From the NCBI RefSeq assembly GCF_004296575.1, contig NZ_SAYT01000006.1, positions 62,001-126,000 of the forward strand: 64,000 nt of DNA, read 5' to 3'. The notes beneath the pieces are model-generated. The model saw nothing but the letters and a program-made list of their open reading frames with translations, was not told the origin of the DNA and searched no databases. Numbering within the stretch: position 1 is the stretch's first letter; every line of letters starts with the position of its first letter. A program made the position numbers and the translations under genes. The stretch comes from Dyella amyloliquefaciens. Its GTDB lineage: Bacteria; Pseudomonadota; Gammaproteobacteria; Xanthomonadales; Rhodanobacteraceae. Positions 1 to 64,000 of this stretch are shown piece by piece.

Positions 1-260
1 TGGCCGGCGAGCGCAGGGTCGACGTCGCCTTCGCGGGCGTCGAGCATCTTCACGTAGCCGCCGAGCGGAATCACGGCCACCTGATATTCGGTGCCGTCCT
101 TGCCGATGCGCTTCCAGATGGCTTTGCCGAAGCCCACCGAGAAACGGAGGACCTTGACGCCGCAGCGGCGGGCGACCCAGTAGTGGCCGAATTCGTGAAA
201 GGTCACCAGCACGCCAAGCGTGACCAGCAACCAAAACACGGATCCAAGAAGAGTATTCAT
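1..260 (-). CDS. rseP: RIP metalloprotease RseP (site-2 protease), N-terminal part
   Basis: Intramembrane zinc protease that cleaves anti-sigma factor RseA in the sigma-E envelope stress response and removes remnant signal peptides. Only the first 86 codons lie in the window; the gene runs off the left edge. The ATG at 260 opens [18 protein letters not shown], a first transmembrane helix that carries the catalytic HEFGH (H22, E23, H26), followed by the conserved VGFGKAIW and PLGGYVKM segments. The start lies 22 bp downstream of the dxr stop on the same strand, as in the usual uppS-cdsA-dxr-rseP-bamA order, so co-transcription is likely. Seen: HExxH and start; known: family role. Confidence 0.95.
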
Positions 261-282
261 CGGTAAGAGCTTATCAGGCTTG

Positions 283-1473
283 TCAGCAGGCGTTGCGGAG
301 AATGCGGCGTGCGGCTTCGCGGGCCGACCGGTCGCGTTCATTCAGAGTCTGGACATCGACCACAGCTTGCGACGGCAGTTCCGCAAGAACGCTCTCGACA
401 AGATCGGCGATGCCGAGGAAGGGCAGGCCACCGGCCAGGAAAGCTTCCACCGCCACCTCGTTCGCGGCATTGAGGATCGCGGGAGCGTCCCCGCCGGCAC
501 GCAGCGCCTGGAAAGCGAGCGCCAGGCAGCGGAAGGTGCCCAGGTCCGGCTGCTCGAACGCCAGTGGCGCGGAGGAGGCGAGATCGAGCGGCGATACGCC
601 GGCTGCCACGCGGTTGGGCCAGGCCAGCGCATGGGCGATGGCGGTGCGCATGTCGGGGTTGCCCAATTGCGCAAGCACCGAACCGTCGACGTACTCCACC
701 AGCGAATGCACCAGGCTTTGCGGGTGCACCAGCACGTCGATGCTGTCCGGTGTCGCACCGAACAGATGATGTGCCTCGATCACCTCGAGGCCCTTGTTCA
801 TCAGCGTGGCCGAATCCACCGAAATCTTGCGACCCATCACCCAGTTCGGGTGCTTGCAGGCCTGTTCCGGCGTCACTCCGGCAAGTTCGGCGCGTGTACG
901 GCCACGGAACGGGCCACCGGAAGCGGTGAGGATCAGGCGGCGTACGCCATGGCCCTTCAGGTCCGGCCGGCCGCCCGGCAGGCACTGGAAGATGGCATTG
1001 TGTTCGGAGTCGACCGGAATCAGCTCGCCGCCGCCGACCGCCAGGGCCTCCAGCAGCAGCGGCCCGGCCATCACGATGGATTCCTTGTTGGCGAGCAGCA
1101 GGCGCTTGCCCGTGCGGGCAGCGGCCAACGTGGAATCGAGGCCGGCCGCGCCGACGATGGCGGCAACCACCGTGTCGCACAGCGAGCCCGACACCGCGGC
1201 AGTGATCGCGTCGTGGCCGCTCGCGATATCGCAATTGACGCCTGCAGCCGCGAGACGACGGGCAAGCTCGCCCTCGAGCGCAGCGTCTGCGATGACCGCG
1301 AGATCCGGGCGATGCCGCACGCAAAGTTCAGCCAGTGCCGCGACATTGCTGTGCGCGGTCAACACGGTGGCGCGGAATCGCTCGGGGTGACGTGCGATCA
1401 CATCGAGCGTGCTGCCGCCAATGGAGCCGGTGGCTCCCAGGACAGCTACCTTGCGAAGTGCGGTACTGCTCAT
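283..1473 (-). CDS. dxr: 1-deoxy-D-xylulose 5-phosphate reductoisomerase
   Basis: Second step of the non-mevalonate (MEP) isoprenoid pathway: rearranges and reduces DXP to 2-C-methyl-D-erythritol 4-phosphate with NADPH and a divalent metal, in the cytoplasm. The 396-residue protein is of normal family length. It shows the NADPH-binding GATGSIG at residues 13-19, the NKESIVMAG segment, the metal/substrate region [13 protein letters not shown], and SASGGPFRG and NPDMRTAI further on. The start ATG overlaps the cdsA stop by 4 bp, which suggests translational coupling. Its product feeds undecaprenyl diphosphate made by UppS from the same cluster. Confidence 0.97.
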
Positions 1474-2288
1474 AGGCCCAACAGCAACTTGCCTGCGGCG
1501 AAGACGGGCAGGGCGGCGAACACGCTGTCGAGGCGGTCAAGCAGGCCGCCATGGCCCGGGAACAGGTTGCCCGAATCCTTTACGGCGGCGTGGCGCTTCA
1601 TCAGGCTTTCCAGCAGGTCGCCCACGATGGAGGCGATCACCGTCAGCACCGACAGCACAAGCAAACCGACCAGCTTGCCGCCTTCGACACCGAGCATCAT
1701 TCCGCCGGCCACGGTGACCAGCGCGCCGGCCACGAAAGCACCATACACGCCGGCCCAGGTCTTGCCCGGGCTGATGGTGGGGGCGAGCTTGCGGCGGCCG
1801 AACATGCGGCCACTGAAGTAGGCGCCGATGTCGGCGGCCCAGACGATGAACAGGGCAAGCAGGGTCCACCAGTGGCCGTTCTCACCGGAGCCGTGGATGG
1901 ACACCACCGCCACCCAGGCCGGCACGATCACCAGCAGGCCGGCGCCCAGTTTCATCAGGCAGTTTTCGCGCGTCGGTGCTGCGCCGAAGGCGAAGTGGCG
2001 CAACCACTGGCCGACCACGATCCACCAGGCGACGCCGATACCCATCACCGCAGCCCAGCCGATCGTGCCGAGGGCGTACCAGCACAGCGCAAACAGGATG
2101 GCCGTGAGCACCAGCAGGCTGATACGCGGCGCGACCTCCTTGAGGCCCGACAGTCGGGTCCACTCCCACATCGCCGCAAGGAAGGCGATGGCGACGATAG
2201 GGGCAAACAGCCAGATCGGCGTCAGCAGGATCAGTGCGATCACCAACGGAGCGAGCAGCAAGGCGGTGAGGGTGCGCTGAAGCAGCAT
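1470..2288 (-). CDS. cdsA: phosphatidate cytidylyltransferase (CDP-diglyceride synthase)
   Basis: Makes CDP-diacylglycerol from phosphatidate and CTP at the inner membrane, the branch point for phosphatidylethanolamine, phosphatidylglycerol and cardiolipin. The 272-residue protein is almost entirely hydrophobic helices (about eight). It ends with the CdsA signature: [20 protein letters not shown] followed by GLLDRLDS near residues 223-252. The C-terminus is short after the signature, as usual. The gene overlaps dxr by 4 bp and begins 12 bp after the uppS stop, within the minus-strand operon. Confidence 0.96.
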
Positions 2289-2300
2289 GCGGTTCCTTGG

Positions 2301-3044
2301 TTAACCCTTTTTCTGGGCGACTTGTTCGCCGGTCTTGCCATAGCGGCGTTCGCGGCGGGCGTAATCGTCGATGGCGTTCGTGAGACACGCCTGATCGAAG
2401 TCAGGCCACAGGGTATCGGTGAAATGCAGTTCTGCGTAGGCCAGCTGCCACAAAAGGAAGTTGCTCACGCGGCATTCGCCGCCAGTGCGGATGAACAGAT
2501 CCAGCGGCGGCAGCTCGGCGAGGCACATCCAGTGGCCCAGCAGCTTCTCGTCGATCTCGTCGGCACGCAGTTCGCCACGAGCTACGGATTCGGCAGCCTT
2601 GCGTGCCGCCTGCACGATATCCCAGCGGCCACCGTAGTTCACGGCGATGTTGAGGTGCAGTGCATCATTGCCGGCCGTGCGCGCCATCGCGCCCAGCATG
2701 CGCTGGCGCAGGCCGTTGTCGAAGGCGTTGAGGTCGCCCACGAAGCGGATGCGCACGCCGTTGCCATGCAGCTCGTCCACTTCCTTGTCGAGCGCGCGCA
2801 CGAACAATTCCATCAGCGCGCCGACCTCGTCCTCCGGACGTTTCCAGTTCTCGCTGGAGAACGCGAAGAGGGTGAGTACCTTGACGCCCTGGCGCAGGCA
2901 ACCTTCGACCACGTTGCGTACGGCCTTGCGGCCTGCGTTGTGGCCAAAGGTGCGCGGTCGGTGGCGAAGTTTTGCCCAGCGGCCGTTGCCATCCATCACG
3001 ATGGCAATGTGGCGCGGTATCCGCGCGGAATCGGCGCTGGTCAT
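2301..3044 (-). CDS. uppS: undecaprenyl diphosphate synthase (cis-prenyltransferase)
   Basis: Condenses isopentenyl diphosphate onto farnesyl diphosphate to give C55 undecaprenyl diphosphate, the lipid carrier for peptidoglycan and O-antigen. The 247-residue protein opens with HIAIVMDGNGRWAK; D18 is the expected catalytic aspartate. It has FAFSSENWKRP and, near the C-terminus, RTGGECRVSNFLLWQ and the substrate-binding AYAELHF. The family usually has RTSGE, so the glycine in RTGGE is a mild variation. It lies 22 bp after frr and 12 bp before cdsA, probably in one operon. Confidence 0.96.
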   Translation of the reverse strand: MTSADSARIPRHIAIVMDGNGRWAKLRHRPRTFGHNAGRKAVRNVVEGCLRQGVKVLTLFAFSSENWKRPEDEVGALMELFVRALDKEVDELHGNGVRIRFVGDLNAFDNGLRQRMLGAMARTAGNDALHLNIAVNYGGRWDIVQAARKAAESVARGELRADEIDEKLLGHWMCLAELPPLDLFIRTGGECRVSNFLLWQLAYAELHFTDTLWPDFDQACLTNAIDDYARRERRYGKTGEQVAQKKG

Positions 3045-3066
3045 GGTGAGAGGTCGATGACGCTCC

Positions 3067-3624
3067 TCAGAGCGCCATCAGCTCCTCTTCCTTCTGCTTG
3101 ACGACGGCATCGACGTCCTTCACGAAGCGGTCGGTGAGCTTCTGGATCTCGTCCTCGGCCTTGCGCTCGTCGTCCTCGGTGATCAGCTTTTCCTTGAGCA
3201 GATCCTTCACCTGCTGCATGGCGTCGCGGCGCACGTTGCGGATGGCGATCTTCGCTTCCTCGCCTTCATGCGCCACGTGCTTGGCCAGCTCGCGGCGACG
3301 CTCTTCGGTGAGCGGCGGCATGTTGAGGCGGATGGTGGTGCCGGCGGTATTCGGCGTGATGCCGATATCCGAGGCCATGATGGCCTTCTCGATCGGCGCC
3401 ACCAGGGTCTTCTCGAACGGGGTGATGATGATGGAGCGCGAATCACCCAGCGCGACCGTGGCCACCTGGTTCAGCGGCATGTCTGAACCGTAGTAGGGCA
3501 CCTTGATGCCATCGACCAGGGCGGTGCTGGCGCGACCTGTGCGCAGGCGCACCAGGCTGTGCTTGAGCGAGTCGATGCTCTTGCCCATGCGGGTCTGGGC
3601 ATCGTTCTTGATGTCGTTGAGCAT
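3067..3624 (-). CDS. frr: ribosome recycling factor
   Basis: Splits post-termination 70S complexes together with EF-G. The chosen ATG at 3624 gives the canonical 185-residue protein beginning MLNDIKNDAQTRMGKSID; an in-frame upstream ATG at 3648 would add eight non-conserved residues. Typical segments are LVRLRTGRAS, PLNQVATVALGD and LTEERRRELAKHV. The protein is two long helical-bundle stretches around a small beta domain. It is followed at 22 bp by uppS. A 287-bp gap with a palindromic repeat separates it from pyrH upstream, so frr may have its own promoter or depend on read-through. Confidence 0.97.
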   Translation of the reverse strand: MLNDIKNDAQTRMGKSIDSLKHSLVRLRTGRASTALVDGIKVPYYGSDMPLNQVATVALGDSRSIIITPFEKTLVAPIEKAIMASDIGITPNTAGTTIRLNMPPLTEERRRELAKHVAHEGEEAKIAIRNVRRDAMQQVKDLLKEKLITEDDERKAEDEIQKLTDRFVKDVDAVVKQKEEELMAL

Positions 3625-3840
3625 GGGTACACCCCTTGAACCGTGCAAGCCCGCGAGTATAGCAGGGGGCTATGGGGCATTGGGGTTTGGCTCGTCCGCG
3701 TATCCCTGCCGGGGTCATGCAAGGCTGGTTCGTGCGGGGGAGGGAGGATGCGGGTGAACCGTCGGGGGCGATGGCGGTGAGGGTACCCGCGGTGGCGCTT
3801 TACCCCGGCTCGGCTCCGATGTTGCACTACGGCAAGAATG

Positions 3841-3908
3841 CCCCTCACCCCAGCCCTCTCTCCCACGGGGACTAGCTTCGCGTCGCCCAAGGGGGAGAGG
3901 GAGCAAGG
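3841..3908. repeat. REP-like palindromic repeat (GGGAGAGGG family), copy 1
   Basis: Lies in the pyrH-frr gap (3625-3911). It contains CCCTCTCTCCC, then a central segment, then GGGGGAGAGGG, so a transcript could fold into a long hairpin. It begins with CCCCTCACCCCAGC, a lead-in resembling the mirror of the copy near 8473-8510. No gene was seen in the gap. The rest of the gap (about 3660-3840) holds no clear signal. Similar GGGAGAGGG palindromes are known as dispersed intergenic repeats in xanthomonads; the family link is from memory. Confidence 0.7.
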
Positions 3909-3911
3909 GGC

Positions 3912-4634
3912 TCAGTTGTCGGAGACGATGGTGCCGATCGATTCGCCCTGCATGAGGCGCATGAGGTTGCCCCCCACCGTCATGTCATAGATGCGCAGCG
4001 GCATGTGATGGTCGCGGCACAGTGCGATGGCGGCGGTGTCCATCACGGCCAGCTTGCGCTCGATCACCTGGTCGTAGGTGAGGTGGTCGTAGCGGGTGGC
4101 GTCGGCGTGGCGGTGCGGGTCGGCGGTGTAGACGCCGTCGACCTTGGTGGCCTTGAGTAGCAGGTCCGCGCCCACTTCCACCGCACGCAGCGCGGCAGCC
4201 GAATCCGTGGTGAAGAACGGGTTGCCGGTGCCGGCGGCGAACAGCACGATGCGGCCCTTTTCGATATGGCGGATCGCGCGGCGACGGATGAAGTCCTCGG
4301 CGACGTCGTGGATCTGAATGGCGCTCATCACGCGGGCAAAACCGCCGCGACGTTCGATGGCGTCCTGCATGGCCAGCGCGTTCATCACGGTGGCGAGCAT
4401 GCCCATGTGGTCGCCGGTGACGCGATCCATGCCCGCGGCCGCGAGGCCTGCGCCACGGAAGATGTTGCCGCCGCCGATGACTACGCCGATCTGGATGCCG
4501 GCCTTTTGTACTTCGATGATTTCGTCGGCCAGGCGGCCGATCACCTTGGGGTCGATGCCGTAGTCGGCCTCGCCCATCAGGGCTTCACCGGAGAGTTTGA
4601 GCAGGATGCGACGATATTTAAGCGGTGCGCTCAT
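3912..4634 (-). CDS. pyrH: UMP kinase
   Basis: Phosphorylates UMP to UDP in pyrimidine nucleotide synthesis; hexameric, allosterically controlled by GTP and UTP in the family. The ATG at 4634 gives 240 residues starting [20 protein letters not shown], the standard PyrH N-terminus. An upstream in-frame ATG at 4688 would add 18 non-conserved residues. Conserved parts include [12 protein letters not shown], the [16 protein letters not shown] loop, [13 protein letters not shown] and a terminal GTIV. It heads the pyrH-frr-uppS-cdsA-dxr-rseP run and is separated from tsf by an oppositely oriented membrane-protein gene. Confidence 0.97.
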
Positions 4635-4754
4635 GGGGTCTCCGGATTGTGTGATGCAAACCGCCGCATTGTAGCGACAGCGACGCATGCCTGTAAGACT
4701 TGCGTGGCTTAGCGGTTAGCATCGAGTGCATTTCCAGGGGCAGGGAGGCTGGTC

Positions 4755-5342
4755 ATGGGTTGGCGCACGCATTACTTCGGCAACGAGAACCCGACGCTGG
4801 GTCGCCGCGTCGTTCACCATTCGATGATTGCGGTGCTGGCGCTTGCGGCCTACGGATACTGGAACGATTTCATTCCGGACGACTGGTTGCCCTGGTGGGG
4901 CCTGGGTGTGTCGGCCGTACTTGCCGCCCTGTTGACGGGGTGGCTGGCGTGGCGGCTCCTCTGTAGCCCCCGGCCCGGGTACGCGGTTGGCCGGTCGGAG
5001 CTGGTGCTGCTGTTGCCGCTGACCTTCGCGGCCGCCGGTGGCTTCCTGTGGATGGCGCTGGTGCATGGGGCCGCAGGCGCCTACACCCGGCTGTTCGGCG
5101 TGACCCACGCGGAAGTGGTGACGCTGCGGCTGGAGCGCCAGTACGGACGGCAGTGCCATTACCAGGCCGAAGGTTGGCGCCTGGAGCAGGCCATGCCTGG
5201 CCATCTATGCGTCCGTTCGTCCTACTACGCATCTTTCCCGGGGCACCGGGTCGAGATGGAATTGCGCGGCCAGCGCAGCCTGTTCGGCTTCAACGTGTCG
5301 GGCACGCATCATCGCGCGGACCTGGATTCGGGCCTGCGTTGA
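4755..5342 (+). CDS. hypothetical integral membrane protein
   Basis: A 195-residue protein I do not recognise. The N-terminal half has three hydrophobic segments (about residues 20-37, 45-67 and 82-106), the second being GVSAVLAALLTGWLAWRLL. The C-terminal ~85 residues are soluble, rich in His, Arg and Tyr, and include a Cys pair (QCHYQAEG and HLCVRSSYY). A Cys also follows the second helix. The gene stands alone on the plus strand between pyrH and tsf, with its stop 10 bp before a strong terminator hairpin. Codon use is high-GC like its neighbours, so it looks like a real resident gene. Confidence 0.75.
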   Translation: MGWRTHYFGNENPTLGRRVVHHSMIAVLALAAYGYWNDFIPDDWLPWWGLGVSAVLAALLTGWLAWRLLCSPRPGYAVGRSELVLLLPLTFAAAGGFLWMALVHGAAGAYTRLFGVTHAEVVTLRLERQYGRQCHYQAEGWRLEQAMPGHLCVRSSYYASFPGHRVEMELRGQRSLFGFNVSGTHHRADLDSGLR

Positions 5343-5352
5343 TCAGACAACA

Positions 5353-5380
5353 AAAAAGCCGCGGTTTCCCGCGGCTTTTT
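5353..5380. terminator. bidirectional Rho-independent terminator
   Basis: Perfect 7-bp GC stem GCCGCGG / CCGCGGC (5358-5364 and 5369-5375) with loop TTTC, flanked by A5-6 on the left and T5 on the right. Read on either strand it gives a GC hairpin followed by a U-run. It therefore serves both the plus-strand membrane-protein gene (stop 5342) and minus-strand tsf (stop 5404). Confidence 0.93.
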
Positions 5381-5403
5381 CGATGTTGCATGAAGCGAGG
5401 TAC

Positions 5404-6282
5404 TTAGCCCTGCATCGCCTTGGCGACTTCGGCCAGGTAGTCTTCCTGCACCTTCTCGATGCCTTCGCCCACGGCCAGACGAACCACGGCCACGACGTCA
5501 GCGCCTTCCTTCTTCAGGACGTCGCCCACGGTGGTGTTGGTGTCAAGCACGTACGGCTGGCCGACGAGGGTCACTTCCGACACGATCTTGTTGATCTTGC
5601 CCGAGATGATCTTCTCGAGGATCTCGGCCGGCTTGGCCTTGTCCTTCTCGGTCATCTGGCTCAGCGCGATTTCCTTTTCCTTCGCGACGAACTCGGCCGG
5701 CACGTGCTCCGGCTTGATGTGCGGCGGGTTCATGGCGGCGACGTGCATGGCGATGCCCTTGGCCAGCTCTTCCGAGCCGCCCTTGAGTGCCACGATCACG
5801 CCGATCTTGCCGCCGTGCGAGTAGGTGGCCAGCGGGCCATCATTCGCGACGCGAGCCACGCGGCGCACTTCGATCTTCTCGCCGATGGTGGCGGTCTGGG
5901 CCTTGGCGGCGGACTCGACGTTGTCGGCGCCCGGGAAGGCGGCAGCCTTGGCGGCGTCGATGTCGGCAGCGCCCGAAGCCAGCACGGCAGCGGCGATGTC
6001 GTTGGTGAACTGGATGAAGTTCGGCGCCTTGGCGACGAAGTCCGTCTCGCTGTTCACTTCGACCAGCACGGCCTGGCCGTTGGCCTGGGCGGTGGCGATG
6101 CGGCCTTCGGCGGCGACGCGGTCAGCCTTCTTGTCGGCCTTGGCCAGGCCGGTCTTGCGCAGGTATTCCACAGCGGCGTCGATGTCGCCGTTGTTCTCGA
6201 CCAGCGCCTTCTTGCAATCCATCATGCCGGCGCCGGAGCGCTCGCGCAGTTCGCTAACCAGTTTTGCGGTGATAGCAGTCAT
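5404..6282 (-). CDS. tsf: translation elongation factor Ts
   Basis: Guanine-nucleotide exchange factor for EF-Tu. The 292-residue length is normal. The N-terminal UBA-like domain carries [16 protein letters not shown] (about residues 12-27), followed by the EF-Tu-contacting [10 protein letters not shown] segment (about 75-84). Two similar core subdomains and a C-terminal coiled stretch follow. It lies 58 bp downstream of rpsB, the nearly universal arrangement, and ends at the bidirectional terminator at 5353-5380. The usual continuation into pyrH is broken here by that terminator and the opposing gene. Confidence 0.97.
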
Positions 6283-6340
6283 CTGGGTTCCTCAAAAGCT
6301 TTGATGCGCCCCGACCCTTGCGGGCCGGGGCAGGTAAGGC

Positions 6341-7231
<891 letters not shown>

Positions 7232-7234
7232 GGG

Positions 7235-7320
7235 TAAAACTCCGATTGTTGGGCCGGCTAGGCCCAGGGGTTGGGACCTCCACGCATCCCCGACTTCGAC
7301 CCCGGCAACCCGTATGATGT
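7235..7320 (-). promoter_or_regulatory. probable ribosomal protein S2 mRNA leader (t44/S2-leader-like)
   Basis: On the minus strand, immediately upstream of rpsB, the sequence reads GGGGATGCGTGGAGGTCCC followed by AACCCC. It then has a hairpin GGGCC-tagcc-GGCCC (7251-7265 on the plus strand) and the ribosome-binding GGAG before the ATG. This strongly resembles the conserved autoregulatory leader of gammaproteobacterial rpsB, which S2 binds to repress rpsB-tsf. The match is by eye; a covariance-model search would settle it. The rest of the 7232-7550 gap should also hold the divergent rpsB and map promoters. I could not fix them, although TACAAT at 7418-7423 is a possible -10 for map. Confidence 0.5.
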
Positions 7321-7550
7321 GGAGGGTTGGCCAAGGCACCCCGAAGGCGGTGCCGATACGTGTGTGGCGATTTAAGTGTCCAATCAAGGACTTGTGGGGC
7401 TTGTGCCGCAACGCGGTTACAATCTCCCTCGCTTTGCGACTACCGCATTTGCCCGTTGAAACGGACAGGTCGGGTCAGCAAAACTTCGAAATTGTAGCCG
7501 GTGCGCCGGCAGCGCGGCAAGTTGCTGGATTTCCGGACAACTGCCGCCAT

Positions 7551-8330
7551 ATGAGCAGAGCTATGGCAGTTACCCTCAAAACCCCCGAAGACATCCAGTC
7601 CATGCGCGACGCCGGCAAGCTGGCCGCGGAAGTTCTGGCTATGCTCAAAGAGCACGTGAAGCCCGGTGTCACCACCGAGGACCTGGACCGGCTCGCCTAT
7701 GAGCACATCACCAAGGTGCAGAAGGCCATTCCCGCCAACGTGGGCTACAACGGCTTTCCCAAGACCCTGTGCACCTCGGTCAACCACGTGATCTGCCACG
7801 GCATCCCGAGCCCGGCCAAGGTGCTGAAGGACGGCGACATCATCAATCTCGATGTCACCGTCATCAAGGACGGCTGGCACGGCGACACCAGCCGCATGTA
7901 TTTCGTCGGCACCCCTTCGGTGCTGGCCAAGCGCCTGGTGGACACCACCTACGAGGCGATGATGCACGGCATCCAGGCGGTGCGCCCGGGCGCGACGCTG
8001 GGCGACATTGGCGCGGCGATCCAGAAGCACGCGGAGGCCGCAGGTTTCTCGGTGGTCCGTGAGTACTGCGGCCACGGCATCGGCAAGGTCTACCACGACG
8101 AGCCGCAGGTGCTGCATTACGGCCGCACGGGCACCGGCCTGGAGCTGAAGAAGGGCATGACCTTCACGGTCGAGCCGATGATCAACGCCGGCAAGCCGCA
8201 GACCAAGCAGCTGCCGGACGGCTGGACCGTTGTTACCAAGGACCATTCGTTGTCGGCGCAGTGGGAGCACACCATCGCGGTGACGGATGACGGGTTTGAG
8301 ATTTTGACGCCTTGGCCGGATGCGGCGTGA
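7551..8330 (+). CDS. map: methionine aminopeptidase, type I
   Basis: Removes the initiator methionine from nascent proteins; cytoplasmic dimetal hydrolase. The ATG at 7551 gives 259 residues (MSRAMAVTLKTPEDIQSM); ATG at 7563 would give 255, and either is plausible. The five metal ligands are visible in order: D in NLDVTVIKDG, D in HGDTSRMY, H in GHGIGKVYH, E in FTVEPMI and E in QWEHTIAV. The region upstream is shared with divergent rpsB, as in Escherichia coli. It is followed by its own terminator and then by glnD after a repeat-rich gap. Confidence 0.96.
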   Translation: MSRAMAVTLKTPEDIQSMRDAGKLAAEVLAMLKEHVKPGVTTEDLDRLAYEHITKVQKAIPANVGYNGFPKTLCTSVNHVICHGIPSPAKVLKDGDIINLDVTVIKDGWHGDTSRMYFVGTPSVLAKRLVDTTYEAMMHGIQAVRPGATLGDIGAAIQKHAEAAGFSVVREYCGHGIGKVYHDEPQVLHYGRTGTGLELKKGMTFTVEPMINAGKPQTKQLPDGWTVVTKDHSLSAQWEHTIAVTDDGFEILTPWPDAA

Positions 8331-8343
8331 GGTTAGGTTATGG

Positions 8344-8374
8344 GAAGGGTCGCTTCGGCGGCCCTTCTTTTTTT
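8344..8374 (+). terminator. Rho-independent terminator after map
   Basis: Stem GAAGGG-t-CGC with loop TTCG closing on GCG-g-CCCTTC (8344-8367), followed by seven T residues. It begins 14 bp after the map stop codon, and the UUCG tetraloop is a classic stable loop. Confidence 0.93.
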
Positions 8375-8472
8375 CGGATGTGCGTGGCGTTTTCGCCAAC
8401 GCTGTGACCTTTGAAAGCTCACTCTGTGCACGACAGGCGCATCAGGCGCCTCTCTGGGTGCGAGCTGTGGCT

Positions 8473-8510
8473 CCCTCTCCCTGCGGGAGAGGGGTGGGGA
8501 GAGGGTGCGG
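8473..8510. repeat. REP-like palindromic repeat (GGGAGAGGG family), copy 2
   Basis: Perfect 9-bp inverted repeat CCCTCTCCC (8473-8481) / GGGAGAGGG (8485-8493) with a TGC loop, followed by GTGGGGAGAGGGTGCGGG. It is the cleanest of the three copies in the window. Confidence 0.8.
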
Positions 8511-8675
8511 GTCTCGCCTCCGCCTTCAACCAAGCTGGGAACCAAGGCTCGGCTTCTCCTTGATGCGCTACCGCTAGCTGGCCGCCTACGACCGAAGGAA
8601 GTCCCCGCGGGACGCGGCGGGCGTTTTGATCTCCTGCCGGCGACGCGCAGCTAGTCCCCGTGGGGAGCTCGAGTC

Positions 8676-8705
8676 ACTTTTCTTTTGCTAGCCCAAAAGA
8701 AAAGT
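8676..8705. repeat. hairpin repeat of the CTTTTCTTTTG family, copy 1
   Basis: Perfect 12-bp inverted repeat ACTTTTCTTTTG (8676-8687) / CAAAAGAAAAGT (8694-8705) with six-base spacer CTAGCC, followed by AACCCAAAGAAAA. A second copy with the same architecture and spacer length lies at 27779-27814. It is an AT-rich island within GC-rich DNA, typical of a dispersed intergenic element rather than a terminator, because no U-run follows. Confidence 0.75.
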
Positions 8706-8874
8706 AACCCAAAGAAAATGGCCTGAAGAGCTGGCAGCGTTATGCAAGGAAGAGCTTTGAAGGATCCTGGGCCCGGATTGCGACCGCCTCCGCCGCCAAC
8801 TCGTGGCTACTCCGCAACGCGCCATGGCGCTGAGGACTTAAGGCCGCTTTGAGCATCGCCCCGGTCCTTCACTT

Positions 8875-8908
8875 GCCCCTCGCCCTTTTGGGGAGAGGGT
8901 TGGGGGGG
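8875..8908. repeat. REP-like palindromic repeat (GGGAGAGGG family), copy 3
   Basis: Reads GCCCCTCGCCCTTTTGGGG then AGAGGGTTGGGG. It matches the outer arms of copies 1 and 2 but with a degenerate left arm. It lies about 75 bp upstream of the chosen glnD start. Confidence 0.6.
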
Positions 8909-8982
8909 GGGGCGGGCTTCCGTCGACATCCAAAGCTTCTCCTCCAATTTCATCACCACATGACTGCTTCTAGCCGCTATGC

Positions 8983-11670
8983 ATGGCAGACTTGCTGCAC
9001 TGCCACACGCGTCCGCTGACCATGCCCGTCGCTCCGATCGTGCTGCCTCCGTTGCCTCGACTGCCTCTCGCCGTGCCGCGTTCGGGAGTGTCGAGCGATG
9101 CGCGTCGGGCCTTGCGTCAGTTGCTCGGGGACGTGAATCGCTCGCTGGCCACGGCATTCCGTGATGGCGCCGATGCCACCGCGTTGGCCCATCGACGCAG
9201 CGAGTCGGTGCAGCGCATCGTGGTGCATGTTTGGACGGCTTGCCTGGGTGACGTGAACGATGCGGCGCTGTTCGCCGTGGGCGGTTTTGGTCGCGGTCTG
9301 TTGTTTCCCCATTCCGATGTCGACCTGTTGGCGCTGGTCGGACCTTCCGAGCCGGCGCGATTGCGGGCGCTGGAGCAATGCTTCGCCACGTTGTGGGATA
9401 TCGGGCTCAAGGTCGGGCACGCGGTGCGCGATCTCGCGCAATGCCGTTCGCTGGCAGCACAGGATGCAACCGTCTTCACCAGCCTGCTGGACGCGCGGCG
9501 ACTGGTCGGTGATGCCGCGATGGAGGAGGGGCTCAAGGCGATCATCAATGATCCGGCGCTGTGGCCGCCCGCTGCCTATCTCAAGGTGCGACTGGCTGAG
9601 CGCGATGCACGCCACGCCCGCTACAACGACACCGCCTACAACCTGGAGCCAAACCTGAAGGATGGCCCGGGCGGTTTGCGCACGCTCGATTCGCTGCGCT
9701 GGCTCGGACGGCGCCTTGCGCACGCGGACGATTTCGACGACATGGTCGCCGAAGGGTTGCTTGATCCGGCGGAGAAGGATTCGCTGGAACAATCGGAAGC
9801 CACGCTGCGCCGTTATCGCTTTGCGCTGCATCTGGAAGCGGGGCGCGCCGAGGAGCGCCTGCTGTTCGACTACCAGCGCGCCTTGGCAGCCAGCCTCGGG
9901 TTCCGGGACGAGCACGAGAAAAACCTCGGCGTCGAGCAGTTCATGCAGGGCTATTACCGCGCTGCCAGCCAGGTGGAACGGCTGGGCGTGCAGATTGCCG
10001 AGCGCTTCGAGGAAATGCTGGAGCCGCCGACCGATCCCCGGCCCGTGGGCGAAGACTTCGTCCGCTACGGCAGGCGTATCGCGGTGCGCGACCCGGATAT
10101 CTTCATGCGCCGGCCCGCTGCGTTGGTGGAAGCCTTCATCGCGCGGCTTGGCGAGCCGGGCATCACCGGCTTTACGGCCGAAACGATGCGTCGCATGCAT
10201 CAGGCGTCGGCCGTGCTGGATGGTTCGCTGGCCGACGATCCGGAAGTACTGGCTGCATTTCATCGCCTGTTGCGCCTGGGAGCGCCGGCGGTGGAGGCGA
10301 TGTGGCGCATGAATCGCCATGGATTGCTTGCCGCGATCCTGCCGGCCTTCGGCAAGGTATTCGGTCGCATGCAGTACGACCTGTTTCACGTCTACACGGT
10401 GGACGAGCACACGCTGCGCGTCCTGCGCAACATGGCGCGCTTCGCCGATCCGACGGCAGCTTCCGAGTTTCCCATCGCCTGCGGCATCTGGCCGAACCTG
10501 CCCAAGCCGGAACTGCTGCTGCTTGCGGGCCTGTTCCACGATATTGCCAAGGGGCGTGGCGGCGACCATTCCGTGCTGGGCGAAGAAGAGGCGCTGGCAT
10601 TTGGTCGTCGGCTCGGGCTGCCGGAGGAAGACACGCAGCTGGTGGCATGGCTGGTGCGCTGGCACCTGTTGATGAGCACCACGGCGCAACGCCAGGACAT
10701 CACCGACCCCGACGTGGTGCAGCGTTTCGCCGAGACCGTCGGCGACGCCGAGCGACTGGACTATCTCTACCTGCTGACCATCGCCGACATCATCGGTACC
10801 AGCCCCAAGCTATGGAACGGCTGGAAGGACCGCCTGCTCGCGGACCTCTATACGGCCACACGCTATGCGCTGCGCAGCGAAGACGAATTGCCGTCCGATG
10901 CCGCAGCGCGCGTGGCCGCCTGCCGTGAGCAGGCGTCGGCCATCCTGGCGAAGGAGGGGTACGACCTTGAGGCATGCACGCGCGCCTGGCGCGGCTTCCC
11001 GGAGCAGAGCTTCCTGCGCCATCACCCCGAGCAGATCGCCTGGCAGACGGCGGCGATACTCGGGGCCAAGGGGGCGACGCCGCTCGTGGCGGTACATCCC
11101 CAATCGGTGCGTGGCACGACGGAATTGTTCGTCTACACGCCCGACCGCGATGGCCTGTTCGCCGCAGTGGCGATCATGCTCGATCGCCTGCATTTTTCGG
11201 TGATGGAGGCGCGCATCCTGAGCTCCTCCACGCGCATGGCGCTGGATACCTTCCTTCTGCTGGAGGCCGATTCGCAGCAGCCGGCCTCGCCCGAGCGTGC
11301 CGAGGAACTGAAGCAGCGCCTGCATCGGGCCCTGTCGCAGCCCGGTCACGTGCACCAGCCTTCGCGACGCAGCATGTCGCGTCATCTCAAGCACTTCCAG
11401 GTGACGCCGAAAATCTCCTTCAGCACGGTGAGCGGTCGTACACGCCTGGCTCTGGTCTGCAGCGATCGTCCGGGCCTGCTTGCCGCCGTGGCGCAGGCCA
11501 TGTTCGAGGCCGGCGTACGCGTGCACGATGCACGCATCGCCACCTTCGGCGAGCGCGTGGAAGACTTCTTCCTGATCACCGACCGCCACGATGCGCCACT
11601 GGGCGTCGTGCTGCAGGACCGCCTGCTGCATGCCTTGATGGATCGGCTGGGAACGAACAAGGCGGCCTGA
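8983..11670 (+). CDS. glnD: [protein-PII] uridylyltransferase / uridylyl-removing enzyme
   Basis: Nitrogen sensor that uridylylates PII proteins when glutamine is low and deuridylylates them when it is high. The 895-residue length matches the family (about 890). Domain order: nucleotidyltransferase with GGFGRGLLFPHSDVDLL (about residues 98-114, the GG...DxD active site), GlnD linker with NLKDGPGGLRTLDSL, HD hydrolase domain with LFHDIAKGRGGDHS (about 516-529), then two ACT domains starting near 714 (ELFVYTPDRDGLFAAV) and 819 (RLALVCSDRPGLLAAV) that bind glutamine. The start at 8983 gives a poorly conserved first 13 residues; ATG at 9022 is an alternative. The map-glnD-dapD order is conserved in gammaproteobacteria. 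Confidence 0.97.
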   Translation: MADLLHCHTRPLTMPVAPIVLPPLPRLPLAVPRSGVSSDARRALRQLLGDVNRSLATAFRDGADATALAHRRSESVQRIVVHVWTACLGDVNDAALFAVGGFGRGLLFPHSDVDLLALVGPSEPARLRALEQCFATLWDIGLKVGHAVRDLAQCRSLAAQDATVFTSLLDARRLVGDAAMEEGLKAIINDPALWPPAAYLKVRLAERDARHARYNDTAYNLEPNLKDGPGGLRTLDSLRWLGRRLAHADDFDDMVAEGLLDPAEKDSLEQSEATLRRYRFALHLEAGRAEERLLFDYQRALAASLGFRDEHEKNLGVEQFMQGYYRAASQVERLGVQIAERFEEMLEPPTDPRPVGEDFVRYGRRIAVRDPDIFMRRPAALVEAFIARLGEPGITGFTAETMRRMHQASAVLDGSLADDPEVLAAFHRLLRLGAPAVEAMWRMNRHGLLAAILPAFGKVFGRMQYDLFHVYTVDEHTLRVLRNMARFADPTAASEFPIACGIWPNLPKPELLLLAGLFHDIAKGRGGDHSVLGEEEALAFGRRLGLPEEDTQLVAWLVRWHLLMSTTAQRQDITDPDVVQRFAETVGDAERLDYLYLLTIADIIGTSPKLWNGWKDRLLADLYTATRYALRSEDELPSDAAARVAACREQASAILAKEGYDLEACTRAWRGFPEQSFLRHHPEQIAWQTAAILGAKGATPLVAVHPQSVRGTTELFVYTPDRDGLFAAVAIMLDRLHFSVMEARILSSSTRMALDTFLLLEADSQQPASPERAEELKQRLHRALSQPGHVHQPSRRSMSRHLKHFQVTPKISFSTVSGRTRLALVCSDRPGLLAAVAQAMFEAGVRVHDARIATFGERVEDFFLITDRHDAPLGVVLQDRLLHALMDRLGTNKAA

Positions 11671-11802
11671 CGGCGCGTGGTCCAAGGTGGCGATGCGCTG
11701 GGGAAGGCTTGCCACGTGAGGCTCATTTCCCGGGTTTTCGACTGCTCTTTACGGCCCCCCATGTATTAGCATTCACGGGTATCCATAAGCCCGCGAATAT
11801 CC

Positions 11803-12630
11803 ATGCAAAGCATCGAGTCCCTCATCGATGACGCCTTCGAGCGTCGCAACGAACTTACCCAGGCTGAAGTCGAGACGCATCTGCGCCCGGCGGTCGAGCA
11901 GGTCATCAACCTGCTGGAATCCGGCGAGCGTCGCGTGGCCGAGCCTGACGGCCAGGGTGGCTGGACGGTGAACCAGTGGATCAAGAAGGCGGTGCTGTTG
12001 TATTTCCGCATCAACGGCAACCAGGTGGTCGACGGTGGTCCGGCGCTGGCGTTCGACAAGGTGCCGCTGCGCTTTGCGCATGGCAACGATGCCGAACTGC
12101 AGGGCCTCGGCGCCCGCGTGGTGCCGGGCGCGCTGGTGCGTCGCGGTGCGCACGTGGCCAAGGACGCCGTGCTGATGCCGAGCTACGTGAATATCGGCGC
12201 CTACGTGGGCGCGGGCACCATGGTCGACACCTGGGCCACGGTGGGCTCCTGCGCGCAGATCGGCGCGGGCGTGCATCTGTCCGGCGGCGTGGGCATCGGC
12301 GGTGTGCTGGAGCCGCTGCAGGCCAACCCGACCATCATCGAGGACAACTGCTTCATCGGTGCGCGTTCGGAAGTGGTCGAAGGCGTCATCGTGGAGAAGG
12401 GCAGCGTGATCGGCATGGGCGTGTTCCTGGGCCAGTCCACGCGCATCTACAACCGCGCCACCGGTGAAGTCAGCTACGGCCGCGTGCCGGCGGGCAGCGT
12501 GGTGGTGGCCGGCAGCCTGCCGTCCAAGGACGGTACGCACAGCCTGTATGCCGCGATCATCGTCAAGCAGGTGGACGAGAAGACGCGCAGCAAGACTGGC
12601 ATCAACGAACTGCTGCGGAGCGCCGAATGA
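11803..12630 (+). CDS. dapD: 2,3,4,5-tetrahydropyridine-2,6-dicarboxylate N-succinyltransferase
   Basis: Succinyl-CoA-dependent step of the lysine/meso-diaminopimelate pathway. The 275 residues match the family (274 in E. coli). An N-terminal helical domain is followed by a left-handed beta-helix of hexapeptide repeats ([20 protein letters not shown], then [20 protein letters not shown]) and a C-terminal strand region. A 132-bp gap after glnD should carry its promoter. The stop overlaps the following ArsC-like gene by 4 bp (ATGA), which suggests one transcript towards dapE. Confidence 0.97.
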
Positions 12631-12983
12631 GCGTGACCCTGTACGGCCTGACCACCTGCGATACCTGCCGCAAGGCACGCAACTGGCTCGATCGCTTCGA
12701 GGTGCCGTACAGCTTCGTCGACTACCGGGCAAACCCGGTAGCGGCGACCACGTTGAAGACGTGGGCGCAGCAACTCGGTGGCTGGGAGAAGCTGGTGAAC
12801 AAGTCCTCGACCACGTGGCGCAACCTGTTGCCCCAGCGCAAGAACCCGGGCAGCGACCCGGAGTGGACGCTGCTGCTCAAGGAGTACCCGGCCCTGGTGC
12901 GTCGTCCGGTCGTGCTGCAAGAGGACGGGTCGGTCAGCGTCGGCTTCACCGACAACGGCTTCAAGAAGCTGTTCGGACGCTGA
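12627..12983 (+). CDS. ArsC/Spx-family (YffB-like) thioredoxin-fold reductase
   Basis: Small cytoplasmic thioredoxin-fold protein of 118 residues. It shows the N-terminal redox motif CDTC (C11, C14) in [16 protein letters not shown] and the ArsC-type C-terminal [10 protein letters not shown] with the conserved arginines. The family includes arsenate reductases and Spx, but the member next to dapE in gammaproteobacteria (YffB) has only weak glutathione-dependent thiol reductase activity and no proven arsenate role. It overlaps dapD by 4 bp. I would not call it an arsenate reductase: no arsenic gene is nearby. Confidence 0.88.
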
Positions 12984-12996
12984 GGGGAGGCGCTCC

Positions 12997-13494
12997 ATGG
13001 TGGTGCGCCTTTCCAAGATCCTGCTGATGGCCGCCATCGCGCTGTGGCTGGCGCTGGTGGCCTTCGGCAATCTCACCGACTACGGCAGCAACTGGCCGTT
13101 CGTGCAGCACGTGCTGTCGATTGACACGATCTTTCCGGGCGCGGCCATTCACTATCGCGCGATCACTTCACCTTGGGCGCAGCGCATGGCCTACGCGCTG
13201 ATCATCGCGGTGGAAACCGTGGCGGCGGTGCTGTGCTGCCTGGGTGCGTGGCGCCTGTGGCGAGCGCGCACGGCGGGCAGTGCGACCTTTCATCGAGCCA
13301 AGCGGCTTGGTGTGCTTGGCATCACCACCGGCATGTTGTTGTGGCTGGGTGGCTTCATCGCCGTAGGTGGCGAGTGGTTCGGCATGTGGATGTCCACGCA
13401 GTGGAACGGGCTCGAGGCGGCCTTCCGCTTCGTGGTCGTATTGTTGATCGCGCTGGTCCATCTGGGCCAACGCGAGGAAGAACTGGACGAATGA
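12997..13494 (+). CDS. DUF2165-family small membrane protein
   Basis: A 165-residue inner-membrane protein with four hydrophobic segments (about 7-24, 63-85, 104-125 and 138-156). It has the family-typical FGNLTDYGSNWPFVQHVLSI motif after helix 1 and ETVAAVLCCLGAWRL in helix 2. The function of the family is unknown. It starts 13 bp after the ArsC-like gene and is followed 16 bp later by the VIT1-type transporter, so these genes look co-transcribed between dapD and dapE. Confidence 0.85.
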   Translation: MVVRLSKILLMAAIALWLALVAFGNLTDYGSNWPFVQHVLSIDTIFPGAAIHYRAITSPWAQRMAYALIIAVETVAAVLCCLGAWRLWRARTAGSATFHRAKRLGVLGITTGMLLWLGGFIAVGGEWFGMWMSTQWNGLEAAFRFVVVLLIALVHLGQREEELDE

Positions 13495-13510
13495 ATCAAG
13501 GGGAAGCGGG

Positions 13511-14572
13511 ATGACCACGCACCGTGCACGGCGTTTCCGCAGCAACCTGCGCATCGAGCGCGACAACGCCGTGCTCTACGGACGGCTGGCCAAGCTGGCG
13601 CGCAACGAGCGTCTCGCCAAGGCCTATCGCCGCATCGCGGATATCGAGCAGACCAATGCGGGTTTCTGGGAAGCGAGGCTGCAGGAACACGGCGAAGCCG
13701 TGCCGCCGGCCCGCACCGGTTTGCGCGTGCGGGTACTGAGCTGGCTCGCTGCGCGCTTCGGCACCGAATTCGTGATGCCCACGGTGGTGCGCATGGAGCA
13801 TGCCGATCACCTGGCCACGCCGGTGGATCGTCAGGGTCAACGCAACCATTTCGCCGACGATGCACTGCCCATGCCGCACGGGCGGCATGCCACCCAGAGC
13901 GGCAATACGCTGCGCGCGGCGGTATTAGGTGCCAATGACGGGCTGGTCTCCAACACCAGTCTAGTGATGGGCATGGCCGGTGCTTCGACCGGCGACCACG
14001 CCGTGCTGCTGGCGGGCCTGGCCGGCCTGGTGGCCGGCGCCTGCTCGATGGCATTGGGTGAGTGGCTGTCGGTGAACAGTTCGCGCGAGTTCTACCAGGC
14101 ACAGATCACCGAACGCGCGGAGCGCCTGGCCGTCGCGCCCGAGGATGGCATGCACTACCTCGCGCGCACCTATCGCGACAAGGGCCTGGATGCCAACGCC
14201 GCCGATGCGCTGGCCAAGCACCTGCTGGATACGCCGCGCGCTGCACTCGACACCATGGTGCGCGAGGATCTCGGCGTGGATCCGGGTGACCTCGGCGGCT
14301 CGGCGTGGAGTGCGTCGATCTCCTCGTTCTGTCTGTTCGCCTTCGGCGCGATCTTCCCGGTCGCACCGTACTTCGTGCTGCATGGCGCGCAGGCGTTGGA
14401 GGCGAGCATTGCCTCGACCTTCGTCGGGCTGGTGCTCATTGCGCTCGGCACGTCGCTGTTCACCGGTCGAAGCCTGATGTTCTCGATCGCGCGGCAGGTT
14501 GGCATCACGCTGTCAGCAAGCGTCATCACCTATCTCGTGGGGCACTTGCTGGGGGCGGCGATCACCGGCTAG
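13511..14572 (+). CDS. rubrerythrin-like/VIT1 fusion (MbfA-like iron/manganese transporter)
   Basis: A 353-residue protein with an N-terminal ferritin/rubrerythrin-like helical domain (about 1-130) fused to a VIT1/CCC1 membrane transporter domain (about 135-353). The latter starts with [20 protein letters not shown], then [12 protein letters not shown], and has about five membrane helices. In the characterised relative MbfA the ferritin-like part binds iron and the membrane part exports it. Here the expected ExxH diiron motif reads EQTN (E46-N49), so a histidine ligand appears lost; E16 is retained. The ferritin active site may therefore be degenerate. Substrate (Fe or Mn) cannot be decided from sequence. 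Confidence 0.85.
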
Positions 14573-14631
14573 CGAACCGTGCACCCGACGCTTGTTATGC
14601 TGTCGCAACCGCTTTCCCCGATCCGTACGCC

Positions 14632-15768
14632 ATGACCGAAGTACTCGAACTTGCCTGTGACCTGATCCGCCGCCGTTCGGTCACGCCGGATGACGCCGGT
14701 TGCCAGACGCTGCTGGCGGAACGCCTGACGCGGGCGGGTTTCCATTGCCAGTCGCTGCGCTATGGCGAGGTCGACAACCTGTGGGCGACGCATGGCGAAG
14801 GCGAGCCGACCCTGATGTTCCTTGGACATACCGACGTAGTGCCGACGGGGCCGGTGGATGCCTGGGCGAGCGATCCGTTCGAGCCGGTGATCCGCGATGG
14901 ACGTCTGTATGGCCGTGGCGCGGCGGACATGAAGGGCTCCGTGGCGGCCATGGTGGTGGCGCTCGGGGCGTTTGTCGCGGCGCATCCGCACCATCGCGGA
15001 CGCGTCGGGCTGTTGCTCACCAGCGACGAAGAAGGCCCCGACAACCTCGATGGCGTGCGTCGCGTGGCAGAGCATTTTCGTGCCAGCGGTGAGCGCATCG
15101 ACTGGTGCGTGGTGGGCGAACCGTCCTCGAAGGAGCGCCTGGGTGACCTGATACGCGTGGGACGGCGTGGCTCGCTTTCCGGCACGCTGACCGTGCGCGG
15201 CGTGCAGGGGCATGTCGCCTATCCGGAGAAGGCCAGGAATCCCATTCACGCCTTCGCACCGGCACTCACCGAACTCGCCGCCGAACGCTGGGATGAAGGC
15301 AACCAGGATTTTCCGCCCACCTCGTTCCAGGTCTCCAACCTCAACTCAGGCACGGGTGCGAACAACGTCATTCCTGGCGTGCTCACCGCAATGATCAATT
15401 TCCGCTACAGCACGGCGAGCCGTGCCGAAGACCTGCGCGTGCGCGCCGAGGCGATCCTCGAGAAGCACGGCCTCGACTGGCAGATCGAGTGGTCGCTTTC
15501 CGGCGAACCTTTCCTGACGCCGCCGGGTGGTGCCGTGCGGGATGCGGTCATCAAGGTGTGCAGGGAGCTGTGTGGCATCTCACCCGAGGAAAGCACCGGC
15601 GGTGGCACCTCCGATGGCCGATTCATTGCGCCGCTCGGAGTAGAGGTGGTGGAACTCGGACCGGTGAATGCGACCATCCACAAGGTGGATGAATGCGTGA
15701 CCGTGGCTGACCTCGAGAAGCTGCCATCGCTCTACCTGGCCGTTTGCCAGATGCTGTTGGGCCGATAA
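14632..15768 (+). CDS. dapE: succinyl-diaminopimelate desuccinylase
   Basis: Dizinc hydrolase removing succinate from N-succinyl-L,L-DAP, producing L,L-DAP for lysine and peptidoglycan. The ATG at 14632 ([19 protein letters not shown]) gives 378 residues, matching the family; longer in-frame starts upstream overlap the VIT1 gene and add unrelated sequence. Metal-site segments: H in [12 protein letters not shown] in [12 protein letters not shown] in [11 protein letters not shown], and H in NATIHKVDE near the end; [10 protein letters not shown] is also conserved. It is separated from the VIT1 gene by 59 bp. Confidence 0.97.
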
Positions 15769-15849
15769 CCCACGGGTTTACCCGGGCACCTCGCCATGGC
15801 AACCTCGTGGCATCGTGGACTTCAAGAAGTCCGCTTCACGGGAACTCCC

Positions 15850-17499
15850 ATGCCTCGCACGCTTCTCGTTGCCGCGCTTGCCGCGACGTTGTCAGTCACC
15901 GCTTTTGCCGCCACCCCCTCGAGCGAGCAGGCCGGTCTCACGCAGATCCGCGAAACCGATCTGCGCGCCGACATCGGCTTTCTCGCTTCGGATGCGCTGC
16001 AGGGCCGGCTCTCGTTGCAGCCTGGTGACGATGCTGCCGTGCAATGGATTGCTTCGGAGTTTGCCAAGGCTGGTTTGAAGCCCGTTGCCACCGATGCGCA
16101 AGGGCAACCCAGCTACCTGCAGGCCGTGCCGCTGATCGAGTATCGGCCGGATGCCAATGCCACGCGACTCACCCTGAAGCGAAACGGAAAGAGCGTGGAA
16201 TGGAAGAATCCCGACGTGTCGGGTTCGTTCCCTGAAGATCGCGATGTCGATGCGCCGCTCGTATTCGCCGGTTACGGCATCACGGCGCCCGAACTGGGTT
16301 ACGACGATTACGCGGGCCTGGATGTGAAGGGCAAGGTCGTGGTCGTGTTTGATCACGAACCCCAGGAGAAGATGGCCAGCTCCGTCTTCAATGGCACCGG
16401 CAATACGCGCTACGCCACCAGCTATGTGAAGATACTGAACGCCCAGGAGCACGGTGCGGTCGCGGTGTTGCTGGCTCCCGAACCTTCGCACAATCATCCT
16501 TCCGCCCAGGAAATCCGGGCGCGCATCGGCCACCATGCCGAACATGCAGCGAATCCGATTCCTGCACAGGCGCTGGTGGACAGCCCGCTGCACATTCCCA
16601 GCATGGTGATTTCCTCGGCGGTGTCCGAGCAATTGCTGGATATCGGCAGCCAGACGCCGATGTCGCTGCAGAGTGCGATCGACAAGGATCTCAAGTCGCG
16701 TTCCGAACCGTTGCAGGGCAGCACCATCAGCCTGCACCTGCACAACAGTTCGCGACGCGAGGCCACGACCTGGAACGTGGTCGGGTTGGTCGAGGGCAGC
16801 GATCCGAAGCTGGCACCGGAGACCATCATCATCAGTGCTCACCACGACCACGATGGCGAGAGTGACGGCAAGATCTGGCACGGTGCGGACGACAACGCCT
16901 CGGGCACGGTCGGCGTGGTGACGCTGGCGCGTGCTTTTGCGGCGAATCCCGCCAAGCCCAAGCGTTCGATCCTGTTTGCGGTGTTCGCTGCGGAAGAGCG
17001 CGGCTTGCTGGGTGCCTACTACATGGCCGCTCATCCGTTGCGCCCGCTCGACACGACGCGCGCGATGATCAACTTCGACATGATCGGGCGCGATGAGAAA
17101 CCCAGCCAGCAGACCGATGGCCTGATCGACGTGCCGGCTGATACCAGCAACCGCCTAAACCTGATCGGTGCGGCCTACAGCCCGGACTACCAGCACACGG
17201 TAGCGAAGCAGAACGAACAGGTCGGGCTGGTGCTGGATGATCGCTTCGATCACGAGTACGCGCTGAACGTGTTCTTCCGCTCCGACCAGTTCCCGTTCGT
17301 GCTGCACAACGTACCGGCGTTCTGGTGGTTCACCGGCTTCCATCCGGACTACCACCACCCCAGCGATACCGCCGAAAAGATCGACTATCCGAAGATGGCG
17401 AAGATCCTGAAGCTCGCTTACCTCAGCGCCTGGCAGTTCGCCGACGAAGCGACGCCGCCGCGTTTCGTGTCGCATCCGGGTAACACGCCGAGCCATTGA
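15850..17499 (+). CDS. secreted M28-family zinc peptidase
   Basis: Exported aminopeptidase-like enzyme of 549 residues. The ATG at 15850 gives a clear Sec signal peptide (MPRTLLVAALAATLSVTAFA, cleavage near residue 20). An inserted PA domain occupies about residues 130-270 (PLVFAGYGITAPELGYDDYA). The M28 catalytic core follows: SAHHDHDG (H331, D333), GADDNASG (D347/D348), AAEERG (E382 base, E383), NFDMIGRD (D410) and a terminal YHHPSDT histidine. All expected zinc ligands are present, so it should be active in the periplasm or outside the cell. It stands alone; a 37-bp palindrome follows the stop. Confidence 0.93.
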   Translation: MPRTLLVAALAATLSVTAFAATPSSEQAGLTQIRETDLRADIGFLASDALQGRLSLQPGDDAAVQWIASEFAKAGLKPVATDAQGQPSYLQAVPLIEYRPDANATRLTLKRNGKSVEWKNPDVSGSFPEDRDVDAPLVFAGYGITAPELGYDDYAGLDVKGKVVVVFDHEPQEKMASSVFNGTGNTRYATSYVKILNAQEHGAVAVLLAPEPSHNHPSAQEIRARIGHHAEHAANPIPAQALVDSPLHIPSMVISSAVSEQLLDIGSQTPMSLQSAIDKDLKSRSEPLQGSTISLHLHNSSRREATTWNVVGLVEGSDPKLAPETIIISAHHDHDGESDGKIWHGADDNASGTVGVVTLARAFAANPAKPKRSILFAVFAAEERGLLGAYYMAAHPLRPLDTTRAMINFDMIGRDEKPSQQTDGLIDVPADTSNRLNLIGAAYSPDYQHTVAKQNEQVGLVLDDRFDHEYALNVFFRSDQFPFVLHNVPAFWWFTGFHPDYHHPSDTAEKIDYPKMAKILKLAYLSAWQFADEATPPRFVSHPGNTPSH

Positions 17500-17567
17500 A
17501 AGACCTGGGCGCCACCCCTCCGTAGCGCGGTGATGACGACAGTTTCATCGGGGTGAGTATTCCGCTA

Positions 17568-17604
17568 GTACGCATCGCGCATTTTAAAAATGCGCGATGC
17601 GTAC
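17568..17604. repeat. perfect 18-bp inverted repeat between convergent genes
   Basis: GTACGCATCGCGCATTTT (17568-17585), a single central A, then its exact reverse complement (17587-17604). It lies between the stop of the M28 peptidase (17499) and the stop of the zinc-ribbon gene (17619). It could fold as a cruciform or a long RNA hairpin on both strands. It lacks an external U-run, so it is not a textbook terminator, but blocking convergent transcription is the simplest role. Confidence 0.8.
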
Positions 17605-17618
17605 AGCTGCTAGGCAGG

Positions 17619-18299
17619 TCACGCCTTTGCCAGGGGCGCGCCGGCTCGCTCGCCGCACTCGGGGCAGAAGCGGCTTCCTACGGGGAGCTTGGTGTGACAG
17701 CCGCCGCATTCGTCCTGCGCGGCGAGGTGGAATCCACAGCCCGGGCAGAACTTGCCGCCGCGCGCTTCGCAACCGCATTGCGGACACACCAGCTGCTTCG
17801 CAGTAACGACGTCGACCTGGCTGGCTTGTCCCTTGCCGTACTCGCGTGCATTTTCAGTGGCGGCTTCGAGTTGGCCCTGGTGACGTGCCGCCTGCACTTG
17901 CGTGGACAGGTCGGGGGCGCAGGTCTGGCATAGGCCGCTGTCCGTGCTCCAGCAGCGATCGCATACGTAGTTGTGGCAGCGCGCACAGCGATGGAAATGC
18001 CCCTGGGCCGCGCCGATCGCCTCCTTGAAGGCTTCGTCACGCGAACCACCCCAGCCAGCCTTGGCCAACCCCTCGACAGCGTTGTCCAGTCCATTGCCGA
18101 GCCCGCCCAGCAGGTTGCTGGCAAAGTTGCCGATCTCCCGCACCCAGCCGGATGCCTGGCCACTGCGGTAAGGAGCAAACGGCGAGCGCCATGTGTCGCT
18201 GCACGACTGGCAATAGAACTCGAACTGGAAACCCGATCCCGTGCCGGACTGCTGGCTGAGATCGCGGTAGTTGGTTGAGAAATGAAGATCGTCGCTCAT
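17619..18299 (-). CDS. zinc-ribbon-rich protein of unknown function
   Basis: A 226-residue cytoplasmic-looking protein. Cys pairs occur in order: CQSC (about 30-33), CARC, CDRC and CQTC in the middle, then a C-terminal set CPQCGC, CPGCG, CGGC and CPECG that reads as a double zinc ribbon (DZANK-like). Between the first pair and the middle cluster is a Gly-rich helix (NFASNLLGGLGNGLDNAVEG) that might contact membrane or fold as an amphipathic helix. Such zinc ribbons often sit on scaffold or sensor proteins, but no function can be assigned. It starts about 100 bp from the stop of the next minus-strand gene upstream. Confidence 0.75.
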   Translation of the reverse strand: MSDDLHFSTNYRDLSQQSGTGSGFQFEFYCQSCSDTWRSPFAPYRSGQASGWVREIGNFASNLLGGLGNGLDNAVEGLAKAGWGGSRDEAFKEAIGAAQGHFHRCARCHNYVCDRCWSTDSGLCQTCAPDLSTQVQAARHQGQLEAATENAREYGKGQASQVDVVTAKQLVCPQCGCEARGGKFCPGCGFHLAAQDECGGCHTKLPVGSRFCPECGERAGAPLAKA

Positions 18300-18399
18300 C
18301 GGTCCCTCGTGGCGTGCCGGCCTGCGAACGCCGGAACGCGCATTTTTGGCCAGGCCGCTGCTTCGTGCAGAGTAGCCATGGCAACAGTGGCGCGTTGGT

Positions 18400-18873
18400 T
18401 CAGTTGTCGTCGACGCCGAGTTCGGCCATGTGCTTCTGGACGAACGTGATGTTGGCCGGATTCACCAGGGCGTCGCCGTCACTCTTTGATTTGGCGCTGC
18501 CGTACTTCACCGTCATCACTGCACCTAGCGTGGCGGCACTGGCCAGCACGTATTCGTGTGAAGTGAGCCCATGCGACTTCAGGATGTCGTGCGCCGCCGG
18601 CTGTGCATCCAGTGCCGCGGCCGACTCGTCCATAGAATGCGCGCCGGGCTTGAAAGGGCTCAGCTCGACCCCCTTGGCCTCGGCTTCCTTGCTTGCGGCG
18701 AGTATCTTGTCGACCACGGCATCGGTGATGACGTACTGCCGAACGGCCGTCTTATCGGAAGGGGTGAGCGCGTGGGACGAGATGCCTTGGCCAAAGGCAT
18801 AACCGGCAGGGAGCAGCAACAGCGCCAGCGCAGTGCTCTTGAAGAAGGATTTCATCGTCTTGATGCAGTTCAT
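18400..18873 (-). CDS. hypothetical exported protein
   Basis: A 157-residue protein with a signal peptide (MKSFFKSTALALLLLPAGYA; starts at 18873 or the downstream Met at 18855, cleavage before FGQG). The mature part is helical, with TPSDKTAVRQYVITDAVVDK and a C-terminal ITFVQKHMAELGVDDN. I do not recognise the family. It lies between the zinc-ribbon gene and the OmpA-like gene on the same strand, 54 bp after the latter, and could be co-transcribed with it. Periplasmic location is inferred. Confidence 0.7.
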   Translation of the reverse strand: MNCIKTMKSFFKSTALALLLLPAGYAFGQGISSHALTPSDKTAVRQYVITDAVVDKILAASKEAEAKGVELSPFKPGAHSMDESAAALDAQPAAHDILKSHGLTSHEYVLASAATLGAVMTVKYGSAKSKSDGDALVNPANITFVQKHMAELGVDDN

Positions 18874-18927
18874 GGGATTTGTCTCCAGGACTTGGCCTCA
18901 GTAGATGTGGGGAAATGGCTCGCGGCG

Positions 18928-19911
18928 CTACTGCGCCACCAGCTCGACACGACGATTCTGCGAGCGCCCCGCGTCGTCGCGATTGCTGGCCACCGGCGCA
19001 TAGGACGCCACGCCCTTGGCAGCGACGCGCTGGCTGGCGATGCCATAACGTGTCGTCAGTGCCCTGGCGACTGCCTCGGCACGCTTCTGCGAGAGCGCGA
19101 GGTTATGGTTAAGTTCGCCCGTGTCGTCGGTATGGCCGACGATAAACACCTTGAGGGACGCCTCATCCTTGAGCAGCTGGGCCATCTGGCCGAGTGTGGC
19201 GTCCGAATCCGCGGTCAGGTCGGCGCTATCGGTCGCAAAATGAATGCCGTAGAGCGCGATATGTCCCTGCCGGCTCAGGCCCTGGCTCATGGCTTTTGCG
19301 TCGACGGAAACCTGGCCCGCAGCCATTGCCTGCGCCTCGACGACCTGTAGCAGGATGCCCGTGGGTTGGTGCTCGTCGGCCTGCGCGACCAGCAGCGAGA
19401 CATCGACGCGGCCCTCAGGACGATCCAGTCGGGCAGTAAGCTGCCGCATATCGCCGTCCACGGCATACAGTACCCTGCTCATGGCGTTTCGCGCATGCAT
19501 GGGATCGAGCAGTGGTTGTATCTCGCTGTCGGAGAAGTCCGCGCCGTTGCCGCAGGACTTTCCCGCACATTCGAAGCGCGTCTTGAAGCCCGCATTCGCC
19601 ATGGCCTGCGCAAAATTGCGATAAACCTCGATGACTGACTTGCCTGCCGGCGCTTCGTACGCGATGCGCGTGATGCGCCCTTCGGCCACGTCGGATGCTG
19701 CGAACCGGCGGGACGTGCCTGGCTTGATGGGGCCGAGTGGCAGCAGCGCCTTGTCGTAGGAAACCTGCTGGTAGCCGATGATGCTGGAGCCTGCAAAGCG
19801 CGTCATCAATGGATGGTCGTGTGCATCGGGAATGTCGGAAGCCTTGGACTCGCCTGTTGAGCACACCGCCAGTGCGATGACGAAGGTCGTGCGACGAGCG
19901 ATGAACATCAT
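18928..19911 (-). CDS. OmpA-family outer-membrane-associated protein
   Basis: A 327-residue exported protein. The N-terminal segment is a signal peptide (FVIALAVCSTGESKA). A central domain of about 170 residues (SSIIGYQQVSYDKALLPLG ... ECAGKSCGN) resembles the DUF4892-type domain often paired with OmpA. The C-terminal OmpA/MotB peptidoglycan-binding domain begins near residue 220 and shows IHFATDSADLTADSD, VFIVGHTDDTGELNHNLALS, SQKRAEAV and SQNRRVEL. It probably tethers an outer-membrane or periplasmic component to peptidoglycan. The gene is followed at 54 bp by the small exported protein. Confidence 0.85.
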   Translation of the reverse strand: MMFIARRTTFVIALAVCSTGESKASDIPDAHDHPLMTRFAGSSIIGYQQVSYDKALLPLGPIKPGTSRRFAASDVAEGRITRIAYEAPAGKSVIEVYRNFAQAMANAGFKTRFECAGKSCGNGADFSDSEIQPLLDPMHARNAMSRVLYAVDGDMRQLTARLDRPEGRVDVSLLVAQADEHQPTGILLQVVEAQAMAAGQVSVDAKAMSQGLSRQGHIALYGIHFATDSADLTADSDATLGQMAQLLKDEASLKVFIVGHTDDTGELNHNLALSQKRAEAVARALTTRYGIASQRVAAKGVASYAPVASNRDDAGRSQNRRVELVAQ

Positions 19912-20420
19912 GTATCCCTGCTCCTCATGTCCATAGGTGCGTAACCATAGCGGAGTCGTGAGTTATTGAAAGATCGCATGGATGGATCGCATCGAATCGT
20001 TCATCGATGTGAATATCGTGCGCACGAGCAAACATTCCTACTTTCGTGTCAGAGAATTCCTACCCTGTTTTCGCAGATCAAATCACGCTTCTGGGCACTG
20101 CTGCTGCCTGTTCCAGGAAGCAAACATCTGGATTCGTTAGATTGCTCGCCGTTGAAAGAGGGTGCGTCGCTTTCAGCGCTTGCGTGGTCGGAAGGCCGAT
20201 ACAGGGGCGCTCGCCTCTTTGATCCTTAGTGGATCGGACTCGTCAAGGCGAGCATGGCCTACTCGCGGCGCGATCGCGGAAGTATCTTCAGTCCCTATGG
20301 GTAAGTGCGCCTGTTCGACGCGTCGCGTTCCGTGCGCTGGGAAGTGGTCGCGAGTTACGGCATGGCGGCGGCCTGTGCCAATTAACCGTACGAGCCCTGT
20401 TCATGCAATCGAGGAAATCC
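19912..20420. other. 509-bp gene-free divergent intergenic region
   Basis: Lies between the divergent OmpA-like gene and the lipoprotein gene. The part around 19960-20170 is visibly richer in A+T than its surroundings. No credible gene, repeat or structured RNA was seen. It should contain promoters for both flanking genes. Confidence 0.6.
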
Positions 20421-21299
20421 ATGCAGCATCGTTCCCTGACTTCGTTGGCTTCCGCACTGCTCACGCTTCCCCTGGTGGCATGTTCGGCCAGTGGCAACCA
20501 TGATGCTGGCGCCGGGGAGACGAAGGGAGTGGCGTCCGCGACCCCGCCGATCCATGTCACCCAGACCATGGTGGTGCTGCGTGATGGCCAGCCCGCCAGC
20601 GAGCAGAACTATCGCCAGGCGCTGGCCGACTGTCGCAAGGGGCCGTTCCGTACCCAGGCGCTCAGCGAAGATGTCGTGGGAAAGCTGGGGCGTACGTTCT
20701 ACGACGTGTGGTACCAGGGCGCGCGCATCGCCGAGCATGCGGATCGCTGGGATTTTGAAACTTCGGGCACTTGCCAATTCAAACCCGTGCACGGATCGAC
20801 GCTGGCCATCATCAAGCCTGGCGAAGCAGTGACGATCGATCTGATCAGCAAGACCGGCACACGTCAGCCTTCGGATGGCGTGGTGCGCGAAACGCGGGCC
20901 GGCGAAGCGGGCGGCAGCATCTCCAAGCCTGCCAATGGCGACGATGATGCAGCGCTTCGAGCCGCGGTGGCGGCGCAGTTGAGCAAGCAGGGGCAGGGTG
21001 ACCTGATGGCTCGCCCGGCGGGTACCGATCATGCCGCGGGACAACCGTGCCAGCGCCTTGATCAGCCTGGCATCGGTGAATCATGCGTATGGAGCGGCGG
21101 CAGCCAATGGGGCTTCTCTGCCGATGCCGTTGACGATACCGAGGGCATGAACGGCCGAGTCGACAGCATCCTGCTTTGGCGTCAGCCGCCGCAGGGAACG
21201 GGCAAGCAATGGACCACGGAAACGATGACGGTAGGCGAAGCGATCGACGGCAAGGTGTTCGAGGTGCCCGCCGGCATGGCGGTATCCACCGCGAACTGA
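20421..21299 (+). CDS. putative lipoprotein of unknown function
   Basis: The ATG at 20421 gives 292 residues with a lipoprotein signal ending in lipobox LVAC (MQHRSLTSLASALLTLPLVAC); an earlier in-frame ATG at 20403 would lengthen the n-region. The mature protein contains TMVVLRDGQPASEQNYRQAL, an FYDVWYQGARIAEHADRWDF segment, and two Cys pairs (ADC...GTC and QPC...GESC). The C-terminal half (GFSADAVDDTEGMNGRVDSI) resembles a small beta domain. I do not recognise the family. No partner gene is adjacent. Confidence 0.72.
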   Translation: MQHRSLTSLASALLTLPLVACSASGNHDAGAGETKGVASATPPIHVTQTMVVLRDGQPASEQNYRQALADCRKGPFRTQALSEDVVGKLGRTFYDVWYQGARIAEHADRWDFETSGTCQFKPVHGSTLAIIKPGEAVTIDLISKTGTRQPSDGVVRETRAGEAGGSISKPANGDDDAALRAAVAAQLSKQGQGDLMARPAGTDHAAGQPCQRLDQPGIGESCVWSGGSQWGFSADAVDDTEGMNGRVDSILLWRQPPQGTGKQWTTETMTVGEAIDGKVFEVPAGMAVSTAN

Positions 21300-21379
21300 A
21301 GCCGGAATTTCCTGGGAGGGAATGATGGAAGCGAATCGTCGAATCATGCGACGCGAGTAATCAGGATCGAGGTATCGTA

Positions 21380-21764
21380 AAAGGACGGCGCCTGATCGAA
21401 TTGGCGGCGGCCTTCATCGTGCTCGTGCCACTGGCGGCAGGCGTGATGCTGCTTGGCCAGTATCCATCGGTCGCGTGACGATGCTCGACCCGCAACGCCT
21501 CTGCTGGAATTTCGGGTTCCCGTGCCAGGCATTGGAATCCAGGACCATCGCCGGAAGGCAGGCTATGGGCTGGCGATACACCGCCCCGCTGAACGCGCTG
21601 GTCCCCATGGCACCGACCAGGGCGAGTTCTGGATCGACCCTGTAACAGGCGTGCTGCTCGCATTCGATGCCCGCGATCTTGCAGAACGCCATTACCGCAT
21701 GCAGACCGTGATCTTCGAGCAGGTCACGCTAGATGACTGCGTGCTGCGATGTCCGGGAGCGTGA
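21380..21764 (+). pseudogene. possible frameshifted gene remnant
   Basis: Two open stretches in different frames look coding by composition. The first, about 21383-21478, reads GRRLIELAAAFIVLVPLAAG then VMLLGQ, a good membrane helix, and ends in TGA. The second, in the +2-shifted frame, 21453-21764, contains GEFWIDPVTGVLLAFDARD and HYRMQTVIFEQV with mostly G/C third positions. Neither has a convincing start. A membrane-anchored protein broken by a frameshift would explain both, but I cannot name the parent family. The rest of the 21300-21858 gap holds nothing clear. Confidence 0.3.
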
Positions 21765-21858
21765 CGTTGCCCACCGGACGCCGGAACACTCAGCTATCAC
21801 GCCTGCGTTTGGCAGGCGTGACGGCTTTCTTGCTCGAGTCGAGCTCAACCGGGTCGCA

Positions 21859-22977
21859 TCAGCTGCCGGTGAAGTATGGGCCGACCATCAACTTGTCGTT
21901 GCCCAGGATCGACATGACGTCGCCATTCGGCTGGAGATAGTCCAGGCGTTTGGGCGCTTCGTCGGATGCAGCGGATGCGGTATCGCCGGGCGGCATGTCT
22001 ACATTGTCGTGACGCCCGCTGAAGGTCAGCGCGAGCATCTTGCCAAGCTCGATGCCGCCATCGTGCAAGGCCTGTTTGAGTGCGACGGCATCATGATCTC
22101 CCCAGGCCCTTGCATACTCATAGGCAAGCTGGCTCGCGTCCCACGCCGGGCTCTTGGCCGCGACGAGATTTTTCTTGTGTTGCTCAATTCTGTCCACCAA
22201 GGCGCGCCTGCGCTTGGCCACCGTGGCATCGAAGCGTGGCTGCTTGTTGAGGTCATCGATCTCCGCATCAATGGCTGGCTGGTTCCATTGGGCATTTTCC
22301 TCGGCGATCATCCGCTCCGTGTCGGCGGGCGTCTTGTCGGCGATGTGCAACGACTGGGATTGGAACACCAGGGTGTTGTGGAAGACGGGCTTGTGACGCC
22401 AGTCGCTGCTGCCACCAACCTGCTGATGGAACAGTTCTACTTCGGCCAATACGACCACATGCGAGAAGTCTGTGCTCAGCGCGAACCGCGGGTGAATGGT
22501 CACCCAGGAGGTGATGTCCTGGGAGGGTTCGGTTTTTTTCGCATCGGCGACGACTTGGGTCGTGCCCCCTTCGAGCCAGGCAATGTCGCGGGTCGATTCC
22601 AAGACGGCCTGCTGAAGCTGCTCCGGTAGGGCAGAGCCCTTGCTCACCTCACGCAGGCGGGCGATATGTTGTTCGGCGAACTTGTGGTTACCGGCCTTTT
22701 CTGCGGCGGAGACGAACGCCATACCCAGCGCTCCGCCCGCGACGTTGACACCGATGCCGCTCCAGCTCATCGGGTACGCCGGTGTGAGTGTTGGCGTGGC
22801 GTTACCGTTGATGCCGGCATAGAGCGCTTCGACGGCCGTCTGATCCATGACGAGGAGCATCGGCGTCTGCTGCAGACCGGTCACGTAACTTGCATTATTG
22901 ACGTCGCCTGCGTGCGCGTTGTGCGGCAAGGCGACTGCGCCAGCGAGGCAAAGACTCGCCAGTAACTTTCGATGCAT
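21859..22977 (-). CDS. hypothetical exported protein
   Basis: The ATG at 22977 gives 372 residues with a signal peptide (MHRKLLASLCLAGAVALPHN, cleavage after AHA). The mature part has MLLVMDQTAVEALYAGING, a Gly-rich helix GIGVNVAGGALGMAFVSAAE, and a long charged helical region in the middle to C-terminal half (RFDATVAKRRRALVDRIEQH). The C-terminus is DVMSILGNDKLMVGPYFTGS. I do not recognise the family and see no catalytic motif. It lies 138 bp downstream of the acylase gene on the same strand. Confidence 0.72.
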   Translation of the reverse strand: MHRKLLASLCLAGAVALPHNAHAGDVNNASYVTGLQQTPMLLVMDQTAVEALYAGINGNATPTLTPAYPMSWSGIGVNVAGGALGMAFVSAAEKAGNHKFAEQHIARLREVSKGSALPEQLQQAVLESTRDIAWLEGGTTQVVADAKKTEPSQDITSWVTIHPRFALSTDFSHVVVLAEVELFHQQVGGSSDWRHKPVFHNTLVFQSQSLHIADKTPADTERMIAEENAQWNQPAIDAEIDDLNKQPRFDATVAKRRRALVDRIEQHKKNLVAAKSPAWDASQLAYEYARAWGDHDAVALKQALHDGGIELGKMLALTFSGRHDNVDMPPGDTASAASDEAPKRLDYLQPNGDVMSILGNDKLMVGPYFTGS

Positions 22978-23115
22978 GTGGATTCCCCCTGAAATTCGGG
23001 GGATGAGAAATCGCCTGGCATCCAGGGATACCGGATCGGCGTTGGCAACACCCCCCGACATTGCCAACGCCGCGCGAAAACCATTCAGCGCGTGAGTACC
23101 TTCATGACCGGGCTT

Positions 23116-25533
23116 CTATCTCGTAGGCATCAGCGTCAGCGTGTGCTGGTCCGGGCCCGGTAGCAGCGGGGTGGGGCGTCCGTTCACCCAGTCTTCCTCG
23201 CCAGCGCCATGGTAGGGCGAGAGGGGATGACCGCTCTGTCCGCCCGGCATGTGCAGGATGCTTTGCGCTTCGTGGCCGGGCATTACGTCCAGGCGTTCGG
23301 AAGCGCCAAAGCCCGGGGATACGACACGCGGCATGTTGTGGTCGCCGGCCACCGGTTCATCGGGCATGTCGAGGAAATGCCCGATGAAGGAGGGCAGGGC
23401 GCGCGACAATGGGTTGCGAATCTGCGTGCGGTTGTACTCACCCCAGCTACGCGCGGCGAGGCCGCCCGGTTGCTTGCCCAGTTCGTCCACCACGTCGTGC
23501 GCGGCGGCGTTGAGCAGGGCGTTCCAGTTGGGGTACTTCGGATCGAGCAGGTTGGCGGGACGATCGCGCAGCATGGCCCACACCGCGGCTTCCGCGTCGA
23601 TCATGCCGGGCCAGGCGAAGTCGTCGTACTTGGCTTTCACCTGTGCCACGAAGGGCGCGAGCACGGCTTCCTTCACTTTGTCGCGGAAGGCTCGCACCAG
23701 GCGGTAGTCCACGCTGTCGATGGCGGCGCGGCCGCTCCAGTTGGCGGTGAGCTGGCGCAGCTGTTCCAGGCCGGGGTCATGCGTGCCGGCCAGCGTGTCC
23801 TGCAGCAATCGCTGCCAGCGCGTGAGCAGCACCGCGCGATTGTCGAGCTGGATGTCGAGCAGGTTGCCCGGCGTGAAGCTGTTGCGGCCGCGCAGGTCGT
23901 CGCGGATCTGCTGCGCGCGCGCGCCGAGATCGTGGCCGCCATTGCCCAGCAGTTCCAGTTCCTCACCGTCGACCGTGCGGTTGTTTGCCGTCCACAGGCG
24001 GCCGTCGGAGGGATCTTCGATGCGCGGATACTGCGCTGCGTCGGCGCAGCCCATCCAGCCGGTGTCAGGCGTCGACCAGTCCGCGGGGCGCTGTGGGTCG
24101 AAACCCTTGCGCAGCGGAATGCAATTGCCGGTGATGGTCCAGCCGATGTGGCCGGCGGCATCGGCGGCCAGCAGGTTTTGCGGCGGCATGCCCATGGTGG
24201 AGGCGAGATCCAGCGCCGCGCGCATGTCGCCGGCGTGTTCGAGCTGCATCACGCTGACGTTGTAGCCGCGCGGACGATCACCGATCCAGGCCAGCGCCAG
24301 CGGCGTGCCGTCGGTGTCCTTGCCCATGATCGGTCCCCAGCGCGTCATTTCCACTTTCAGCGTGTGGCTGGGTGCGTCCTTGATGCGGATGAACTCGTCA
24401 TGCGCCTCGATGCTGGCCCAGCCTTCGGGCACCTTGTAGCGGGTGGCATCGTTCGGATCGCGCTGCACGCGCACCCAGTCCAGCCAGTCGCCATAGCTGT
24501 TGGTGAAACCCCAGGCCACCTGGCCGTTGGAACCCACCACGAGCGCCGGTGTGCCGGGCAGGGTCACGCCATTGGCGTCGCGCTGGCCGCCGGGCGCCGT
24601 CGGATCGGGATAACGCAGGCGCGCGCGGAACCAGATGTTCGGCACGCGCAGGCTCAGGTGCATGTCGTCGGCGAGGATGGCCGCACCGTTCTCGGTGAGG
24701 TTGCCGGACACGGCGAAGTTGTTGCTGCCGGGACGCGGCTGGTCCAGTGCAGGCAGCAACGCGGCGGTGAGTGCGGTGTTGTCTGCGCGTGTGGTGGGCA
24801 GCGCATGGCGAAGGTCGAACACGTCGGCCCCGGGGACTACCGGCGGACGCGAGAGATCGCCCTTGAGCGGAGCCTCCCAGTCGGGGTCGGGCGACAGCAG
24901 GAAGTCCGCCACCGGCGCAGGCACGGCGGCGCGCAGCTCGGCCATGTGCAGCTCGCGATCGTTGCGGCCGTCACCGTTGAGGTCCAGGTACATCGCCGCA
25001 ATCACCAGGAACGAATCCTCCGGACGCCAGGGTTGTGGCTTGGTGTTCAGCAGGAAGTATTCCCACGGCTTCACGTGCAGGTGGGTAAGGCCGGCGTTGA
25101 CGCCCGCCGCATACAGGTCGAGCGTGTGCTTCTGCTCAGGCGGCAACGCGGCATACGCGGCCTCGGCCACGGCACGCAGACGGTGCCGACGATGGTTGAT
25201 GTCGGTGTCCAGCGCCTTGGCGCCCACCAGTTCGGAAAGCTCGCCGGCGGGCAGGCGGCGCATCAGGTCCATCGCGAAGAAGCGCTCCTGGCCATGCACA
25301 TAGCCCAGCGCGTAGCTGATGTCGTCGCGGCTCTTGCCCTGGAAGGTGGCGGTTCCCAACGCGTCGCGGGTGATCGCGACGGCGTCGCCGAGCTCGGCAA
25401 CCCGGACTTCGCCATCGAGCCGTGCGCGGCTGCCAGCAAGCAGGAACCAGACCGCCGCAAGTGCGCCAACGATCAGTATCAGCAAAGTGCCAAGAAGGTA
25501 ACGAAGCCAGCGGAAACGTCGTGGTTGGGTCAT
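23116..25533 (-). CDS. penicillin-acylase-family N-terminal nucleophile hydrolase
   Basis: An 805-residue exported or membrane-anchored amidase. An N-terminal hydrophobic segment at about residues 12-33 (LLGTLLILIVGALAAVWFLL) acts as signal or anchor. The alpha part contains YALGYVHGQERFFAMDLMRR, typical of the family. The autoproteolytic site and nucleophile are in RPGSNNFAVSG, with S270 becoming the beta-subunit N-terminus; WGFTNSYGDWLDW follows. Known members cleave penicillins, acyl-homoserine lactones or other N-acyl compounds; the substrate here is unknown. The length suits the family (about 780-850). It is followed by the exported protein at 21859-22977. Confidence 0.93.
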   Translation of the reverse strand: MTQPRRFRWLRYLLGTLLILIVGALAAVWFLLAGSRARLDGEVRVAELGDAVAITRDALGTATFQGKSRDDISYALGYVHGQERFFAMDLMRRLPAGELSELVGAKALDTDINHRRHRLRAVAEAAYAALPPEQKHTLDLYAAGVNAGLTHLHVKPWEYFLLNTKPQPWRPEDSFLVIAAMYLDLNGDGRNDRELHMAELRAAVPAPVADFLLSPDPDWEAPLKGDLSRPPVVPGADVFDLRHALPTTRADNTALTAALLPALDQPRPGSNNFAVSGNLTENGAAILADDMHLSLRVPNIWFRARLRYPDPTAPGGQRDANGVTLPGTPALVVGSNGQVAWGFTNSYGDWLDWVRVQRDPNDATRYKVPEGWASIEAHDEFIRIKDAPSHTLKVEMTRWGPIMGKDTDGTPLALAWIGDRPRGYNVSVMQLEHAGDMRAALDLASTMGMPPQNLLAADAAGHIGWTITGNCIPLRKGFDPQRPADWSTPDTGWMGCADAAQYPRIEDPSDGRLWTANNRTVDGEELELLGNGGHDLGARAQQIRDDLRGRNSFTPGNLLDIQLDNRAVLLTRWQRLLQDTLAGTHDPGLEQLRQLTANWSGRAAIDSVDYRLVRAFRDKVKEAVLAPFVAQVKAKYDDFAWPGMIDAEAAVWAMLRDRPANLLDPKYPNWNALLNAAAHDVVDELGKQPGGLAARSWGEYNRTQIRNPLSRALPSFIGHFLDMPDEPVAGDHNMPRVVSPGFGASERLDVMPGHEAQSILHMPGGQSGHPLSPYHGAGEEDWVNGRPTPLLPGPDQHTLTLMPTR

Positions 25534-25599
25534 GGCGCGTGCTGCTCGATCCGGTGGTGGTGATGAAGGAATGATCCGGGCGGCGCAGGCGCGCCCGGA

Positions 25600-26418
25600 T
25601 CAGGGTGTAGGTTGGGAGAACACGGCGAATATGCCTGCGTAGGGCTTCACCATGAAGGTGGGTGCGCCGGCATAGCCTTCGCCGTCCACGTAGAACTGCG
25701 AGATGGTGCCGTCCAGGTACAGCGCGTCGCGGCAGCCCAGTTCCTCCTTGAACAGCCGCGCAAAGGTATGGAAGTTCACCGGCGCCTCGCTCACCGCAAA
25801 CACCACGTGATGCGGTGTCTTCGCGCACACGCCGCTGCGCCACTTGAGGCTGTTGGAGTCGTCGATGAACTGGTCGTTGAGCTTGCCGTCGATCACCAGC
25901 ATCGGGCCCGACTGGCTGGCCCATTGCGCGGCCTTGGCGTCGGCCTTGAAGGCCTCGCTGGTACGCACGGCAGCGTGGCCATCGGGATAGACCGCAAACA
26001 CGCCATTGGGCAGCAGCGAAAAGTTGCCCGATGCCGGGTTGCCATGGGCACGGTTGAGCGGCACCACGGTCTTGCCGTTCTCCACGTACAGGCCAAGCGG
26101 AGCGTTCTGGCGATCGTAGATGCCGGCATTGGCCGCGAACAGCATGCGGCGCCCGTGCGACATGCCCCACTGGCGCAGCGCGTTGATGGTGCCGTAGGGC
26201 TCGCCGTTCTCGGGGTCCTTCCAGTGCAGGCTGAGCGTTTCGCGGCGCAGGTCCACCCTTACCACGCGGAAGTTCTGGCCTTCGAAGACTTGTTCGCTGC
26301 TGTCCACGGCACGTGCCTGCCGGTCGCAGCCGGTCAGGCCGCCAAGCAGCATGAGCGGCACCAGCATGGGCCAGGGCAGGCGGCGAAGCAGCGGACGTCG
26401 GTTCGGTGACGTGGGCAT
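25600..26418 (-). CDS. phosphodiester glycosidase-domain (NAGPA-like, DUF2233) lipoprotein
   Basis: The ATG at 26418 gives 272 residues with a lipoprotein-type signal (LVPLMLLGGLTGC). The body carries features of the NAGPA/DUF2233 fold: RRMLFAANAGIYDRQNAPLG, a Gly/Asn-rich NPASGNFSLLPNGVFAV, QSGPMLVIDGK and CRDALYLDGTISQFYV. Relatives hydrolyse phosphodiester-linked sugars. Envelope location is inferred from the signal, and the substrate is unknown. It is transcribed towards the acylase gene 66 bp away and divergently from the Nudix pair (87-bp gap). Confidence 0.85.
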   Translation of the reverse strand: MPTSPNRRPLLRRLPWPMLVPLMLLGGLTGCDRQARAVDSSEQVFEGQNFRVVRVDLRRETLSLHWKDPENGEPYGTINALRQWGMSHGRRMLFAANAGIYDRQNAPLGLYVENGKTVVPLNRAHGNPASGNFSLLPNGVFAVYPDGHAAVRTSEAFKADAKAAQWASQSGPMLVIDGKLNDQFIDDSNSLKWRSGVCAKTPHHVVFAVSEAPVNFHTFARLFKEELGCRDALYLDGTISQFYVDGEGYAGAPTFMVKPYAGIFAVFSQPTP

Positions 26419-26505
26419 ACCGTGATGGTCGCCGGGCGAGTGCGATGGACGCAAGCCCGGGCGCAGCATGTTTTAAACTCTTGCTTTTCCCCGGTGTCCG
26501 CGCCC

Positions 26506-26994
26506 ATGCCTTACACGCCTATCGTTGCCACGCTCGGTTACGTGCTGTCGCCCGATCGTCGGCAGGTACTCATGATCCATCGCAACTCGCGCCCGGACGA
26601 TATGCACCTGGGCAAGTACAACGGCCTGGGCGGGAAGATGGAGCCGGGCGAGGACATCGCCGCCTGCATGCGCCGCGAGATCCTTGAGGAGGCGGGCATC
26701 ACCTGTGAGTCGATGTCGCTGCGCGGCACGCTCAACTGGCCGGGCTTCGGCAAGCACGGCGAGGACTGGCTGGGTTTCATCTTCGTGATTGATCGCTACA
26801 GTGGCACGCCTCACGAGGGCAACCACGAAGGCACGCTGGAATGGGTGCCGCTGGACCGGCTGATGGAGCTGCCGATGTGGGAGGGTGACCGCCACTTCCT
26901 GCCGCTGGTGTTCGACGAGGACCCGCGTCCGTTCCACGGCGTGATGCCGTACAAGGATGGGCGCATGCAGTCCTGGGCGTATTCGCGGTTGTGA
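26506..26994 (+). CDS. Nudix hydrolase (8-oxo-dGTP diphosphatase-like)
   Basis: The ATG at 26506 gives 162 residues (MPYTPIVATLGYVLSPDRRQ). The complete Nudix box is GGKMEPGEDIAACMRREILE plus EAGI, so the catalytic Mg-binding glutamates are present. The surroundings (HLGKYNGLGGKMEPGED and RGTLNWPGFGKHGEDWLGF) resemble the MTH1/MutT-like oxidised-purine nucleotide hydrolases. A housecleaning role against oxidised nucleotides is likely but not proven. The stop overlaps the GTG start of the next Nudix gene by 4 bp. Confidence 0.9.
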   Translation: MPYTPIVATLGYVLSPDRRQVLMIHRNSRPDDMHLGKYNGLGGKMEPGEDIAACMRREILEEAGITCESMSLRGTLNWPGFGKHGEDWLGFIFVIDRYSGTPHEGNHEGTLEWVPLDRLMELPMWEGDRHFLPLVFDEDPRPFHGVMPYKDGRMQSWAYSRL

Positions 26995-27398
26995 GTGAAG
27001 CCCGGCTGATCCGCATTGTTGCCGCTGTCATCCGCGACGCGGAAGGGTGCGTGCTGATGGTGCGCAAGCGTGGCGCTCAGGTTCTGCAGCAACCGGGTGG
27101 GAAGCGTGATCCCGATGACGTGGATGATCTGCATACGCTGGAGCGCGAGCTGCACGAGGAACTGGGCTGCCTGATGCGACGCGACAGTGCGCGCTGGCTG
27201 GGGCGCTTCAGTGCGCCAGCCGCCAATGAGCCGGGGCATGTGGTGGAGGCAGAGGTGTACGAGGTGCGCGCTGAGGGGCCGTTCGTGGCGCAGGCGGAGA
27301 TCGAGGAGATTCGGTGGGTTGATCCGCGCGAGCCTGGTGATGTGCTGATCGCCAGATTGAGCAGGGAGGAGATCTTGCCGTTGCTGGTGGGGACGTAG
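26991..27398 (+). CDS. second Nudix hydrolase, altered Nudix box
   Basis: A 135-residue protein starting at GTG 26991, which overlaps the preceding TGA (GTGA) and indicates translational coupling. The fold is recognisable (RIVAAVIRDAEGCVLMVRKR, then PGGKRDPDD). In the Nudix box the second half RELHEELG is intact, but the first half has one extra residue and Asp/Val where the GX5E glutamate should be (GGKRDPDDVDDLHTLERELH). Activity may be altered or metal binding shifted. The two Nudix genes are not close copies of each other (162 and 135 residues, little local identity). Confidence 0.85.
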   Translation: MSEARLIRIVAAVIRDAEGCVLMVRKRGAQVLQQPGGKRDPDDVDDLHTLERELHEELGCLMRRDSARWLGRFSAPAANEPGHVVEAEVYEVRAEGPFVAQAEIEEIRWVDPREPGDVLIARLSREEILPLLVGT

Positions 27399-27959
27399 AT
27401 GTTTGGTGTTGCGTGAGCCATCGGTAGCCCTCGTATTTCCATCAAGCTCGCGCATTTGCCTCGCAGCGGTGCAAGCCAGGATGAACGAGTGGGGACGCTG
27501 TTGGCTGGCGAGTCATTTGGCAGGTCCGCGGTCGCGCACTGGGTGCGCTCCTACAAGTTGAGGCCGCGGCTACAGGTTTCGCCCGGCGATGAGCCGCGTA
27601 GCGGCTCGAGCCTGTATCGGGTCCCTTATGTCCCGAGCGGTCGGGAGGCGGATCAGCCCGAAGGGTGGCCGGCAGGGATGCCGGCCAGTGGATCGTCAGG
27701 GCAGGACGCCCTGTCGATCCACCCCGCCTCCCGGCCGCGCCCCCGTCAGGGGCGGGATATCAGGGTCGCCTTTCTCTTGGTTACTTCTCTTTGGCGAGAC
27801 AAAGAGAAGTAACCCGCTCGCCGGCAGGCGAGTGGAAGCCCGCCGCAGGCGAGCACGCTGGCGGAATCGCCGGACAGGTGCCGAAGGGCTGCTCCAAGGG
27901 AGTTGTAGGCGGCGTTGACTGAATCGCGGTAGCGCTTCAACAAGATCGAGGCGGACGGA
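27399..27959. other. 561-bp gene-free gap rich in hairpins
   Basis: Lies between the second Nudix gene and the FUSC gene (convergent). It holds successive hairpins: GGCCGGC-agggat-GCCGGCC (27667-27686), CAGGGC-aggac-GCCCTG (27698-27714), GCCCC-gtca-GGGGC (27739-27752 area), the 15-bp inverted repeat at 27779-27814, and CTCGCC-ggca-GGCGAG just after it. Small open frames overlapping these look like noise. No promoter was assigned. Confidence 0.65.
27779..27814. repeat. hairpin repeat of the CTTTTCTTTTG family, copy 2
   Basis: Perfect 15-bp inverted repeat GGTTACTTCTCTTTG (27779-27793) / CAAAGAGAAGTAACC (27800-27814) with six-base spacer GCGAGA. It has the same layout and spacer length as copy 1 at 8676-8705 and shares AAGTAACCC after the right arm. 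Both copies lie in hairpin-rich gaps downstream of plus-strand genes. Confidence 0.8.
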
Positions 27960-30044
27960 TCACACCGTCGCCGCCGACCGATGCCGATTGCGCCCAGTGA
28001 TATGCGCCAACGTATTCACGTTATCCACCAAGCGATCGCTGATACGCATGAGCAGCTCGGCGGCCTGCCGATCCTCGGCCATGTTGAGCAGGGCGGTATA
28101 GGTACGCTGCAGCGCGCGCAGATCCGGCAGGCGCTCGGGCGTGCGCTGCATGCGCAGGGCCGAGGCGATTTCGTGCAAGGCGGAGGAGGTGTGGTCGACG
28201 AAGGCGCACATTTCCACCGTCTCGGGCAGGTTGTCGTGATCGTCGATCAGGGCTTCCAGCGTCATGGCCGTGCGTGCGAGTCGATTGCCGTTGGCGAACA
28301 GTGCGCTCGCCAGTTCCAGCAGCGGCTGCGGCGTGCCGGGTTCCGAGCGCATGCGATCGAGTGACGCCTGCGCGTTGCTGCGCGCGGTACGCGCGGCCGT
28401 GCGCGCCTCGCGGCGGCCGTCGCGTCGCTCGGGGCGCGCAAGGGCGTGCAGGTAATCCGCGTACGCATCCAGCATGTCCGACAGCGCGGCGCGTGCGCGG
28501 CCGCGCTCCCAGGTGGGCCACAGCACGTAGGCGAGCAAGGCCATGCCGCTGCCGAGCGCGGTGTTGATGACGCGATCCATCACCGCGTCGCTGGAGTTGA
28601 CGCCTTCCAGCGACAGCAGGATGACTACGGTGCCGGTCAGTGCCGACACCGCCACGCCGTAGTGCGCCGTGGCGAGATAGCGGAACGACATGCACAGCAC
28701 CGCCATCAGCGCGATATGCGCCCAGATGTCGTGCGGCGTGATGTGCAGCAGCGCGGTGGTGAGCAACAGGCCTAGCACGGTGCCGACCACGCGCAGCAGG
28801 CCGAAGTTGAAGGTGGCGGCGAAGTCCGGGCGCAGCACGATGGCTGCCGTCATGGGCAGCCAGTAGCCGTGGGGCAGGGCAAGCTGGCGCGCGACGAACA
28901 GCGTGGCGGTCAGCGTGATGGCGCTGCGCACGGCATGGCGGAACGCCACCGAGTGCGGCGTGATATTGGCCCGCAAGGTGGCGCGGGTGGAGCTGCTGCG
29001 CAGCGCGGCGGGTAGCGGGGTCTCGTCCGCGGCGGCACGGAGTTCGCCCCGGCTGCCGGCCCAGTTCGCATTACGCACGGCGGCGGCCAACTGGCCGGAC
29101 AGGGCGTGGATATGCGTGGCCAGTCCATCCGCGTTGCCGCCGTCGCCCAGCAGCGCATTCTCGCTGGCTTGCAGGGTTTGCAGCGCCCGCTCTGCCTGCG
29201 TGGGAGGCTCGCCGGCCTCCAGCGCGTCGGCGATGGCTGCGAGCACGCGCGCGGCATCGTTGCGGAACATCGCGTGGATGGAAGGGCTGGCGCGCAGCTC
29301 CGCCATCGCCGTGAGTTCCAGGCGGATGCGCTCAGCCAGTTCCAGCAGCACGCCGAACGCTTCCATGGCGCGACCACGCGCGTGGTGGCGGCCGAGCAGC
29401 GTGTGCTGCAGCGTGGTCATGGCATCGGTGAGGGCCGGTACGTCGGCGTCGTCATGAGCCTGTTGCCGTGCCAGCGACGACATGCCCCGGTACACGGCCG
29501 CCAGCGCATGGCGCTCCGGTCGGTAACGCTGCAGTGGCCATGCTGCGACAGAGAACACGGTGAGCAGCAAGCCGCCAGCGAAGATCAGGCTGGCCGCGCC
29601 GATGGCTTCGTGCAGGGGGCGCGGCGTGGCAGCGGTGACCACCAGCAGGATCATGCTGGTCATGCCCACGCGGGTCATGTCGGGGCCGAACACCACCAGC
29701 AATCCACCGAAGAATCCGAACGCCGCGGTGGCGATCAGCATCGGCACCAGCTGATCGCCGATCAGGAATCCGATCAGCGAGGCCAGTCCTGCCGCCAGCG
29801 AGGCGAGCAGCAGCCGGGCCATGCGTTGCCGGTAGGGGCCGGGCTGGTCCGAGAACATGGTGTCCAGCGCACCCGCCGCGATGCCCAGGCCGATGCCCGG
29901 ATGCCCGCTGACGAGGCCGATGACGAGCGGCAGGATCACGGCGGCCGTATTGCGGATCACCACGCGCACGGGCACGTCGGGTCGCTTGGTCGTCAACAAG
30001 CTGTCGACCACCGTGGCACGCAGGGAATATCCGCTCGAGGACAT
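27960..30044 (-). CDS. FUSC-family inner-membrane protein (YccS/aromatic acid exporter-like)
   Basis: The ATG at 30044 gives 694 residues (MSSSGYSLRATVVDSLL); an upstream ATG at 30077 adds 11 residues. It has two hydrophobic blocks of several helices each: the first at about 30-160 (NTAAVILPLVIGLVSGHPGI; LLASLAAGLASLIGFLIGDQ), the second at about 350-510 (HGYWLPMTAAIVLRPDFAAT; SFRYLATAHYGVAVSALTGT). Charged cytoplasmic helical regions follow each. This is the duplicated FUSC/YccS architecture, linked in relatives to efflux of aromatic acids. Here the substrate is unknown, and no adjacent AaeA/AaeX-type partner is present. Confidence 0.88.
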   Translation of the reverse strand: MSSSGYSLRATVVDSLLTTKRPDVPVRVVIRNTAAVILPLVIGLVSGHPGIGLGIAAGALDTMFSDQPGPYRQRMARLLLASLAAGLASLIGFLIGDQLVPMLIATAAFGFFGGLLVVFGPDMTRVGMTSMILLVVTAATPRPLHEAIGAASLIFAGGLLLTVFSVAAWPLQRYRPERHALAAVYRGMSSLARQQAHDDADVPALTDAMTTLQHTLLGRHHARGRAMEAFGVLLELAERIRLELTAMAELRASPSIHAMFRNDAARVLAAIADALEAGEPPTQAERALQTLQASENALLGDGGNADGLATHIHALSGQLAAAVRNANWAGSRGELRAAADETPLPAALRSSSTRATLRANITPHSVAFRHAVRSAITLTATLFVARQLALPHGYWLPMTAAIVLRPDFAATFNFGLLRVVGTVLGLLLTTALLHITPHDIWAHIALMAVLCMSFRYLATAHYGVAVSALTGTVVILLSLEGVNSSDAVMDRVINTALGSGMALLAYVLWPTWERGRARAALSDMLDAYADYLHALARPERRDGRREARTAARTARSNAQASLDRMRSEPGTPQPLLELASALFANGNRLARTAMTLEALIDDHDNLPETVEMCAFVDHTSSALHEIASALRMQRTPERLPDLRALQRTYTALLNMAEDRQAAELLMRISDRLVDNVNTLAHITGRNRHRSAATV

Positions 30045-30128
30045 GACGCTTCGTTCGCTCCTAAACGATGCCGCCATTCTGCCCCAGGGTGCCTGAAGCG
30101 AACGCGACGAATCCGGCAGCGGGCTTGC

Positions 30129-30884
30129 TCAATCGCCCCCGGCACCGAGTTGCCGCGACAGCGCGTAGAGCACGCGCAGATCCTGCGCATCCAGTTCGTT
30201 GCCTTCCATGCCACGGAAATGGTGGTGGAACGAATGCACCGTGGCGGCCCGGTCGTCCAGCGGATAGCCGATCAGCCCCAGCGCCATCCATGGATCGAAG
30301 CCCGGCGGCGGGTCGGCCAGCACGCCCCGTGGCCACAGGCCAAAGCCGGCGTCGGCGAGCTGCTGCCACGGGAAATGCGGACCGGGGTCGTCCTTGCGGC
30401 CGGGAGCGAGGTCCTCATGGCCGATGATCTGGGTGCGCGGAATGCGCAGGCGATCGGTGAGGTCGGCCAGCAGGCGCAGCAGGCTGTCGATCTGCGGTCG
30501 GGTGAAGGGCGAATGGCCGTCGTTGTCCAGCTCGATGCCGATGGACGCGGAATTGACGTCGGTGATGGTGCCCCAGTGTCCCGCACCGGCGTGCCAGGCG
30601 CGCTGGTCGTCGGCCACGAGCTGGTAGATGCGACCGTCGTTGCCGACCAGATAGTGCGAGCTCACCGGGCCGCCGCTGTTGGCGGTGCGCAGCGTCTGCA
30701 GGGCCTGCTCGGCCGAATGCTCGTCAGTGAAATGGATCACGATCAGCACCGGGCGGCGCTGGTCGAAGTTGGGCGAGGGCACCCAGCGGGCCATCGGGTT
30801 GCGCACCGGCGCAGGCGCGCAGGCGCTCAGCAAGGCGAGCATCAGGGTGGACAGCAGCGCAAGCCGGGCATGGGAGGGCAGCAT
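30129..30884 (-). CDS. N-acetylmuramoyl-L-alanine amidase lipoprotein (AmiD-like)
   Basis: Cleaves the amide bond between MurNAc and the stem peptide in peptidoglycan turnover. The ATG at 30884 gives 251 residues with a lipoprotein signal (LLSTLMLALLSAC, cysteine at about 22), matching AmiD rather than cytoplasmic AmpD. Amidase_2 zinc ligands are visible: H in VLIVIHFTDEH, H in TQIIGHEDLAPGRKDDPG and the D of the same segment. Then FPWQQLADAGFGLWP leads into a C-terminal domain. It is downstream of efpL on the minus strand (118-bp gap) and followed by the FUSC gene. Confidence 0.92.
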   Translation of the reverse strand: MLPSHARLALLSTLMLALLSACAPAPVRNPMARWVPSPNFDQRRPVLIVIHFTDEHSAEQALQTLRTANSGGPVSSHYLVGNDGRIYQLVADDQRAWHAGAGHWGTITDVNSASIGIELDNDGHSPFTRPQIDSLLRLLADLTDRLRIPRTQIIGHEDLAPGRKDDPGPHFPWQQLADAGFGLWPRGVLADPPPGFDPWMALGLIGYPLDDRAATVHSFHHHFRGMEGNELDAQDLRVLYALSRQLGAGGD

Positions 30885-31002
30885 GGCGGTCACGTCGCAG
30901 GGGAATAAAGCGAAGCTGCCGCACCCAGCGGGCGAGGTCAAGCCAAACGAAAACGGCGCCGGGAATGCCCGACGCCGTCGTCGCTGCGAACGATGGGATG
31001 GA

Positions 31003-31566
31003 TCAGGCGCGGCCGGCGAATTCGCCCGTCAGCGTGTTCACCCACACCTTTTCTTCGTTGGTGATGTACTCGGGCACCTGGATCTCGATGCCGGTGTTGA
31101 GCTTGGCTGGCTTGGTGCGCTTGGTGGCGCTGGCGCCCTTCAGCTCCGGCGCGGTGTCCACCACGATCAGCGTCACGCTGGTCGGCACCTGCAGGCCTAC
31201 CGGCGCGTCGTCGATTACCTGCACGTAGTAACCCTCGACGCCTTCCACGATGTAGCCGGCGTTGTCGCCCACCAGCTCGGGGCCGAGCGTGTACTGCGTG
31301 TAATCCTCGTTGTCCATGAACACGTAGGCGTCGCCGTCCATGTACGAGAAGTTCGCGGCGCGGCGCAGCAGGTCCATTTCCTTGAGATCGTCATCGGCGC
31401 GCAGGCTCAGGTCGAACTTGCGGCCTCCGGGGATCGAATACATGGTGAAGCGGAAGGTGACGTTGCCGCCACGTGCCGTCGGCGAGCTGCGCTCGATGTC
31501 GCGCACCTGGTAGACGGTGCCGTCGTGTTCGACCACGTTGCCTTTCTTGACGTCGGAAGCTTTCAT
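31003..31566 (-). CDS. efpL: elongation factor P-like protein EfpL (YeiP)
   Basis: Rescues ribosomes stalled at certain proline-containing and other motifs, a paralogue of EF-P. The 187-residue protein starts [16 protein letters not shown]. The loop that in EF-P carries the modified lysine reads SSPTARGG with R32 at the tip, the arginine that marks the YeiP/EfpL subgroup. The conserved C-terminal region contains [20 protein letters not shown] and [16 protein letters not shown]. No EF-P modification gene is nearby, in line with EfpL being used unmodified. Older symbol: yeiP. Confidence 0.93.
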
Positions 31567-31601
31567 GGATGTGAGACCAATGGATGGAAACGTTTCGTGT
31601 T

Positions 31602-31685
31602 CGTCATCCCCGCAAAAGCGGGGATCCAGTGACTTTGGCGCCTGAAAATGAAAGGCGCCGGATACCTGCTCTCGCAGGCATGACG
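31602..31685. repeat. 84-bp MITE-like element with terminal inverted repeats
   Basis: Bounded by CGTCAT (31602-31607) and ATGACG (31680-31685). Inside are three hairpins: ATCCCCGC-aaaa-GCGGGGAT (31606-31625), GGCGCC...GGCGCC (about 31638-31659) and CCTGC-tctc-GCAGG (about 31666-31678). Elements of this type with CCCCGC/GCGGGG arms and ATGAC ends are familiar dispersed repeats in proteobacteria; that link is from memory. It lies between efpL and the SDR gene, both minus strand, so it would be transcribed as an RNA hairpin upstream of efpL. Confidence 0.7.
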
Positions 31686-31695
31686 GTTGGGAGCA

Positions 31696-32457
31696 TTACT
31701 TCGGCTGCAAACGCACCGCGCCATCGAGGCGGATGGTTTCGCCGTTGATGTAACGGTTGCCGAGGATGAAGGCCACGGTGTTGGCGAACTCTTCCGGCTT
31801 GCCCAGGCGTGACGGGAACGGAATCGAGGCCGACAGCGACTCTTGCACCTGCGGCGGCATGCCGTCCACCATCGGCGTCCAGAAGATGCCCGGTGCGATG
31901 GTCGCGACGCGAATGCCGAAGCGGGACAGCTCGCGGGCCATCGGCAGCGTCATGCCGACCACACCGCCCTTGGAGGCGGAATACGCGGCCTGGCCGATCT
32001 GGCCTTCGAAGGCGGCTACCGAAGCGGTGTTGATGATCACGCCGCGCTCGCCGTCTTCACCCGCCTCGTTCGCCTGCATCAGGTTGGCAGCGGCCTTGGC
32101 CACGTTGAAGCTGCCCACCAGGTTCACCATCACGGTGGTGGCGAAGGTGTTCAGCGGCATCGGACCTTCCTTGCCGAGCATGCGGCCGGCGCCCAGGATG
32201 CCCGCGCAGTTCATCACGACGTTGAGGCCACCCATGGCCTGGTGGGCGGCGGCGACGTTGGCGCTCACGCCCTCTTCGGAGGTGACGTCGGTGCGGTAGA
32301 AGTGACCGCCCAATGCCTTGGCCGCTTCCTGGCCCTTTTCCTCATTCACGTCGAACAGGGCGACCGTGCCGCCGTTGGCGACCAGAAGCTGCGCCACCGC
32401 GTGGCCGAGACCGGACGCACCGCCGGTGATGATCGCCTTGACCTGATTGAGCTGCAT
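31696..32457 (-). CDS. short-chain dehydrogenase (3-hydroxyacyl-CoA dehydrogenase type 2-like)
   Basis: NAD-dependent SDR of 253 residues. The cofactor motif is TGGASGLG (11-18), then NCAGILGAGRM, the catalytic Ser in INTASVAAFEGQ and YSASKGGV with the Tyr and Lys. Similarity in style to HSD17B10-type 3-hydroxyacyl-CoA dehydrogenases (AYSASKGGVVGMTLPMAREL, APGIFWTPMV) suggests fatty or branched acyl-CoA beta-oxidation. This would fit the leucine catabolism genes at the far end, but it is not part of that cluster. The substrate is inferred only. Confidence 0.88.
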   Translation of the reverse strand: MQLNQVKAIITGGASGLGHAVAQLLVANGGTVALFDVNEEKGQEAAKALGGHFYRTDVTSEEGVSANVAAAHQAMGGLNVVMNCAGILGAGRMLGKEGPMPLNTFATTVMVNLVGSFNVAKAAANLMQANEAGEDGERGVIINTASVAAFEGQIGQAAYSASKGGVVGMTLPMARELSRFGIRVATIAPGIFWTPMVDGMPPQVQESLSASIPFPSRLGKPEEFANTVAFILGNRYINGETIRLDGAVRLQPK

Positions 32458-33163
32458 GAGAAATCTCCGGGCGCTTTAGGGCAAAACGTTGATTGTACCG
32501 TTGGGCATCGAATGCCGGTACGAGAGCGGGCAAGCGCCGCCGCCGGCCCCGCTAATTCTTGCGCTAATCGCATGATCTTGTGGGAATTTTTTCGTTGGCA
32601 ACGCGGGCGGGCAATGCCAGAATGCCTCCGGTCGAAATGTGGGCTGTTTGGCATTTCGTCCGTCGCACGCATCCGTCCACCGGATGGCGACAGGGGGCAA
32701 GACCGCAGTAACGCCACGGGCTGTATGTCCGCGTCCGGCCATGATCGGGCGTCGTGGCGTGTGTGCATCCACCGGCCGCAGCAGGTCCGGTAAGCCAGTC
32801 CAGCAAGACATGACCGGATGCTTCCCGGTGATGTGCATGACTCCAGGCAAGGGCGGCATGGCCGCCAACGGCAACACAGATCGGTGCAGCAAGGGGCTGT
32901 GCCAGGCAAAGGGCAGGACCGGGTCCATCCATGCGTGCAGGGGTACGCGGGACGGCGCCGGGGAACGTGCAGTAGCCGGTCGATCGCGGCCGGTGATGTT
33001 GCGGGATGTCGCGTTGCAATCGGGTCGTCGGCCATTGCCTGCCTCGTGCAGGCATCTACAGGGGAGTAGTGATGGAGCACAGGGGTTGCCTGCGTCCGGC
33101 GAACGGGACGCATCCCACGATTGACCATGGCTTGCCGGGCAGTCTCACGGTCCGGGGGCGCGC
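32458..33163. other. 706-bp gene-free region upstream of the SapC/adhesin locus
   Basis: Divergent promoter region between the SDR and SapC genes. Open frames here (one plus frame of about 160 codons and minus frames) have no family-like sequence and read as GC noise. Visible structure: several short hairpins, for example GCCTGC-ctcgt-GCAGGC near 33037-33053. It is the longest non-coding stretch in the window and lies directly ahead of the 6,321-residue adhesin operon. A long regulated leader or small RNA is possible but not shown. Confidence 0.55.
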
Positions 33164-33910
33164 ATGAAGCAGCTACTCATCTATGACCGGCCGATCGCGC
33201 TGAACCGCCACCAGCATCGGCACCTGCGCATCAAGCCGTCACTGTCGGACTACCAGTTCGCCAGCAAGCTCAATTCGGTACCGCTCACCGTCACCGAATT
33301 TGGCGACGCGCTGCGCGACTACCCCATCGTGTTTGCAGGCAGCCCGGACAACGCTTCCATGCCGGTGGCGCTGCTCGGCCTTACGCAGGCCGAAAACCTG
33401 TTCGTCCAAGACGATGGTCTTTGGGATGCCGGCACTTATGTGCCCGCCTTTTTGCGCCGTTATCCGTTCGTGGTGGCTGATCAGGATCAGGCCGACAACT
33501 TCGCGGTGTGCGTGGACGGATCCTTCCTCAGCGAGGAACCCGACGCCGTGGCGCTGTTCGACGAAAACGGCGCGGATACGCCGGCGCTCGCGCAGGCGGT
33601 GAAATTTCTCGCCGACTACCAGCAAGCGGTGGCACGCACGCGCGCCTTCATGGAGCAACTGCGCGAGCACAAGTTGCTGGTCGACAAGGCGATCCACGTC
33701 GATCGCAAAGGCGTTGCGCGGCAATCGCTCAACGGCTTTTGCATCGTCGACGAAGCGCGCCTCAACAAGCTCGGCGCACGTGCGCTGGAAAAACTTTCAC
33801 GTACCGGCGCACTTGGACTTGCGTATCTGCAAGTGGCTTCGCTCGGCAATGTGAAGCGTTTGGCCAGCCGGCTCGACGCGCGTTCGCAAGTGCCTTCCCC
33901 GCTGCATTGA
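33164..33910 (+). CDS. SapC-family protein
   Basis: A 248-residue protein of the SapC family, named after the Campylobacter fetus S-layer secretion locus; its biochemical role is unclear. Family features: NRHQHRHLRIKPSLSDYQFA near the N-terminus, then EFGDALRDYPIVFAG, MPVALLGLTQAENLF, YVPAFLRRYPFVVA and the acidic DGSFLSEEPDAVALFDENG segment. There is no signal peptide, so it is cytoplasmic or peripheral. The start ATG at 33164 follows GGGGG by about 6 bases. Only 69 bp, with a 9-bp hairpin, separate it from the giant adhesin. Co-expression and a helper role in surface protein export are suggested by position, not shown. Confidence 0.88.
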   Translation: MKQLLIYDRPIALNRHQHRHLRIKPSLSDYQFASKLNSVPLTVTEFGDALRDYPIVFAGSPDNASMPVALLGLTQAENLFVQDDGLWDAGTYVPAFLRRYPFVVADQDQADNFAVCVDGSFLSEEPDAVALFDENGADTPALAQAVKFLADYQQAVARTRAFMEQLREHKLLVDKAIHVDRKGVARQSLNGFCIVDEARLNKLGARALEKLSRTGALGLAYLQVASLGNVKRLASRLDARSQVPSPLH

Positions 33911-33919
33911 TTGCGAGCC

Positions 33920-33940
33920 CGGGCACGCACCGCGTGCCCG
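33920..33940 (+). promoter_or_regulatory. 9-bp hairpin between the SapC and adhesin genes
   Basis: Perfect stem CGGGCACGC (33920-33928) / GCGTGCCCG (33932-33940) with a three-base loop. It starts 10 bp after the SapC stop and lies 39 bp before the adhesin start. No T-run follows, so it is a poor intrinsic terminator; it may be an mRNA-stability or processing hairpin that sets the ratio of the two products. Confidence 0.55.
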
Positions 33941-33979
33941 CGCCCGTCCTCGCACGTTTACCGCCATACGGTCAGTGCC

Positions 33980-36900
33980 ATGAGCCATCGCATCGTTTCG
34001 AAGAATCCGGCCAACCCACGTTTGCATGGCCTGGAGAAGATGTCATTGCGAACCCTGGCTACCGCCGTGTGCGGTGCGCTGGGCATGGGCTTGTCTTCGC
34101 AGGCATTGGCGGCGGGACCATCGACACTGGTCACGGTGGCCAACGGGCAGGGCCACACGCTCAATAATTTCACTGCGAGCAACATCCAGACCACCAAAAA
34201 CGGCAACAGCAACACCATCAACATCGCGCCGGTCCAGCCCAACAACAGTACCGGCAGCGTCGCCTTTGGTTCGTATGGCGATTTCAATGTCGCCCAAGGC
34301 GATACGGTCAACTTCACTCTGCCGCAGAACGCCACCAGCGTGGTCAACCTGATCTGGGGCGAAAGCACCAGCAAGGCGGCGCAGATCGACGGCACGGTCA
34401 ACAGCTACCTCTATGGGAAGAGCGGCACGAGCTATGGCGGCGCGGTGTATTTCGCCGACCCCAACGGCATCGTGATTGGCGCGTCGGGCGTATTGAACGT
34501 CGGCGCGTTGTCGTTGAGCGCGCCCACCGCATCGTTCATGCAGAACGTGCTGATCGACGCCAACAATATCGGCACCGCGGGCGCCACCAGGGCCAATCTC
34601 GATGCGCTGCTCGGGGGGCAGAACACGGTGACGACGCCGGCGACCACCACATCGCCTTTCACCGACTCCAAGAATCCGACCAATCTCAACGGCAACGCGC
34701 CGACCAGCACCACCACCTCCACGGATGCGAACGGCAACACCACCACCGACTACACCTACGTCAGTGGCAATGTCAGCACGCGAGTGGTGGTGTACGCGCC
34801 CAAGAGCGGCAGTACCACCTACACCATCTACACCACGACTGCCGAGACGGTGAATGACACCGCCGCGGCCAATGCCTGCGCGTCGGGCAACAGCGCGATG
34901 ATCTGCGTGGATGGCGCCATCCATGCCAACAATGCGGTGCGCATCCACGCCACCACCATCGACGTAAGCGGCACGATCACCGTTTCGGGAGCCGGCAGCG
35001 ATTTCCTCGCCACGGCGGTCAACCTCGACGGCAATGGCGCACCGACGCAAGTGGAGCAGGATGGCAACACCATCCGCCTGATCGCCGAGGACAGCAACGG
35101 CAGCTCCGGCGGCGGCGACGCGCAGGCCAACGCGGCGGTCAGCGTGAGCGGCACGCTCAGCACCGGCAACGGGACTTACCCGAAGTCGGCCACGCCCGCG
35201 CCGAGCCAGGACAGCTGGGGTGAAATCGCCCTGACTGCCAACGTCGCCAGCAACTCCGACTACGCCACCGGCAGCGAGATCAGCACGCTGGAAAGCGCCG
35301 GCAAGAACGTGGCGGATGGCGCCCTCCTGATGCTGGACCAGGGCACCTTCAACAGCAGCACGCCGAACCAGATTATCGACAACCTGGTGCCGTCGACGTC
35401 CCAGCTGGCATCCGATGCGATGGTCGCGGCCAATGTGGCGGCCGGCAAGCTGGGCGTGCAGGTGGCGTTTGCGCGCTCCTTCAGTACGGCCAATGTCGAG
35501 TTGTCGAAAGGCGCCAACATCAATGCCGGCGGCGACGTGCTGCTGCAATCGGGCAGCACCACCGAAACCAGTGCCAATGTCACCGCGGCGACGACCAGCG
35601 GTTCCAGCCCGCTTTCGGCTGCCGGCTTCTACGGCGCGGTTTACAGCAAGGCCAATGCCCTGGTGGATTCGGGCGCCATTGTGACCAGTGGCGGCAACGT
35701 CACGGTGAAGGCCACCACCGACAACTCGATGGCGGTCACGGCCAGCAGCACGGCCACCGGTAGCAACAGCGTGGTCGGCGCCACGGTGGCGTGGACCCAG
35801 GCGGCGGTGGATGCCAATGCGCAAGTCAACGGCACAGTCACGGCCAACGCGCTGAATATCGGCGCACACAACTCCAACGATTTCGACACCGAAGCGAGTG
35901 CTTCCACCAGCAATGCCAGCGGTTCCGGTTCCATTGGCCTGGCCGGTGCGGTCAGCCGGCAGACGATCGCGGCCGATGCTTACCTGGGCAGCGCGCCGAC
36001 CATCAACATTGGCGCAGCCGGCAACATCACCATTGCGGCCGAAACCGACACCACCAAGAACAACACCAGCGCATCGACCGGCACCACGGCGCCGACGCCA
36101 GCGGAAAGTCCGTCGCCTAGCCAGAGCGAGCAAGGCGAAGGCGGCGATCTCACCAATACGATGGGCAATGTGACCCAGAACGCCGATGGCAGCGGTTCGG
36201 GCAAGGGCCTGGGCAGCGACTTGCCGTTCAAGATCGGCTCGGCCGTGGCGTGGACCGACAGCAGCAACACTGCCACCGCTTCGACTGCGCCGAACCTGGT
36301 CATCGCCACAGGCGGCAACCTCGCGATCCAGGCCATCGTGAGCAATGCCGGCATCCACAATGGGGCCGACAGCGAAACCTCCTCTGCCGAAGATGCCGGC
36401 AGCGAAGGCGCCAGCTCCACATCGGGTTCGAGCGGTGGCGGTTCCTCCTCCGTCAACGTCTCGGCCGCCGTCGCCTACGCCAACTACCAGAACAGCGCCG
36501 ATGCCGAGATCGGCAGCGGCGACAAGATCACGGCGCAGAACATCGGCGTGAACGCGCAGGTCGTCGTGCCATTCGATTTCACCTTTGGCCTCGGTAGCCA
36601 GGTTTCGTCCGATCTTTCCGATCTGGAGAGCATGGGCAACAGCCTGGATGCTTTCGAGCAGGGCCTTTCCGATCTCAACACCCTCAAGAGCACGGTGAAG
36701 GGTTTGCCCTCCACCATCATGAACGGGGTCAGCGGTTTTGCCGGCGCGGCCGGTGATGGCAGTACCGTCACCGTGGGCGGTTCGGTCAACTACTTCGGCA
36801 TGAGCAACAGCAGTCGCGCCTGGGTCGGCAGCGGCAGTTCGCTCACTTCCACTGCCGCGACGCCGGCCAGGGGCGGCAACGAAAGCTGGACCAGTTCGCT

Positions 36901-39900
36901 CGACTGGCTGACGGGGGCGGTCAACGATCAGAACATTGCCAACAGCACCACGCCCGCCGATCCGGGTGTTACCGGCACGGGTGCCGAAGGCAGCAGTACC
37001 TTTACCTGGAGCAATTCCGTCGATGTGCTGGCCGGCACCCACGTGGCGGCGTTCAACCTGGTGGGCGACCTCGCGCCGTGGGCCGACAAGGCTGCAAAGG
37101 CGGCCATCGGCGGCGCGTTCAACTACGGCGGCTATGCCGACAGCGCAACCGCCGGCGTGGATTCCCAGGTCGCGATCACCAGCAACAACATCGTGGCGGT
37201 CAATGCCACCAGCGCAGATACGTTATTCGTGCTGAGCCCCACTTCCGGCCAGGGTGGTTCGGCCGCGATCGAAGGCATGGTGGCGCTCACCGATGTAAGT
37301 GATGCCACGCACGCCACGCTGAGCGGCAGCGACACCGTGAATGCATCCGCGCTGGACGTGAATGCCACAAACCCGGTGATGGTGTGGTCGCTGGCCGGTG
37401 CGTTGTCGAAGGCTGGCAGCGGTGCGGTGGGCTTGAGCGTAGGGATCAACGACATCACCACCAGCACGGTGGCGAGCATTGGCGATAACAGTGGCGACGA
37501 AGTTCCCGCGCCCACGCTTCCGCCCGCGCCGACACCGGCGGAAACGGGCGGCACCATCACGGTCAACAGCCTGGCTGTGCAGGCCAACACCAGCGGCGAA
37601 GCGGGCGGGTTGAGCGTGGCCGGCTCGTACGTGAGTTCGCCTGCGCCTGCGCCAGCCCCTGCGCCGAGTCCGGCTCCCGCGCCGGCCCCTGCGCCAGGCA
37701 GTGGCCTGCTCAGCATGCTCAAGGGTGTGTCCTCGCTTGCCGACAAGTTGCGCGGCGGCGCGGAGACATTCCAGAGCGCGCTGGACAAGGTGGATGAAAT
37801 CAGTGGCGAAGGCGCCACGATCGAGAGCGATCTGACCGGCTCCAGCTCCAGCTCGAGCTCCGGCAGTTCGCTGCTGGACGACGCCAGCAGCAAGCTCAGC
37901 ACCATCTCCAGCGGCCTGAGCGCGGTGTCCAGCGCAAGCTCCGGTTTGCAGGGCATCGTCGGCAAGCTTGGTAGCCTGAACAAGAAATCGAGCGGTACGC
38001 CCAGTTCCAGCTCGGGTTCCAGCTCGAGCTCCAGTGCCACCTTCGGCATTGGCATATCCGGCGCGGCCAGCGTGGACATGGCCAGCCTCAGCACGCAATC
38101 GGGCGTGGATGGCGTCACCGTCACCGTGCCGGCCAGCACCACCGCCGGCAGCCCGCAGGTGGACGTCGTGTCGACCAACGACGCGCAGTTGTACAGCGCG
38201 GCCGGCAGCGCTGCGATCGTGCGCGCGCAGAGCGGCAACACCAATGCCGGCATCGCCGGCACGGTCGCGTACTCGAACGTGGCCGACACCACCACTGCCA
38301 TCATCGGTGACCACGGCAGCAGCGATGCCACCCAGGTCAATGCCGGCAATGTCGCCGTGCAGGCGGTGGACAACAGCATGCAGGTGGATGCCGGCGTCGG
38401 TGTGGCGGCCGCACTGGGCGGCAGCGGCACGGACGTGACGCTGGCCGGCTCCGTATCGATCGGCGCCTCGCATAACCAGACCACGGCGTCGATCGATGAC
38501 GCCACCTTGACCGATCCGAACGGAACCACCACCGCCGATGGCGTGCAAGTCACGGCCTACGATGCCTCGGAAATCGGCATCGGTGCCGGCGCCCTGAGCT
38601 TGAGTACGGGCAGCGGCACCAACGTCAATGGTGCGTTGAGCCTCACTTACGCGCAGATCAAGGACAACACCAACGCCAGCGTGGACGACGGCGCCAGCAT
38701 CAGCAACTACGGCAACTTCTCGCTGAATGCGCTGGACAGCGCGCAGATCATAGCCGTGGCTGCCACCGGCAGCCTCGCCACCGGTGGAAAGGGCGTGAGC
38801 GTCACCGGCGCCGTGACCTACAGCGATGTGCAGAACGGCACCGTCGCCAGCGTCGACAACGGCGCGAGCGTGAATACCAACGGCAATATCGCCGTGCAGG
38901 CCGAAGCGGTCGATCCCACCAGCGCGTTGGTGAGTTCGCTCAACCTGCCCACGCCGCAGCCGGCAACCAGCTACTACGATTTCAGCGGCGGCGCTTTGCA
39001 GTCGAACATCGCCAGCGCGAACAGTGCGAGCCAGAACGCCGACAGCAACGCCAACGCGCAGGCCGGTCTCACCGCCTCGACCACCACGTCCGGGCCGAAC
39101 AGCACGGGGCTTGGCAGCTCGATTATCGCTGTGGCCGGCGACGTCAGCGCCGCATCCAACGACGTGGGCATGTCGCTGGCCTACAGCAACATCGCCAATA
39201 CCCATCAGGTGGTGATCAACGGCGCCAGCCTCACCGCCAACGGCGGCACGCTGAACCTCAACGCGCAGGACAACACGCGCGTCATCGATTTCGCCCTGGG
39301 CGTGGCGGGTTCTGCCGGGCCATTCGCTGGCCTGGGCAGCGCCACGGTCAGCACCATCGCCAACCACGACGAAGTGCTGCTCGGTCCCAACAGCGACGAA
39401 GCCAGCGGTCTCGGAACCGGCGCGACTTCGCTGAGCGCCAACATCATCAACGCCAGCGCGACGGACAAGTCGGCCATCTACAGCCTGGCCGGCAGCGTGG
39501 GCGTAAACACCCAGGGTGTCGCGGCCGGCGGCGCGGTCACCTACAACAACATCGGCAACACCATCGCTGCGGAAGCGACCAACGTCGCCTTCACCACCAA
39601 CGGCGCCGACACCCAAGCCTCCGCCACCAACCCCGTCTACGACCTCGGCCTGCAGGCCAGCAACAACGCAAGCATCATGGCTGGTGCGGTGGCCGGTTCG
39701 TTCGGTTCGGAAGTCGCACTCAGCCTCTCCTTCGGTTGGAACCAGACCAGCAACACGGTCGATGCAAGCCTCGTCGGCGGCTCGCTCACCAATCTCGCGC
39801 AGGGCGGTGGCAGCGCTGGTGCGCAAGGCACACTCGGCATCACCGCGACCGACAACGCCACCATCCAGGCGCTGTCCGGCGCGGTGGCCTTTAGCGGCAG

Positions 39901-42900
39901 CGCGGGCGTAGGGGCCGCCGCCAGCGTGCAGGAAATCGGCGATAGCACGCAGGCCTGGCTGCAGAATGCCAGCCTGCAAACAAATGATGTCACCGTCAAC
40001 GCCAGCACCACCGCGACCGAACAGTCCATCGCGCTCGGTGCAGCGATCGGTGGCGACGGCTCGGGTGCGGCGTCGGTGGCCTACAACTGCATCGGCAGCG
40101 GCGGTGTCAGTGATGGCAATTGCGCCGGCAGCAGCGCCGGCAATACCGGCACGCTGGCGGCCGTCAGCGGCATCACCGGGGCAGGCGGCGCGGGCGCCGC
40201 GGTGATCGGCAATACGCTGAACGTCAGTGCCGTCGACAACAGCAACATCAGCACGCTGGCAGTGGATGTGTCCGACGCCAGCGGTGTGGCGGTCGGCGCA
40301 TCGGTCGCCGTCAGCGGCATCGGCACGACCACCTCGGCCAGCATCGGCACGGCGGCGCCGGCCAGTGGCAGCGACAGCACGCTTACCTTGCTGGACGTGG
40401 GTAATCAGACCAACGTCACAGCCACATCCAGTGCCAACATCGAATCGCTGGCGGTGGGTGCGTCCGGTTCAGGAGATGCGAGCGTGGCCGGATCGGCCTC
40501 CGCCAACAGCATCGACAACACCATTCGCGCCAGCATGACCAACGTGTCCACGGGCACGGCAGCCGATCCGCTGGTGGCGACCAGCGGCAACGTCACCACG
40601 ATCCAGGCCACCAATAGTGCGCAGATCGGCTCGCTGGCCGGCGCGCTGGTCGATTCCGGCAGCGCGGCGGTTGGCGCGGCGGTGGCGGTGAACGACATCA
40701 ATACCAACACCACCGCTGCATTCGATGGCGATGGTGGCACGCCCACCAGCACGATTGGCAACGTGGGCAACTGGTACCAGACCGGTTCGCTGCAGGTGGA
40801 GGCCACGGCGAGCATCCCGAGCAAGACCAGCGGCCTGTTCGGCGGTTCCAGCAGCCTGGCCAGCGACAACGCCAACATCCAGACCATCGCGGTGGCCGCG
40901 GGCCTGGCGGGCGGCGTGGGCGTGTCCGGATCGGTCGCGGTCAACCAGATCGGTGGCAATACCAGCGCCTACGTGGACCAGGACGCCAATGTCGTGGCCA
41001 ACCAGAACGTGGGCGTGCTGGCGTCCAGCAACCAGGGCATCAACGTGTATGCCGGCGCGGCCGGGCTGGGCGATTCGGCCGGCGTGGGCGCGGGTGTGGT
41101 GGTCAACACACTCAACAGCGGCACCACCGCCTACATCGACAACAGTGACGTCAACGCTTATGCCAACGGCGCTGCGTTGAGCGTGGCCGGCGGCACGACC
41201 GCCAACACGATCACGCTGCCCGACAGCCTCACCGGCACGCTCAGCACCTCGACCGGCACCACCAGCAACATCAGCACGCCCGATCCGGATCTGGACAGCG
41301 CGACGACATCCGTCAAGGGCGTGGCCGTCTCTGCCAGCAACGAGCAGCATGCCTTCACCCTGAGCGTGGGCGTGGGTGCGGGCAGCGGTATCGCCGGTGC
41401 GGCCGAAGTGGGTGTCAACCAGATCGGCGGCACCACCAGCGCGTACATCGATGATGGTTCGCTCATCAATGCCCTGAAGGACACCGCCACCGAGTCGCAA
41501 CAGTCGATCAACGCCGCGCAGCAGGTTTACGTCAACGCCTATAACGCGCAATACGCGGCCAATTATCTCGCCGCTGTAGCGGCCAGTGGCGGCATCGCCG
41601 TCAGCGCCGCCGCGCCGGTCAACACCTTCAACGGTGACACCAAGGCGTACATCAACGCCTCGACGGTCGATTCGCAGGCCAGCCAGCAAGGCACGGTGGT
41701 GCAGGCCGACAGCTACCAGTGGTCGCTGAACAACCTTGGTGCGGCGTCTGTAAGCATCGATGATTCCGCCAACCTCACCGGCGCCGTCTCCTTGTTCAGC
41801 GCCAGCACCGACGCGTATATCAATGGCGGCAGCATCAGCGCCAGCAACGTCAGCGTGCTCGCCAATTCGGCCATCCAGAGCTCGCAGATCGGCGGTGCGC
41901 TGGCAGTGTCCGTGGGTGAACTCAGTGCGGCAGGTTCCGGCATGGCGCTGGTCAACATCGACAACGCCGAGACCTCCGCCGAAATCACCAACGTGCAGAG
42001 CTTCGCCGACGGTGGCGCTGCCACGGTGCAGGCCACGTCCAGCAATACGGCCGACGCGCTTGGCGAGCAATTGGCCGGCGGCCTGTGGGCGGGCCTGGCG
42101 GGTACCGCGGGGGTGGACATCCTGGGCAACACCACCACCGCGCTGGTGCAGAACAGCACGCTCGCGGTGGGCGGTACGCTCAATGTCACCGCCAACGACA
42201 CGCAGAACGTGGCCAACAACCTCGGTGGCATCGGCATCGGCGCGGCCGGAGTGGGCGGTGGTGTCGACGTGACGCTGTTGCAGACGCACGTGGATGCCAA
42301 CATCGACGACAGCAGCGTCACCACGAATTACGGCAACGCCGCCAGCGGCGTGAATGTCTATGCCAACTCCGCGCTGAGCGTGAACAACCAGACCACCAAT
42401 ATCGCCGCTGGCGCGGCAGGCGTGGGCGTGTCGGTGGGCGTGCTGATCGCCGGGTCCGGCGATGCCATTGCCAACAACGGCAACCTGTCATGGCTCAATG
42501 GGGGCTCGGGTACGCCCAGCGCTTCCAGCAATGGCCAGAGCCAGCAGCAGGTTACGCTGGCCGACGTCGACCAATTCGGTAGCCAGGGTTCGCTCAGTGG
42601 TACCGACGCCAACGGCAATGCGGTTTCCTACAGCAGCCTGGGCGTGAACAACGCCAGCGCGGTCAACAGCAGCGGCAATTTCAGCAGCGCCTGGGCCACG
42701 GCGATGGGCAGTGCCAGCAATGGCATCACCGCGCGGATCACCGACGGCAGCCAGATCACCACCAGCGGCAACGTCAACGTCGCCGCCAACGTCACCGACA
42801 GCACCAGCAATACGGCCGGCGCGGGTGCCGGCGGCGCGGCGGCGATCGGTGTGTCGGTGGCCTATACCGAACTGGACAACCAGGTTGGCGCGCTGGTGGA

Positions 42901-45900
42901 CAACACCAGCAAAATCTCTGGCGCCAGCACGGTGGCCGTGCAGGCGGGCATCGCCGATGGCGCGGGCGGCAGCGCGGCCTACACCGCGATCAGTACTGGC
43001 CAGAGCGCGGGCAATGTCACCGTGGGTGCGCTTGGCATCAACGTGGCGGTCGCCGATAGTGAGATCAACAACAACGTGCTCGCCGAAGATGCCGGCAACA
43101 TCGCCGGCAGCGGCACGCTGGGTATCCTGGCCGGGGACAGCAGCACCGCCTCGGCGGGTAACAGCAACCCCACCGTCAACGTGGGCATCGGCGTCGCCGC
43201 CGGCACCATCCAGGACACCGCCGATCGCCACGACAACATCCTTGCGTCGCTGGACGCCGGCGCCACGGCGAGCGGCTTCGCCAGCCTGACGGTAGCCGCC
43301 ACCGACAACGGCGGCGCCACCGCACAGGGCGTGGCCGGCACCGGAGGGATCATCTCCGGCGACGGCGCGGACATCACCGCCAGCGACACCAGCACCGTCA
43401 GTGGCAGCATCGGCGTCAACACGCTGGCCGGCAGTAGTTCGGCAAGTATCTTCCCGGGTTACAGCATCGGCTCGGGGCTGGTGACCACGCTGTCGGGCGT
43501 GGGTGCGACCAAAGTGAAGGCCGATGCTGCACCGACGTTGTCGGCCAGTGCGCAGACGACCACCATCGGCGTGGGCATTTCGATTGGCGTGAACAACGTC
43601 AAAGCCACGGCATCGCTCGACAGCAGCGCCGTGGTGGGGTCGTCAGGCTCCGACGTGCAGTTCACCAACGCGCCGGCGGGCAGCACGCTCAACGTCACGA
43701 GCGACTTCGCGCCGACCCTCTCCGCATCTTCCACCGGCAACAGCGGCGGCATCGTGGCCGTCGATGCCTCCGATGCCACAGCCAGCAGCAGCGGCAGCAA
43801 TCGGGCCGAAATCGGCAGCGGGGTCATGCTGCCGCTGTTGGGCAGCGTGTCGATCGTGGCTGACAGCACGCCGGTAGCCTCCGCCCATGCCAACGGCGTG
43901 GTCGCCGGTGGTTTCATCGGCGGCGGCTTCAATGCCAATGCCAGTTCCGACGAAACCACCACGGCGTCGCTGGATGGCAGCCAGGCCAATGTGAGCGAGA
44001 TCATCAGGAACGCCACCACCGGCGTTACCTATGCGGGTGCCACCGAGCTGACCAGCCTGGGCATCGTCGCCGACAGCACCGACACGAACGACGCCGCCGT
44101 CAAATCGGGCAGTGGCGAGCTGGTTGGCGGCGTGGCTTCCACGGCGACGACGGCCGCGCTGTCCAGCTCCAGCGCCACGCTGGGCGCAAACCAGTACCTG
44201 ACGATGGGGGGCGAGTTCAACCTGGTCGCCAACACCCAGTACATCTACGGCGTCACCGCCGACTCGAGCAATGGTGCGGTGGTTGGCGGCAGCGGCGCCT
44301 ATGCCAACAACCTCGCCGGCGCCTCGGGAACCACCGCGGCGGCGAGCATCGGCGGCAACACGGCGGTGGTGTCGGGCGGCGACCTCAACGTGATCGCCGA
44401 CACCACGATGAGCGCCGATACCAGCAATGGCGGCGCTACCAGCGGTGCGGGCGGTTTGTTCGTAGGCACGGCCGCCAAGGTGGACAACACCTTCCTTGCC
44501 AACAACGCCGCGCTGATCGGCAACGGCGATTACCTCGCCACCTACGGTTACGAGACGAGCAGCACGTTGAGCAGCATCAACGTGATCGCCTTCAGCACCA
44601 TCCAGAACGTAGACGACCAGGCCAGCATCACCATCGGTGGCGCGGTGCCGGTCGCCAATCCCACCACCAACTTCACGGGTACGGTGGGCAACACCATCGA
44701 TATCGATGGCAACAGCGCGCTGAGCAGCTACGTCGTCAACGTCGGCACCTACGCGATGATGGGGGCGATGAACACGGCGATCGGCAACTCGTACGGCCTC
44801 GCCGGCGTTGCCTCGGCCAGTTCCACCACCAGCCTCACCGCGAGCCAGTCGGTCAACGTCGGTACCGACGGCAATGGCACCGTGTCCATTGCCAGCATGG
44901 ACGACAGCTACGTGCTGGCTGGCGAAGATTTTGGCGACGGTAGCCTGGCCACCGAGCTGAATGCCCAGCCCGTGGCGCAGGCCTACGTGCGCGGGCTCAT
45001 CGCCATTCCCTCGGCTTCGGCCACGGCCAATGTCCTGAGCAATGCCTCGCTGACACTGGGTGCGGGCAGTTCGGTCACCAGCGATGGCGACGTGAATATC
45101 GGCAGCATCAACGGCACGCTCACGGCCCACCCCGACAGTGAGGGCCATGGCTACGAGCTTGGCTTCATTCCGGTAACCAACAGCGACAACAGCACCAGCG
45201 TCGGCGGCAGCGCCAACACCGTCATCAACGGCAACGTGGTGGCCGGTACGGGTGGCGACCTGCTGATCAACATCGACGCCAGTGGCAATCTCACCAGCAA
45301 TGCCATCGCCTATGCCGTGGATACCGGCAGCGGCTTCGCCACCGCCGGCGGCACGATCAGCGGCACGCCGAGCGCCGTCACGTTCGCCGCGCAATGGGTC
45401 AACGACTACAACGAAACAGCCCCGGGCTCGACGGGCAGCGTCACGGCGTGGGAACTCGGCGGTTCGGCCAGCGACGTCCTTGGCGTGCCGCTCAGCGTGC
45501 GCGGCGGCAATGTCTATCTGTTCGGCGGCAACGGCACCAGCGCCAACACGGGAGGCATCAGCGGCAGCGGATCGGTCATGGCCAACCCGGCGCCGTCCAT
45601 CACCATCAACAATGCCAGCACCGACACCTTGGCGCTGTCTGGCATCGACGTCAGCTTCGGCCTCAGCGGCACGGTGTACGAGAACAACGCCAACACCAGC
45701 GGCACGACCAGCATCGGCGGCGTCAGCATCACACAAGCGCCCAGCGACGCGCAGCCCAATATCACCGTCAACAACACCTACAACGGCACGTTGTCGCCGA
45801 GTCAGAACACGCCGGACATCATGGTCAACGGGGTCATCCAGGATTTTGGTGGCAACGTCAGCCTGAGCACCAGTGAAGGTTCGATCACCACGAATGGCAT

Positions 45901-48900
45901 CTATGCCAATGACGTGTCGATCTATGCGCCGCGTGGCGACGTGACCTTCAATGCCAACCCGGCGTTCACCGGCGGTGACCCGGCTGGCGCGCTGGACAGT
46001 TCGGCAAGCTGGCTCTTCACCAACATCCTCGGGCCGGATTTCTTCAACACCGGCAGTGCCGCGACCGGCTCCTGGGACGCGGACAAGGTGGCGGCGGCGA
46101 TCATGGAGTCGGTGTACGCGCCCAACTCGACCAGTACGGCAACGCTCAATGCCGCGCTGATGACGTACGGTGGCGGCACCCCGGTACCGTTTTCGAACTA
46201 TCAGGGAACGTTCCAGGCAACGCCGATCATCACGATCGGCAACTGTGCCGGGTTCTCGTACGGGGGCAGCACCTGCAACGGATCCGGCGATTCCGGCATC
46301 GGTTATGGCGTGATCGGCGAGGGCCCCGGCGGCGCCGGCTACACGCCGATCGTGCCGTGGATCGCGCTGGGCGTTTCGGGCACCAACGTGCAAGGTGTCT
46401 CCAGCAGCTGGGGTGCGGGCCAGAAGATGCCCTCGTCGCAGTCGCAGACACTGACGGTGAATGCGGGTGCCAATGGCTACATCGACTTCGATTCGTCCTA
46501 CACGGTGGGTCAGTCCGGTGTATGGACGGTGCAGACGCAAACGGGCCTCAACGATTTCCTCGCTGCATATTCGAGCAACAAGGGCACTCCGCTGTATGCA
46601 TACAACGCCGGTAGCAGCAGCTATGCGGCTTACCAGGAGTCGGTAAGCAATGGCACGCTGGCGCTGACCGATGGCACCGGCAATACGCTGTACTACTACA
46701 ACAGCAGCAACAGCAGCTTTGAGCCCTTGCTGGGCCTGGTGCAGTCGGCCGGCTCCAGCCGGCTCATCGGCGCCAGCTACAACCTCAACCAGAAGCAGAT
46801 CGACCTCGATAGCGTCGAGGCCACCGGCGGTGGCCAGGCCACGCTGATCGGCCATGTGGTGAGCACGGGCGGCGGCAGTATCACCGTCAACAGCGGCTAT
46901 GGCGAAGTGCTGGTGGACAACACCACCGGCCTGCCATTGCAGGTGAACAACATCGACACCGGCAAGGCATCGCCGGGCATGGTCACCATCGAAGACTATT
47001 CGCAGCTGATCGGCAGTTCCAAAGTCCCCAGCACCACCTGGTACGTCAGCGTGGACGGCGGCGCCACGCAGACGTTCACCAACAACCCAAATGCCTACAA
47101 CAGTGCGCAGAGTGGCGTGACATCGACGCTGGAAGCGGCGTCTAACGTGCCCAGCATCGTGGAAGCATCCAATGTCAGTGGCGATGCCATCTATGCGCTG
47201 ACGGAGAATGGCGGGGCGTTGACCAGTTATGCCCCGGCCCAGGGCCAGTATTACAACTACGGCATGTCTGCCACCGTGTTCCGTCCAACCTCCGGATTGC
47301 CCTACGCATACACCGGGTCGAGCAGCAGCACGGACTGGTCGTTCTACAACGCACAGACCGGCAAGGCCGAGAACGGCGACCAGGCGTGGACGCCGTATTC
47401 CGGGTTCTCCACCTCGGCGAACGTGGCACTGAACAACGGTGCGCAGTGGGCCGTGGGTATTTCCGGCAGCACGAGCAATCCCGTGCAGTCGATCTACGCA
47501 GGCGGTTGGGCGGTCTTCCACGGATGCGGCGGGGGCCTGGGTTCAGGGTGCAACTACGGCACCACGGCCACCGTCTATGACGACGACACGACCTGGTACT
47601 CCTCCAAGAACCCCGGTGGTTACGGATCGGCCTGGAATTTCCTGTATCCCGACTACGGCCGTCTCAGCATCAACGTCACCCAATCCGCCTCGCTGCCGAT
47701 TGCGGTGAATTTCGCCACCTCCACCACCAACCGCGTGGAGATCGACTCCAACGCCAATATCCTGCTCAACGGTGTCATCTCCAACACCAACAATCCGGTG
47801 CAGAACGGCAACACCGCGGCGGGCGTGTCGGCCCTGCCGGACACGCTGCTGGTCGCCACCAACGGCGGCAACATTCTCAATACCAATCCGCAGCAGCAAC
47901 TGATCTGGACGCATGACCTGGCCATGATCACCGAAGGCGGCGGCAGCATCGGCACGTCGTCCAGGCCGATCAACGTGCAGATCACCGGTTACGGCAACAC
48001 CGATACCGGCAATGGCGGTGTGGTCGATACCGGCAATGAGACCACGGTCGTGGCGGTGACCGACGGTTACACCAAGGCCAGCGCAAGCCCGGACGGTGGC
48101 AACGACGGCAGCATCCATCTCAACATCAATTCCGGCAGCAGCAACCAGCCGATCCTGGCCGTTGCCGGCGGCAAGGGCACGCAGGTCTACGGCGACGTCG
48201 ACATCACCAGCACCGGTTCGCTGGTGAGCACCCGAGGCCCCGGCGTGATGATTCCGGGCATGGCTTACCTGGGCTGCCTGCCGGCCGACATGGCCAGCGG
48301 CGGCGCCTGCACCGCGGACGCCACGGTGCAGGGTGCGATCGGCGGACAGGAGGATATCGTCGGCGACGCGGTGAGTCTCACCAGTCAGTTGGGCAGCATC
48401 GTGGGCTCGCAGACCATCAACGGCAGCGTGACCAGCGACCGGCCACTGATGGTGCAGACCCACTTCTCGGCCGGCTCGGTTGATGCGCTCAATCTCACGG
48501 CCGCCGGCGACATCGATGTCGCCAACGATGCCGGCGACTACGAAGTGGGTAGCGTGGTCTCGCAGCATGGCAATGTGACCATGGATGCCGAGAAGGGCGG
48601 CATCTACGACGCCAGCTCGCTGTCTGCTTCGGCGACGCTCAACCCCACGCAGGAAGAAGCGCTCTGGCAGCGCTTCGGTCTGGTATCGGTGGATACCAAC
48701 GGCAATGCCATCAACGGACCTACCGCAGTGGGCCAGGCGATCACCAGTCAGGTGAACGCAGCCTACAGCGAGTACGTCGGCCTCATGGCCGAAGGCAGCT
48801 ACAGCAACGGCAACTACACCTTCAACAAGACGCCGACGATGGGTCTGTTGCAGTCGTACTGGGCCCTGGTGGTGCAAGCCAGCAACGGCACGATCAGCGC

Positions 48901-51900
48901 TTCGGCCACGCCGGACCAGATCGACGTACAGAACTATCTGGCCAGCCGCATCGCCGGCGATATCTCGCTGTTCGGCCAGTGGATCAGCACTTCCAGCGCG
49001 AGCTGGAATACGCAGGGTGAATTCACCAACCCCGGCGGCGGCTACGTGTTTGCGCTTACGTTGGCGCAGCAACAATCGCTGGCTTCGCAGTCGTGGAGCG
49101 AGAACGCCTTGCTGTACAGCCTGAGCAGCGCCGGCATGCTCGCCGCGCCCAGCACGGGTGGCGCGGGATCTGGCCTCACCACCACCACGGTCGGCACCAA
49201 CTTCACGCCCAATATCAGTGGCGTGAACGTGACACTGCTGGCTAATGGCAAGAACAGCGGCCTCGGCCAGCTGGGCACGCCCATCACCATCGACGAAAGC
49301 GACCTGGCCACGCTCTACAGCACGGGTACGCTCGTCAACACGCTCGACAACGGCAACAATCCGGGCGTGTTGCAGGCATTGGCCAGCGCCAGCACGCCCG
49401 GCGACATCACGGTGTATGACACCAATCACAACGTGATCAGTGGCCAGCAGCTGGCGCAACTGGCGGCCAACGCCACCTTGTCCAGCGTGGGTGCCACGGC
49501 CGGCGGCACCACGATCGGCTCGATCGTGATCACGCAGATCGATCCGCTGTTCGTCGATGTGACCGGCGATCTGGCCGGCAAGGCGAATGGCGCGGTTTAC
49601 ATCCAGGCGCAGGGCAACCTGGCGCTGGCCACGCAGCAACAGGGCGACCAGAGCTTCCAGCTGACGGGCCTGAGCTCCGGCCTGGACATGAACCTCACCG
49701 CCACCGGCGGCATCCAGGCCGACCCGGGCACCGCATACTTGCCAAATGCCAAGGCGTTGCTCAGCGTCGGCGGCAACCTGACCATCGCGGCCAACAACAA
49801 TGTCGGCTTCGACAGTTACGGTCTGGATGCGCTGCCGGTCTTCATCACGGGCACGCTCAACAAGGGCTCGGCCGGCGGCAACCTCGCGCTGGAACAGACC
49901 GCAGGCGACCTGCTGGTGAACCAGGCCGTAGCCAACGACGACGTGCTGCTGCAGTCGCGCAACGGCAGCATCTACTCGATCAACAACGTCACCAGCGTCG
50001 CGGGCAACCAGATCACGTTCGACGCGCTGGACAATGTCGCCTTCAACAGCACGCCGACCGCCGCTACGCCCACCCTGGGGGCGCTGTGGGTGCAGGAAAC
50101 AGGCAGCAAGCCGCTGCTCTATGCCACCGCAACCAACGGCATCGTGGACATCGCCACGGACACCGGCGATCTCAACGTCGGCACGATCCAGAGCGCCGGC
50201 GAGATCACGTTGCTTTCCACGACGGGAAGCCTCGCCGCGCAGCAGCTGACTTCCAGCGATGCGGGCGTCGACGCTACCGGCTATCTGGATGCCAGGTTCT
50301 ACAACGTGCAGGCAGCCGGTGGCGTGGTGCTCAATGCCACCACGGGTGCGCTGACCACCACCGGCACCATCGCCAGCAGTGGCACGCAAGCCCTCGGCGG
50401 CAGCAACCCGGGCGACGACGTGGACCTCAACGGTGCCACCGGCGTAACCATTGGCGGGGATGTTTCCACCGGCAACGGCAACATCAATGCGACGCTGACC
50501 AACCTCACGGATACCGGTACGCTGGAGACGGGGCAGGGTGCTGCGTTGAGCGCGACCGGCGGCAATGTCGCCCTGAGTGCCGCGCAGACCGGCGATACCG
50601 TGCAGATGGGCAGCGGCAGCAGCATCACCGCCACCGGTACCGCAACGATCACTTCCGGAGGCAATGTCGTACTTGGCCTGGTGCGCAGCACCGATGCCAG
50701 CGATACCCCATCCATCAGCATTGCGGCCGCTGGCAGCATCCAGGGCAATGGCGACACGCTGAATGTGGAAGAACTCGCAGGCGGAAGCGTGTCGTTGCAA
50801 TCGGTCAACGACATCGGCAGCGCAACGAGTCCGCTGGTCGTGTACATGACCCCGGGTGCGCTCGATGCCACCAGCACGCAAGGCAGCATCTATATCAACG
50901 CGCTCGGCAACCTGAACGCACAGAGCATCAGCGCCAACCGCAACGTCGTTCTCGCGGTGGCCGATGCGCTGGACTTCACGCAGATCACCGCCGGTGGCAA
51001 CGCCACGCTCACGGCCGCAACCATCGATGGCAGCAACCTGACCGCCGGCGGCGCCGTGCAGACGAACAGCACGGGCGCGACGACGCTGGGCACGGTGGCC
51101 AGCGGTGGAGATCTGACCGCGATTGCCGGGACCGATCTCACGGCGACCACGGTGAGCAGCGGTGGCAACACGGCCCTGACCGCCACCAGCGGCACGCTGC
51201 AAATCACCGGCTCGTTGACCAGCGGCGGCGACACTGCGCTCACCGCCGGTAGCGACATCGGCGTCAACGCGCTGACGGTGGGCGGCACGCTGGTGAGCAA
51301 TAGCGGTGGCGACACGACGATCACGCAAGGGACGGTGACGGGCAGCAGCCAGTTCACCGCGGGCGGCGACCTCGCCCTGGGCGACTTCACCGGCGGCGAC
51401 AACCTCACGGCACACGCGGCCGGTTCGATCGGCTTCGGCTCGCTGCTGTTGACCGGTGGTTCGTTGCAGGCCCAGGCCGGCGGCGATCTCGACGTAACGC
51501 AGCAGCTCAACGTGCAGCAGGGCGGTGCGACCTTGGGAGCGGGCGGCAACATGTCGCTCGCCGCGGTAACCGTGGCTGACAACCTGGTGGCCCATGCGGG
51601 CGGCACGCTCAATGCCGGCAGCCTGCAAGCCGGCGGCGAGGCCACTCTCACCGCGGGCGGCGCGATGAGCCTGTCCAATGTGCAGGCCGGCCAGGATCTG
51701 ACGGCGCAGGCGGGCGGTTCGCTGCAGGCGGGCACGCTCAGCGCCGGCGGCAACGGCTCGCTGCAGTCCGGCACCAGCATGACGCTGGGTGGCGTCACCA
51801 CCGGCGGCAATCTCGACATGCTGGCGGGTCAGCAACTCGCCTTCAACGCACTCGACGCCGGCGGTTCGGTGTCCGGCCGGTCGCAGCAGGCAGGCATCCA

Positions 51901-52945
51901 GGGCAACAGCGTGCAGGCGGGTGGCTCGATCCAGTTCGTAGCGCCGGGTGACATCCGCGTGGGTGCGCTCAACGCCGGGACGGACGTCAGCCTGCAGGCG
52001 GGTGGCATGGTGGTCACCCAGACCATGGCGGCTGGGAACAACGTGACGGTGCAGTCCGGTGGCGATGCCGACCTGTACTCGACCACGGCGGGTAATACGC
52101 TGGACGTGGACAGCGGCGCGGCGATCAACATGCACGATGGCACCGCCGGGCACAGCATCAGCCTGGCCGCGCAGCAGCTGGGCTTCACCTGGCTCACCGC
52201 GCCGGACAGCATCACCCTGCTGGCGCGCGACGGCAGCATCCTGGGTGCCACGCTGACCACGCGTGATGCGTTTGTCGCGGCCAACGGGGATATCCAGCTG
52301 GATGCTGCATTTATCGGCGACCGCATCAACCTGCAGGCGAACAACATCAGCGCCACCGTGACACAGACCACCAGCGGCCAGCCGCTGTATTCGGTGCTCA
52401 CCGGCTACCAGGGCGGTGTGGCGGGCCGGATTGTGGTGACCGCGGATGCGCCGCAGGACTGGATGATCGATCGCCTGGCCGCCGTCAACGCGGCACTGGC
52501 CACCACCGCGCCGAACGTGGACATCAGCTCGGCGCACATCGAGCAGACCATGTCGGTCAAGACGCCCGACGCCTACGTGTGGATGAACGAGCACAGTGCG
52601 ATCCTGGTGCCGGCCACGGTGCAGCTGATGCAGCCGACCTACGACTTCCAGCTGCACCAGGATGGCGTGGCCACGCTCACCGATGCCTTCATCGTCCGCT
52701 ACAGCTTCGGCGACGACACCACCACGCCCAACTACGTGGCGCCGCACGACTGGCTCGCGCCGAACTATCTGGGCGAAAGCGCGCTGCGCTTCAACGGCCG
52801 CATGCTTACCGACCAGACCGATGACCGTGGTGGCGACCAGGTCGATCAGCACCCAACGCCCGTATGGACCCACACCGACCCCAGCCAGCTGGTGCGTCCG
52901 GTGGATGTCCAGGAGGCGGCAGTCAATATCAATGCTCCGGAATGA
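33980..52945 (+). CDS. giant LktA-family filamentous adhesin, TpsA exoprotein of a two-partner secretion system
   Basis: One uninterrupted 18,966-bp gene encoding 6,321 residues (roughly 600 kDa), very rich in A, G, S, T and N. The ATG at 33980 gives an extended signal peptide (44 residues, cleavage at SQALA-AGP); ATG at 34040 would give a shorter one. Order: N-terminal TPS domain with DPNGI (160-164) in place of the usual NPNGI and LNVGALSLS after it; about 3,000 residues of degenerate beta-helix units of the pattern SLAVGA...VAVNxIxxxTxAxI (for example near 2084, 2150, 2212, 2296, 2351, 2453); non-beta insertions (about 703-750, 877-920, 1218-1353); an aromatic-rich region (about 4080-4750); about 20 FHA-type repeats of about 20 residues (about 5670-6125); and a distinct C-terminal domain of about 190 residues. 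Ten mature Cys form five CX7-10C pairs. The stop overlaps the transporter start (ATGA). The family includes Fusobacterium leukotoxin LktA, but toxicity cannot be inferred. Confidence 0.93.
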   Translation: MSHRIVSKNPANPRLHGLEKMSLRTLATAVCGALGMGLSSQALAAGPSTLVTVANGQGHTLNNFTASNIQTTKNGNSNTINIAPVQPNNSTGSVAFGSYGDFNVAQGDTVNFTLPQNATSVVNLIWGESTSKAAQIDGTVNSYLYGKSGTSYGGAVYFADPNGIVIGASGVLNVGALSLSAPTASFMQNVLIDANNIGTAGATRANLDALLGGQNTVTTPATTTSPFTDSKNPTNLNGNAPTSTTTSTDANGNTTTDYTYVSGNVSTRVVVYAPKSGSTTYTIYTTTAETVNDTAAANACASGNSAMICVDGAIHANNAVRIHATTIDVSGTITVSGAGSDFLATAVNLDGNGAPTQVEQDGNTIRLIAEDSNGSSGGGDAQANAAVSVSGTLSTGNGTYPKSATPAPSQDSWGEIALTANVASNSDYATGSEISTLESAGKNVADGALLMLDQGTFNSSTPNQIIDNLVPSTSQLASDAMVAANVAAGKLGVQVAFARSFSTANVELSKGANINAGGDVLLQSGSTTETSANVTAATTSGSSPLSAAGFYGAVYSKANALVDSGAIVTSGGNVTVKATTDNSMAVTASSTATGSNSVVGATVAWTQAAVDANAQVNGTVTANALNIGAHNSNDFDTEASASTSNASGSGSIGLAGAVSRQTIAADAYLGSAPTINIGAAGNITIAAETDTTKNNTSASTGTTAPTPAESPSPSQSEQGEGGDLTNTMGNVTQNADGSGSGKGLGSDLPFKIGSAVAWTDSSNTATASTAPNLVIATGGNLAIQAIVSNAGIHNGADSETSSAEDAGSEGASSTSGSSGGGSSSVNVSAAVAYANYQNSADAEIGSGDKITAQNIGVNAQVVVPFDFTFGLGSQVSSDLSDLESMGNSLDAFEQGLSDLNTLKSTVKGLPSTIMNGVSGFAGAAGDGSTVTVGGSVNYFGMSNSSRAWVGSGSSLTSTAATPARGGNESWTSSLDWLTGAVNDQNIANSTTPADPGVTGTGAEGSSTFTWSNSVDVLAGTHVAAFNLVGDLAPWADKAAKAAIGGAFNYGGYADSATAGVDSQVAITSNNIVAVNATSADTLFVLSPTSGQGGSAAIEGMVALTDVSDATHATLSGSDTVNASALDVNATNPVMVWSLAGALSKAGSGAVGLSVGINDITTSTVASIGDNSGDEVPAPTLPPAPTPAETGGTITVNSLAVQANTSGEAGGLSVAGSYVSSPAPAPAPAPSPAPAPAPAPGSGLLSMLKGVSSLADKLRGGAETFQSALDKVDEISGEGATIESDLTGSSSSSSSGSSLLDDASSKLSTISSGLSAVSSASSGLQGIVGKLGSLNKKSSGTPSSSSGSSSSSSATFGIGISGAASVDMASLSTQSGVDGVTVTVPASTTAGSPQVDVVSTNDAQLYSAAGSAAIVRAQSGNTNAGIAGTVAYSNVADTTTAIIGDHGSSDATQVNAGNVAVQAVDNSMQVDAGVGVAAALGGSGTDVTLAGSVSIGASHNQTTASIDDATLTDPNGTTTADGVQVTAYDASEIGIGAGALSLSTGSGTNVNGALSLTYAQIKDNTNASVDDGASISNYGNFSLNALDSAQIIAVAATGSLATGGKGVSVTGAVTYSDVQNGTVASVDNGASVNTNGNIAVQAEAVDPTSALVSSLNLPTPQPATSYYDFSGGALQSNIASANSASQNADSNANAQAGLTASTTTSGPNSTGLGSSIIAVAGDVSAASNDVGMSLAYSNIANTHQVVINGASLTANGGTLNLNAQDNTRVIDFALGVAGSAGPFAGLGSATVSTIANHDEVLLGPNSDEASGLGTGATSLSANIINASATDKSAIYSLAGSVGVNTQGVAAGGAVTYNNIGNTIAAEATNVAFTTNGADTQASATNPVYDLGLQASNNASIMAGAVAGSFGSEVALSLSFGWNQTSNTVDASLVGGSLTNLAQGGGSAGAQGTLGITATDNATIQALSGAVAFSGSAGVGAAASVQEIGDSTQAWLQNASLQTNDVTVNASTTATEQSIALGAAIGGDGSGAASVAYNCIGSGGVSDGNCAGSSAGNTGTLAAVSGITGAGGAGAAVIGNTLNVSAVDNSNISTLAVDVSDASGVAVGASVAVSGIGTTTSASIGTAAPASGSDSTLTLLDVGNQTNVTATSSANIESLAVGASGSGDASVAGSASANSIDNTIRASMTNVSTGTAADPLVATSGNVTTIQATNSAQIGSLAGALVDSGSAAVGAAVAVNDINTNTTAAFDGDGGTPTSTIGNVGNWYQTGSLQVEATASIPSKTSGLFGGSSSLASDNANIQTIAVAAGLAGGVGVSGSVAVNQIGGNTSAYVDQDANVVANQNVGVLASSNQGINVYAGAAGLGDSAGVGAGVVVNTLNSGTTAYIDNSDVNAYANGAALSVAGGTTANTITLPDSLTGTLSTSTGTTSNISTPDPDLDSATTSVKGVAVSASNEQHAFTLSVGVGAGSGIAGAAEVGVNQIGGTTSAYIDDGSLINALKDTATESQQSINAAQQVYVNAYNAQYAANYLAAVAASGGIAVSAAAPVNTFNGDTKAYINASTVDSQASQQGTVVQADSYQWSLNNLGAASVSIDDSANLTGAVSLFSASTDAYINGGSISASNVSVLANSAIQSSQIGGALAVSVGELSAAGSGMALVNIDNAETSAEITNVQSFADGGAATVQATSSNTADALGEQLAGGLWAGLAGTAGVDILGNTTTALVQNSTLAVGGTLNVTANDTQNVANNLGGIGIGAAGVGGGVDVTLLQTHVDANIDDSSVTTNYGNAASGVNVYANSALSVNNQTTNIAAGAAGVGVSVGVLIAGSGDAIANNGNLSWLNGGSGTPSASSNGQSQQQVTLADVDQFGSQGSLSGTDANGNAVSYSSLGVNNASAVNSSGNFSSAWATAMGSASNGITARITDGSQITTSGNVNVAANVTDSTSNTAGAGAGGAAAIGVSVAYTELDNQVGALVDNTSKISGASTVAVQAGIADGAGGSAAYTAISTGQSAGNVTVGALGINVAVADSEINNNVLAEDAGNIAGSGTLGILAGDSSTASAGNSNPTVNVGIGVAAGTIQDTADRHDNILASLDAGATASGFASLTVAATDNGGATAQGVAGTGGIISGDGADITASDTSTVSGSIGVNTLAGSSSASIFPGYSIGSGLVTTLSGVGATKVKADAAPTLSASAQTTTIGVGISIGVNNVKATASLDSSAVVGSSGSDVQFTNAPAGSTLNVTSDFAPTLSASSTGNSGGIVAVDASDATASSSGSNRAEIGSGVMLPLLGSVSIVADSTPVASAHANGVVAGGFIGGGFNANASSDETTTASLDGSQANVSEIIRNATTGVTYAGATELTSLGIVADSTDTNDAAVKSGSGELVGGVASTATTAALSSSSATLGANQYLTMGGEFNLVANTQYIYGVTADSSNGAVVGGSGAYANNLAGASGTTAAASIGGNTAVVSGGDLNVIADTTMSADTSNGGATSGAGGLFVGTAAKVDNTFLANNAALIGNGDYLATYGYETSSTLSSINVIAFSTIQNVDDQASITIGGAVPVANPTTNFTGTVGNTIDIDGNSALSSYVVNVGTYAMMGAMNTAIGNSYGLAGVASASSTTSLTASQSVNVGTDGNGTVSIASMDDSYVLAGEDFGDGSLATELNAQPVAQAYVRGLIAIPSASATANVLSNASLTLGAGSSVTSDGDVNIGSINGTLTAHPDSEGHGYELGFIPVTNSDNSTSVGGSANTVINGNVVAGTGGDLLINIDASGNLTSNAIAYAVDTGSGFATAGGTISGTPSAVTFAAQWVNDYNETAPGSTGSVTAWELGGSASDVLGVPLSVRGGNVYLFGGNGTSANTGGISGSGSVMANPAPSITINNASTDTLALSGIDVSFGLSGTVYENNANTSGTTSIGGVSITQAPSDAQPNITVNNTYNGTLSPSQNTPDIMVNGVIQDFGGNVSLSTSEGSITTNGIYANDVSIYAPRGDVTFNANPAFTGGDPAGALDSSASWLFTNILGPDFFNTGSAATGSWDADKVAAAIMESVYAPNSTSTATLNAALMTYGGGTPVPFSNYQGTFQATPIITIGNCAGFSYGGSTCNGSGDSGIGYGVIGEGPGGAGYTPIVPWIALGVSGTNVQGVSSSWGAGQKMPSSQSQTLTVNAGANGYIDFDSSYTVGQSGVWTVQTQTGLNDFLAAYSSNKGTPLYAYNAGSSSYAAYQESVSNGTLALTDGTGNTLYYYNSSNSSFEPLLGLVQSAGSSRLIGASYNLNQKQIDLDSVEATGGGQATLIGHVVSTGGGSITVNSGYGEVLVDNTTGLPLQVNNIDTGKASPGMVTIEDYSQLIGSSKVPSTTWYVSVDGGATQTFTNNPNAYNSAQSGVTSTLEAASNVPSIVEASNVSGDAIYALTENGGALTSYAPAQGQYYNYGMSATVFRPTSGLPYAYTGSSSSTDWSFYNAQTGKAENGDQAWTPYSGFSTSANVALNNGAQWAVGISGSTSNPVQSIYAGGWAVFHGCGGGLGSGCNYGTTATVYDDDTTWYSSKNPGGYGSAWNFLYPDYGRLSINVTQSASLPIAVNFATSTTNRVEIDSNANILLNGVISNTNNPVQNGNTAAGVSALPDTLLVATNGGNILNTNPQQQLIWTHDLAMITEGGGSIGTSSRPINVQITGYGNTDTGNGGVVDTGNETTVVAVTDGYTKASASPDGGNDGSIHLNINSGSSNQPILAVAGGKGTQVYGDVDITSTGSLVSTRGPGVMIPGMAYLGCLPADMASGGACTADATVQGAIGGQEDIVGDAVSLTSQLGSIVGSQTINGSVTSDRPLMVQTHFSAGSVDALNLTAAGDIDVANDAGDYEVGSVVSQHGNVTMDAEKGGIYDASSLSASATLNPTQEEALWQRFGLVSVDTNGNAINGPTAVGQAITSQVNAAYSEYVGLMAEGSYSNGNYTFNKTPTMGLLQSYWALVVQASNGTISASATPDQIDVQNYLASRIAGDISLFGQWISTSSASWNTQGEFTNPGGGYVFALTLAQQQSLASQSWSENALLYSLSSAGMLAAPSTGGAGSGLTTTTVGTNFTPNISGVNVTLLANGKNSGLGQLGTPITIDESDLATLYSTGTLVNTLDNGNNPGVLQALASASTPGDITVYDTNHNVISGQQLAQLAANATLSSVGATAGGTTIGSIVITQIDPLFVDVTGDLAGKANGAVYIQAQGNLALATQQQGDQSFQLTGLSSGLDMNLTATGGIQADPGTAYLPNAKALLSVGGNLTIAANNNVGFDSYGLDALPVFITGTLNKGSAGGNLALEQTAGDLLVNQAVANDDVLLQSRNGSIYSINNVTSVAGNQITFDALDNVAFNSTPTAATPTLGALWVQETGSKPLLYATATNGIVDIATDTGDLNVGTIQSAGEITLLSTTGSLAAQQLTSSDAGVDATGYLDARFYNVQAAGGVVLNATTGALTTTGTIASSGTQALGGSNPGDDVDLNGATGVTIGGDVSTGNGNINATLTNLTDTGTLETGQGAALSATGGNVALSAAQTGDTVQMGSGSSITATGTATITSGGNVVLGLVRSTDASDTPSISIAAAGSIQGNGDTLNVEELAGGSVSLQSVNDIGSATSPLVVYMTPGALDATSTQGSIYINALGNLNAQSISANRNVVLAVADALDFTQITAGGNATLTAATIDGSNLTAGGAVQTNSTGATTLGTVASGGDLTAIAGTDLTATTVSSGGNTALTATSGTLQITGSLTSGGDTALTAGSDIGVNALTVGGTLVSNSGGDTTITQGTVTGSSQFTAGGDLALGDFTGGDNLTAHAAGSIGFGSLLLTGGSLQAQAGGDLDVTQQLNVQQGGATLGAGGNMSLAAVTVADNLVAHAGGTLNAGSLQAGGEATLTAGGAMSLSNVQAGQDLTAQAGGSLQAGTLSAGGNGSLQSGTSMTLGGVTTGGNLDMLAGQQLAFNALDAGGSVSGRSQQAGIQGNSVQAGGSIQFVAPGDIRVGALNAGTDVSLQAGGMVVTQTMAAGNNVTVQSGGDADLYSTTAGNTLDVDSGAAINMHDGTAGHSISLAAQQLGFTWLTAPDSITLLARDGSILGATLTTRDAFVAANGDIQLDAAFIGDRINLQANNISATVTQTTSGQPLYSVLTGYQGGVAGRIVVTADAPQDWMIDRLAAVNAALATTAPNVDISSAHIEQTMSVKTPDAYVWMNEHSAILVPATVQLMQPTYDFQLHQDGVATLTDAFIVRYSFGDDTTTPNYVAPHDWLAPNYLGESALRFNGRMLTDQTDDRGGDQVDQHPTPVWTHTDPSQLVRPVDVQEAAVNINAPE

Positions 52946-54612
52946 GGCGATACATGCAGGGATACAGGGGAACGGCGCCATGGCGCCGCGTGGTGATGAG
53001 CGCGGCGCTGGCAGCGGGATGCAGTAGTGGAATCCTCGGCGTAGCCCAGGCACAGACACAGTCGCAGGTGACGCCGAGCACGTTGCAGAACGATGCCCAG
53101 CGCCAGCAGCGCTATTACCAACAACAACAGACACCACCGCCGGTGCAGCAGACGGATCCGCTGCAGCAGCCGGCCGCGCCGGCGGTTGGCGCGGCCAACG
53201 CGCACACGACGGCGCGCTTCGTGCTCAAGCGCGTCGAGTTCACGCCCTCGGCCCTGCTAAAGCCGGCCGACCTGGCGGCGGCGGTCAAGCCGTATGAGGG
53301 CAGGGAGGTCGATGGCGCCAAACTCGCGCAGATGCTCGATGCAGTGAACAACCTGTATCGCGCGCGCAAGATCACCACGGCACGTGCATTGTTCAAGAAC
53401 CAGCCGGTGGTCGATGGCGTGGTACACGTGGACCTGATTGAAGGACGCCTGGGCAAGGTGGCCATCAAGGGCAAGCGGCATGTCAGTGACCACTACCTGG
53501 CCAAGCGCCTCGACCTGAAGGAAGGCGAGGTGGTCGACGCCGAGCAGTTGCGCGACAAGCTGGTCACGCTCAACCGCACCACCGACCTGCAGGCACAGGC
53601 GGTGCTGGTGCCGGGCGCCTCGCGCGGGCTCACCGACGTCCAGCTGGACGTGCAGGAACCAAGCCGCTGGGCGCTGGATGCCTTTGTCGACAACGGCGGC
53701 GTGGACAGCACGGGGCGCAACCGCGTCGGCCTGCAGGGTCACCTGTACAGCCTGTTTGGCATCGACGATATGCTGGACGGCAACGTGGCGCACTCCAGCG
53801 GCGGCAACGACGGCTCGGTGTCCTACTCGGTGCCACTGTTCCCGAACAACGGGCGGCTGGGCGTCAGTTACTCGCACAGCCAGATCAACGTGATCAACCA
53901 GGCGTTCCGCAACATCGACATCCAGGGCACCTCGTCGGTCACCTCGCTCAACTACAACCAGCCGTTGATCGCGACCCTGGACTGGCTGTTCAGCGGCATC
54001 GGCTCCTATTCCATCACCGACTCCAACACACATATCAGCGGCCAGGACATCGCTGACACGCGTACCAATGCCTGGACCCTGGGCGCCAGTCTGGCGCACC
54101 AGTCGGACGGGCAACGCTGGGGCGCCACCCAGCTTTTCACGCGCATACGTTCCGACGAGCCCCTGCTGGGCAAATCGGACTTCACGATCGCCCCCGGCAG
54201 CGCTTATTTCATCCAGCGGCTGTGGCAGTCGCGCTGGGCCTTGCGCGCAGACCTGGGCTGGCAGTTCAGTGCCACCGGCAACCTGCCCTCGGCCAACTTG
54301 TTCCAGATCGGCGGTCCGGGCAGCGTGCGTGGCTACGAGCGTGGCGTGCTATCGGGTGCCCGTGGCTACTACGCGGATCTCGAGCTGCATCGCTCCGTGG
54401 GCGAACGGCTGGACCTGTTCGGCTTTGTCGACCATGGCCAGGTGTCCTCGTCCTTCCCTGGCAACCAGCAGATCAGTGGCGCGGGCGTGGGCGGCAGCTA
54501 CTCCTACCGCTGGATTACCGCCTCGGCCGACGTGGCCAAGCCCTTTGTGACGGTGATTCCCGATCAGGACAGTGTGCGCTTCGACTTCCGCCTGACCGCG
54601 CACTTCGACTGA
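52942..54612 (+). CDS. TpsB outer-membrane transporter (ShlB/FhaC/HecB family)
   Basis: Outer-membrane barrel that exports the adjacent TpsA protein. The ATG at 52942 overlaps the adhesin stop (ATGA) and gives 556 residues with a signal peptide (about residues 1-37, ending VAQA). A Gln/Pro-rich linker (QRQQRYYQQQQTPPP) is followed by two POTRA domains (about 91-165 beginning FVLKRVEFTPSALL, and about 166-240 with VAIKGKRHVSDHYLAKRLDL). The 16-strand barrel follows and carries the family L6 motif VRGYERG at 462-468. The barrel ends with a terminal aromatic (RLTAHFD). The exact coupling to the adhesin makes this pair a functional TPS unit. Confidence 0.94.
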   Translation: MRRYMQGYRGTAPWRRVVMSAALAAGCSSGILGVAQAQTQSQVTPSTLQNDAQRQQRYYQQQQTPPPVQQTDPLQQPAAPAVGAANAHTTARFVLKRVEFTPSALLKPADLAAAVKPYEGREVDGAKLAQMLDAVNNLYRARKITTARALFKNQPVVDGVVHVDLIEGRLGKVAIKGKRHVSDHYLAKRLDLKEGEVVDAEQLRDKLVTLNRTTDLQAQAVLVPGASRGLTDVQLDVQEPSRWALDAFVDNGGVDSTGRNRVGLQGHLYSLFGIDDMLDGNVAHSSGGNDGSVSYSVPLFPNNGRLGVSYSHSQINVINQAFRNIDIQGTSSVTSLNYNQPLIATLDWLFSGIGSYSITDSNTHISGQDIADTRTNAWTLGASLAHQSDGQRWGATQLFTRIRSDEPLLGKSDFTIAPGSAYFIQRLWQSRWALRADLGWQFSATGNLPSANLFQIGGPGSVRGYERGVLSGARGYYADLELHRSVGERLDLFGFVDHGQVSSSFPGNQQISGAGVGGSYSYRWITASADVAKPFVTVIPDQDSVRFDFRLTAHFD

Positions 54613-54618
54613 ACCTGG

Positions 54619-55194
54619 TCAGCTGTTGATTTGCTGCAGAAGCGCGGTCCAGGCCGCGCTCTCGCGTAGCGTGGCGAATGGGATGACCGGCGTGGGGGGC
54701 GTGGTCGGCGGCTGCAGTTCCTTCTGCCACACGCCCACGTCCCACCATTGGCCCAGCTTGTAACCGCTGCTGCGCCATACGCCGGCGGGGGTGAAACCCA
54801 TGGCGTCGTGCATCGTGACGCTGCTCTTGCCGGGCAGGGTGATCACGCCGACGGCCTGGTTGATGCCCTGCAATTGCATGGCATCGAGCAGGAAGCCGTA
54901 AAGACGGCGAGCGATGCCGCGGCGGCGTGCATCGACATGGACGTAGATGGACGTTTCGGCAATCCAGTCGTACGCAGCGCGTTCGCGGAAGCGGCTGGCG
55001 TAGGCGTAGGCCAGTACGCGGCCGGCGTCTTCCCAGACCAGCCAGGGATAGTGCTGCAGGCGGCTGACGATGCGCCCGCGCATCGCCTCCACACCGGGCA
55101 GGTCGTTCTCAAAGGTTTCCACGCCATGCAGTACCGAGGGCGTGTAGATATCGTGGATGGCCTCGGCGTCGTCGGGGCGGGCGATGCGGATCAT
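54619..55194 (-). CDS. GNAT acetyltransferase, phosphinothricin/arsinothricin N-acetyltransferase-like
   Basis: A 191-residue GNAT protein. The N-terminus RIARPDDAEAIHDIYTPSVL and the acetyl-CoA site VHVDARRRGIARRLYGFLLD (about 92-111), then AMGFTPAGVWRSSGYKLGQW, match the Pat/ArsN subgroup that acetylates phosphinothricin, methionine sulfone or arsinothricin. The actual substrate is unknown. A Pro-rich tail of about 25 residues follows the core. It is convergent with the TpsB gene (6-bp gap, no visible terminator), and its start overlaps the next GNAT gene by 4 bp. Confidence 0.88.
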   Translation of the reverse strand: MIRIARPDDAEAIHDIYTPSVLHGVETFENDLPGVEAMRGRIVSRLQHYPWLVWEDAGRVLAYAYASRFRERAAYDWIAETSIYVHVDARRRGIARRLYGFLLDAMQLQGINQAVGVITLPGKSSVTMHDAMGFTPAGVWRSSGYKLGQWWDVGVWQKELQPPTTPPTPVIPFATLRESAAWTALLQQINS

Positions 55195-55658
55195 GCGAGC
55201 GACTTCTCCATGCAGATGCTGCGGGGGTTGGCGCGATGATCGCCGAACGGCGGGCAGCGGCGGTAGCCGGCGCGTTCATAGAGTTCGAGCGCCTCGGTCT
55301 GCGCCGTGCCGGTTTCCAGGCGAATCATCGTGTTGCCAGTGCGCCGTACCTCGCGCTCCAGCGCCTCGAGCAGCTGCTTGCCCAGGCCGAGGCCGCGGCA
55401 TGCGGGCAGCACGTACATGCGCTTCACTTCCACGTAGTCCGCGTGCCGTACACAGGCGCCACAGGCCACGGGCGTGCCATCGACACGCGCAGTGAGAAAG
55501 GTGACGTTGGGCGGCGTGAGCTCATCCACCGACACCGGATGGATATTGCTGGTCGGATACAGCTCGGTGAGATAGCCGTCCAGTTGCCTGATCAGGGGGC
55601 CGATGTCGGCGGCGGTCGGGTCGTCGACGTGGAACTGCAGAACGGGCGGTTTCAACAT
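55191..55658 (-). CDS. GNAT family N-acetyltransferase
   Basis: The ATG at 55658 gives 155 residues (MLKPPVLQFHVDDPTAADIG). The acetyl-CoA binding motif is VKRMYVLPACRGLGLGKQLL, followed by ALELYERAGYRRCPPFGDHR near the C-terminus, characteristic of small YjcF/ElaA-like acetyltransferases. The substrate is unknown. An earlier in-frame ATG at 55700 adds 14 residues that overlap the YdeI-like gene; the shorter start already overlaps it by 7 bp. The stop overlaps the Pat-like gene start, so these genes are probably co-translated. Confidence 0.87.
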   Translation of the reverse strand: MLKPPVLQFHVDDPTAADIGPLIRQLDGYLTELYPTSNIHPVSVDELTPPNVTFLTARVDGTPVACGACVRHADYVEVKRMYVLPACRGLGLGKQLLEALEREVRRTGNTMIRLETGTAQTEALELYERAGYRRCPPFGDHRANPRSICMEKSLA

Positions 55659-56251
55659 GACTCGTACTTCCAGTTGCGACGCTTGCCTTCGGCCAGCCAT
55701 TCCAGGGTCGTCACCAGGCGCTTCTGGCGCGTGGCATCCGTCTTGGCCTCGTTGATCCAGTCGATGTATTCGCGCTGGGCGCCCGGTGGAAAACCTTCGA
55801 AAGTCTTGCGCGATGCGGCGTGCTTGCGTTGCACGAATGCGGCGGCCAGATCGTCGGGGACCACCGCCGGCGGTTTGGCCGATGGGTTGCGCTTCGGTTT
55901 CACGCCGCCATCGATCAGCGACATGGCCTTCTTCACGTGAGCGACCAGTGTCTTCTGCGTGGGCAGGTCTTTCAGCGTCCCGATCTTGCCGAACTGCCCC
56001 ATGCCGTTATCGCCGGCCTCGCTCGCGACATCCTTGTGCAACCAGAAGCCGAAGCTGCAGTGCTGCTTGAAGGCGGCCATGTTGCACAGGAGCGATCCCT
56101 TGTAGCTGAAGAACGGCATGCTCCATTTCAGGCCTTCCTCCACCTCGGGGCAGGCCTCGTGGACGACATCGCGCAGGTGTTCCAGGATCGGCTGAGCGAA
56201 TGGCGCGGCCTTGGCGATGTACACGTCGACGCGGGGATCACGGCTGGCCAC
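55652..56251 (-). CDS. YdeI/OmpD-associated family protein
   Basis: A 199-residue cytoplasmic protein with two parts. The N-terminal DUF1801-type domain contains HLRDVVHEACPEVEEGLKWS and MPFFSYKGSLLCNMAAFKQH. The C-terminal YdeI/OmpD-associated segment contains PDDLAAAFVQRKHAASRKTF and GAQREYIDWINEAKTDATRQ. Relatives are associated with stress or bacteriocin tolerance, but the mechanism is unknown. The gene lies between two GNAT genes in a tight minus-strand run (9-bp gap after the upstream GNAT, 7-bp overlap with the downstream one). Confidence 0.85.
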   Translation of the reverse strand: MASRDPRVDVYIAKAAPFAQPILEHLRDVVHEACPEVEEGLKWSMPFFSYKGSLLCNMAAFKQHCSFGFWLHKDVASEAGDNGMGQFGKIGTLKDLPTQKTLVAHVKKAMSLIDGGVKPKRNPSAKPPAVVPDDLAAAFVQRKHAASRKTFEGFPPGAQREYIDWINEAKTDATRQKRLVTTLEWLAEGKRRNWKYESC

Positions 56252-56260
56252 GATGGCACC

Positions 56261-56746
56261 TCACAGCTCGCGGATGAAGAACTGGTCGCAACTGAAATGA
56301 CCGGTGCCACCCATGGGAGCACACAAGGTGGTAAATCCGTGTCGGCGGTAGAGCGCCTGCGCCGCATCCATGCCGGTCAGCGTCTCCAGGTAGCAGCGAC
56401 GGAAGCCTTGCGCGCGCGCCGCGTCGAGACAGCGCAGCATCATGGCGCTACCGGCGCCGATACCGCGCGCTTCAGGCAGGAAGTACATCTTGCGTAGTTC
56501 GCAGACATCCGCATCGCCGCCTTCCAGCGGCGCTACGCCGCCACCGCCGATGACGACGCCGTTCCGTTCCACCACGAAGTACGCGCTGCGTGGCCGCCCG
56601 TAGGCCTCGTGCATGGTGTCCACTTCCGCATCGTGGATGGCGAAGCCCGGGCCATCGGCGCCGAATTCCGGCATCACGGCACGGATGATGCGGGCCATGG
56701 CGGCGTTGTCGCGCGCCTCGATGGGACGGATCAGGTAATCGCTCAT
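56261..56746 (-). CDS. GNAT family N-acetyltransferase
   Basis: A 161-residue acetyltransferase starting MSDYLIRPIEARDNAAMARI. The acetyl-CoA site is LRKMYFLPEARGIGAGSAMM, then AQALYRRHGFTTLCAPMGGT and a terminal CDQFFIREL. This C-terminal arrangement is common in small acetyltransferases of unknown substrate adjacent to YdeI-like genes. It overlaps the amidohydrolase stop by 4 bp, so it is probably read from the same message. Confidence 0.87.
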   Translation of the reverse strand: MSDYLIRPIEARDNAAMARIIRAVMPEFGADGPGFAIHDAEVDTMHEAYGRPRSAYFVVERNGVVIGGGGVAPLEGGDADVCELRKMYFLPEARGIGAGSAMMLRCLDAARAQGFRRCYLETLTGMDAAQALYRRHGFTTLCAPMGGTGHFSCDQFFIREL

Positions 56747-58062
56747 GGCGTGTTCTGCGGGGTGCGGTAGATGGTGCCGTCCTTCATCACGAAGGCGGTC
56801 TGCTTGAGATCATCGATATGCGTGGTGGGGTCACCGGTGAACGCGGCGAGATCCGCGCGCAGGCCAGGTGCGATGCGCCCGAACTTGTCCTGCTGGCGAA
56901 GAATGCGCGCGGCCACGTCGGTGGCGGCATGCAGGGCCTGCGGCGCGGTCATGCCGTCGCGCACCATGTTGGCCGGCTCGCGCCAGTTGTCGCCGTGGGT
57001 GAACACGCCCACGTCGCTTCCGTTGCCGATGGTGACGCCCAGCTTGAGCGCCGTGCGGAAGGCGCGCTCGGCTTCGCGCATGCGAGCGGTCGGCTCGCTC
57101 TGGCCGGGTACATAGTGTTCGAAATATTGCGCGGTGGCCTCCACGGCGGTAAGCGTGGGCTCGTATGCCACGCCGCGCTGCTTCATCAGTCGGAAGGTGG
57201 ACTCGCTGGCGCCGTAGCCGTGCTCGATGCTGTCCACGCCGGCTTCCACCGCGAGATGCACGCCCTCGTCGCTGGAGGCATGCGCGGCCACCGGGCGTCC
57301 GGACAGGTGCGCGGTGTCGACGATGGCCTTCATCTCCGCCAGCGACAGGGTCGGCTGCGTGCTGCCATCGCTGCCGACGCGATAGTCGGCATACAGCTTG
57401 ATCCAGTCGGCGCCGTGGCCGGCCTGTTCGCGGGTGGCGCGAATCGCCTCATCCACGCCGCTCACTTCCTGTGCGCCGCCGGGAAGATCGATATCAGGAC
57501 GGAAGCCGCGTGGCCCCGGCCCGTAGCTTGCCGTCGCGACGATGGCGCGCGTGGCGATGAACAGGCGTGGCCCGGGAATCATGCCTTCGTCGATGGCGCG
57601 CTTGACCGATACGTCGGCAAACCCGGCACCCTCGGTGCCGAGATCGCGCAGGGTGGTGAAGCCGGCCATCAGCGTGGCGCGCGCGTGCGCGGCGGCCTCC
57701 AGCGTGCGGTAGTCCTGCGGCTCCTTCAGCACCTGATCGTTCCACAACGTTTCGTTGTAGGGATGCAGGAAGACGTGCGAGTGCAGGTCGATCAGGCCAG
57801 GCGTCAGCGTGGTGCCGGGCAGGGCGATGCGCTGGGCTTTGGCCGGTGCGTTGATGCTGTTGAGCGGGCCGGCGGCGGAAATGACCCCGTCATGCACCAG
57901 TACGGCCCAGCCCGCATGGGCAGCATCACCTTCGGCCGTCCAGACCCGATCGGGAACCAGCAGGACATCGCCCTTTGCTGATGCCGCCAAGGTTGCCGAC
58001 GGGCCCGCCATCAACACGGCGGCCAGCACGCCACTCCACACTTTCCAACGATTCCACCGCAT
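56743..58062 (-). CDS. exported metal-dependent amidohydrolase (imidazolonepropionase/Xaa-Pro dipeptidase-like)
   Basis: The ATG at 58062 gives 439 residues; the GTG just before it adds one. The signal peptide is within residues 1-28 (VWSGVLAAVLMAGPSATLAA). Metal-site residues of the amidohydrolase superfamily are in order: HSHV (GLIDLHSHVFLHPYN), K in ADWIKLYADY, H in VAAHASSDEG, H in SIEHGYGASE and D in IGNGSDVGVF. Secreted relatives hydrolyse cyclic or N-terminally blocked dipeptides; the substrate here is not known. It heads the minus-strand run with the GNAT genes and is about 64 bp from the lipoprotein gene upstream. Confidence 0.9.
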   Translation of the reverse strand: MRWNRWKVWSGVLAAVLMAGPSATLAASAKGDVLLVPDRVWTAEGDAAHAGWAVLVHDGVISAAGPLNSINAPAKAQRIALPGTTLTPGLIDLHSHVFLHPYNETLWNDQVLKEPQDYRTLEAAAHARATLMAGFTTLRDLGTEGAGFADVSVKRAIDEGMIPGPRLFIATRAIVATASYGPGPRGFRPDIDLPGGAQEVSGVDEAIRATREQAGHGADWIKLYADYRVGSDGSTQPTLSLAEMKAIVDTAHLSGRPVAAHASSDEGVHLAVEAGVDSIEHGYGASESTFRLMKQRGVAYEPTLTAVEATAQYFEHYVPGQSEPTARMREAERAFRTALKLGVTIGNGSDVGVFTHGDNWREPANMVRDGMTAPQALHAATDVAARILRQQDKFGRIAPGLRADLAAFTGDPTTHIDDLKQTAFVMKDGTIYRTPQNTP

Positions 58063-58126
58063 CACGGGTCCCCGTACGTCGAAGACCCGATTCTAGCGAG
58101 GTCCCGCGCGCCGGGGCGAGGTGACT

Positions 58127-58513
58127 TCAGGGGGAGGGCGTGGCGCTGGCGATGGCGGCGGCGAGTGGCGCGCAATCGCCGTCCGGTGCCGCCGTGGCGG
58201 CGACGCAGCTGCGGAAGCCCGGCGGCAGCGAGGTGAAGGTCATGGTGTCGCCTTGGCCCACGCTGAACTGCTTGGGCGGTGACGGGCAGGCGGCGCTGGC
58301 CGGGGCACAGTCGTCGGCGATCACGGTGTAGTGACACTGGCCACTCTCGCTGCGCAGGCAGCGGAAGGTAGCTAGCTGGCCGATGACGTGTACCTGGCTG
58401 TAGACCACGTCGTGGCCGTTGGCGATGGCATGCACGACGACCGTGCGTCCTCGTTCGCAGCCGGTAAGGCAAAGCAGCAGGCAGATCGAAGCAATGAACT
58501 TGTTCATGATCAT
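58127..58513 (-). CDS. small putative lipoprotein
   Basis: A 128-residue protein with a lipoprotein signal (MNKFIASICLLLCLTGC; the second Met at 58507 is an equal start choice) ending in lipobox LTGC. The mature part has seven Cys, including an FRCLRSESGQCHYTVIADDC cluster and PPGFRSCVAATAAPDGDC, suggesting disulfides. The centre has FSVGQGDTMTFTSLPPGF. I do not recognise the family. It lies between the amidohydrolase and the LytTR response regulator, 36 bp from the latter's stop, and could be a target or member of that unit. Confidence 0.68.
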   Translation of the reverse strand: MIMNKFIASICLLLCLTGCERGRTVVVHAIANGHDVVYSQVHVIGQLATFRCLRSESGQCHYTVIADDCAPASAACPSPPKQFSVGQGDTMTFTSLPPGFRSCVAATAAPDGDCAPLAAAIASATPSP

Positions 58514-58549
58514 CTCGTGCGCGATGGGGTGCGCGTCGTGGACGGGGGC

Positions 58550-59311
58550 TTACATGTTTCGGAACAAAGCCATGAACGGCTGGCTGACCACCAGCGTCTC
58601 GGGCCGCTGCTTGAGGCGCAGCGTGCCCTTGCCGGTGTCGTCGCGGACGATGGATGCCACGGCGCGCAGGTTGACGATGGTGGAGCGATGAATCTGCTTG
58701 AACGTGTTGGGGTCGAGCACGGCGGCCAGTTCACGGATGGGCGTGCGCAGCAGCGCTTCGCCCTCGGCAGTCATCGCCACCGTGTACTTGTTGTCCGCGC
58801 GGAAGTAGGCGACGTCGTCCACCATGATCAGGCGCGTTTCGCGGCCGTTGCTGGCGGTGAGCCAGGTGAGCGGCGATCGACCGGAGCCGCTGTTGACGCT
58901 CAGGTCGCGCAGCAGGGCGGCGAGTGCGGAAGCATCCGGCGCCTGCGTGGCGCGCATCTTGATGCGCTGCACGGTGGCGGCCAGGCGCTCGGTCGTGATG
59001 GGCTTGAGCAGGTAGTCGATGGCGCCGCGCTCGAACGCATCCACGGCGTACTGGTCATAGGCCGTGGTGAACACCACCTGGGTGTTGGGACTGGCTTCGC
59101 TGGCGGCGGCAGCCACTTCCAGGCCGCTCAGGCCCGGCATGCGGATGTCCAGGAAGGCGACGTCCGGGCGATGCTGGTCGATGGCTTCCAGCGCGCTGGC
59201 ACCATCCTCGCATTCGGCAACGATCTCCAGCTCGGGCCAGGTCGTCGCGAGCAGTTCGCGCAGCGCCTTGAGCAGCAGCGCTTCGTCTTCGGCGATGAGG
59301 GCCGTGGTCAT
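58550..59311 (-). CDS. LytTR-family response regulator
   Basis: DNA-binding response regulator of 253 residues. The receiver domain (about 1-120) has acidic pocket E8/D9, phospho-acceptor D55 in VAFLDIRMPG, then FTTAYD and a C-terminal LKPIT lysine. The LytTR DNA-binding domain is at about 150-253 (YFRADNKYTVAMTAEGEALL, KQIHRSTIVNL, RLKQRPETLVVSQP). The start ATG overlaps the kinase stop by 4 bp (ATGA), so the pair is translationally coupled. Relatives regulate cell-surface, competence or virulence genes; no target can be read from this window. Confidence 0.94.
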   Translation of the reverse strand: MTTALIAEDEALLLKALRELLATTWPELEIVAECEDGASALEAIDQHRPDVAFLDIRMPGLSGLEVAAAASEASPNTQVVFTTAYDQYAVDAFERGAIDYLLKPITTERLAATVQRIKMRATQAPDASALAALLRDLSVNSGSGRSPLTWLTASNGRETRLIMVDDVAYFRADNKYTVAMTAEGEALLRTPIRELAAVLDPNTFKQIHRSTIVNLRAVASIVRDDTGKGTLRLKQRPETLVVSQPFMALFRNM

Positions 59312-60573
59312 GATGAGACCTCCGCATTGTCCTTGGCCGTACGTACCGGAACGATGATGGTGCTGGCGACGCCCTCGGGCGCATTGGTCACGACCGACAG
59401 CGAGGCTTCGGGACCGTAGATCAGGCGCAGGCGTTCGCGCACGTTCTTCAGCCCGATACCCGTGCCGCCCGTCGCGCCGGTGAAGCCCAGTCCGTCGTCC
59501 GCCACGGTGATCGCCACCTTGCCGTCGTCGCGAAGTGCGCGGATCCATACCGTGCCACCGCCGGGTTTGCGCTCGAGGCCGTGCTTGATCGCATTCTCCA
59601 CCAGGGTCTGCAGCATCATCGGCGGCAGCGAGATGGGGCGCAGCACATCGGGCACATCGATCTCCAGCGCCAGTCGCGGACCCATGCGCAGCTTCATGAT
59701 CTCCAGGTAGGCCCGGGTGCGCTCCAGCTCGTCGCCCACGGTCGACAGCGCGTCTTCGGTCAACGGCAGCGAGTGGCGCAGGTAGTGGATCAGGTGACCC
59801 AGCATCTGGTCGGCCTGGGCAGGATCGGTGCGCGTGAGGTATTGCGCGCTGGCGAGCGTGTTGTAGAGGAAGTGCGGTTCCACCTGGGCATGCAGCAGGT
59901 TCAGGCGGGCGACGGTGCGTTCCTTCTCGCTTTCCGACTGCGCGGCGCGGGCTTTCTCGTGGCGGCGCTTCTCGGCGACGCGACGGGTGATGGCCCGGAT
60001 AATCGCCTCGGCATTCTCCAGGTTGGTGCCATCGTCCACGCGGAACCAGTCGCTCCATGCACCGGCTTCGGGTTCGCAGATCAGTGTCACGCTGCTGATG
60101 CCGTCGCCCGGCGTCACCGTGGCGAAAATCTGGTTGCGCAGGTGTCCAAACCAGGTTCCGGGGTCCAGACGTCCAAATGGACGGTGGCCGTAGGTGATCG
60201 GCCGCTGCACCTTCGCACGAACCTGCAGGCTGTCGCGTGCGCTTTCCACTTCTTCGGTACGTGGAAGCTCGCGTATGGCGGCATCGAGCAGGTCGAACGA
60301 CTCGTCCGCATCGAAGGGAATTTCCACGCGGCGGCGCTGGCGGTTGCCCAGCGTGTCGTCGTCGACGCGACCGGCCACAAGTCGCACCCGTCGCAGGTGC
60401 GATACCGCGCCGGTGACCACCATCAAGAGGGCGATGAAGATCAGCAGTACGACCGTGCCAGCCATGTCGTGATGGCGAAACGGCGGGCTGTCGGCGAGCA
60501 CGAGCGCCACGAACAGCAGGACCAGGAACCAGGCCACGACCAGTCGAGCAACGAACAGCAGGCTCTTGAACAC
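59308..60573 (-). CDS. LytS-type sensor histidine kinase
   Basis: A GTG start at 60573 gives 421 residues (MFKSLLFVARLVVAWFLVLL); no ATG fits the conserved frame, and the longer frame upstream is non-conserved. Two membrane helices (about 5-27 and 38-58) with almost no periplasmic loop are followed by a cytoplasmic linker. The His_kinase domain has H234 in VEPHFLYNTLASAQ, and the ATPase domain shows LVENAIKHGLE, VADDGLGF and GTGIGLKNVRERL. The lack of an external sensor domain suggests intramembrane or cytoplasmic sensing. It is coupled to the LytTR regulator by a 4-bp overlap. Confidence 0.93.
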   Translation of the reverse strand: MFKSLLFVARLVVAWFLVLLFVALVLADSPPFRHHDMAGTVVLLIFIALLMVVTGAVSHLRRVRLVAGRVDDDTLGNRQRRRVEIPFDADESFDLLDAAIRELPRTEEVESARDSLQVRAKVQRPITYGHRPFGRLDPGTWFGHLRNQIFATVTPGDGISSVTLICEPEAGAWSDWFRVDDGTNLENAEAIIRAITRRVAEKRRHEKARAAQSESEKERTVARLNLLHAQVEPHFLYNTLASAQYLTRTDPAQADQMLGHLIHYLRHSLPLTEDALSTVGDELERTRAYLEIMKLRMGPRLALEIDVPDVLRPISLPPMMLQTLVENAIKHGLERKPGGGTVWIRALRDDGKVAITVADDGLGFTGATGGTGIGLKNVRERLRLIYGPEASLSVVTNAPEGVASTIIVPVRTAKDNAEVSS

Positions 60574-60707
60574 GACACTACCCTGTGAAATGGCTATGGA
60601 CGGAGCATACCCAGCCCGGCTGCCGACGGAACCCGCTTCGCGATGAAACGGGCATCCCGGCGACGAAACCGGGAAACCATGGGACGAAAATCGACAGGGA
60701 GCGGGCG

Positions 60708-61337
60708 CTAGGAGCGGTAGAGCGCCCGGTGCGCGCCGTAGCGGTACCACTCGGCGACGGCATCGGGCAGCAGGTCGGCCAGTGGCAGGCCCATGGCCTC
60801 GCACATGGCCAGCGTGTCCAGCAGCGCCAATTCCAGGGGCCCCGGGCCCGACAAGGCCGCGTGTTCACGCTCAAGCCTGGCCTCGGCCAGCATCCGTTCG
60901 CTCCAGTCGTAAAGCGCGTCCGCTCGCTGCGAGAGCTGGTCCGCAAGCCAGGGGCGCAGAGGACGATGCAGCGTCAGCCCTTCATCCAGGGCAAGTTGGT
61001 AAGCCCGCGCGGTGACTTCTTCGCCGATGCCGCGATACCACTCGGTGTGCCCGGCGGCCGCAACCGGCACGACCAACGGAGCGGGTGCACGCTGCTCGAT
61101 CCACGAGGTAAGAAACAGACGCTCGATGCGGCGCGCCTGCGCCACGCGGTCCACTTCGATCAACAAGCCACGCTCCAGATCGAAGAACTCGAAGAAGCGC
61201 CGGTGCAGCGTGCGAAAGCGCTCCAGCGGTTCGCGCGAGAAACCGATCTTCAGCAGGTCTTCGTCGCGACAGGGCAGCACGTACACGTAGGCGCGCCCGC
61301 GCGAAGCGAAGCGCGGTTCGGTGAATGCCTCATCCAT
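60708..61337 (-). CDS. GIY-YIG-like (T5orf172/MUG113-type) protein
   Basis: A 209-residue protein. The N-terminal domain, about 15-80, contains GRAYVYVLPCRDEDLLKIGF and SREPLERFRTLHRRFF, the GIY-YIG-derived pattern of T5orf172 domains (YVYVL ... LKIGF, R). The C-terminal half is helical (LYDWSERMLAEARLE). GIY-YIG proteins are nucleases, but many T5orf172 members are uncharacterised, and catalytic activity is not established here. It is a stand-alone gene in a 134-bp plus 82-bp spaced position between the kinase and HMG-CoA lyase genes. Confidence 0.82.
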   Translation of the reverse strand: MDEAFTEPRFASRGRAYVYVLPCRDEDLLKIGFSREPLERFRTLHRRFFEFFDLERGLLIEVDRVAQARRIERLFLTSWIEQRAPAPLVVPVAAAGHTEWYRGIGEEVTARAYQLALDEGLTLHRPLRPWLADQLSQRADALYDWSERMLAEARLEREHAALSGPGPLELALLDTLAMCEAMGLPLADLLPDAVAEWYRYGAHRALYRS

Positions 61338-61419
61338 CGCAAGAGGGCAACGTTTCGTGGCGGTGTGGAGGGGAGGGCATGATGTACCCAGTCCGTCTCA
61401 CCGCGCCGGACGCGTCACG

Positions 61420-62319
61420 TCAGGCGGCAGTGCGTGCCCGCGTCACGCGGCTCGCCGTTTCCTTGTGCAACTGGCCCGCGAGCCAGGCACCGGTGGCGAT
61501 CAGGATGTCCAGGTCGATGCCGGTGTGCATGCCCATGCCGTGCAGCATGTACACCACGTCCTCGCTGGCGACGTTGCCAGTGGCGCCCTTGGCATACGGG
61601 CAGCCGCCCGTGCCGGACACGGCGCTGTCCACCACGCGCACGCCTTCCTCGAGGCAGGCCAGGATATTCGCGAGCGCCTGGCCGTAGGTGTCATGGAAAT
61701 GCACGGCCAGTGCGTCCATCGGCACTTCCTGTGCCACGGCATGCAGCATCGCGCGTGCCTTGGCCGGCGTGCCGACGCCAATGGTGTCGCCCAACGAAAC
61801 CTCGTAGCAGCCCAGTTCGTGCAGGCGGCGCGCCACGCGCACCACGTCGCTTACCGGCACCTCGCCCTGGTAGGGACAGCCGAGCACGGTGGAGACATAG
61901 CCCCGTACCTTCACGCCATCGGCTTTCGCGCGGGCGAGCACCGGCATGAAGCGCTCGATCGACTCGTCGATCGATGCATTGATGTTCTTCTGGTTGAACG
62001 CTTCGGAGGCGGCGGTGAACACCGCAACCTCAGTGACGCCCACTGCGCGGGCGCGCTCATAGCCCTGTTCGTTCGGCACCAGCACGGGAAAGCTCACGCC
62101 CGGCACCTTGCGGATGCCCTGGTAGACCTCCGCCGCATCCGCCATCTGCGGCACCCACTTGGGGCTGACGAAGCTGGTCGCTTCGATCGACTGCAGGCCG
62201 GTGCTGGACAGGCGATCGATCAATGCGATCTTCACATCGGTCGGCAGCAGCGTCTTCTCGTTCTGCAGGCCGTCGCGTGCACCGACTTCGACGATGCGTA
62301 CGTGGTTGTTCGTGTTCAT
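61420..62319 (-). CDS. hydroxymethylglutaryl-CoA lyase
   Basis: Cleaves HMG-CoA to acetoacetate and acetyl-CoA, the last step of leucine degradation. The ATG at 62319 gives 299 residues (MNTNNHVRIVEVGARDGLQN). Catalytic and metal residues: VGARDGLQNE (D and Q) at about 13-22, LAVHFHDTYGQALANI, and the signature cysteine in SGTGGCPYAKGATGNVASED. It follows the methylcrotonyl-CoA carboxylase biotin subunit gene by 77 bp on the same strand, giving a leucine catabolic unit. Gene names in this lineage vary (mvaB, liuE), so no symbol is given. Confidence 0.95.
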   Translation of the reverse strand: MNTNNHVRIVEVGARDGLQNEKTLLPTDVKIALIDRLSSTGLQSIEATSFVSPKWVPQMADAAEVYQGIRKVPGVSFPVLVPNEQGYERARAVGVTEVAVFTAASEAFNQKNINASIDESIERFMPVLARAKADGVKVRGYVSTVLGCPYQGEVPVSDVVRVARRLHELGCYEVSLGDTIGVGTPAKARAMLHAVAQEVPMDALAVHFHDTYGQALANILACLEEGVRVVDSAVSGTGGCPYAKGATGNVASEDVVYMLHGMGMHTGIDLDILIATGAWLAGQLHKETASRVTRARTAA

Positions 62320-62396
62320 GGTCAAAACCTGGCTCGCTGGAGGTACTGGCAGTGTGGAAAATGCGTGGACAGTGCTGCGTTTCGGCCGCCTGAGAT

Positions 62397-64000
62397 TCAG
62401 TCGGCGAAGCGCACGAGCACCGCATCCGCTTCGACGAAATCGCCTTGTGCTGCTCCGATGCTGGCGATGGTGCCGGCGCGTGGCGCCTTCAGGGCCAGCT
62501 CCATCTTCATGGCTTCCATCACCAGCAGTTCCTGGCCTTCTTCCACCGCATCACCCGCACTGGCTTTCACCAGCACGATGCGGCCTGGCATGGGGGCCAC
62601 GACCTGGTTGCCGCCACCGCTTTCCTTCGATTGCCAGGCGAAGGCGGGGGCGCGCTCGAAGGTGTGGCGATTGCCATCGGCATCATGCACGGTGATGCGC
62701 GAGGCATCGACGCGCACGGGAGCGCGCAACGACTCGCCATTGAAACGCGCGCTGAGCGTGGCGTTATCGCGGCGTGCGCCGCGGACCTCGGCGCTGTCCT
62801 CGCCATGATGCAGGCGATAGTCGCCAGCGTGGCCGTAGGCTTCGACTTCGTAGCGCTGACCATGCAGCGACAGCGCCACGATGCGCTTGCCGGCGTGGCC
62901 GACGCGCCACGCGTCTGCACGTGCCCAGGGTGAGTAGGGATCGGAACCTTGGGTGGATCCCGCAACGACGGCCTGTTCCTCGTCCATCAGAGCGGCGATG
63001 GCCGCGGCAAACAGCACACTGGCATCAGGTGCCGCATCGCCCGCCAGGAACTCCGGCAGATGACGATCGAGGTAGCCGGTATCGATGCGCCCCTCGACCA
63101 CGACGGGGTGACGGGACAAGCGCTCGAGGAAGGCGATATTGGATTTCGGGCCGACGATCTCACTGGCCATCAAGGCGTCGCGCAGACGCTGCAGGGCCTG
63201 CGGACGATCCTGGTCCCACACGATCAGCTTGGCGATCATCGGGTCGTAGAAGATCGTCACGGTGTCGCCTTCGATCACGCCACCGTCGAGGCGCACATGG
63301 CGCGATGGCGTGGGAAGTTGCAGCTTCAACAATTTGCCGGAGCCTGGCAGGAAATTCTGGTCGGGATCCTCGGCGTACAGGCGCACTTCGATGGCGTGGC
63401 CGCGCGCGTGGATCTGGTCCTGCGTCAACGGAAGCGCCTCGCCCGCGGCAATACGCAGCTGCCATTCGACCAGGTCCAGGCCGAGCGTTTCTTCGGTGAC
63501 CGGATGCTCCACCTGCAGGCGCGTATTCATCTCCATGAAGAAGAACTCGCCGTCCTGTCCCACGATGAATTCCACCGTGCCGGCACCGACATAGGCCACC
63601 GCCTGAGCGGCGGCCACGGCGGCGGCGCCCATCGCCGCGCGACGCGCGTCGTCGAGGAAGGGCGAGGGCGTTTCCTCCAGCACCTTCTGGTAGCGACGCT
63701 GCGCCGAGCACTCACGTTCGTTGAGGTGGATGACGTTGCCGTGGCTGTCGCCGAATACCTGGAATTCGATATGACGCGGGTGTTCGACATAGCGCTCGAG
63801 AATGACGCGCGTGTCGCCGAAGGCACTGGCCGCTTCACGCTGTGCCGAGGCCAGCGCATCGGCGAATTCACCTTCGCTGCGCACGATGCGCATGCCTTTG
63901 CCGCCGCCGCCGGAGGCCGCCTTGATCATCAGCGGGAAGCCGGTGCGACGCGCTTGTTCGGCGAGCACGTCGGTCGACTGGTCCTCGCCGTGATACCCCG
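62397..64000 (-). CDS. 3-methylcrotonyl-CoA carboxylase biotin-containing (alpha) subunit, partial
   Basis: ATP-dependent biotin carboxylase/biotin carrier subunit, most likely of methylcrotonyl-CoA carboxylase (leucine degradation) because HMG-CoA lyase follows. The start lies beyond the right edge; about 534 codons are seen, beginning GYHGEDQSTDVLAEQARRTG. The ATP-grasp core has KAASGGGGKGMRIV, FIVGQDGEFFFMEMNTRLQV and EHPVTEETLGLDLVEWQ. The C-terminal biotinyl domain has MEAMKMELALKAPRAG with the biotin lysine. The acyl-CoA specificity (methylcrotonyl versus acetyl or propionyl) cannot be read from this subunit and is inferred from context. Confidence 0.92.
   Translation of the reverse strand, partial: GYHGEDQSTDVLAEQARRTGFPLMIKAASGGGGKGMRIVRSEGEFADALASAQREAASAFGDTRVILERYVEHPRHIEFQVFGDSHGNVIHLNERECSAQRRYQKVLEETPSPFLDDARRAAMGAAAVAAAQAVAYVGAGTVEFIVGQDGEFFFMEMNTRLQVEHPVTEETLGLDLVEWQLRIAAGEALPLTQDQIHARGHAIEVRLYAEDPDQNFLPGSGKLLKLQLPTPSRHVRLDGGVIEGDTVTIFYDPMIAKLIVWDQDRPQALQRLRDALMASEIVGPKSNIAFLERLSRHPVVVEGRIDTGYLDRHLPEFLAGDAAPDASVLFAAAIAALMDEEQAVVAGSTQGSDPYSPWARADAWRVGHAGKRIVALSLHGQRYEVEAYGHAGDYRLHHGEDSAEVRGARRDNATLSARFNGESLRAPVRVDASRITVHDADGNRHTFERAPAFAWQSKESGGGNQVVAPMPGRIVLVKASAGDAVEEGQELLVMEAMKMELALKAPRAGTIASIGAAQGDFVEADAVLVRFAD

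Follow-up and report, generated by a model that had tools for sequence, protein, structure and literature searches.

The HMW1ABC system of non-typeable Haemophilus influenzae includes HMW1C, a cytoplasmic glycosyltransferase that is a third partner in two-partner secretion (TPS) and acts on the adhesin, and the third gene of the TPS operon cdiBCAI encodes CdiC, by prediction also a cytoplasmic third partner, which is of a predicted toxin-acyltransferase family and possibly modifies CdiA (both according to passages of a TPS review, PMC5422565). That review names third partners and nowhere mentions 'SapC'. Elsewhere, in the sapCDEF genes of Campylobacter fetus, a gene named sapC is found beside genes for the export of a large surface protein (passages of PMC4943207 and PMC3887049); sapC is there a 'component of the Sap-transporter' (PMC3887049), and the exporter is described as a 'Type I secretion SapDEF system' (passages of PMC6374484). 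No paper pairing 'SapC' with 'two-partner secretion' was found in a literature search outside which most subscription journals lie. Among the matches listed for filamentous hemagglutinin and TPS there was no use of SapC, searches by the SapC family name found none on SapC function, and passages of PMC4911050 and PMC6374484 contained no SapC-TPS pairing. As far as these searches reach, a sapC-tpsA-tpsB variant of TPS is undescribed.

Such a variant was examined in the window (the whole 64,000 nucleotide stretch analysed here, from contig NZ_SAYT01000006.1 of the soil bacterium Dyella amyloliquefaciens), where three genes lie head to tail on the forward strand. These are sapC (coordinates 33164–33910, ATG to stop), encoding a 248 aa protein of the TPS-linked SapC type (PF07277), tpsA (33980–52945, ATG to stop), encoding a 6,321 aa LktA-like filamentous exoprotein with an N-terminal TPS domain, and tpsB (52942–54612), encoding a 556 aa outer-membrane transporter. 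Every coordinate was rechecked, and the layout given in a preliminary description of this DNA was reproduced, including the 69 bp spacing between sapC and tpsA (33911–33979, forward strand), which carries a GC-rich hairpin, and the 4 bp ATGA overlap, in which the tpsB start at 52942 lies together with the tpsA stop. The 706 bp non-coding stretch ahead of sapC (32458–33163, forward strand) was likewise recovered as a leader or divergent promoter region without a called gene, and its edge is an SDR-family gene (31696–32457, reverse strand) that is divergent from sapC. Two GNAT acetyltransferase genes (54619–55700) adjoin tpsB on the opposite strand. A role in anti-phage defence was dropped, as a PADLOC search matched none of SapC, TpsB and the SDR protein.

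The predicted TpsA has a computed mass of ~616 kDa, a pI of 4.05 and 11 cysteines. Profile TIGR01901 matched residues 98–181 above its cut-off (36.0 bits versus 29.1), identifying an N-terminal TPS secretion domain, and the LktA repeat NF012206 was found in four stretches (59.4 bits; cut-off 50). This repeat and the TpsA/TpsB pair are shared with the LktA-family TPS adhesins. However, NF012204, the FxxPxG N-terminal domain of LktA, was not matched in the window TpsA at E≤1e-3, and the protein is therefore named only 'LktA-like'; the presence of SapC is a further difference from that family. NF012204 was matched in two relatives (L060 and L067). Pfam searches with residues 1–4999 and with the last 1,322 residues found nothing, PF05860 included. 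A structural model of residues 1–340 was of middling confidence (pLDDT 70.9; 14 sequences), and Foldseek ranks 1–16 in the PDB were all TPS domains or TpsA proteins, with modest scores (one match at E≤1e-3, with an E value of 5.6e-4 and a TM score of 0.29). Ten of the cysteines occur in pairs that are 8–11 residues apart (300/309, 2037/2048, 4089/4099, 4516/4524 and 4766/4777).

The TpsB domain search, for which the longer frame 52864–54612 was used, identified PF03865 (ShlB; 96.7 bits) and PF08479 (POTRA_2; 57.4 bits). A protein with POTRA and ShlB/FhaC barrel domains is thus encoded beside TpsA, as in type Vb secretion, and TpsA is predicted to pass through TpsB. The last 350 aa of TpsA were recognisable in all eight relatives compared (34–92% identical), and neither this segment nor the last 1,322 aa matched a Pfam or NCBIfam family. 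A variable C-terminal toxin with an immunity gene was not found at the locus, and a CDI system was rejected, as the TpsA C-terminus is kept in these relatives and tpsB follows tpsA directly. The Dyella locus resembles cdiBCAI, as described in the review passages, in having a third gene with the TPS pair but differs from it in the TpsA C-terminus and in that SapC has no toxin-acyltransferase match.

SapC matched PF07277 over nearly its full length (residues 13–233 on profile positions 1–220; 233 bits, cut-off 28.9) and no other Pfam family, known DNA- and RNA-binding families included. Its N-terminus lacks a hydrophobic, signal-like segment, and SapC is predicted to be located in the cytoplasm. 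As no export signal is visible, SapC should meet TpsA before export by Sec. The locus is similar to HMW1ABC, as presented in the review passages, in being a three-gene TPS system with a cytoplasmic third protein, predicted to be so for SapC. However, HMW1C is a glycosyltransferase, whereas SapC matches only Pfam SapC and no solved fold. When the confident AlphaFold2 model of SapC (pLDDT 89.9, pTM 0.86; 64 sequences) was used in Foldseek, no solved fold was matched, chaperones included; a viral structure library gave 0 of 269 matches at E≤1e-3, and a sequence search for solved relatives returned a single chance match (E 1.3). As there is no fold match, known glycosyltransferase and acyltransferase folds are unlikely, and an enzyme of either kind with a known fold was rejected within the reach of Foldseek. 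Neither the GT41 (HMW1C-like) nor the toxin acyltransferase (HlyC/CdiC-like) family or fold was matched.

Six polar residues of SapC (H18, E45, N78, Y92, D118 and S226) are 90–100% conserved (weighted) across 216 SapC sequences and may form an active or ligand site. This argument is weakened by hydrophobic, proline and glycine positions that are equally invariant in the same sequences (F57, P94, P101 and G72), and the conserved residues may instead be structural. The closest SapC protein, from Dyella solisilvae, is 93% identical. The sapC gene is under purifying selection among three Dyella genomes (dN 0.033–0.046, dS 0.285–0.301), with similar selection on tpsB in the single Dyella pair compared (dN 0.034, dS 0.322).

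A neighbourhood search for SapC beside an LktA-like TpsA, as proposed in the preliminary description, showed that the arrangement is not confined to this genome. Nine TpsB orthologues, the window's own included, were found in 197 genomes of the family at 46–100% identity, and identity falls from 46% to 31% after the ninth match. At all nine loci, which span five genus codes, a SapC of the TPS-linked type is encoded upstream on the same strand. The start of TpsA lies right behind SapC and its end right before TpsB in the window and in the other eight loci, where the two ends of TpsA were compared and its middle lay outside the regions. By comparison, ShlB was found in 114 of the 197 genomes at E≤1e-3 and in 105 at E≤1e-6. 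The sapC-tpsA-tpsB set is a conserved three-gene variant of two-partner secretion, and its recurrence in 9 of 197 genomes together with the purifying selection indicates that it is more than chance; the proposal that the three genes form a unit is thus supported, and the order of sapC followed by a giant TpsA-like gene also occurs in other genera. Of six extra SapC copies, each a second or third one in its genome (G012, G034, G048 and G077), five are in TonB-receptor clusters and one stands alone, with TPS linkage in none.

A giant open reading frame directly after SapC was found in 14 of the best 80 of 190 relatives in named genomes; six of these 14 were judged to be genomes already present in the family sample. 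The 14 loci are from Dyella (3), a Rhodanobacter MAG (1), Oleiagrimonas (2), Lysobacter arvi (1), Stenotrophomonas (4), and Pinirhizobacter, a Lysobacteraceae MAG and Pseudoxanthomonas koreensis (1 each), and the 10 kb flank examined ends before tpsB. The TPS identity of these reading frames was assigned using a TpsA profile in nine cases, NCBIfam in two (L060 and L067) and similarity to L060 in three (L061, L062 and L064). The profile has nine rows, one of which (L045) is off frame and X-filled, and six of the nine loci marked by it share genomes with profile rows.

As relatives keep the same set of genes, SapC probably helps to prepare the giant protein for export. The odds appear about even that the locus is a three-partner form of TPS (type Vb), with a cytoplasmic SapC working on TpsA ahead of its export. 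SapC, the product of the first gene of the locus, would act on TpsA that has not yet left the cytoplasm, most likely maturing or chemically modifying it, or binding a ligand needed for that, more than simply keeping it unfolded, and TpsA would then be exported via Sec and cross the outer membrane driven by TpsB. Contact between SapC and TpsA, and action before export, are what we infer from the arrangement. If SapC does modify or pilot TpsA, it would be a new class among the few third TPS partners, and this could account for its presence in other export loci. The strict pairing of SapC with one TPS type, comprising one gene, one giant substrate and one exporter, offers a clean genetic handle.

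The main alternative, although rather unlikely, is that SapC serves in the cytoplasm as a holdase or pilot, maintaining the 616 kDa TpsA in an export-competent state and delivering it to Sec. This would suit a protein that lacks a signal-like N-terminus, is encoded by the first gene of the locus and is linked to giant exoproteins of differing export routes. However, the near-invariant polar residues, kept across very different partners, exceed the apparent needs of a loose chaperone surface, and the SapC fold resembles that of no solved protein, chaperones included. The two other TpsB genes found in the window's own genome among the matches listed, both on contigs lacking SapC, also count against a holdase. 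We lean towards maturation or modification, given these polar residues and the modifying-enzyme genes found beside SapC in other loci.

SapC was also found beside TPS genes in other orders and lineages. The other ARRANGEMENTS, with tpsB followed directly by sapC, was present in Pseudomonas viridiflava (2 records), P. saudimassiliensis, Stutzerimonas stutzeri, Ancylobacter vacuolatus and one Xanthobacteraceae genome. In three genomes of the phylum sample (L133, L134 and L135), a giant open reading frame of >4,000 aa that extends past the end of the region lies ahead of tpsB-sapC, and the LktA repeat was found in those of L133 (50.4 bits) and L134 (74.0 bits; cut-off 50). LktA-like giants may therefore be a preferred partner of SapC. 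A Pfam search with the first 1,000 residues available of each of the three giant proteins, whose true N-termini lie beyond the regions, gave no match. In L136, the reading frame upstream was called ambiguously. Further orders are tpsB-ialB-sapC with a TPS-domain reading frame upstream (L137), tpsB-tpsA-sapC (L138), tpsB-sapC-tpsA in Pelomonas, and tpsB-sapC-ppiC-tpsB-tpsA (L049; G066 C5, 280000–297000), which includes two TpsB genes and a gene for a PpiC-type isomerase.

In a sample of 299 genomes from the phylum, ShlB was found at E≤1e-6 in 56 of the 109 newly searched genomes with SapC, and at least five SapC-ShlB pairs share a strand and are no more than 1.5 kb apart (G422, G408, G444, G227 and G381), the LktA-repeat loci L133 and L134 being two of them. 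These were picked from match lists by eye, so that pair counts are lower bounds, and they span five family codes with a gene order unlike that in the window. Random placement predicts 0.061 such pairs versus the at least five found (Poisson 6e-9, with kinship ignored). However, few of the ShlB places among the matches listed are near SapC, which counts against the three-partner reading. A further pair in G423, 19 kb apart, was rejected as a long sapC-tpsA-tpsB locus, as its SapC belongs to a TonB-receptor/cupin/halogenase cluster. Genome counts in the family were 101 with both SapC and ShlB, 19 with SapC only, 4 with ShlB only and 73 with neither (17, 2, 1 and 6, respectively, by genera), and in the phylum ShlB occurred in 58 of 111 genomes with SapC versus 65 of 188 without. 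This genome-level co-occurrence fits the three-partner reading but is not used as proof, as it is confounded by kinship.

SapC is widespread, with PF07277 present in 120 of the 197 family genomes and 111 of the 299 phylum genomes. After TPS-adjacent copies had been removed, 89 phylum copies in 88 regions were counted (8 regions picked for spread and 80 mainly in list order, with several ending at contig ends). A TonB receptor gene together with halogenase or Cupin_8 genes was found beside 24 copies, SecA-like, M50 or HlyD genes beside eight and a halogenase-like gene alone beside two, while for 55 copies no gene of these kinds was found within 5 kb. Pfam confirmed SecA, M50, HlyD and OEP, and also TonB receptor, Cupin_8 and Trp_halogenase, near SapC in representative loci. 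A cluster of TonB receptor, SapC, Cupin_8 and one or two Trp_halogenase genes recurs (L139, L146, L158, L164 and others); it is similar to the Dyella locus in placing SapC beside an outer-membrane protein gene but has no TPS genes. SecA-like, M50, HlyD or OEP genes are clustered with SapC in L147, L152, L156, L161, L076 and L077, possibly representing a little-described exporter of giant proteins.

Reading frames with RTX were found near SapC in 8 of 223 loci (225 copies), namely L066, L069, L073, L092, L147, L156, L161 and L192, with the RTX frame on the strand opposite SapC in L092 and L192 and RTX confirmed by Pfam in L156. Three of them (L147, L156 and L161) combine RTX frames of at least 1,645 aa with SecA/M50/HlyD-type genes. 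In L125, a TPR and glycosyltransferase family 41 gene (8219–9778) lies 112 bp ahead of SapC and a Trp_halogenase-family gene lies behind it, and in L192 a weaker GT41-like frame is found beside SapC on the opposite strand.

These neighbours, counted without a chance rate, point to surface-protein export or modification, and the neighbourhoods of SapC agree with the assisting role in export suggested in the preliminary description. The analogy drawn there with S-layer secretion depends on what the gene is called in Campylobacter fetus, and in the passages cited above sapCDEF export, unlike that predicted for the Dyella locus, is not TPS. A strict rule linking SapC with export is disfavoured, as most copies lack such neighbours. 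That SapC keeps the company of quite different exporters suggests that it targets the substrate and not any single exporter. More tentatively, SapC might be a cytoplasmic factor that serves giant surface proteins in general before their export and was recruited many times by different routes (TPS, RTX giants with SecA-like/M50/HlyD genes, and perhaps TonB receptors with a halogenase and a cupin-type hydroxylase), with a fold absent from solved structures and possibly a new protein-modifying chemistry; we regard this as possible but doubtful.

A tree of SapC was constructed from 94 of 215 rows (TPS 31 of 31, SecA/M50 13 of 13, TonB 16 of 28 and unlabelled 34 of 143) after duplicate loci of one genome had been removed by hand. 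It is a 'quick' build with long branches flagged for L049, L117, L225, L131 and L108, and the TPS label of L110 rests on a TpsB gene 1.3 kb away with one gene between. The TPS label requires nine changes on this tree, at least six of which are forced by strongly supported branches. The 17 rows of the sapC-tpsA type, the window SapC among them, come from two families and group together (support 87), and this group joins eight solo SapC of the same family at a fork with support 95. The Pseudomonas-type SapC fall in a separate group (support 96), and 11 of the 16 TonB-linked rows included in the tree cluster by themselves at a distance. Five residues (K2, Q3, N37, C116 and F192) separate the TPS type from solo SapC, with at least 90% in each (17 and 18 sequences).

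It could be argued that SapC does something unrelated to TpsA, as it would in the solo and TonB-receptor loci, and is no more than co-transcribed with the TPS pair, given the 55 of 89 phylum copies without tested neighbours and the family SapC regions standing alone (14 of 20 examined, one of them among the six extra copies). The window's own genome also has a second SapC (L141) that stands alone, and this, like the 55 copies, counts against the three-partner reading. We consider this very improbable, as SapC accompanies nine of nine TpsB orthologues, TPS-linked SapC form a group on the tree, and SapC-ShlB linkage recurs above the chance rate, kinship ignored.

The position of sapC behind the 706 bp leader and ahead of the gap bearing the hairpin could also be taken to indicate that SapC controls how strongly the adhesin locus is expressed instead of acting on TpsA. 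However, no match links SapC to a known family or fold that binds DNA or RNA, and its order relative to the TPS genes differs between lineages, making a regulator improbable. The hairpin in the sapC-tpsA gap of the window has a minimum free energy of -33.8 kcal/mol (z -3.12). As z varied from -3.12 to +0.99 over the 12 loci compared (the window and 11 others, with the tpsA starts outside the window chosen by hand), it is not claimed as a defining part of the locus. The gap hairpins are GC-rich and have no T-run, and could tune the ratio of sapC to tpsA transcripts. An Rfam element in the leader was rejected, as the best score of 22.2 bits was under the gathering threshold of 40. The aligned parts of the leader are 84% identical in D. 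solisilvae and 78% in Dyella sp. C9, and it includes one sigma-70-like match on the forward strand (32595–32623), scored on consensus only.
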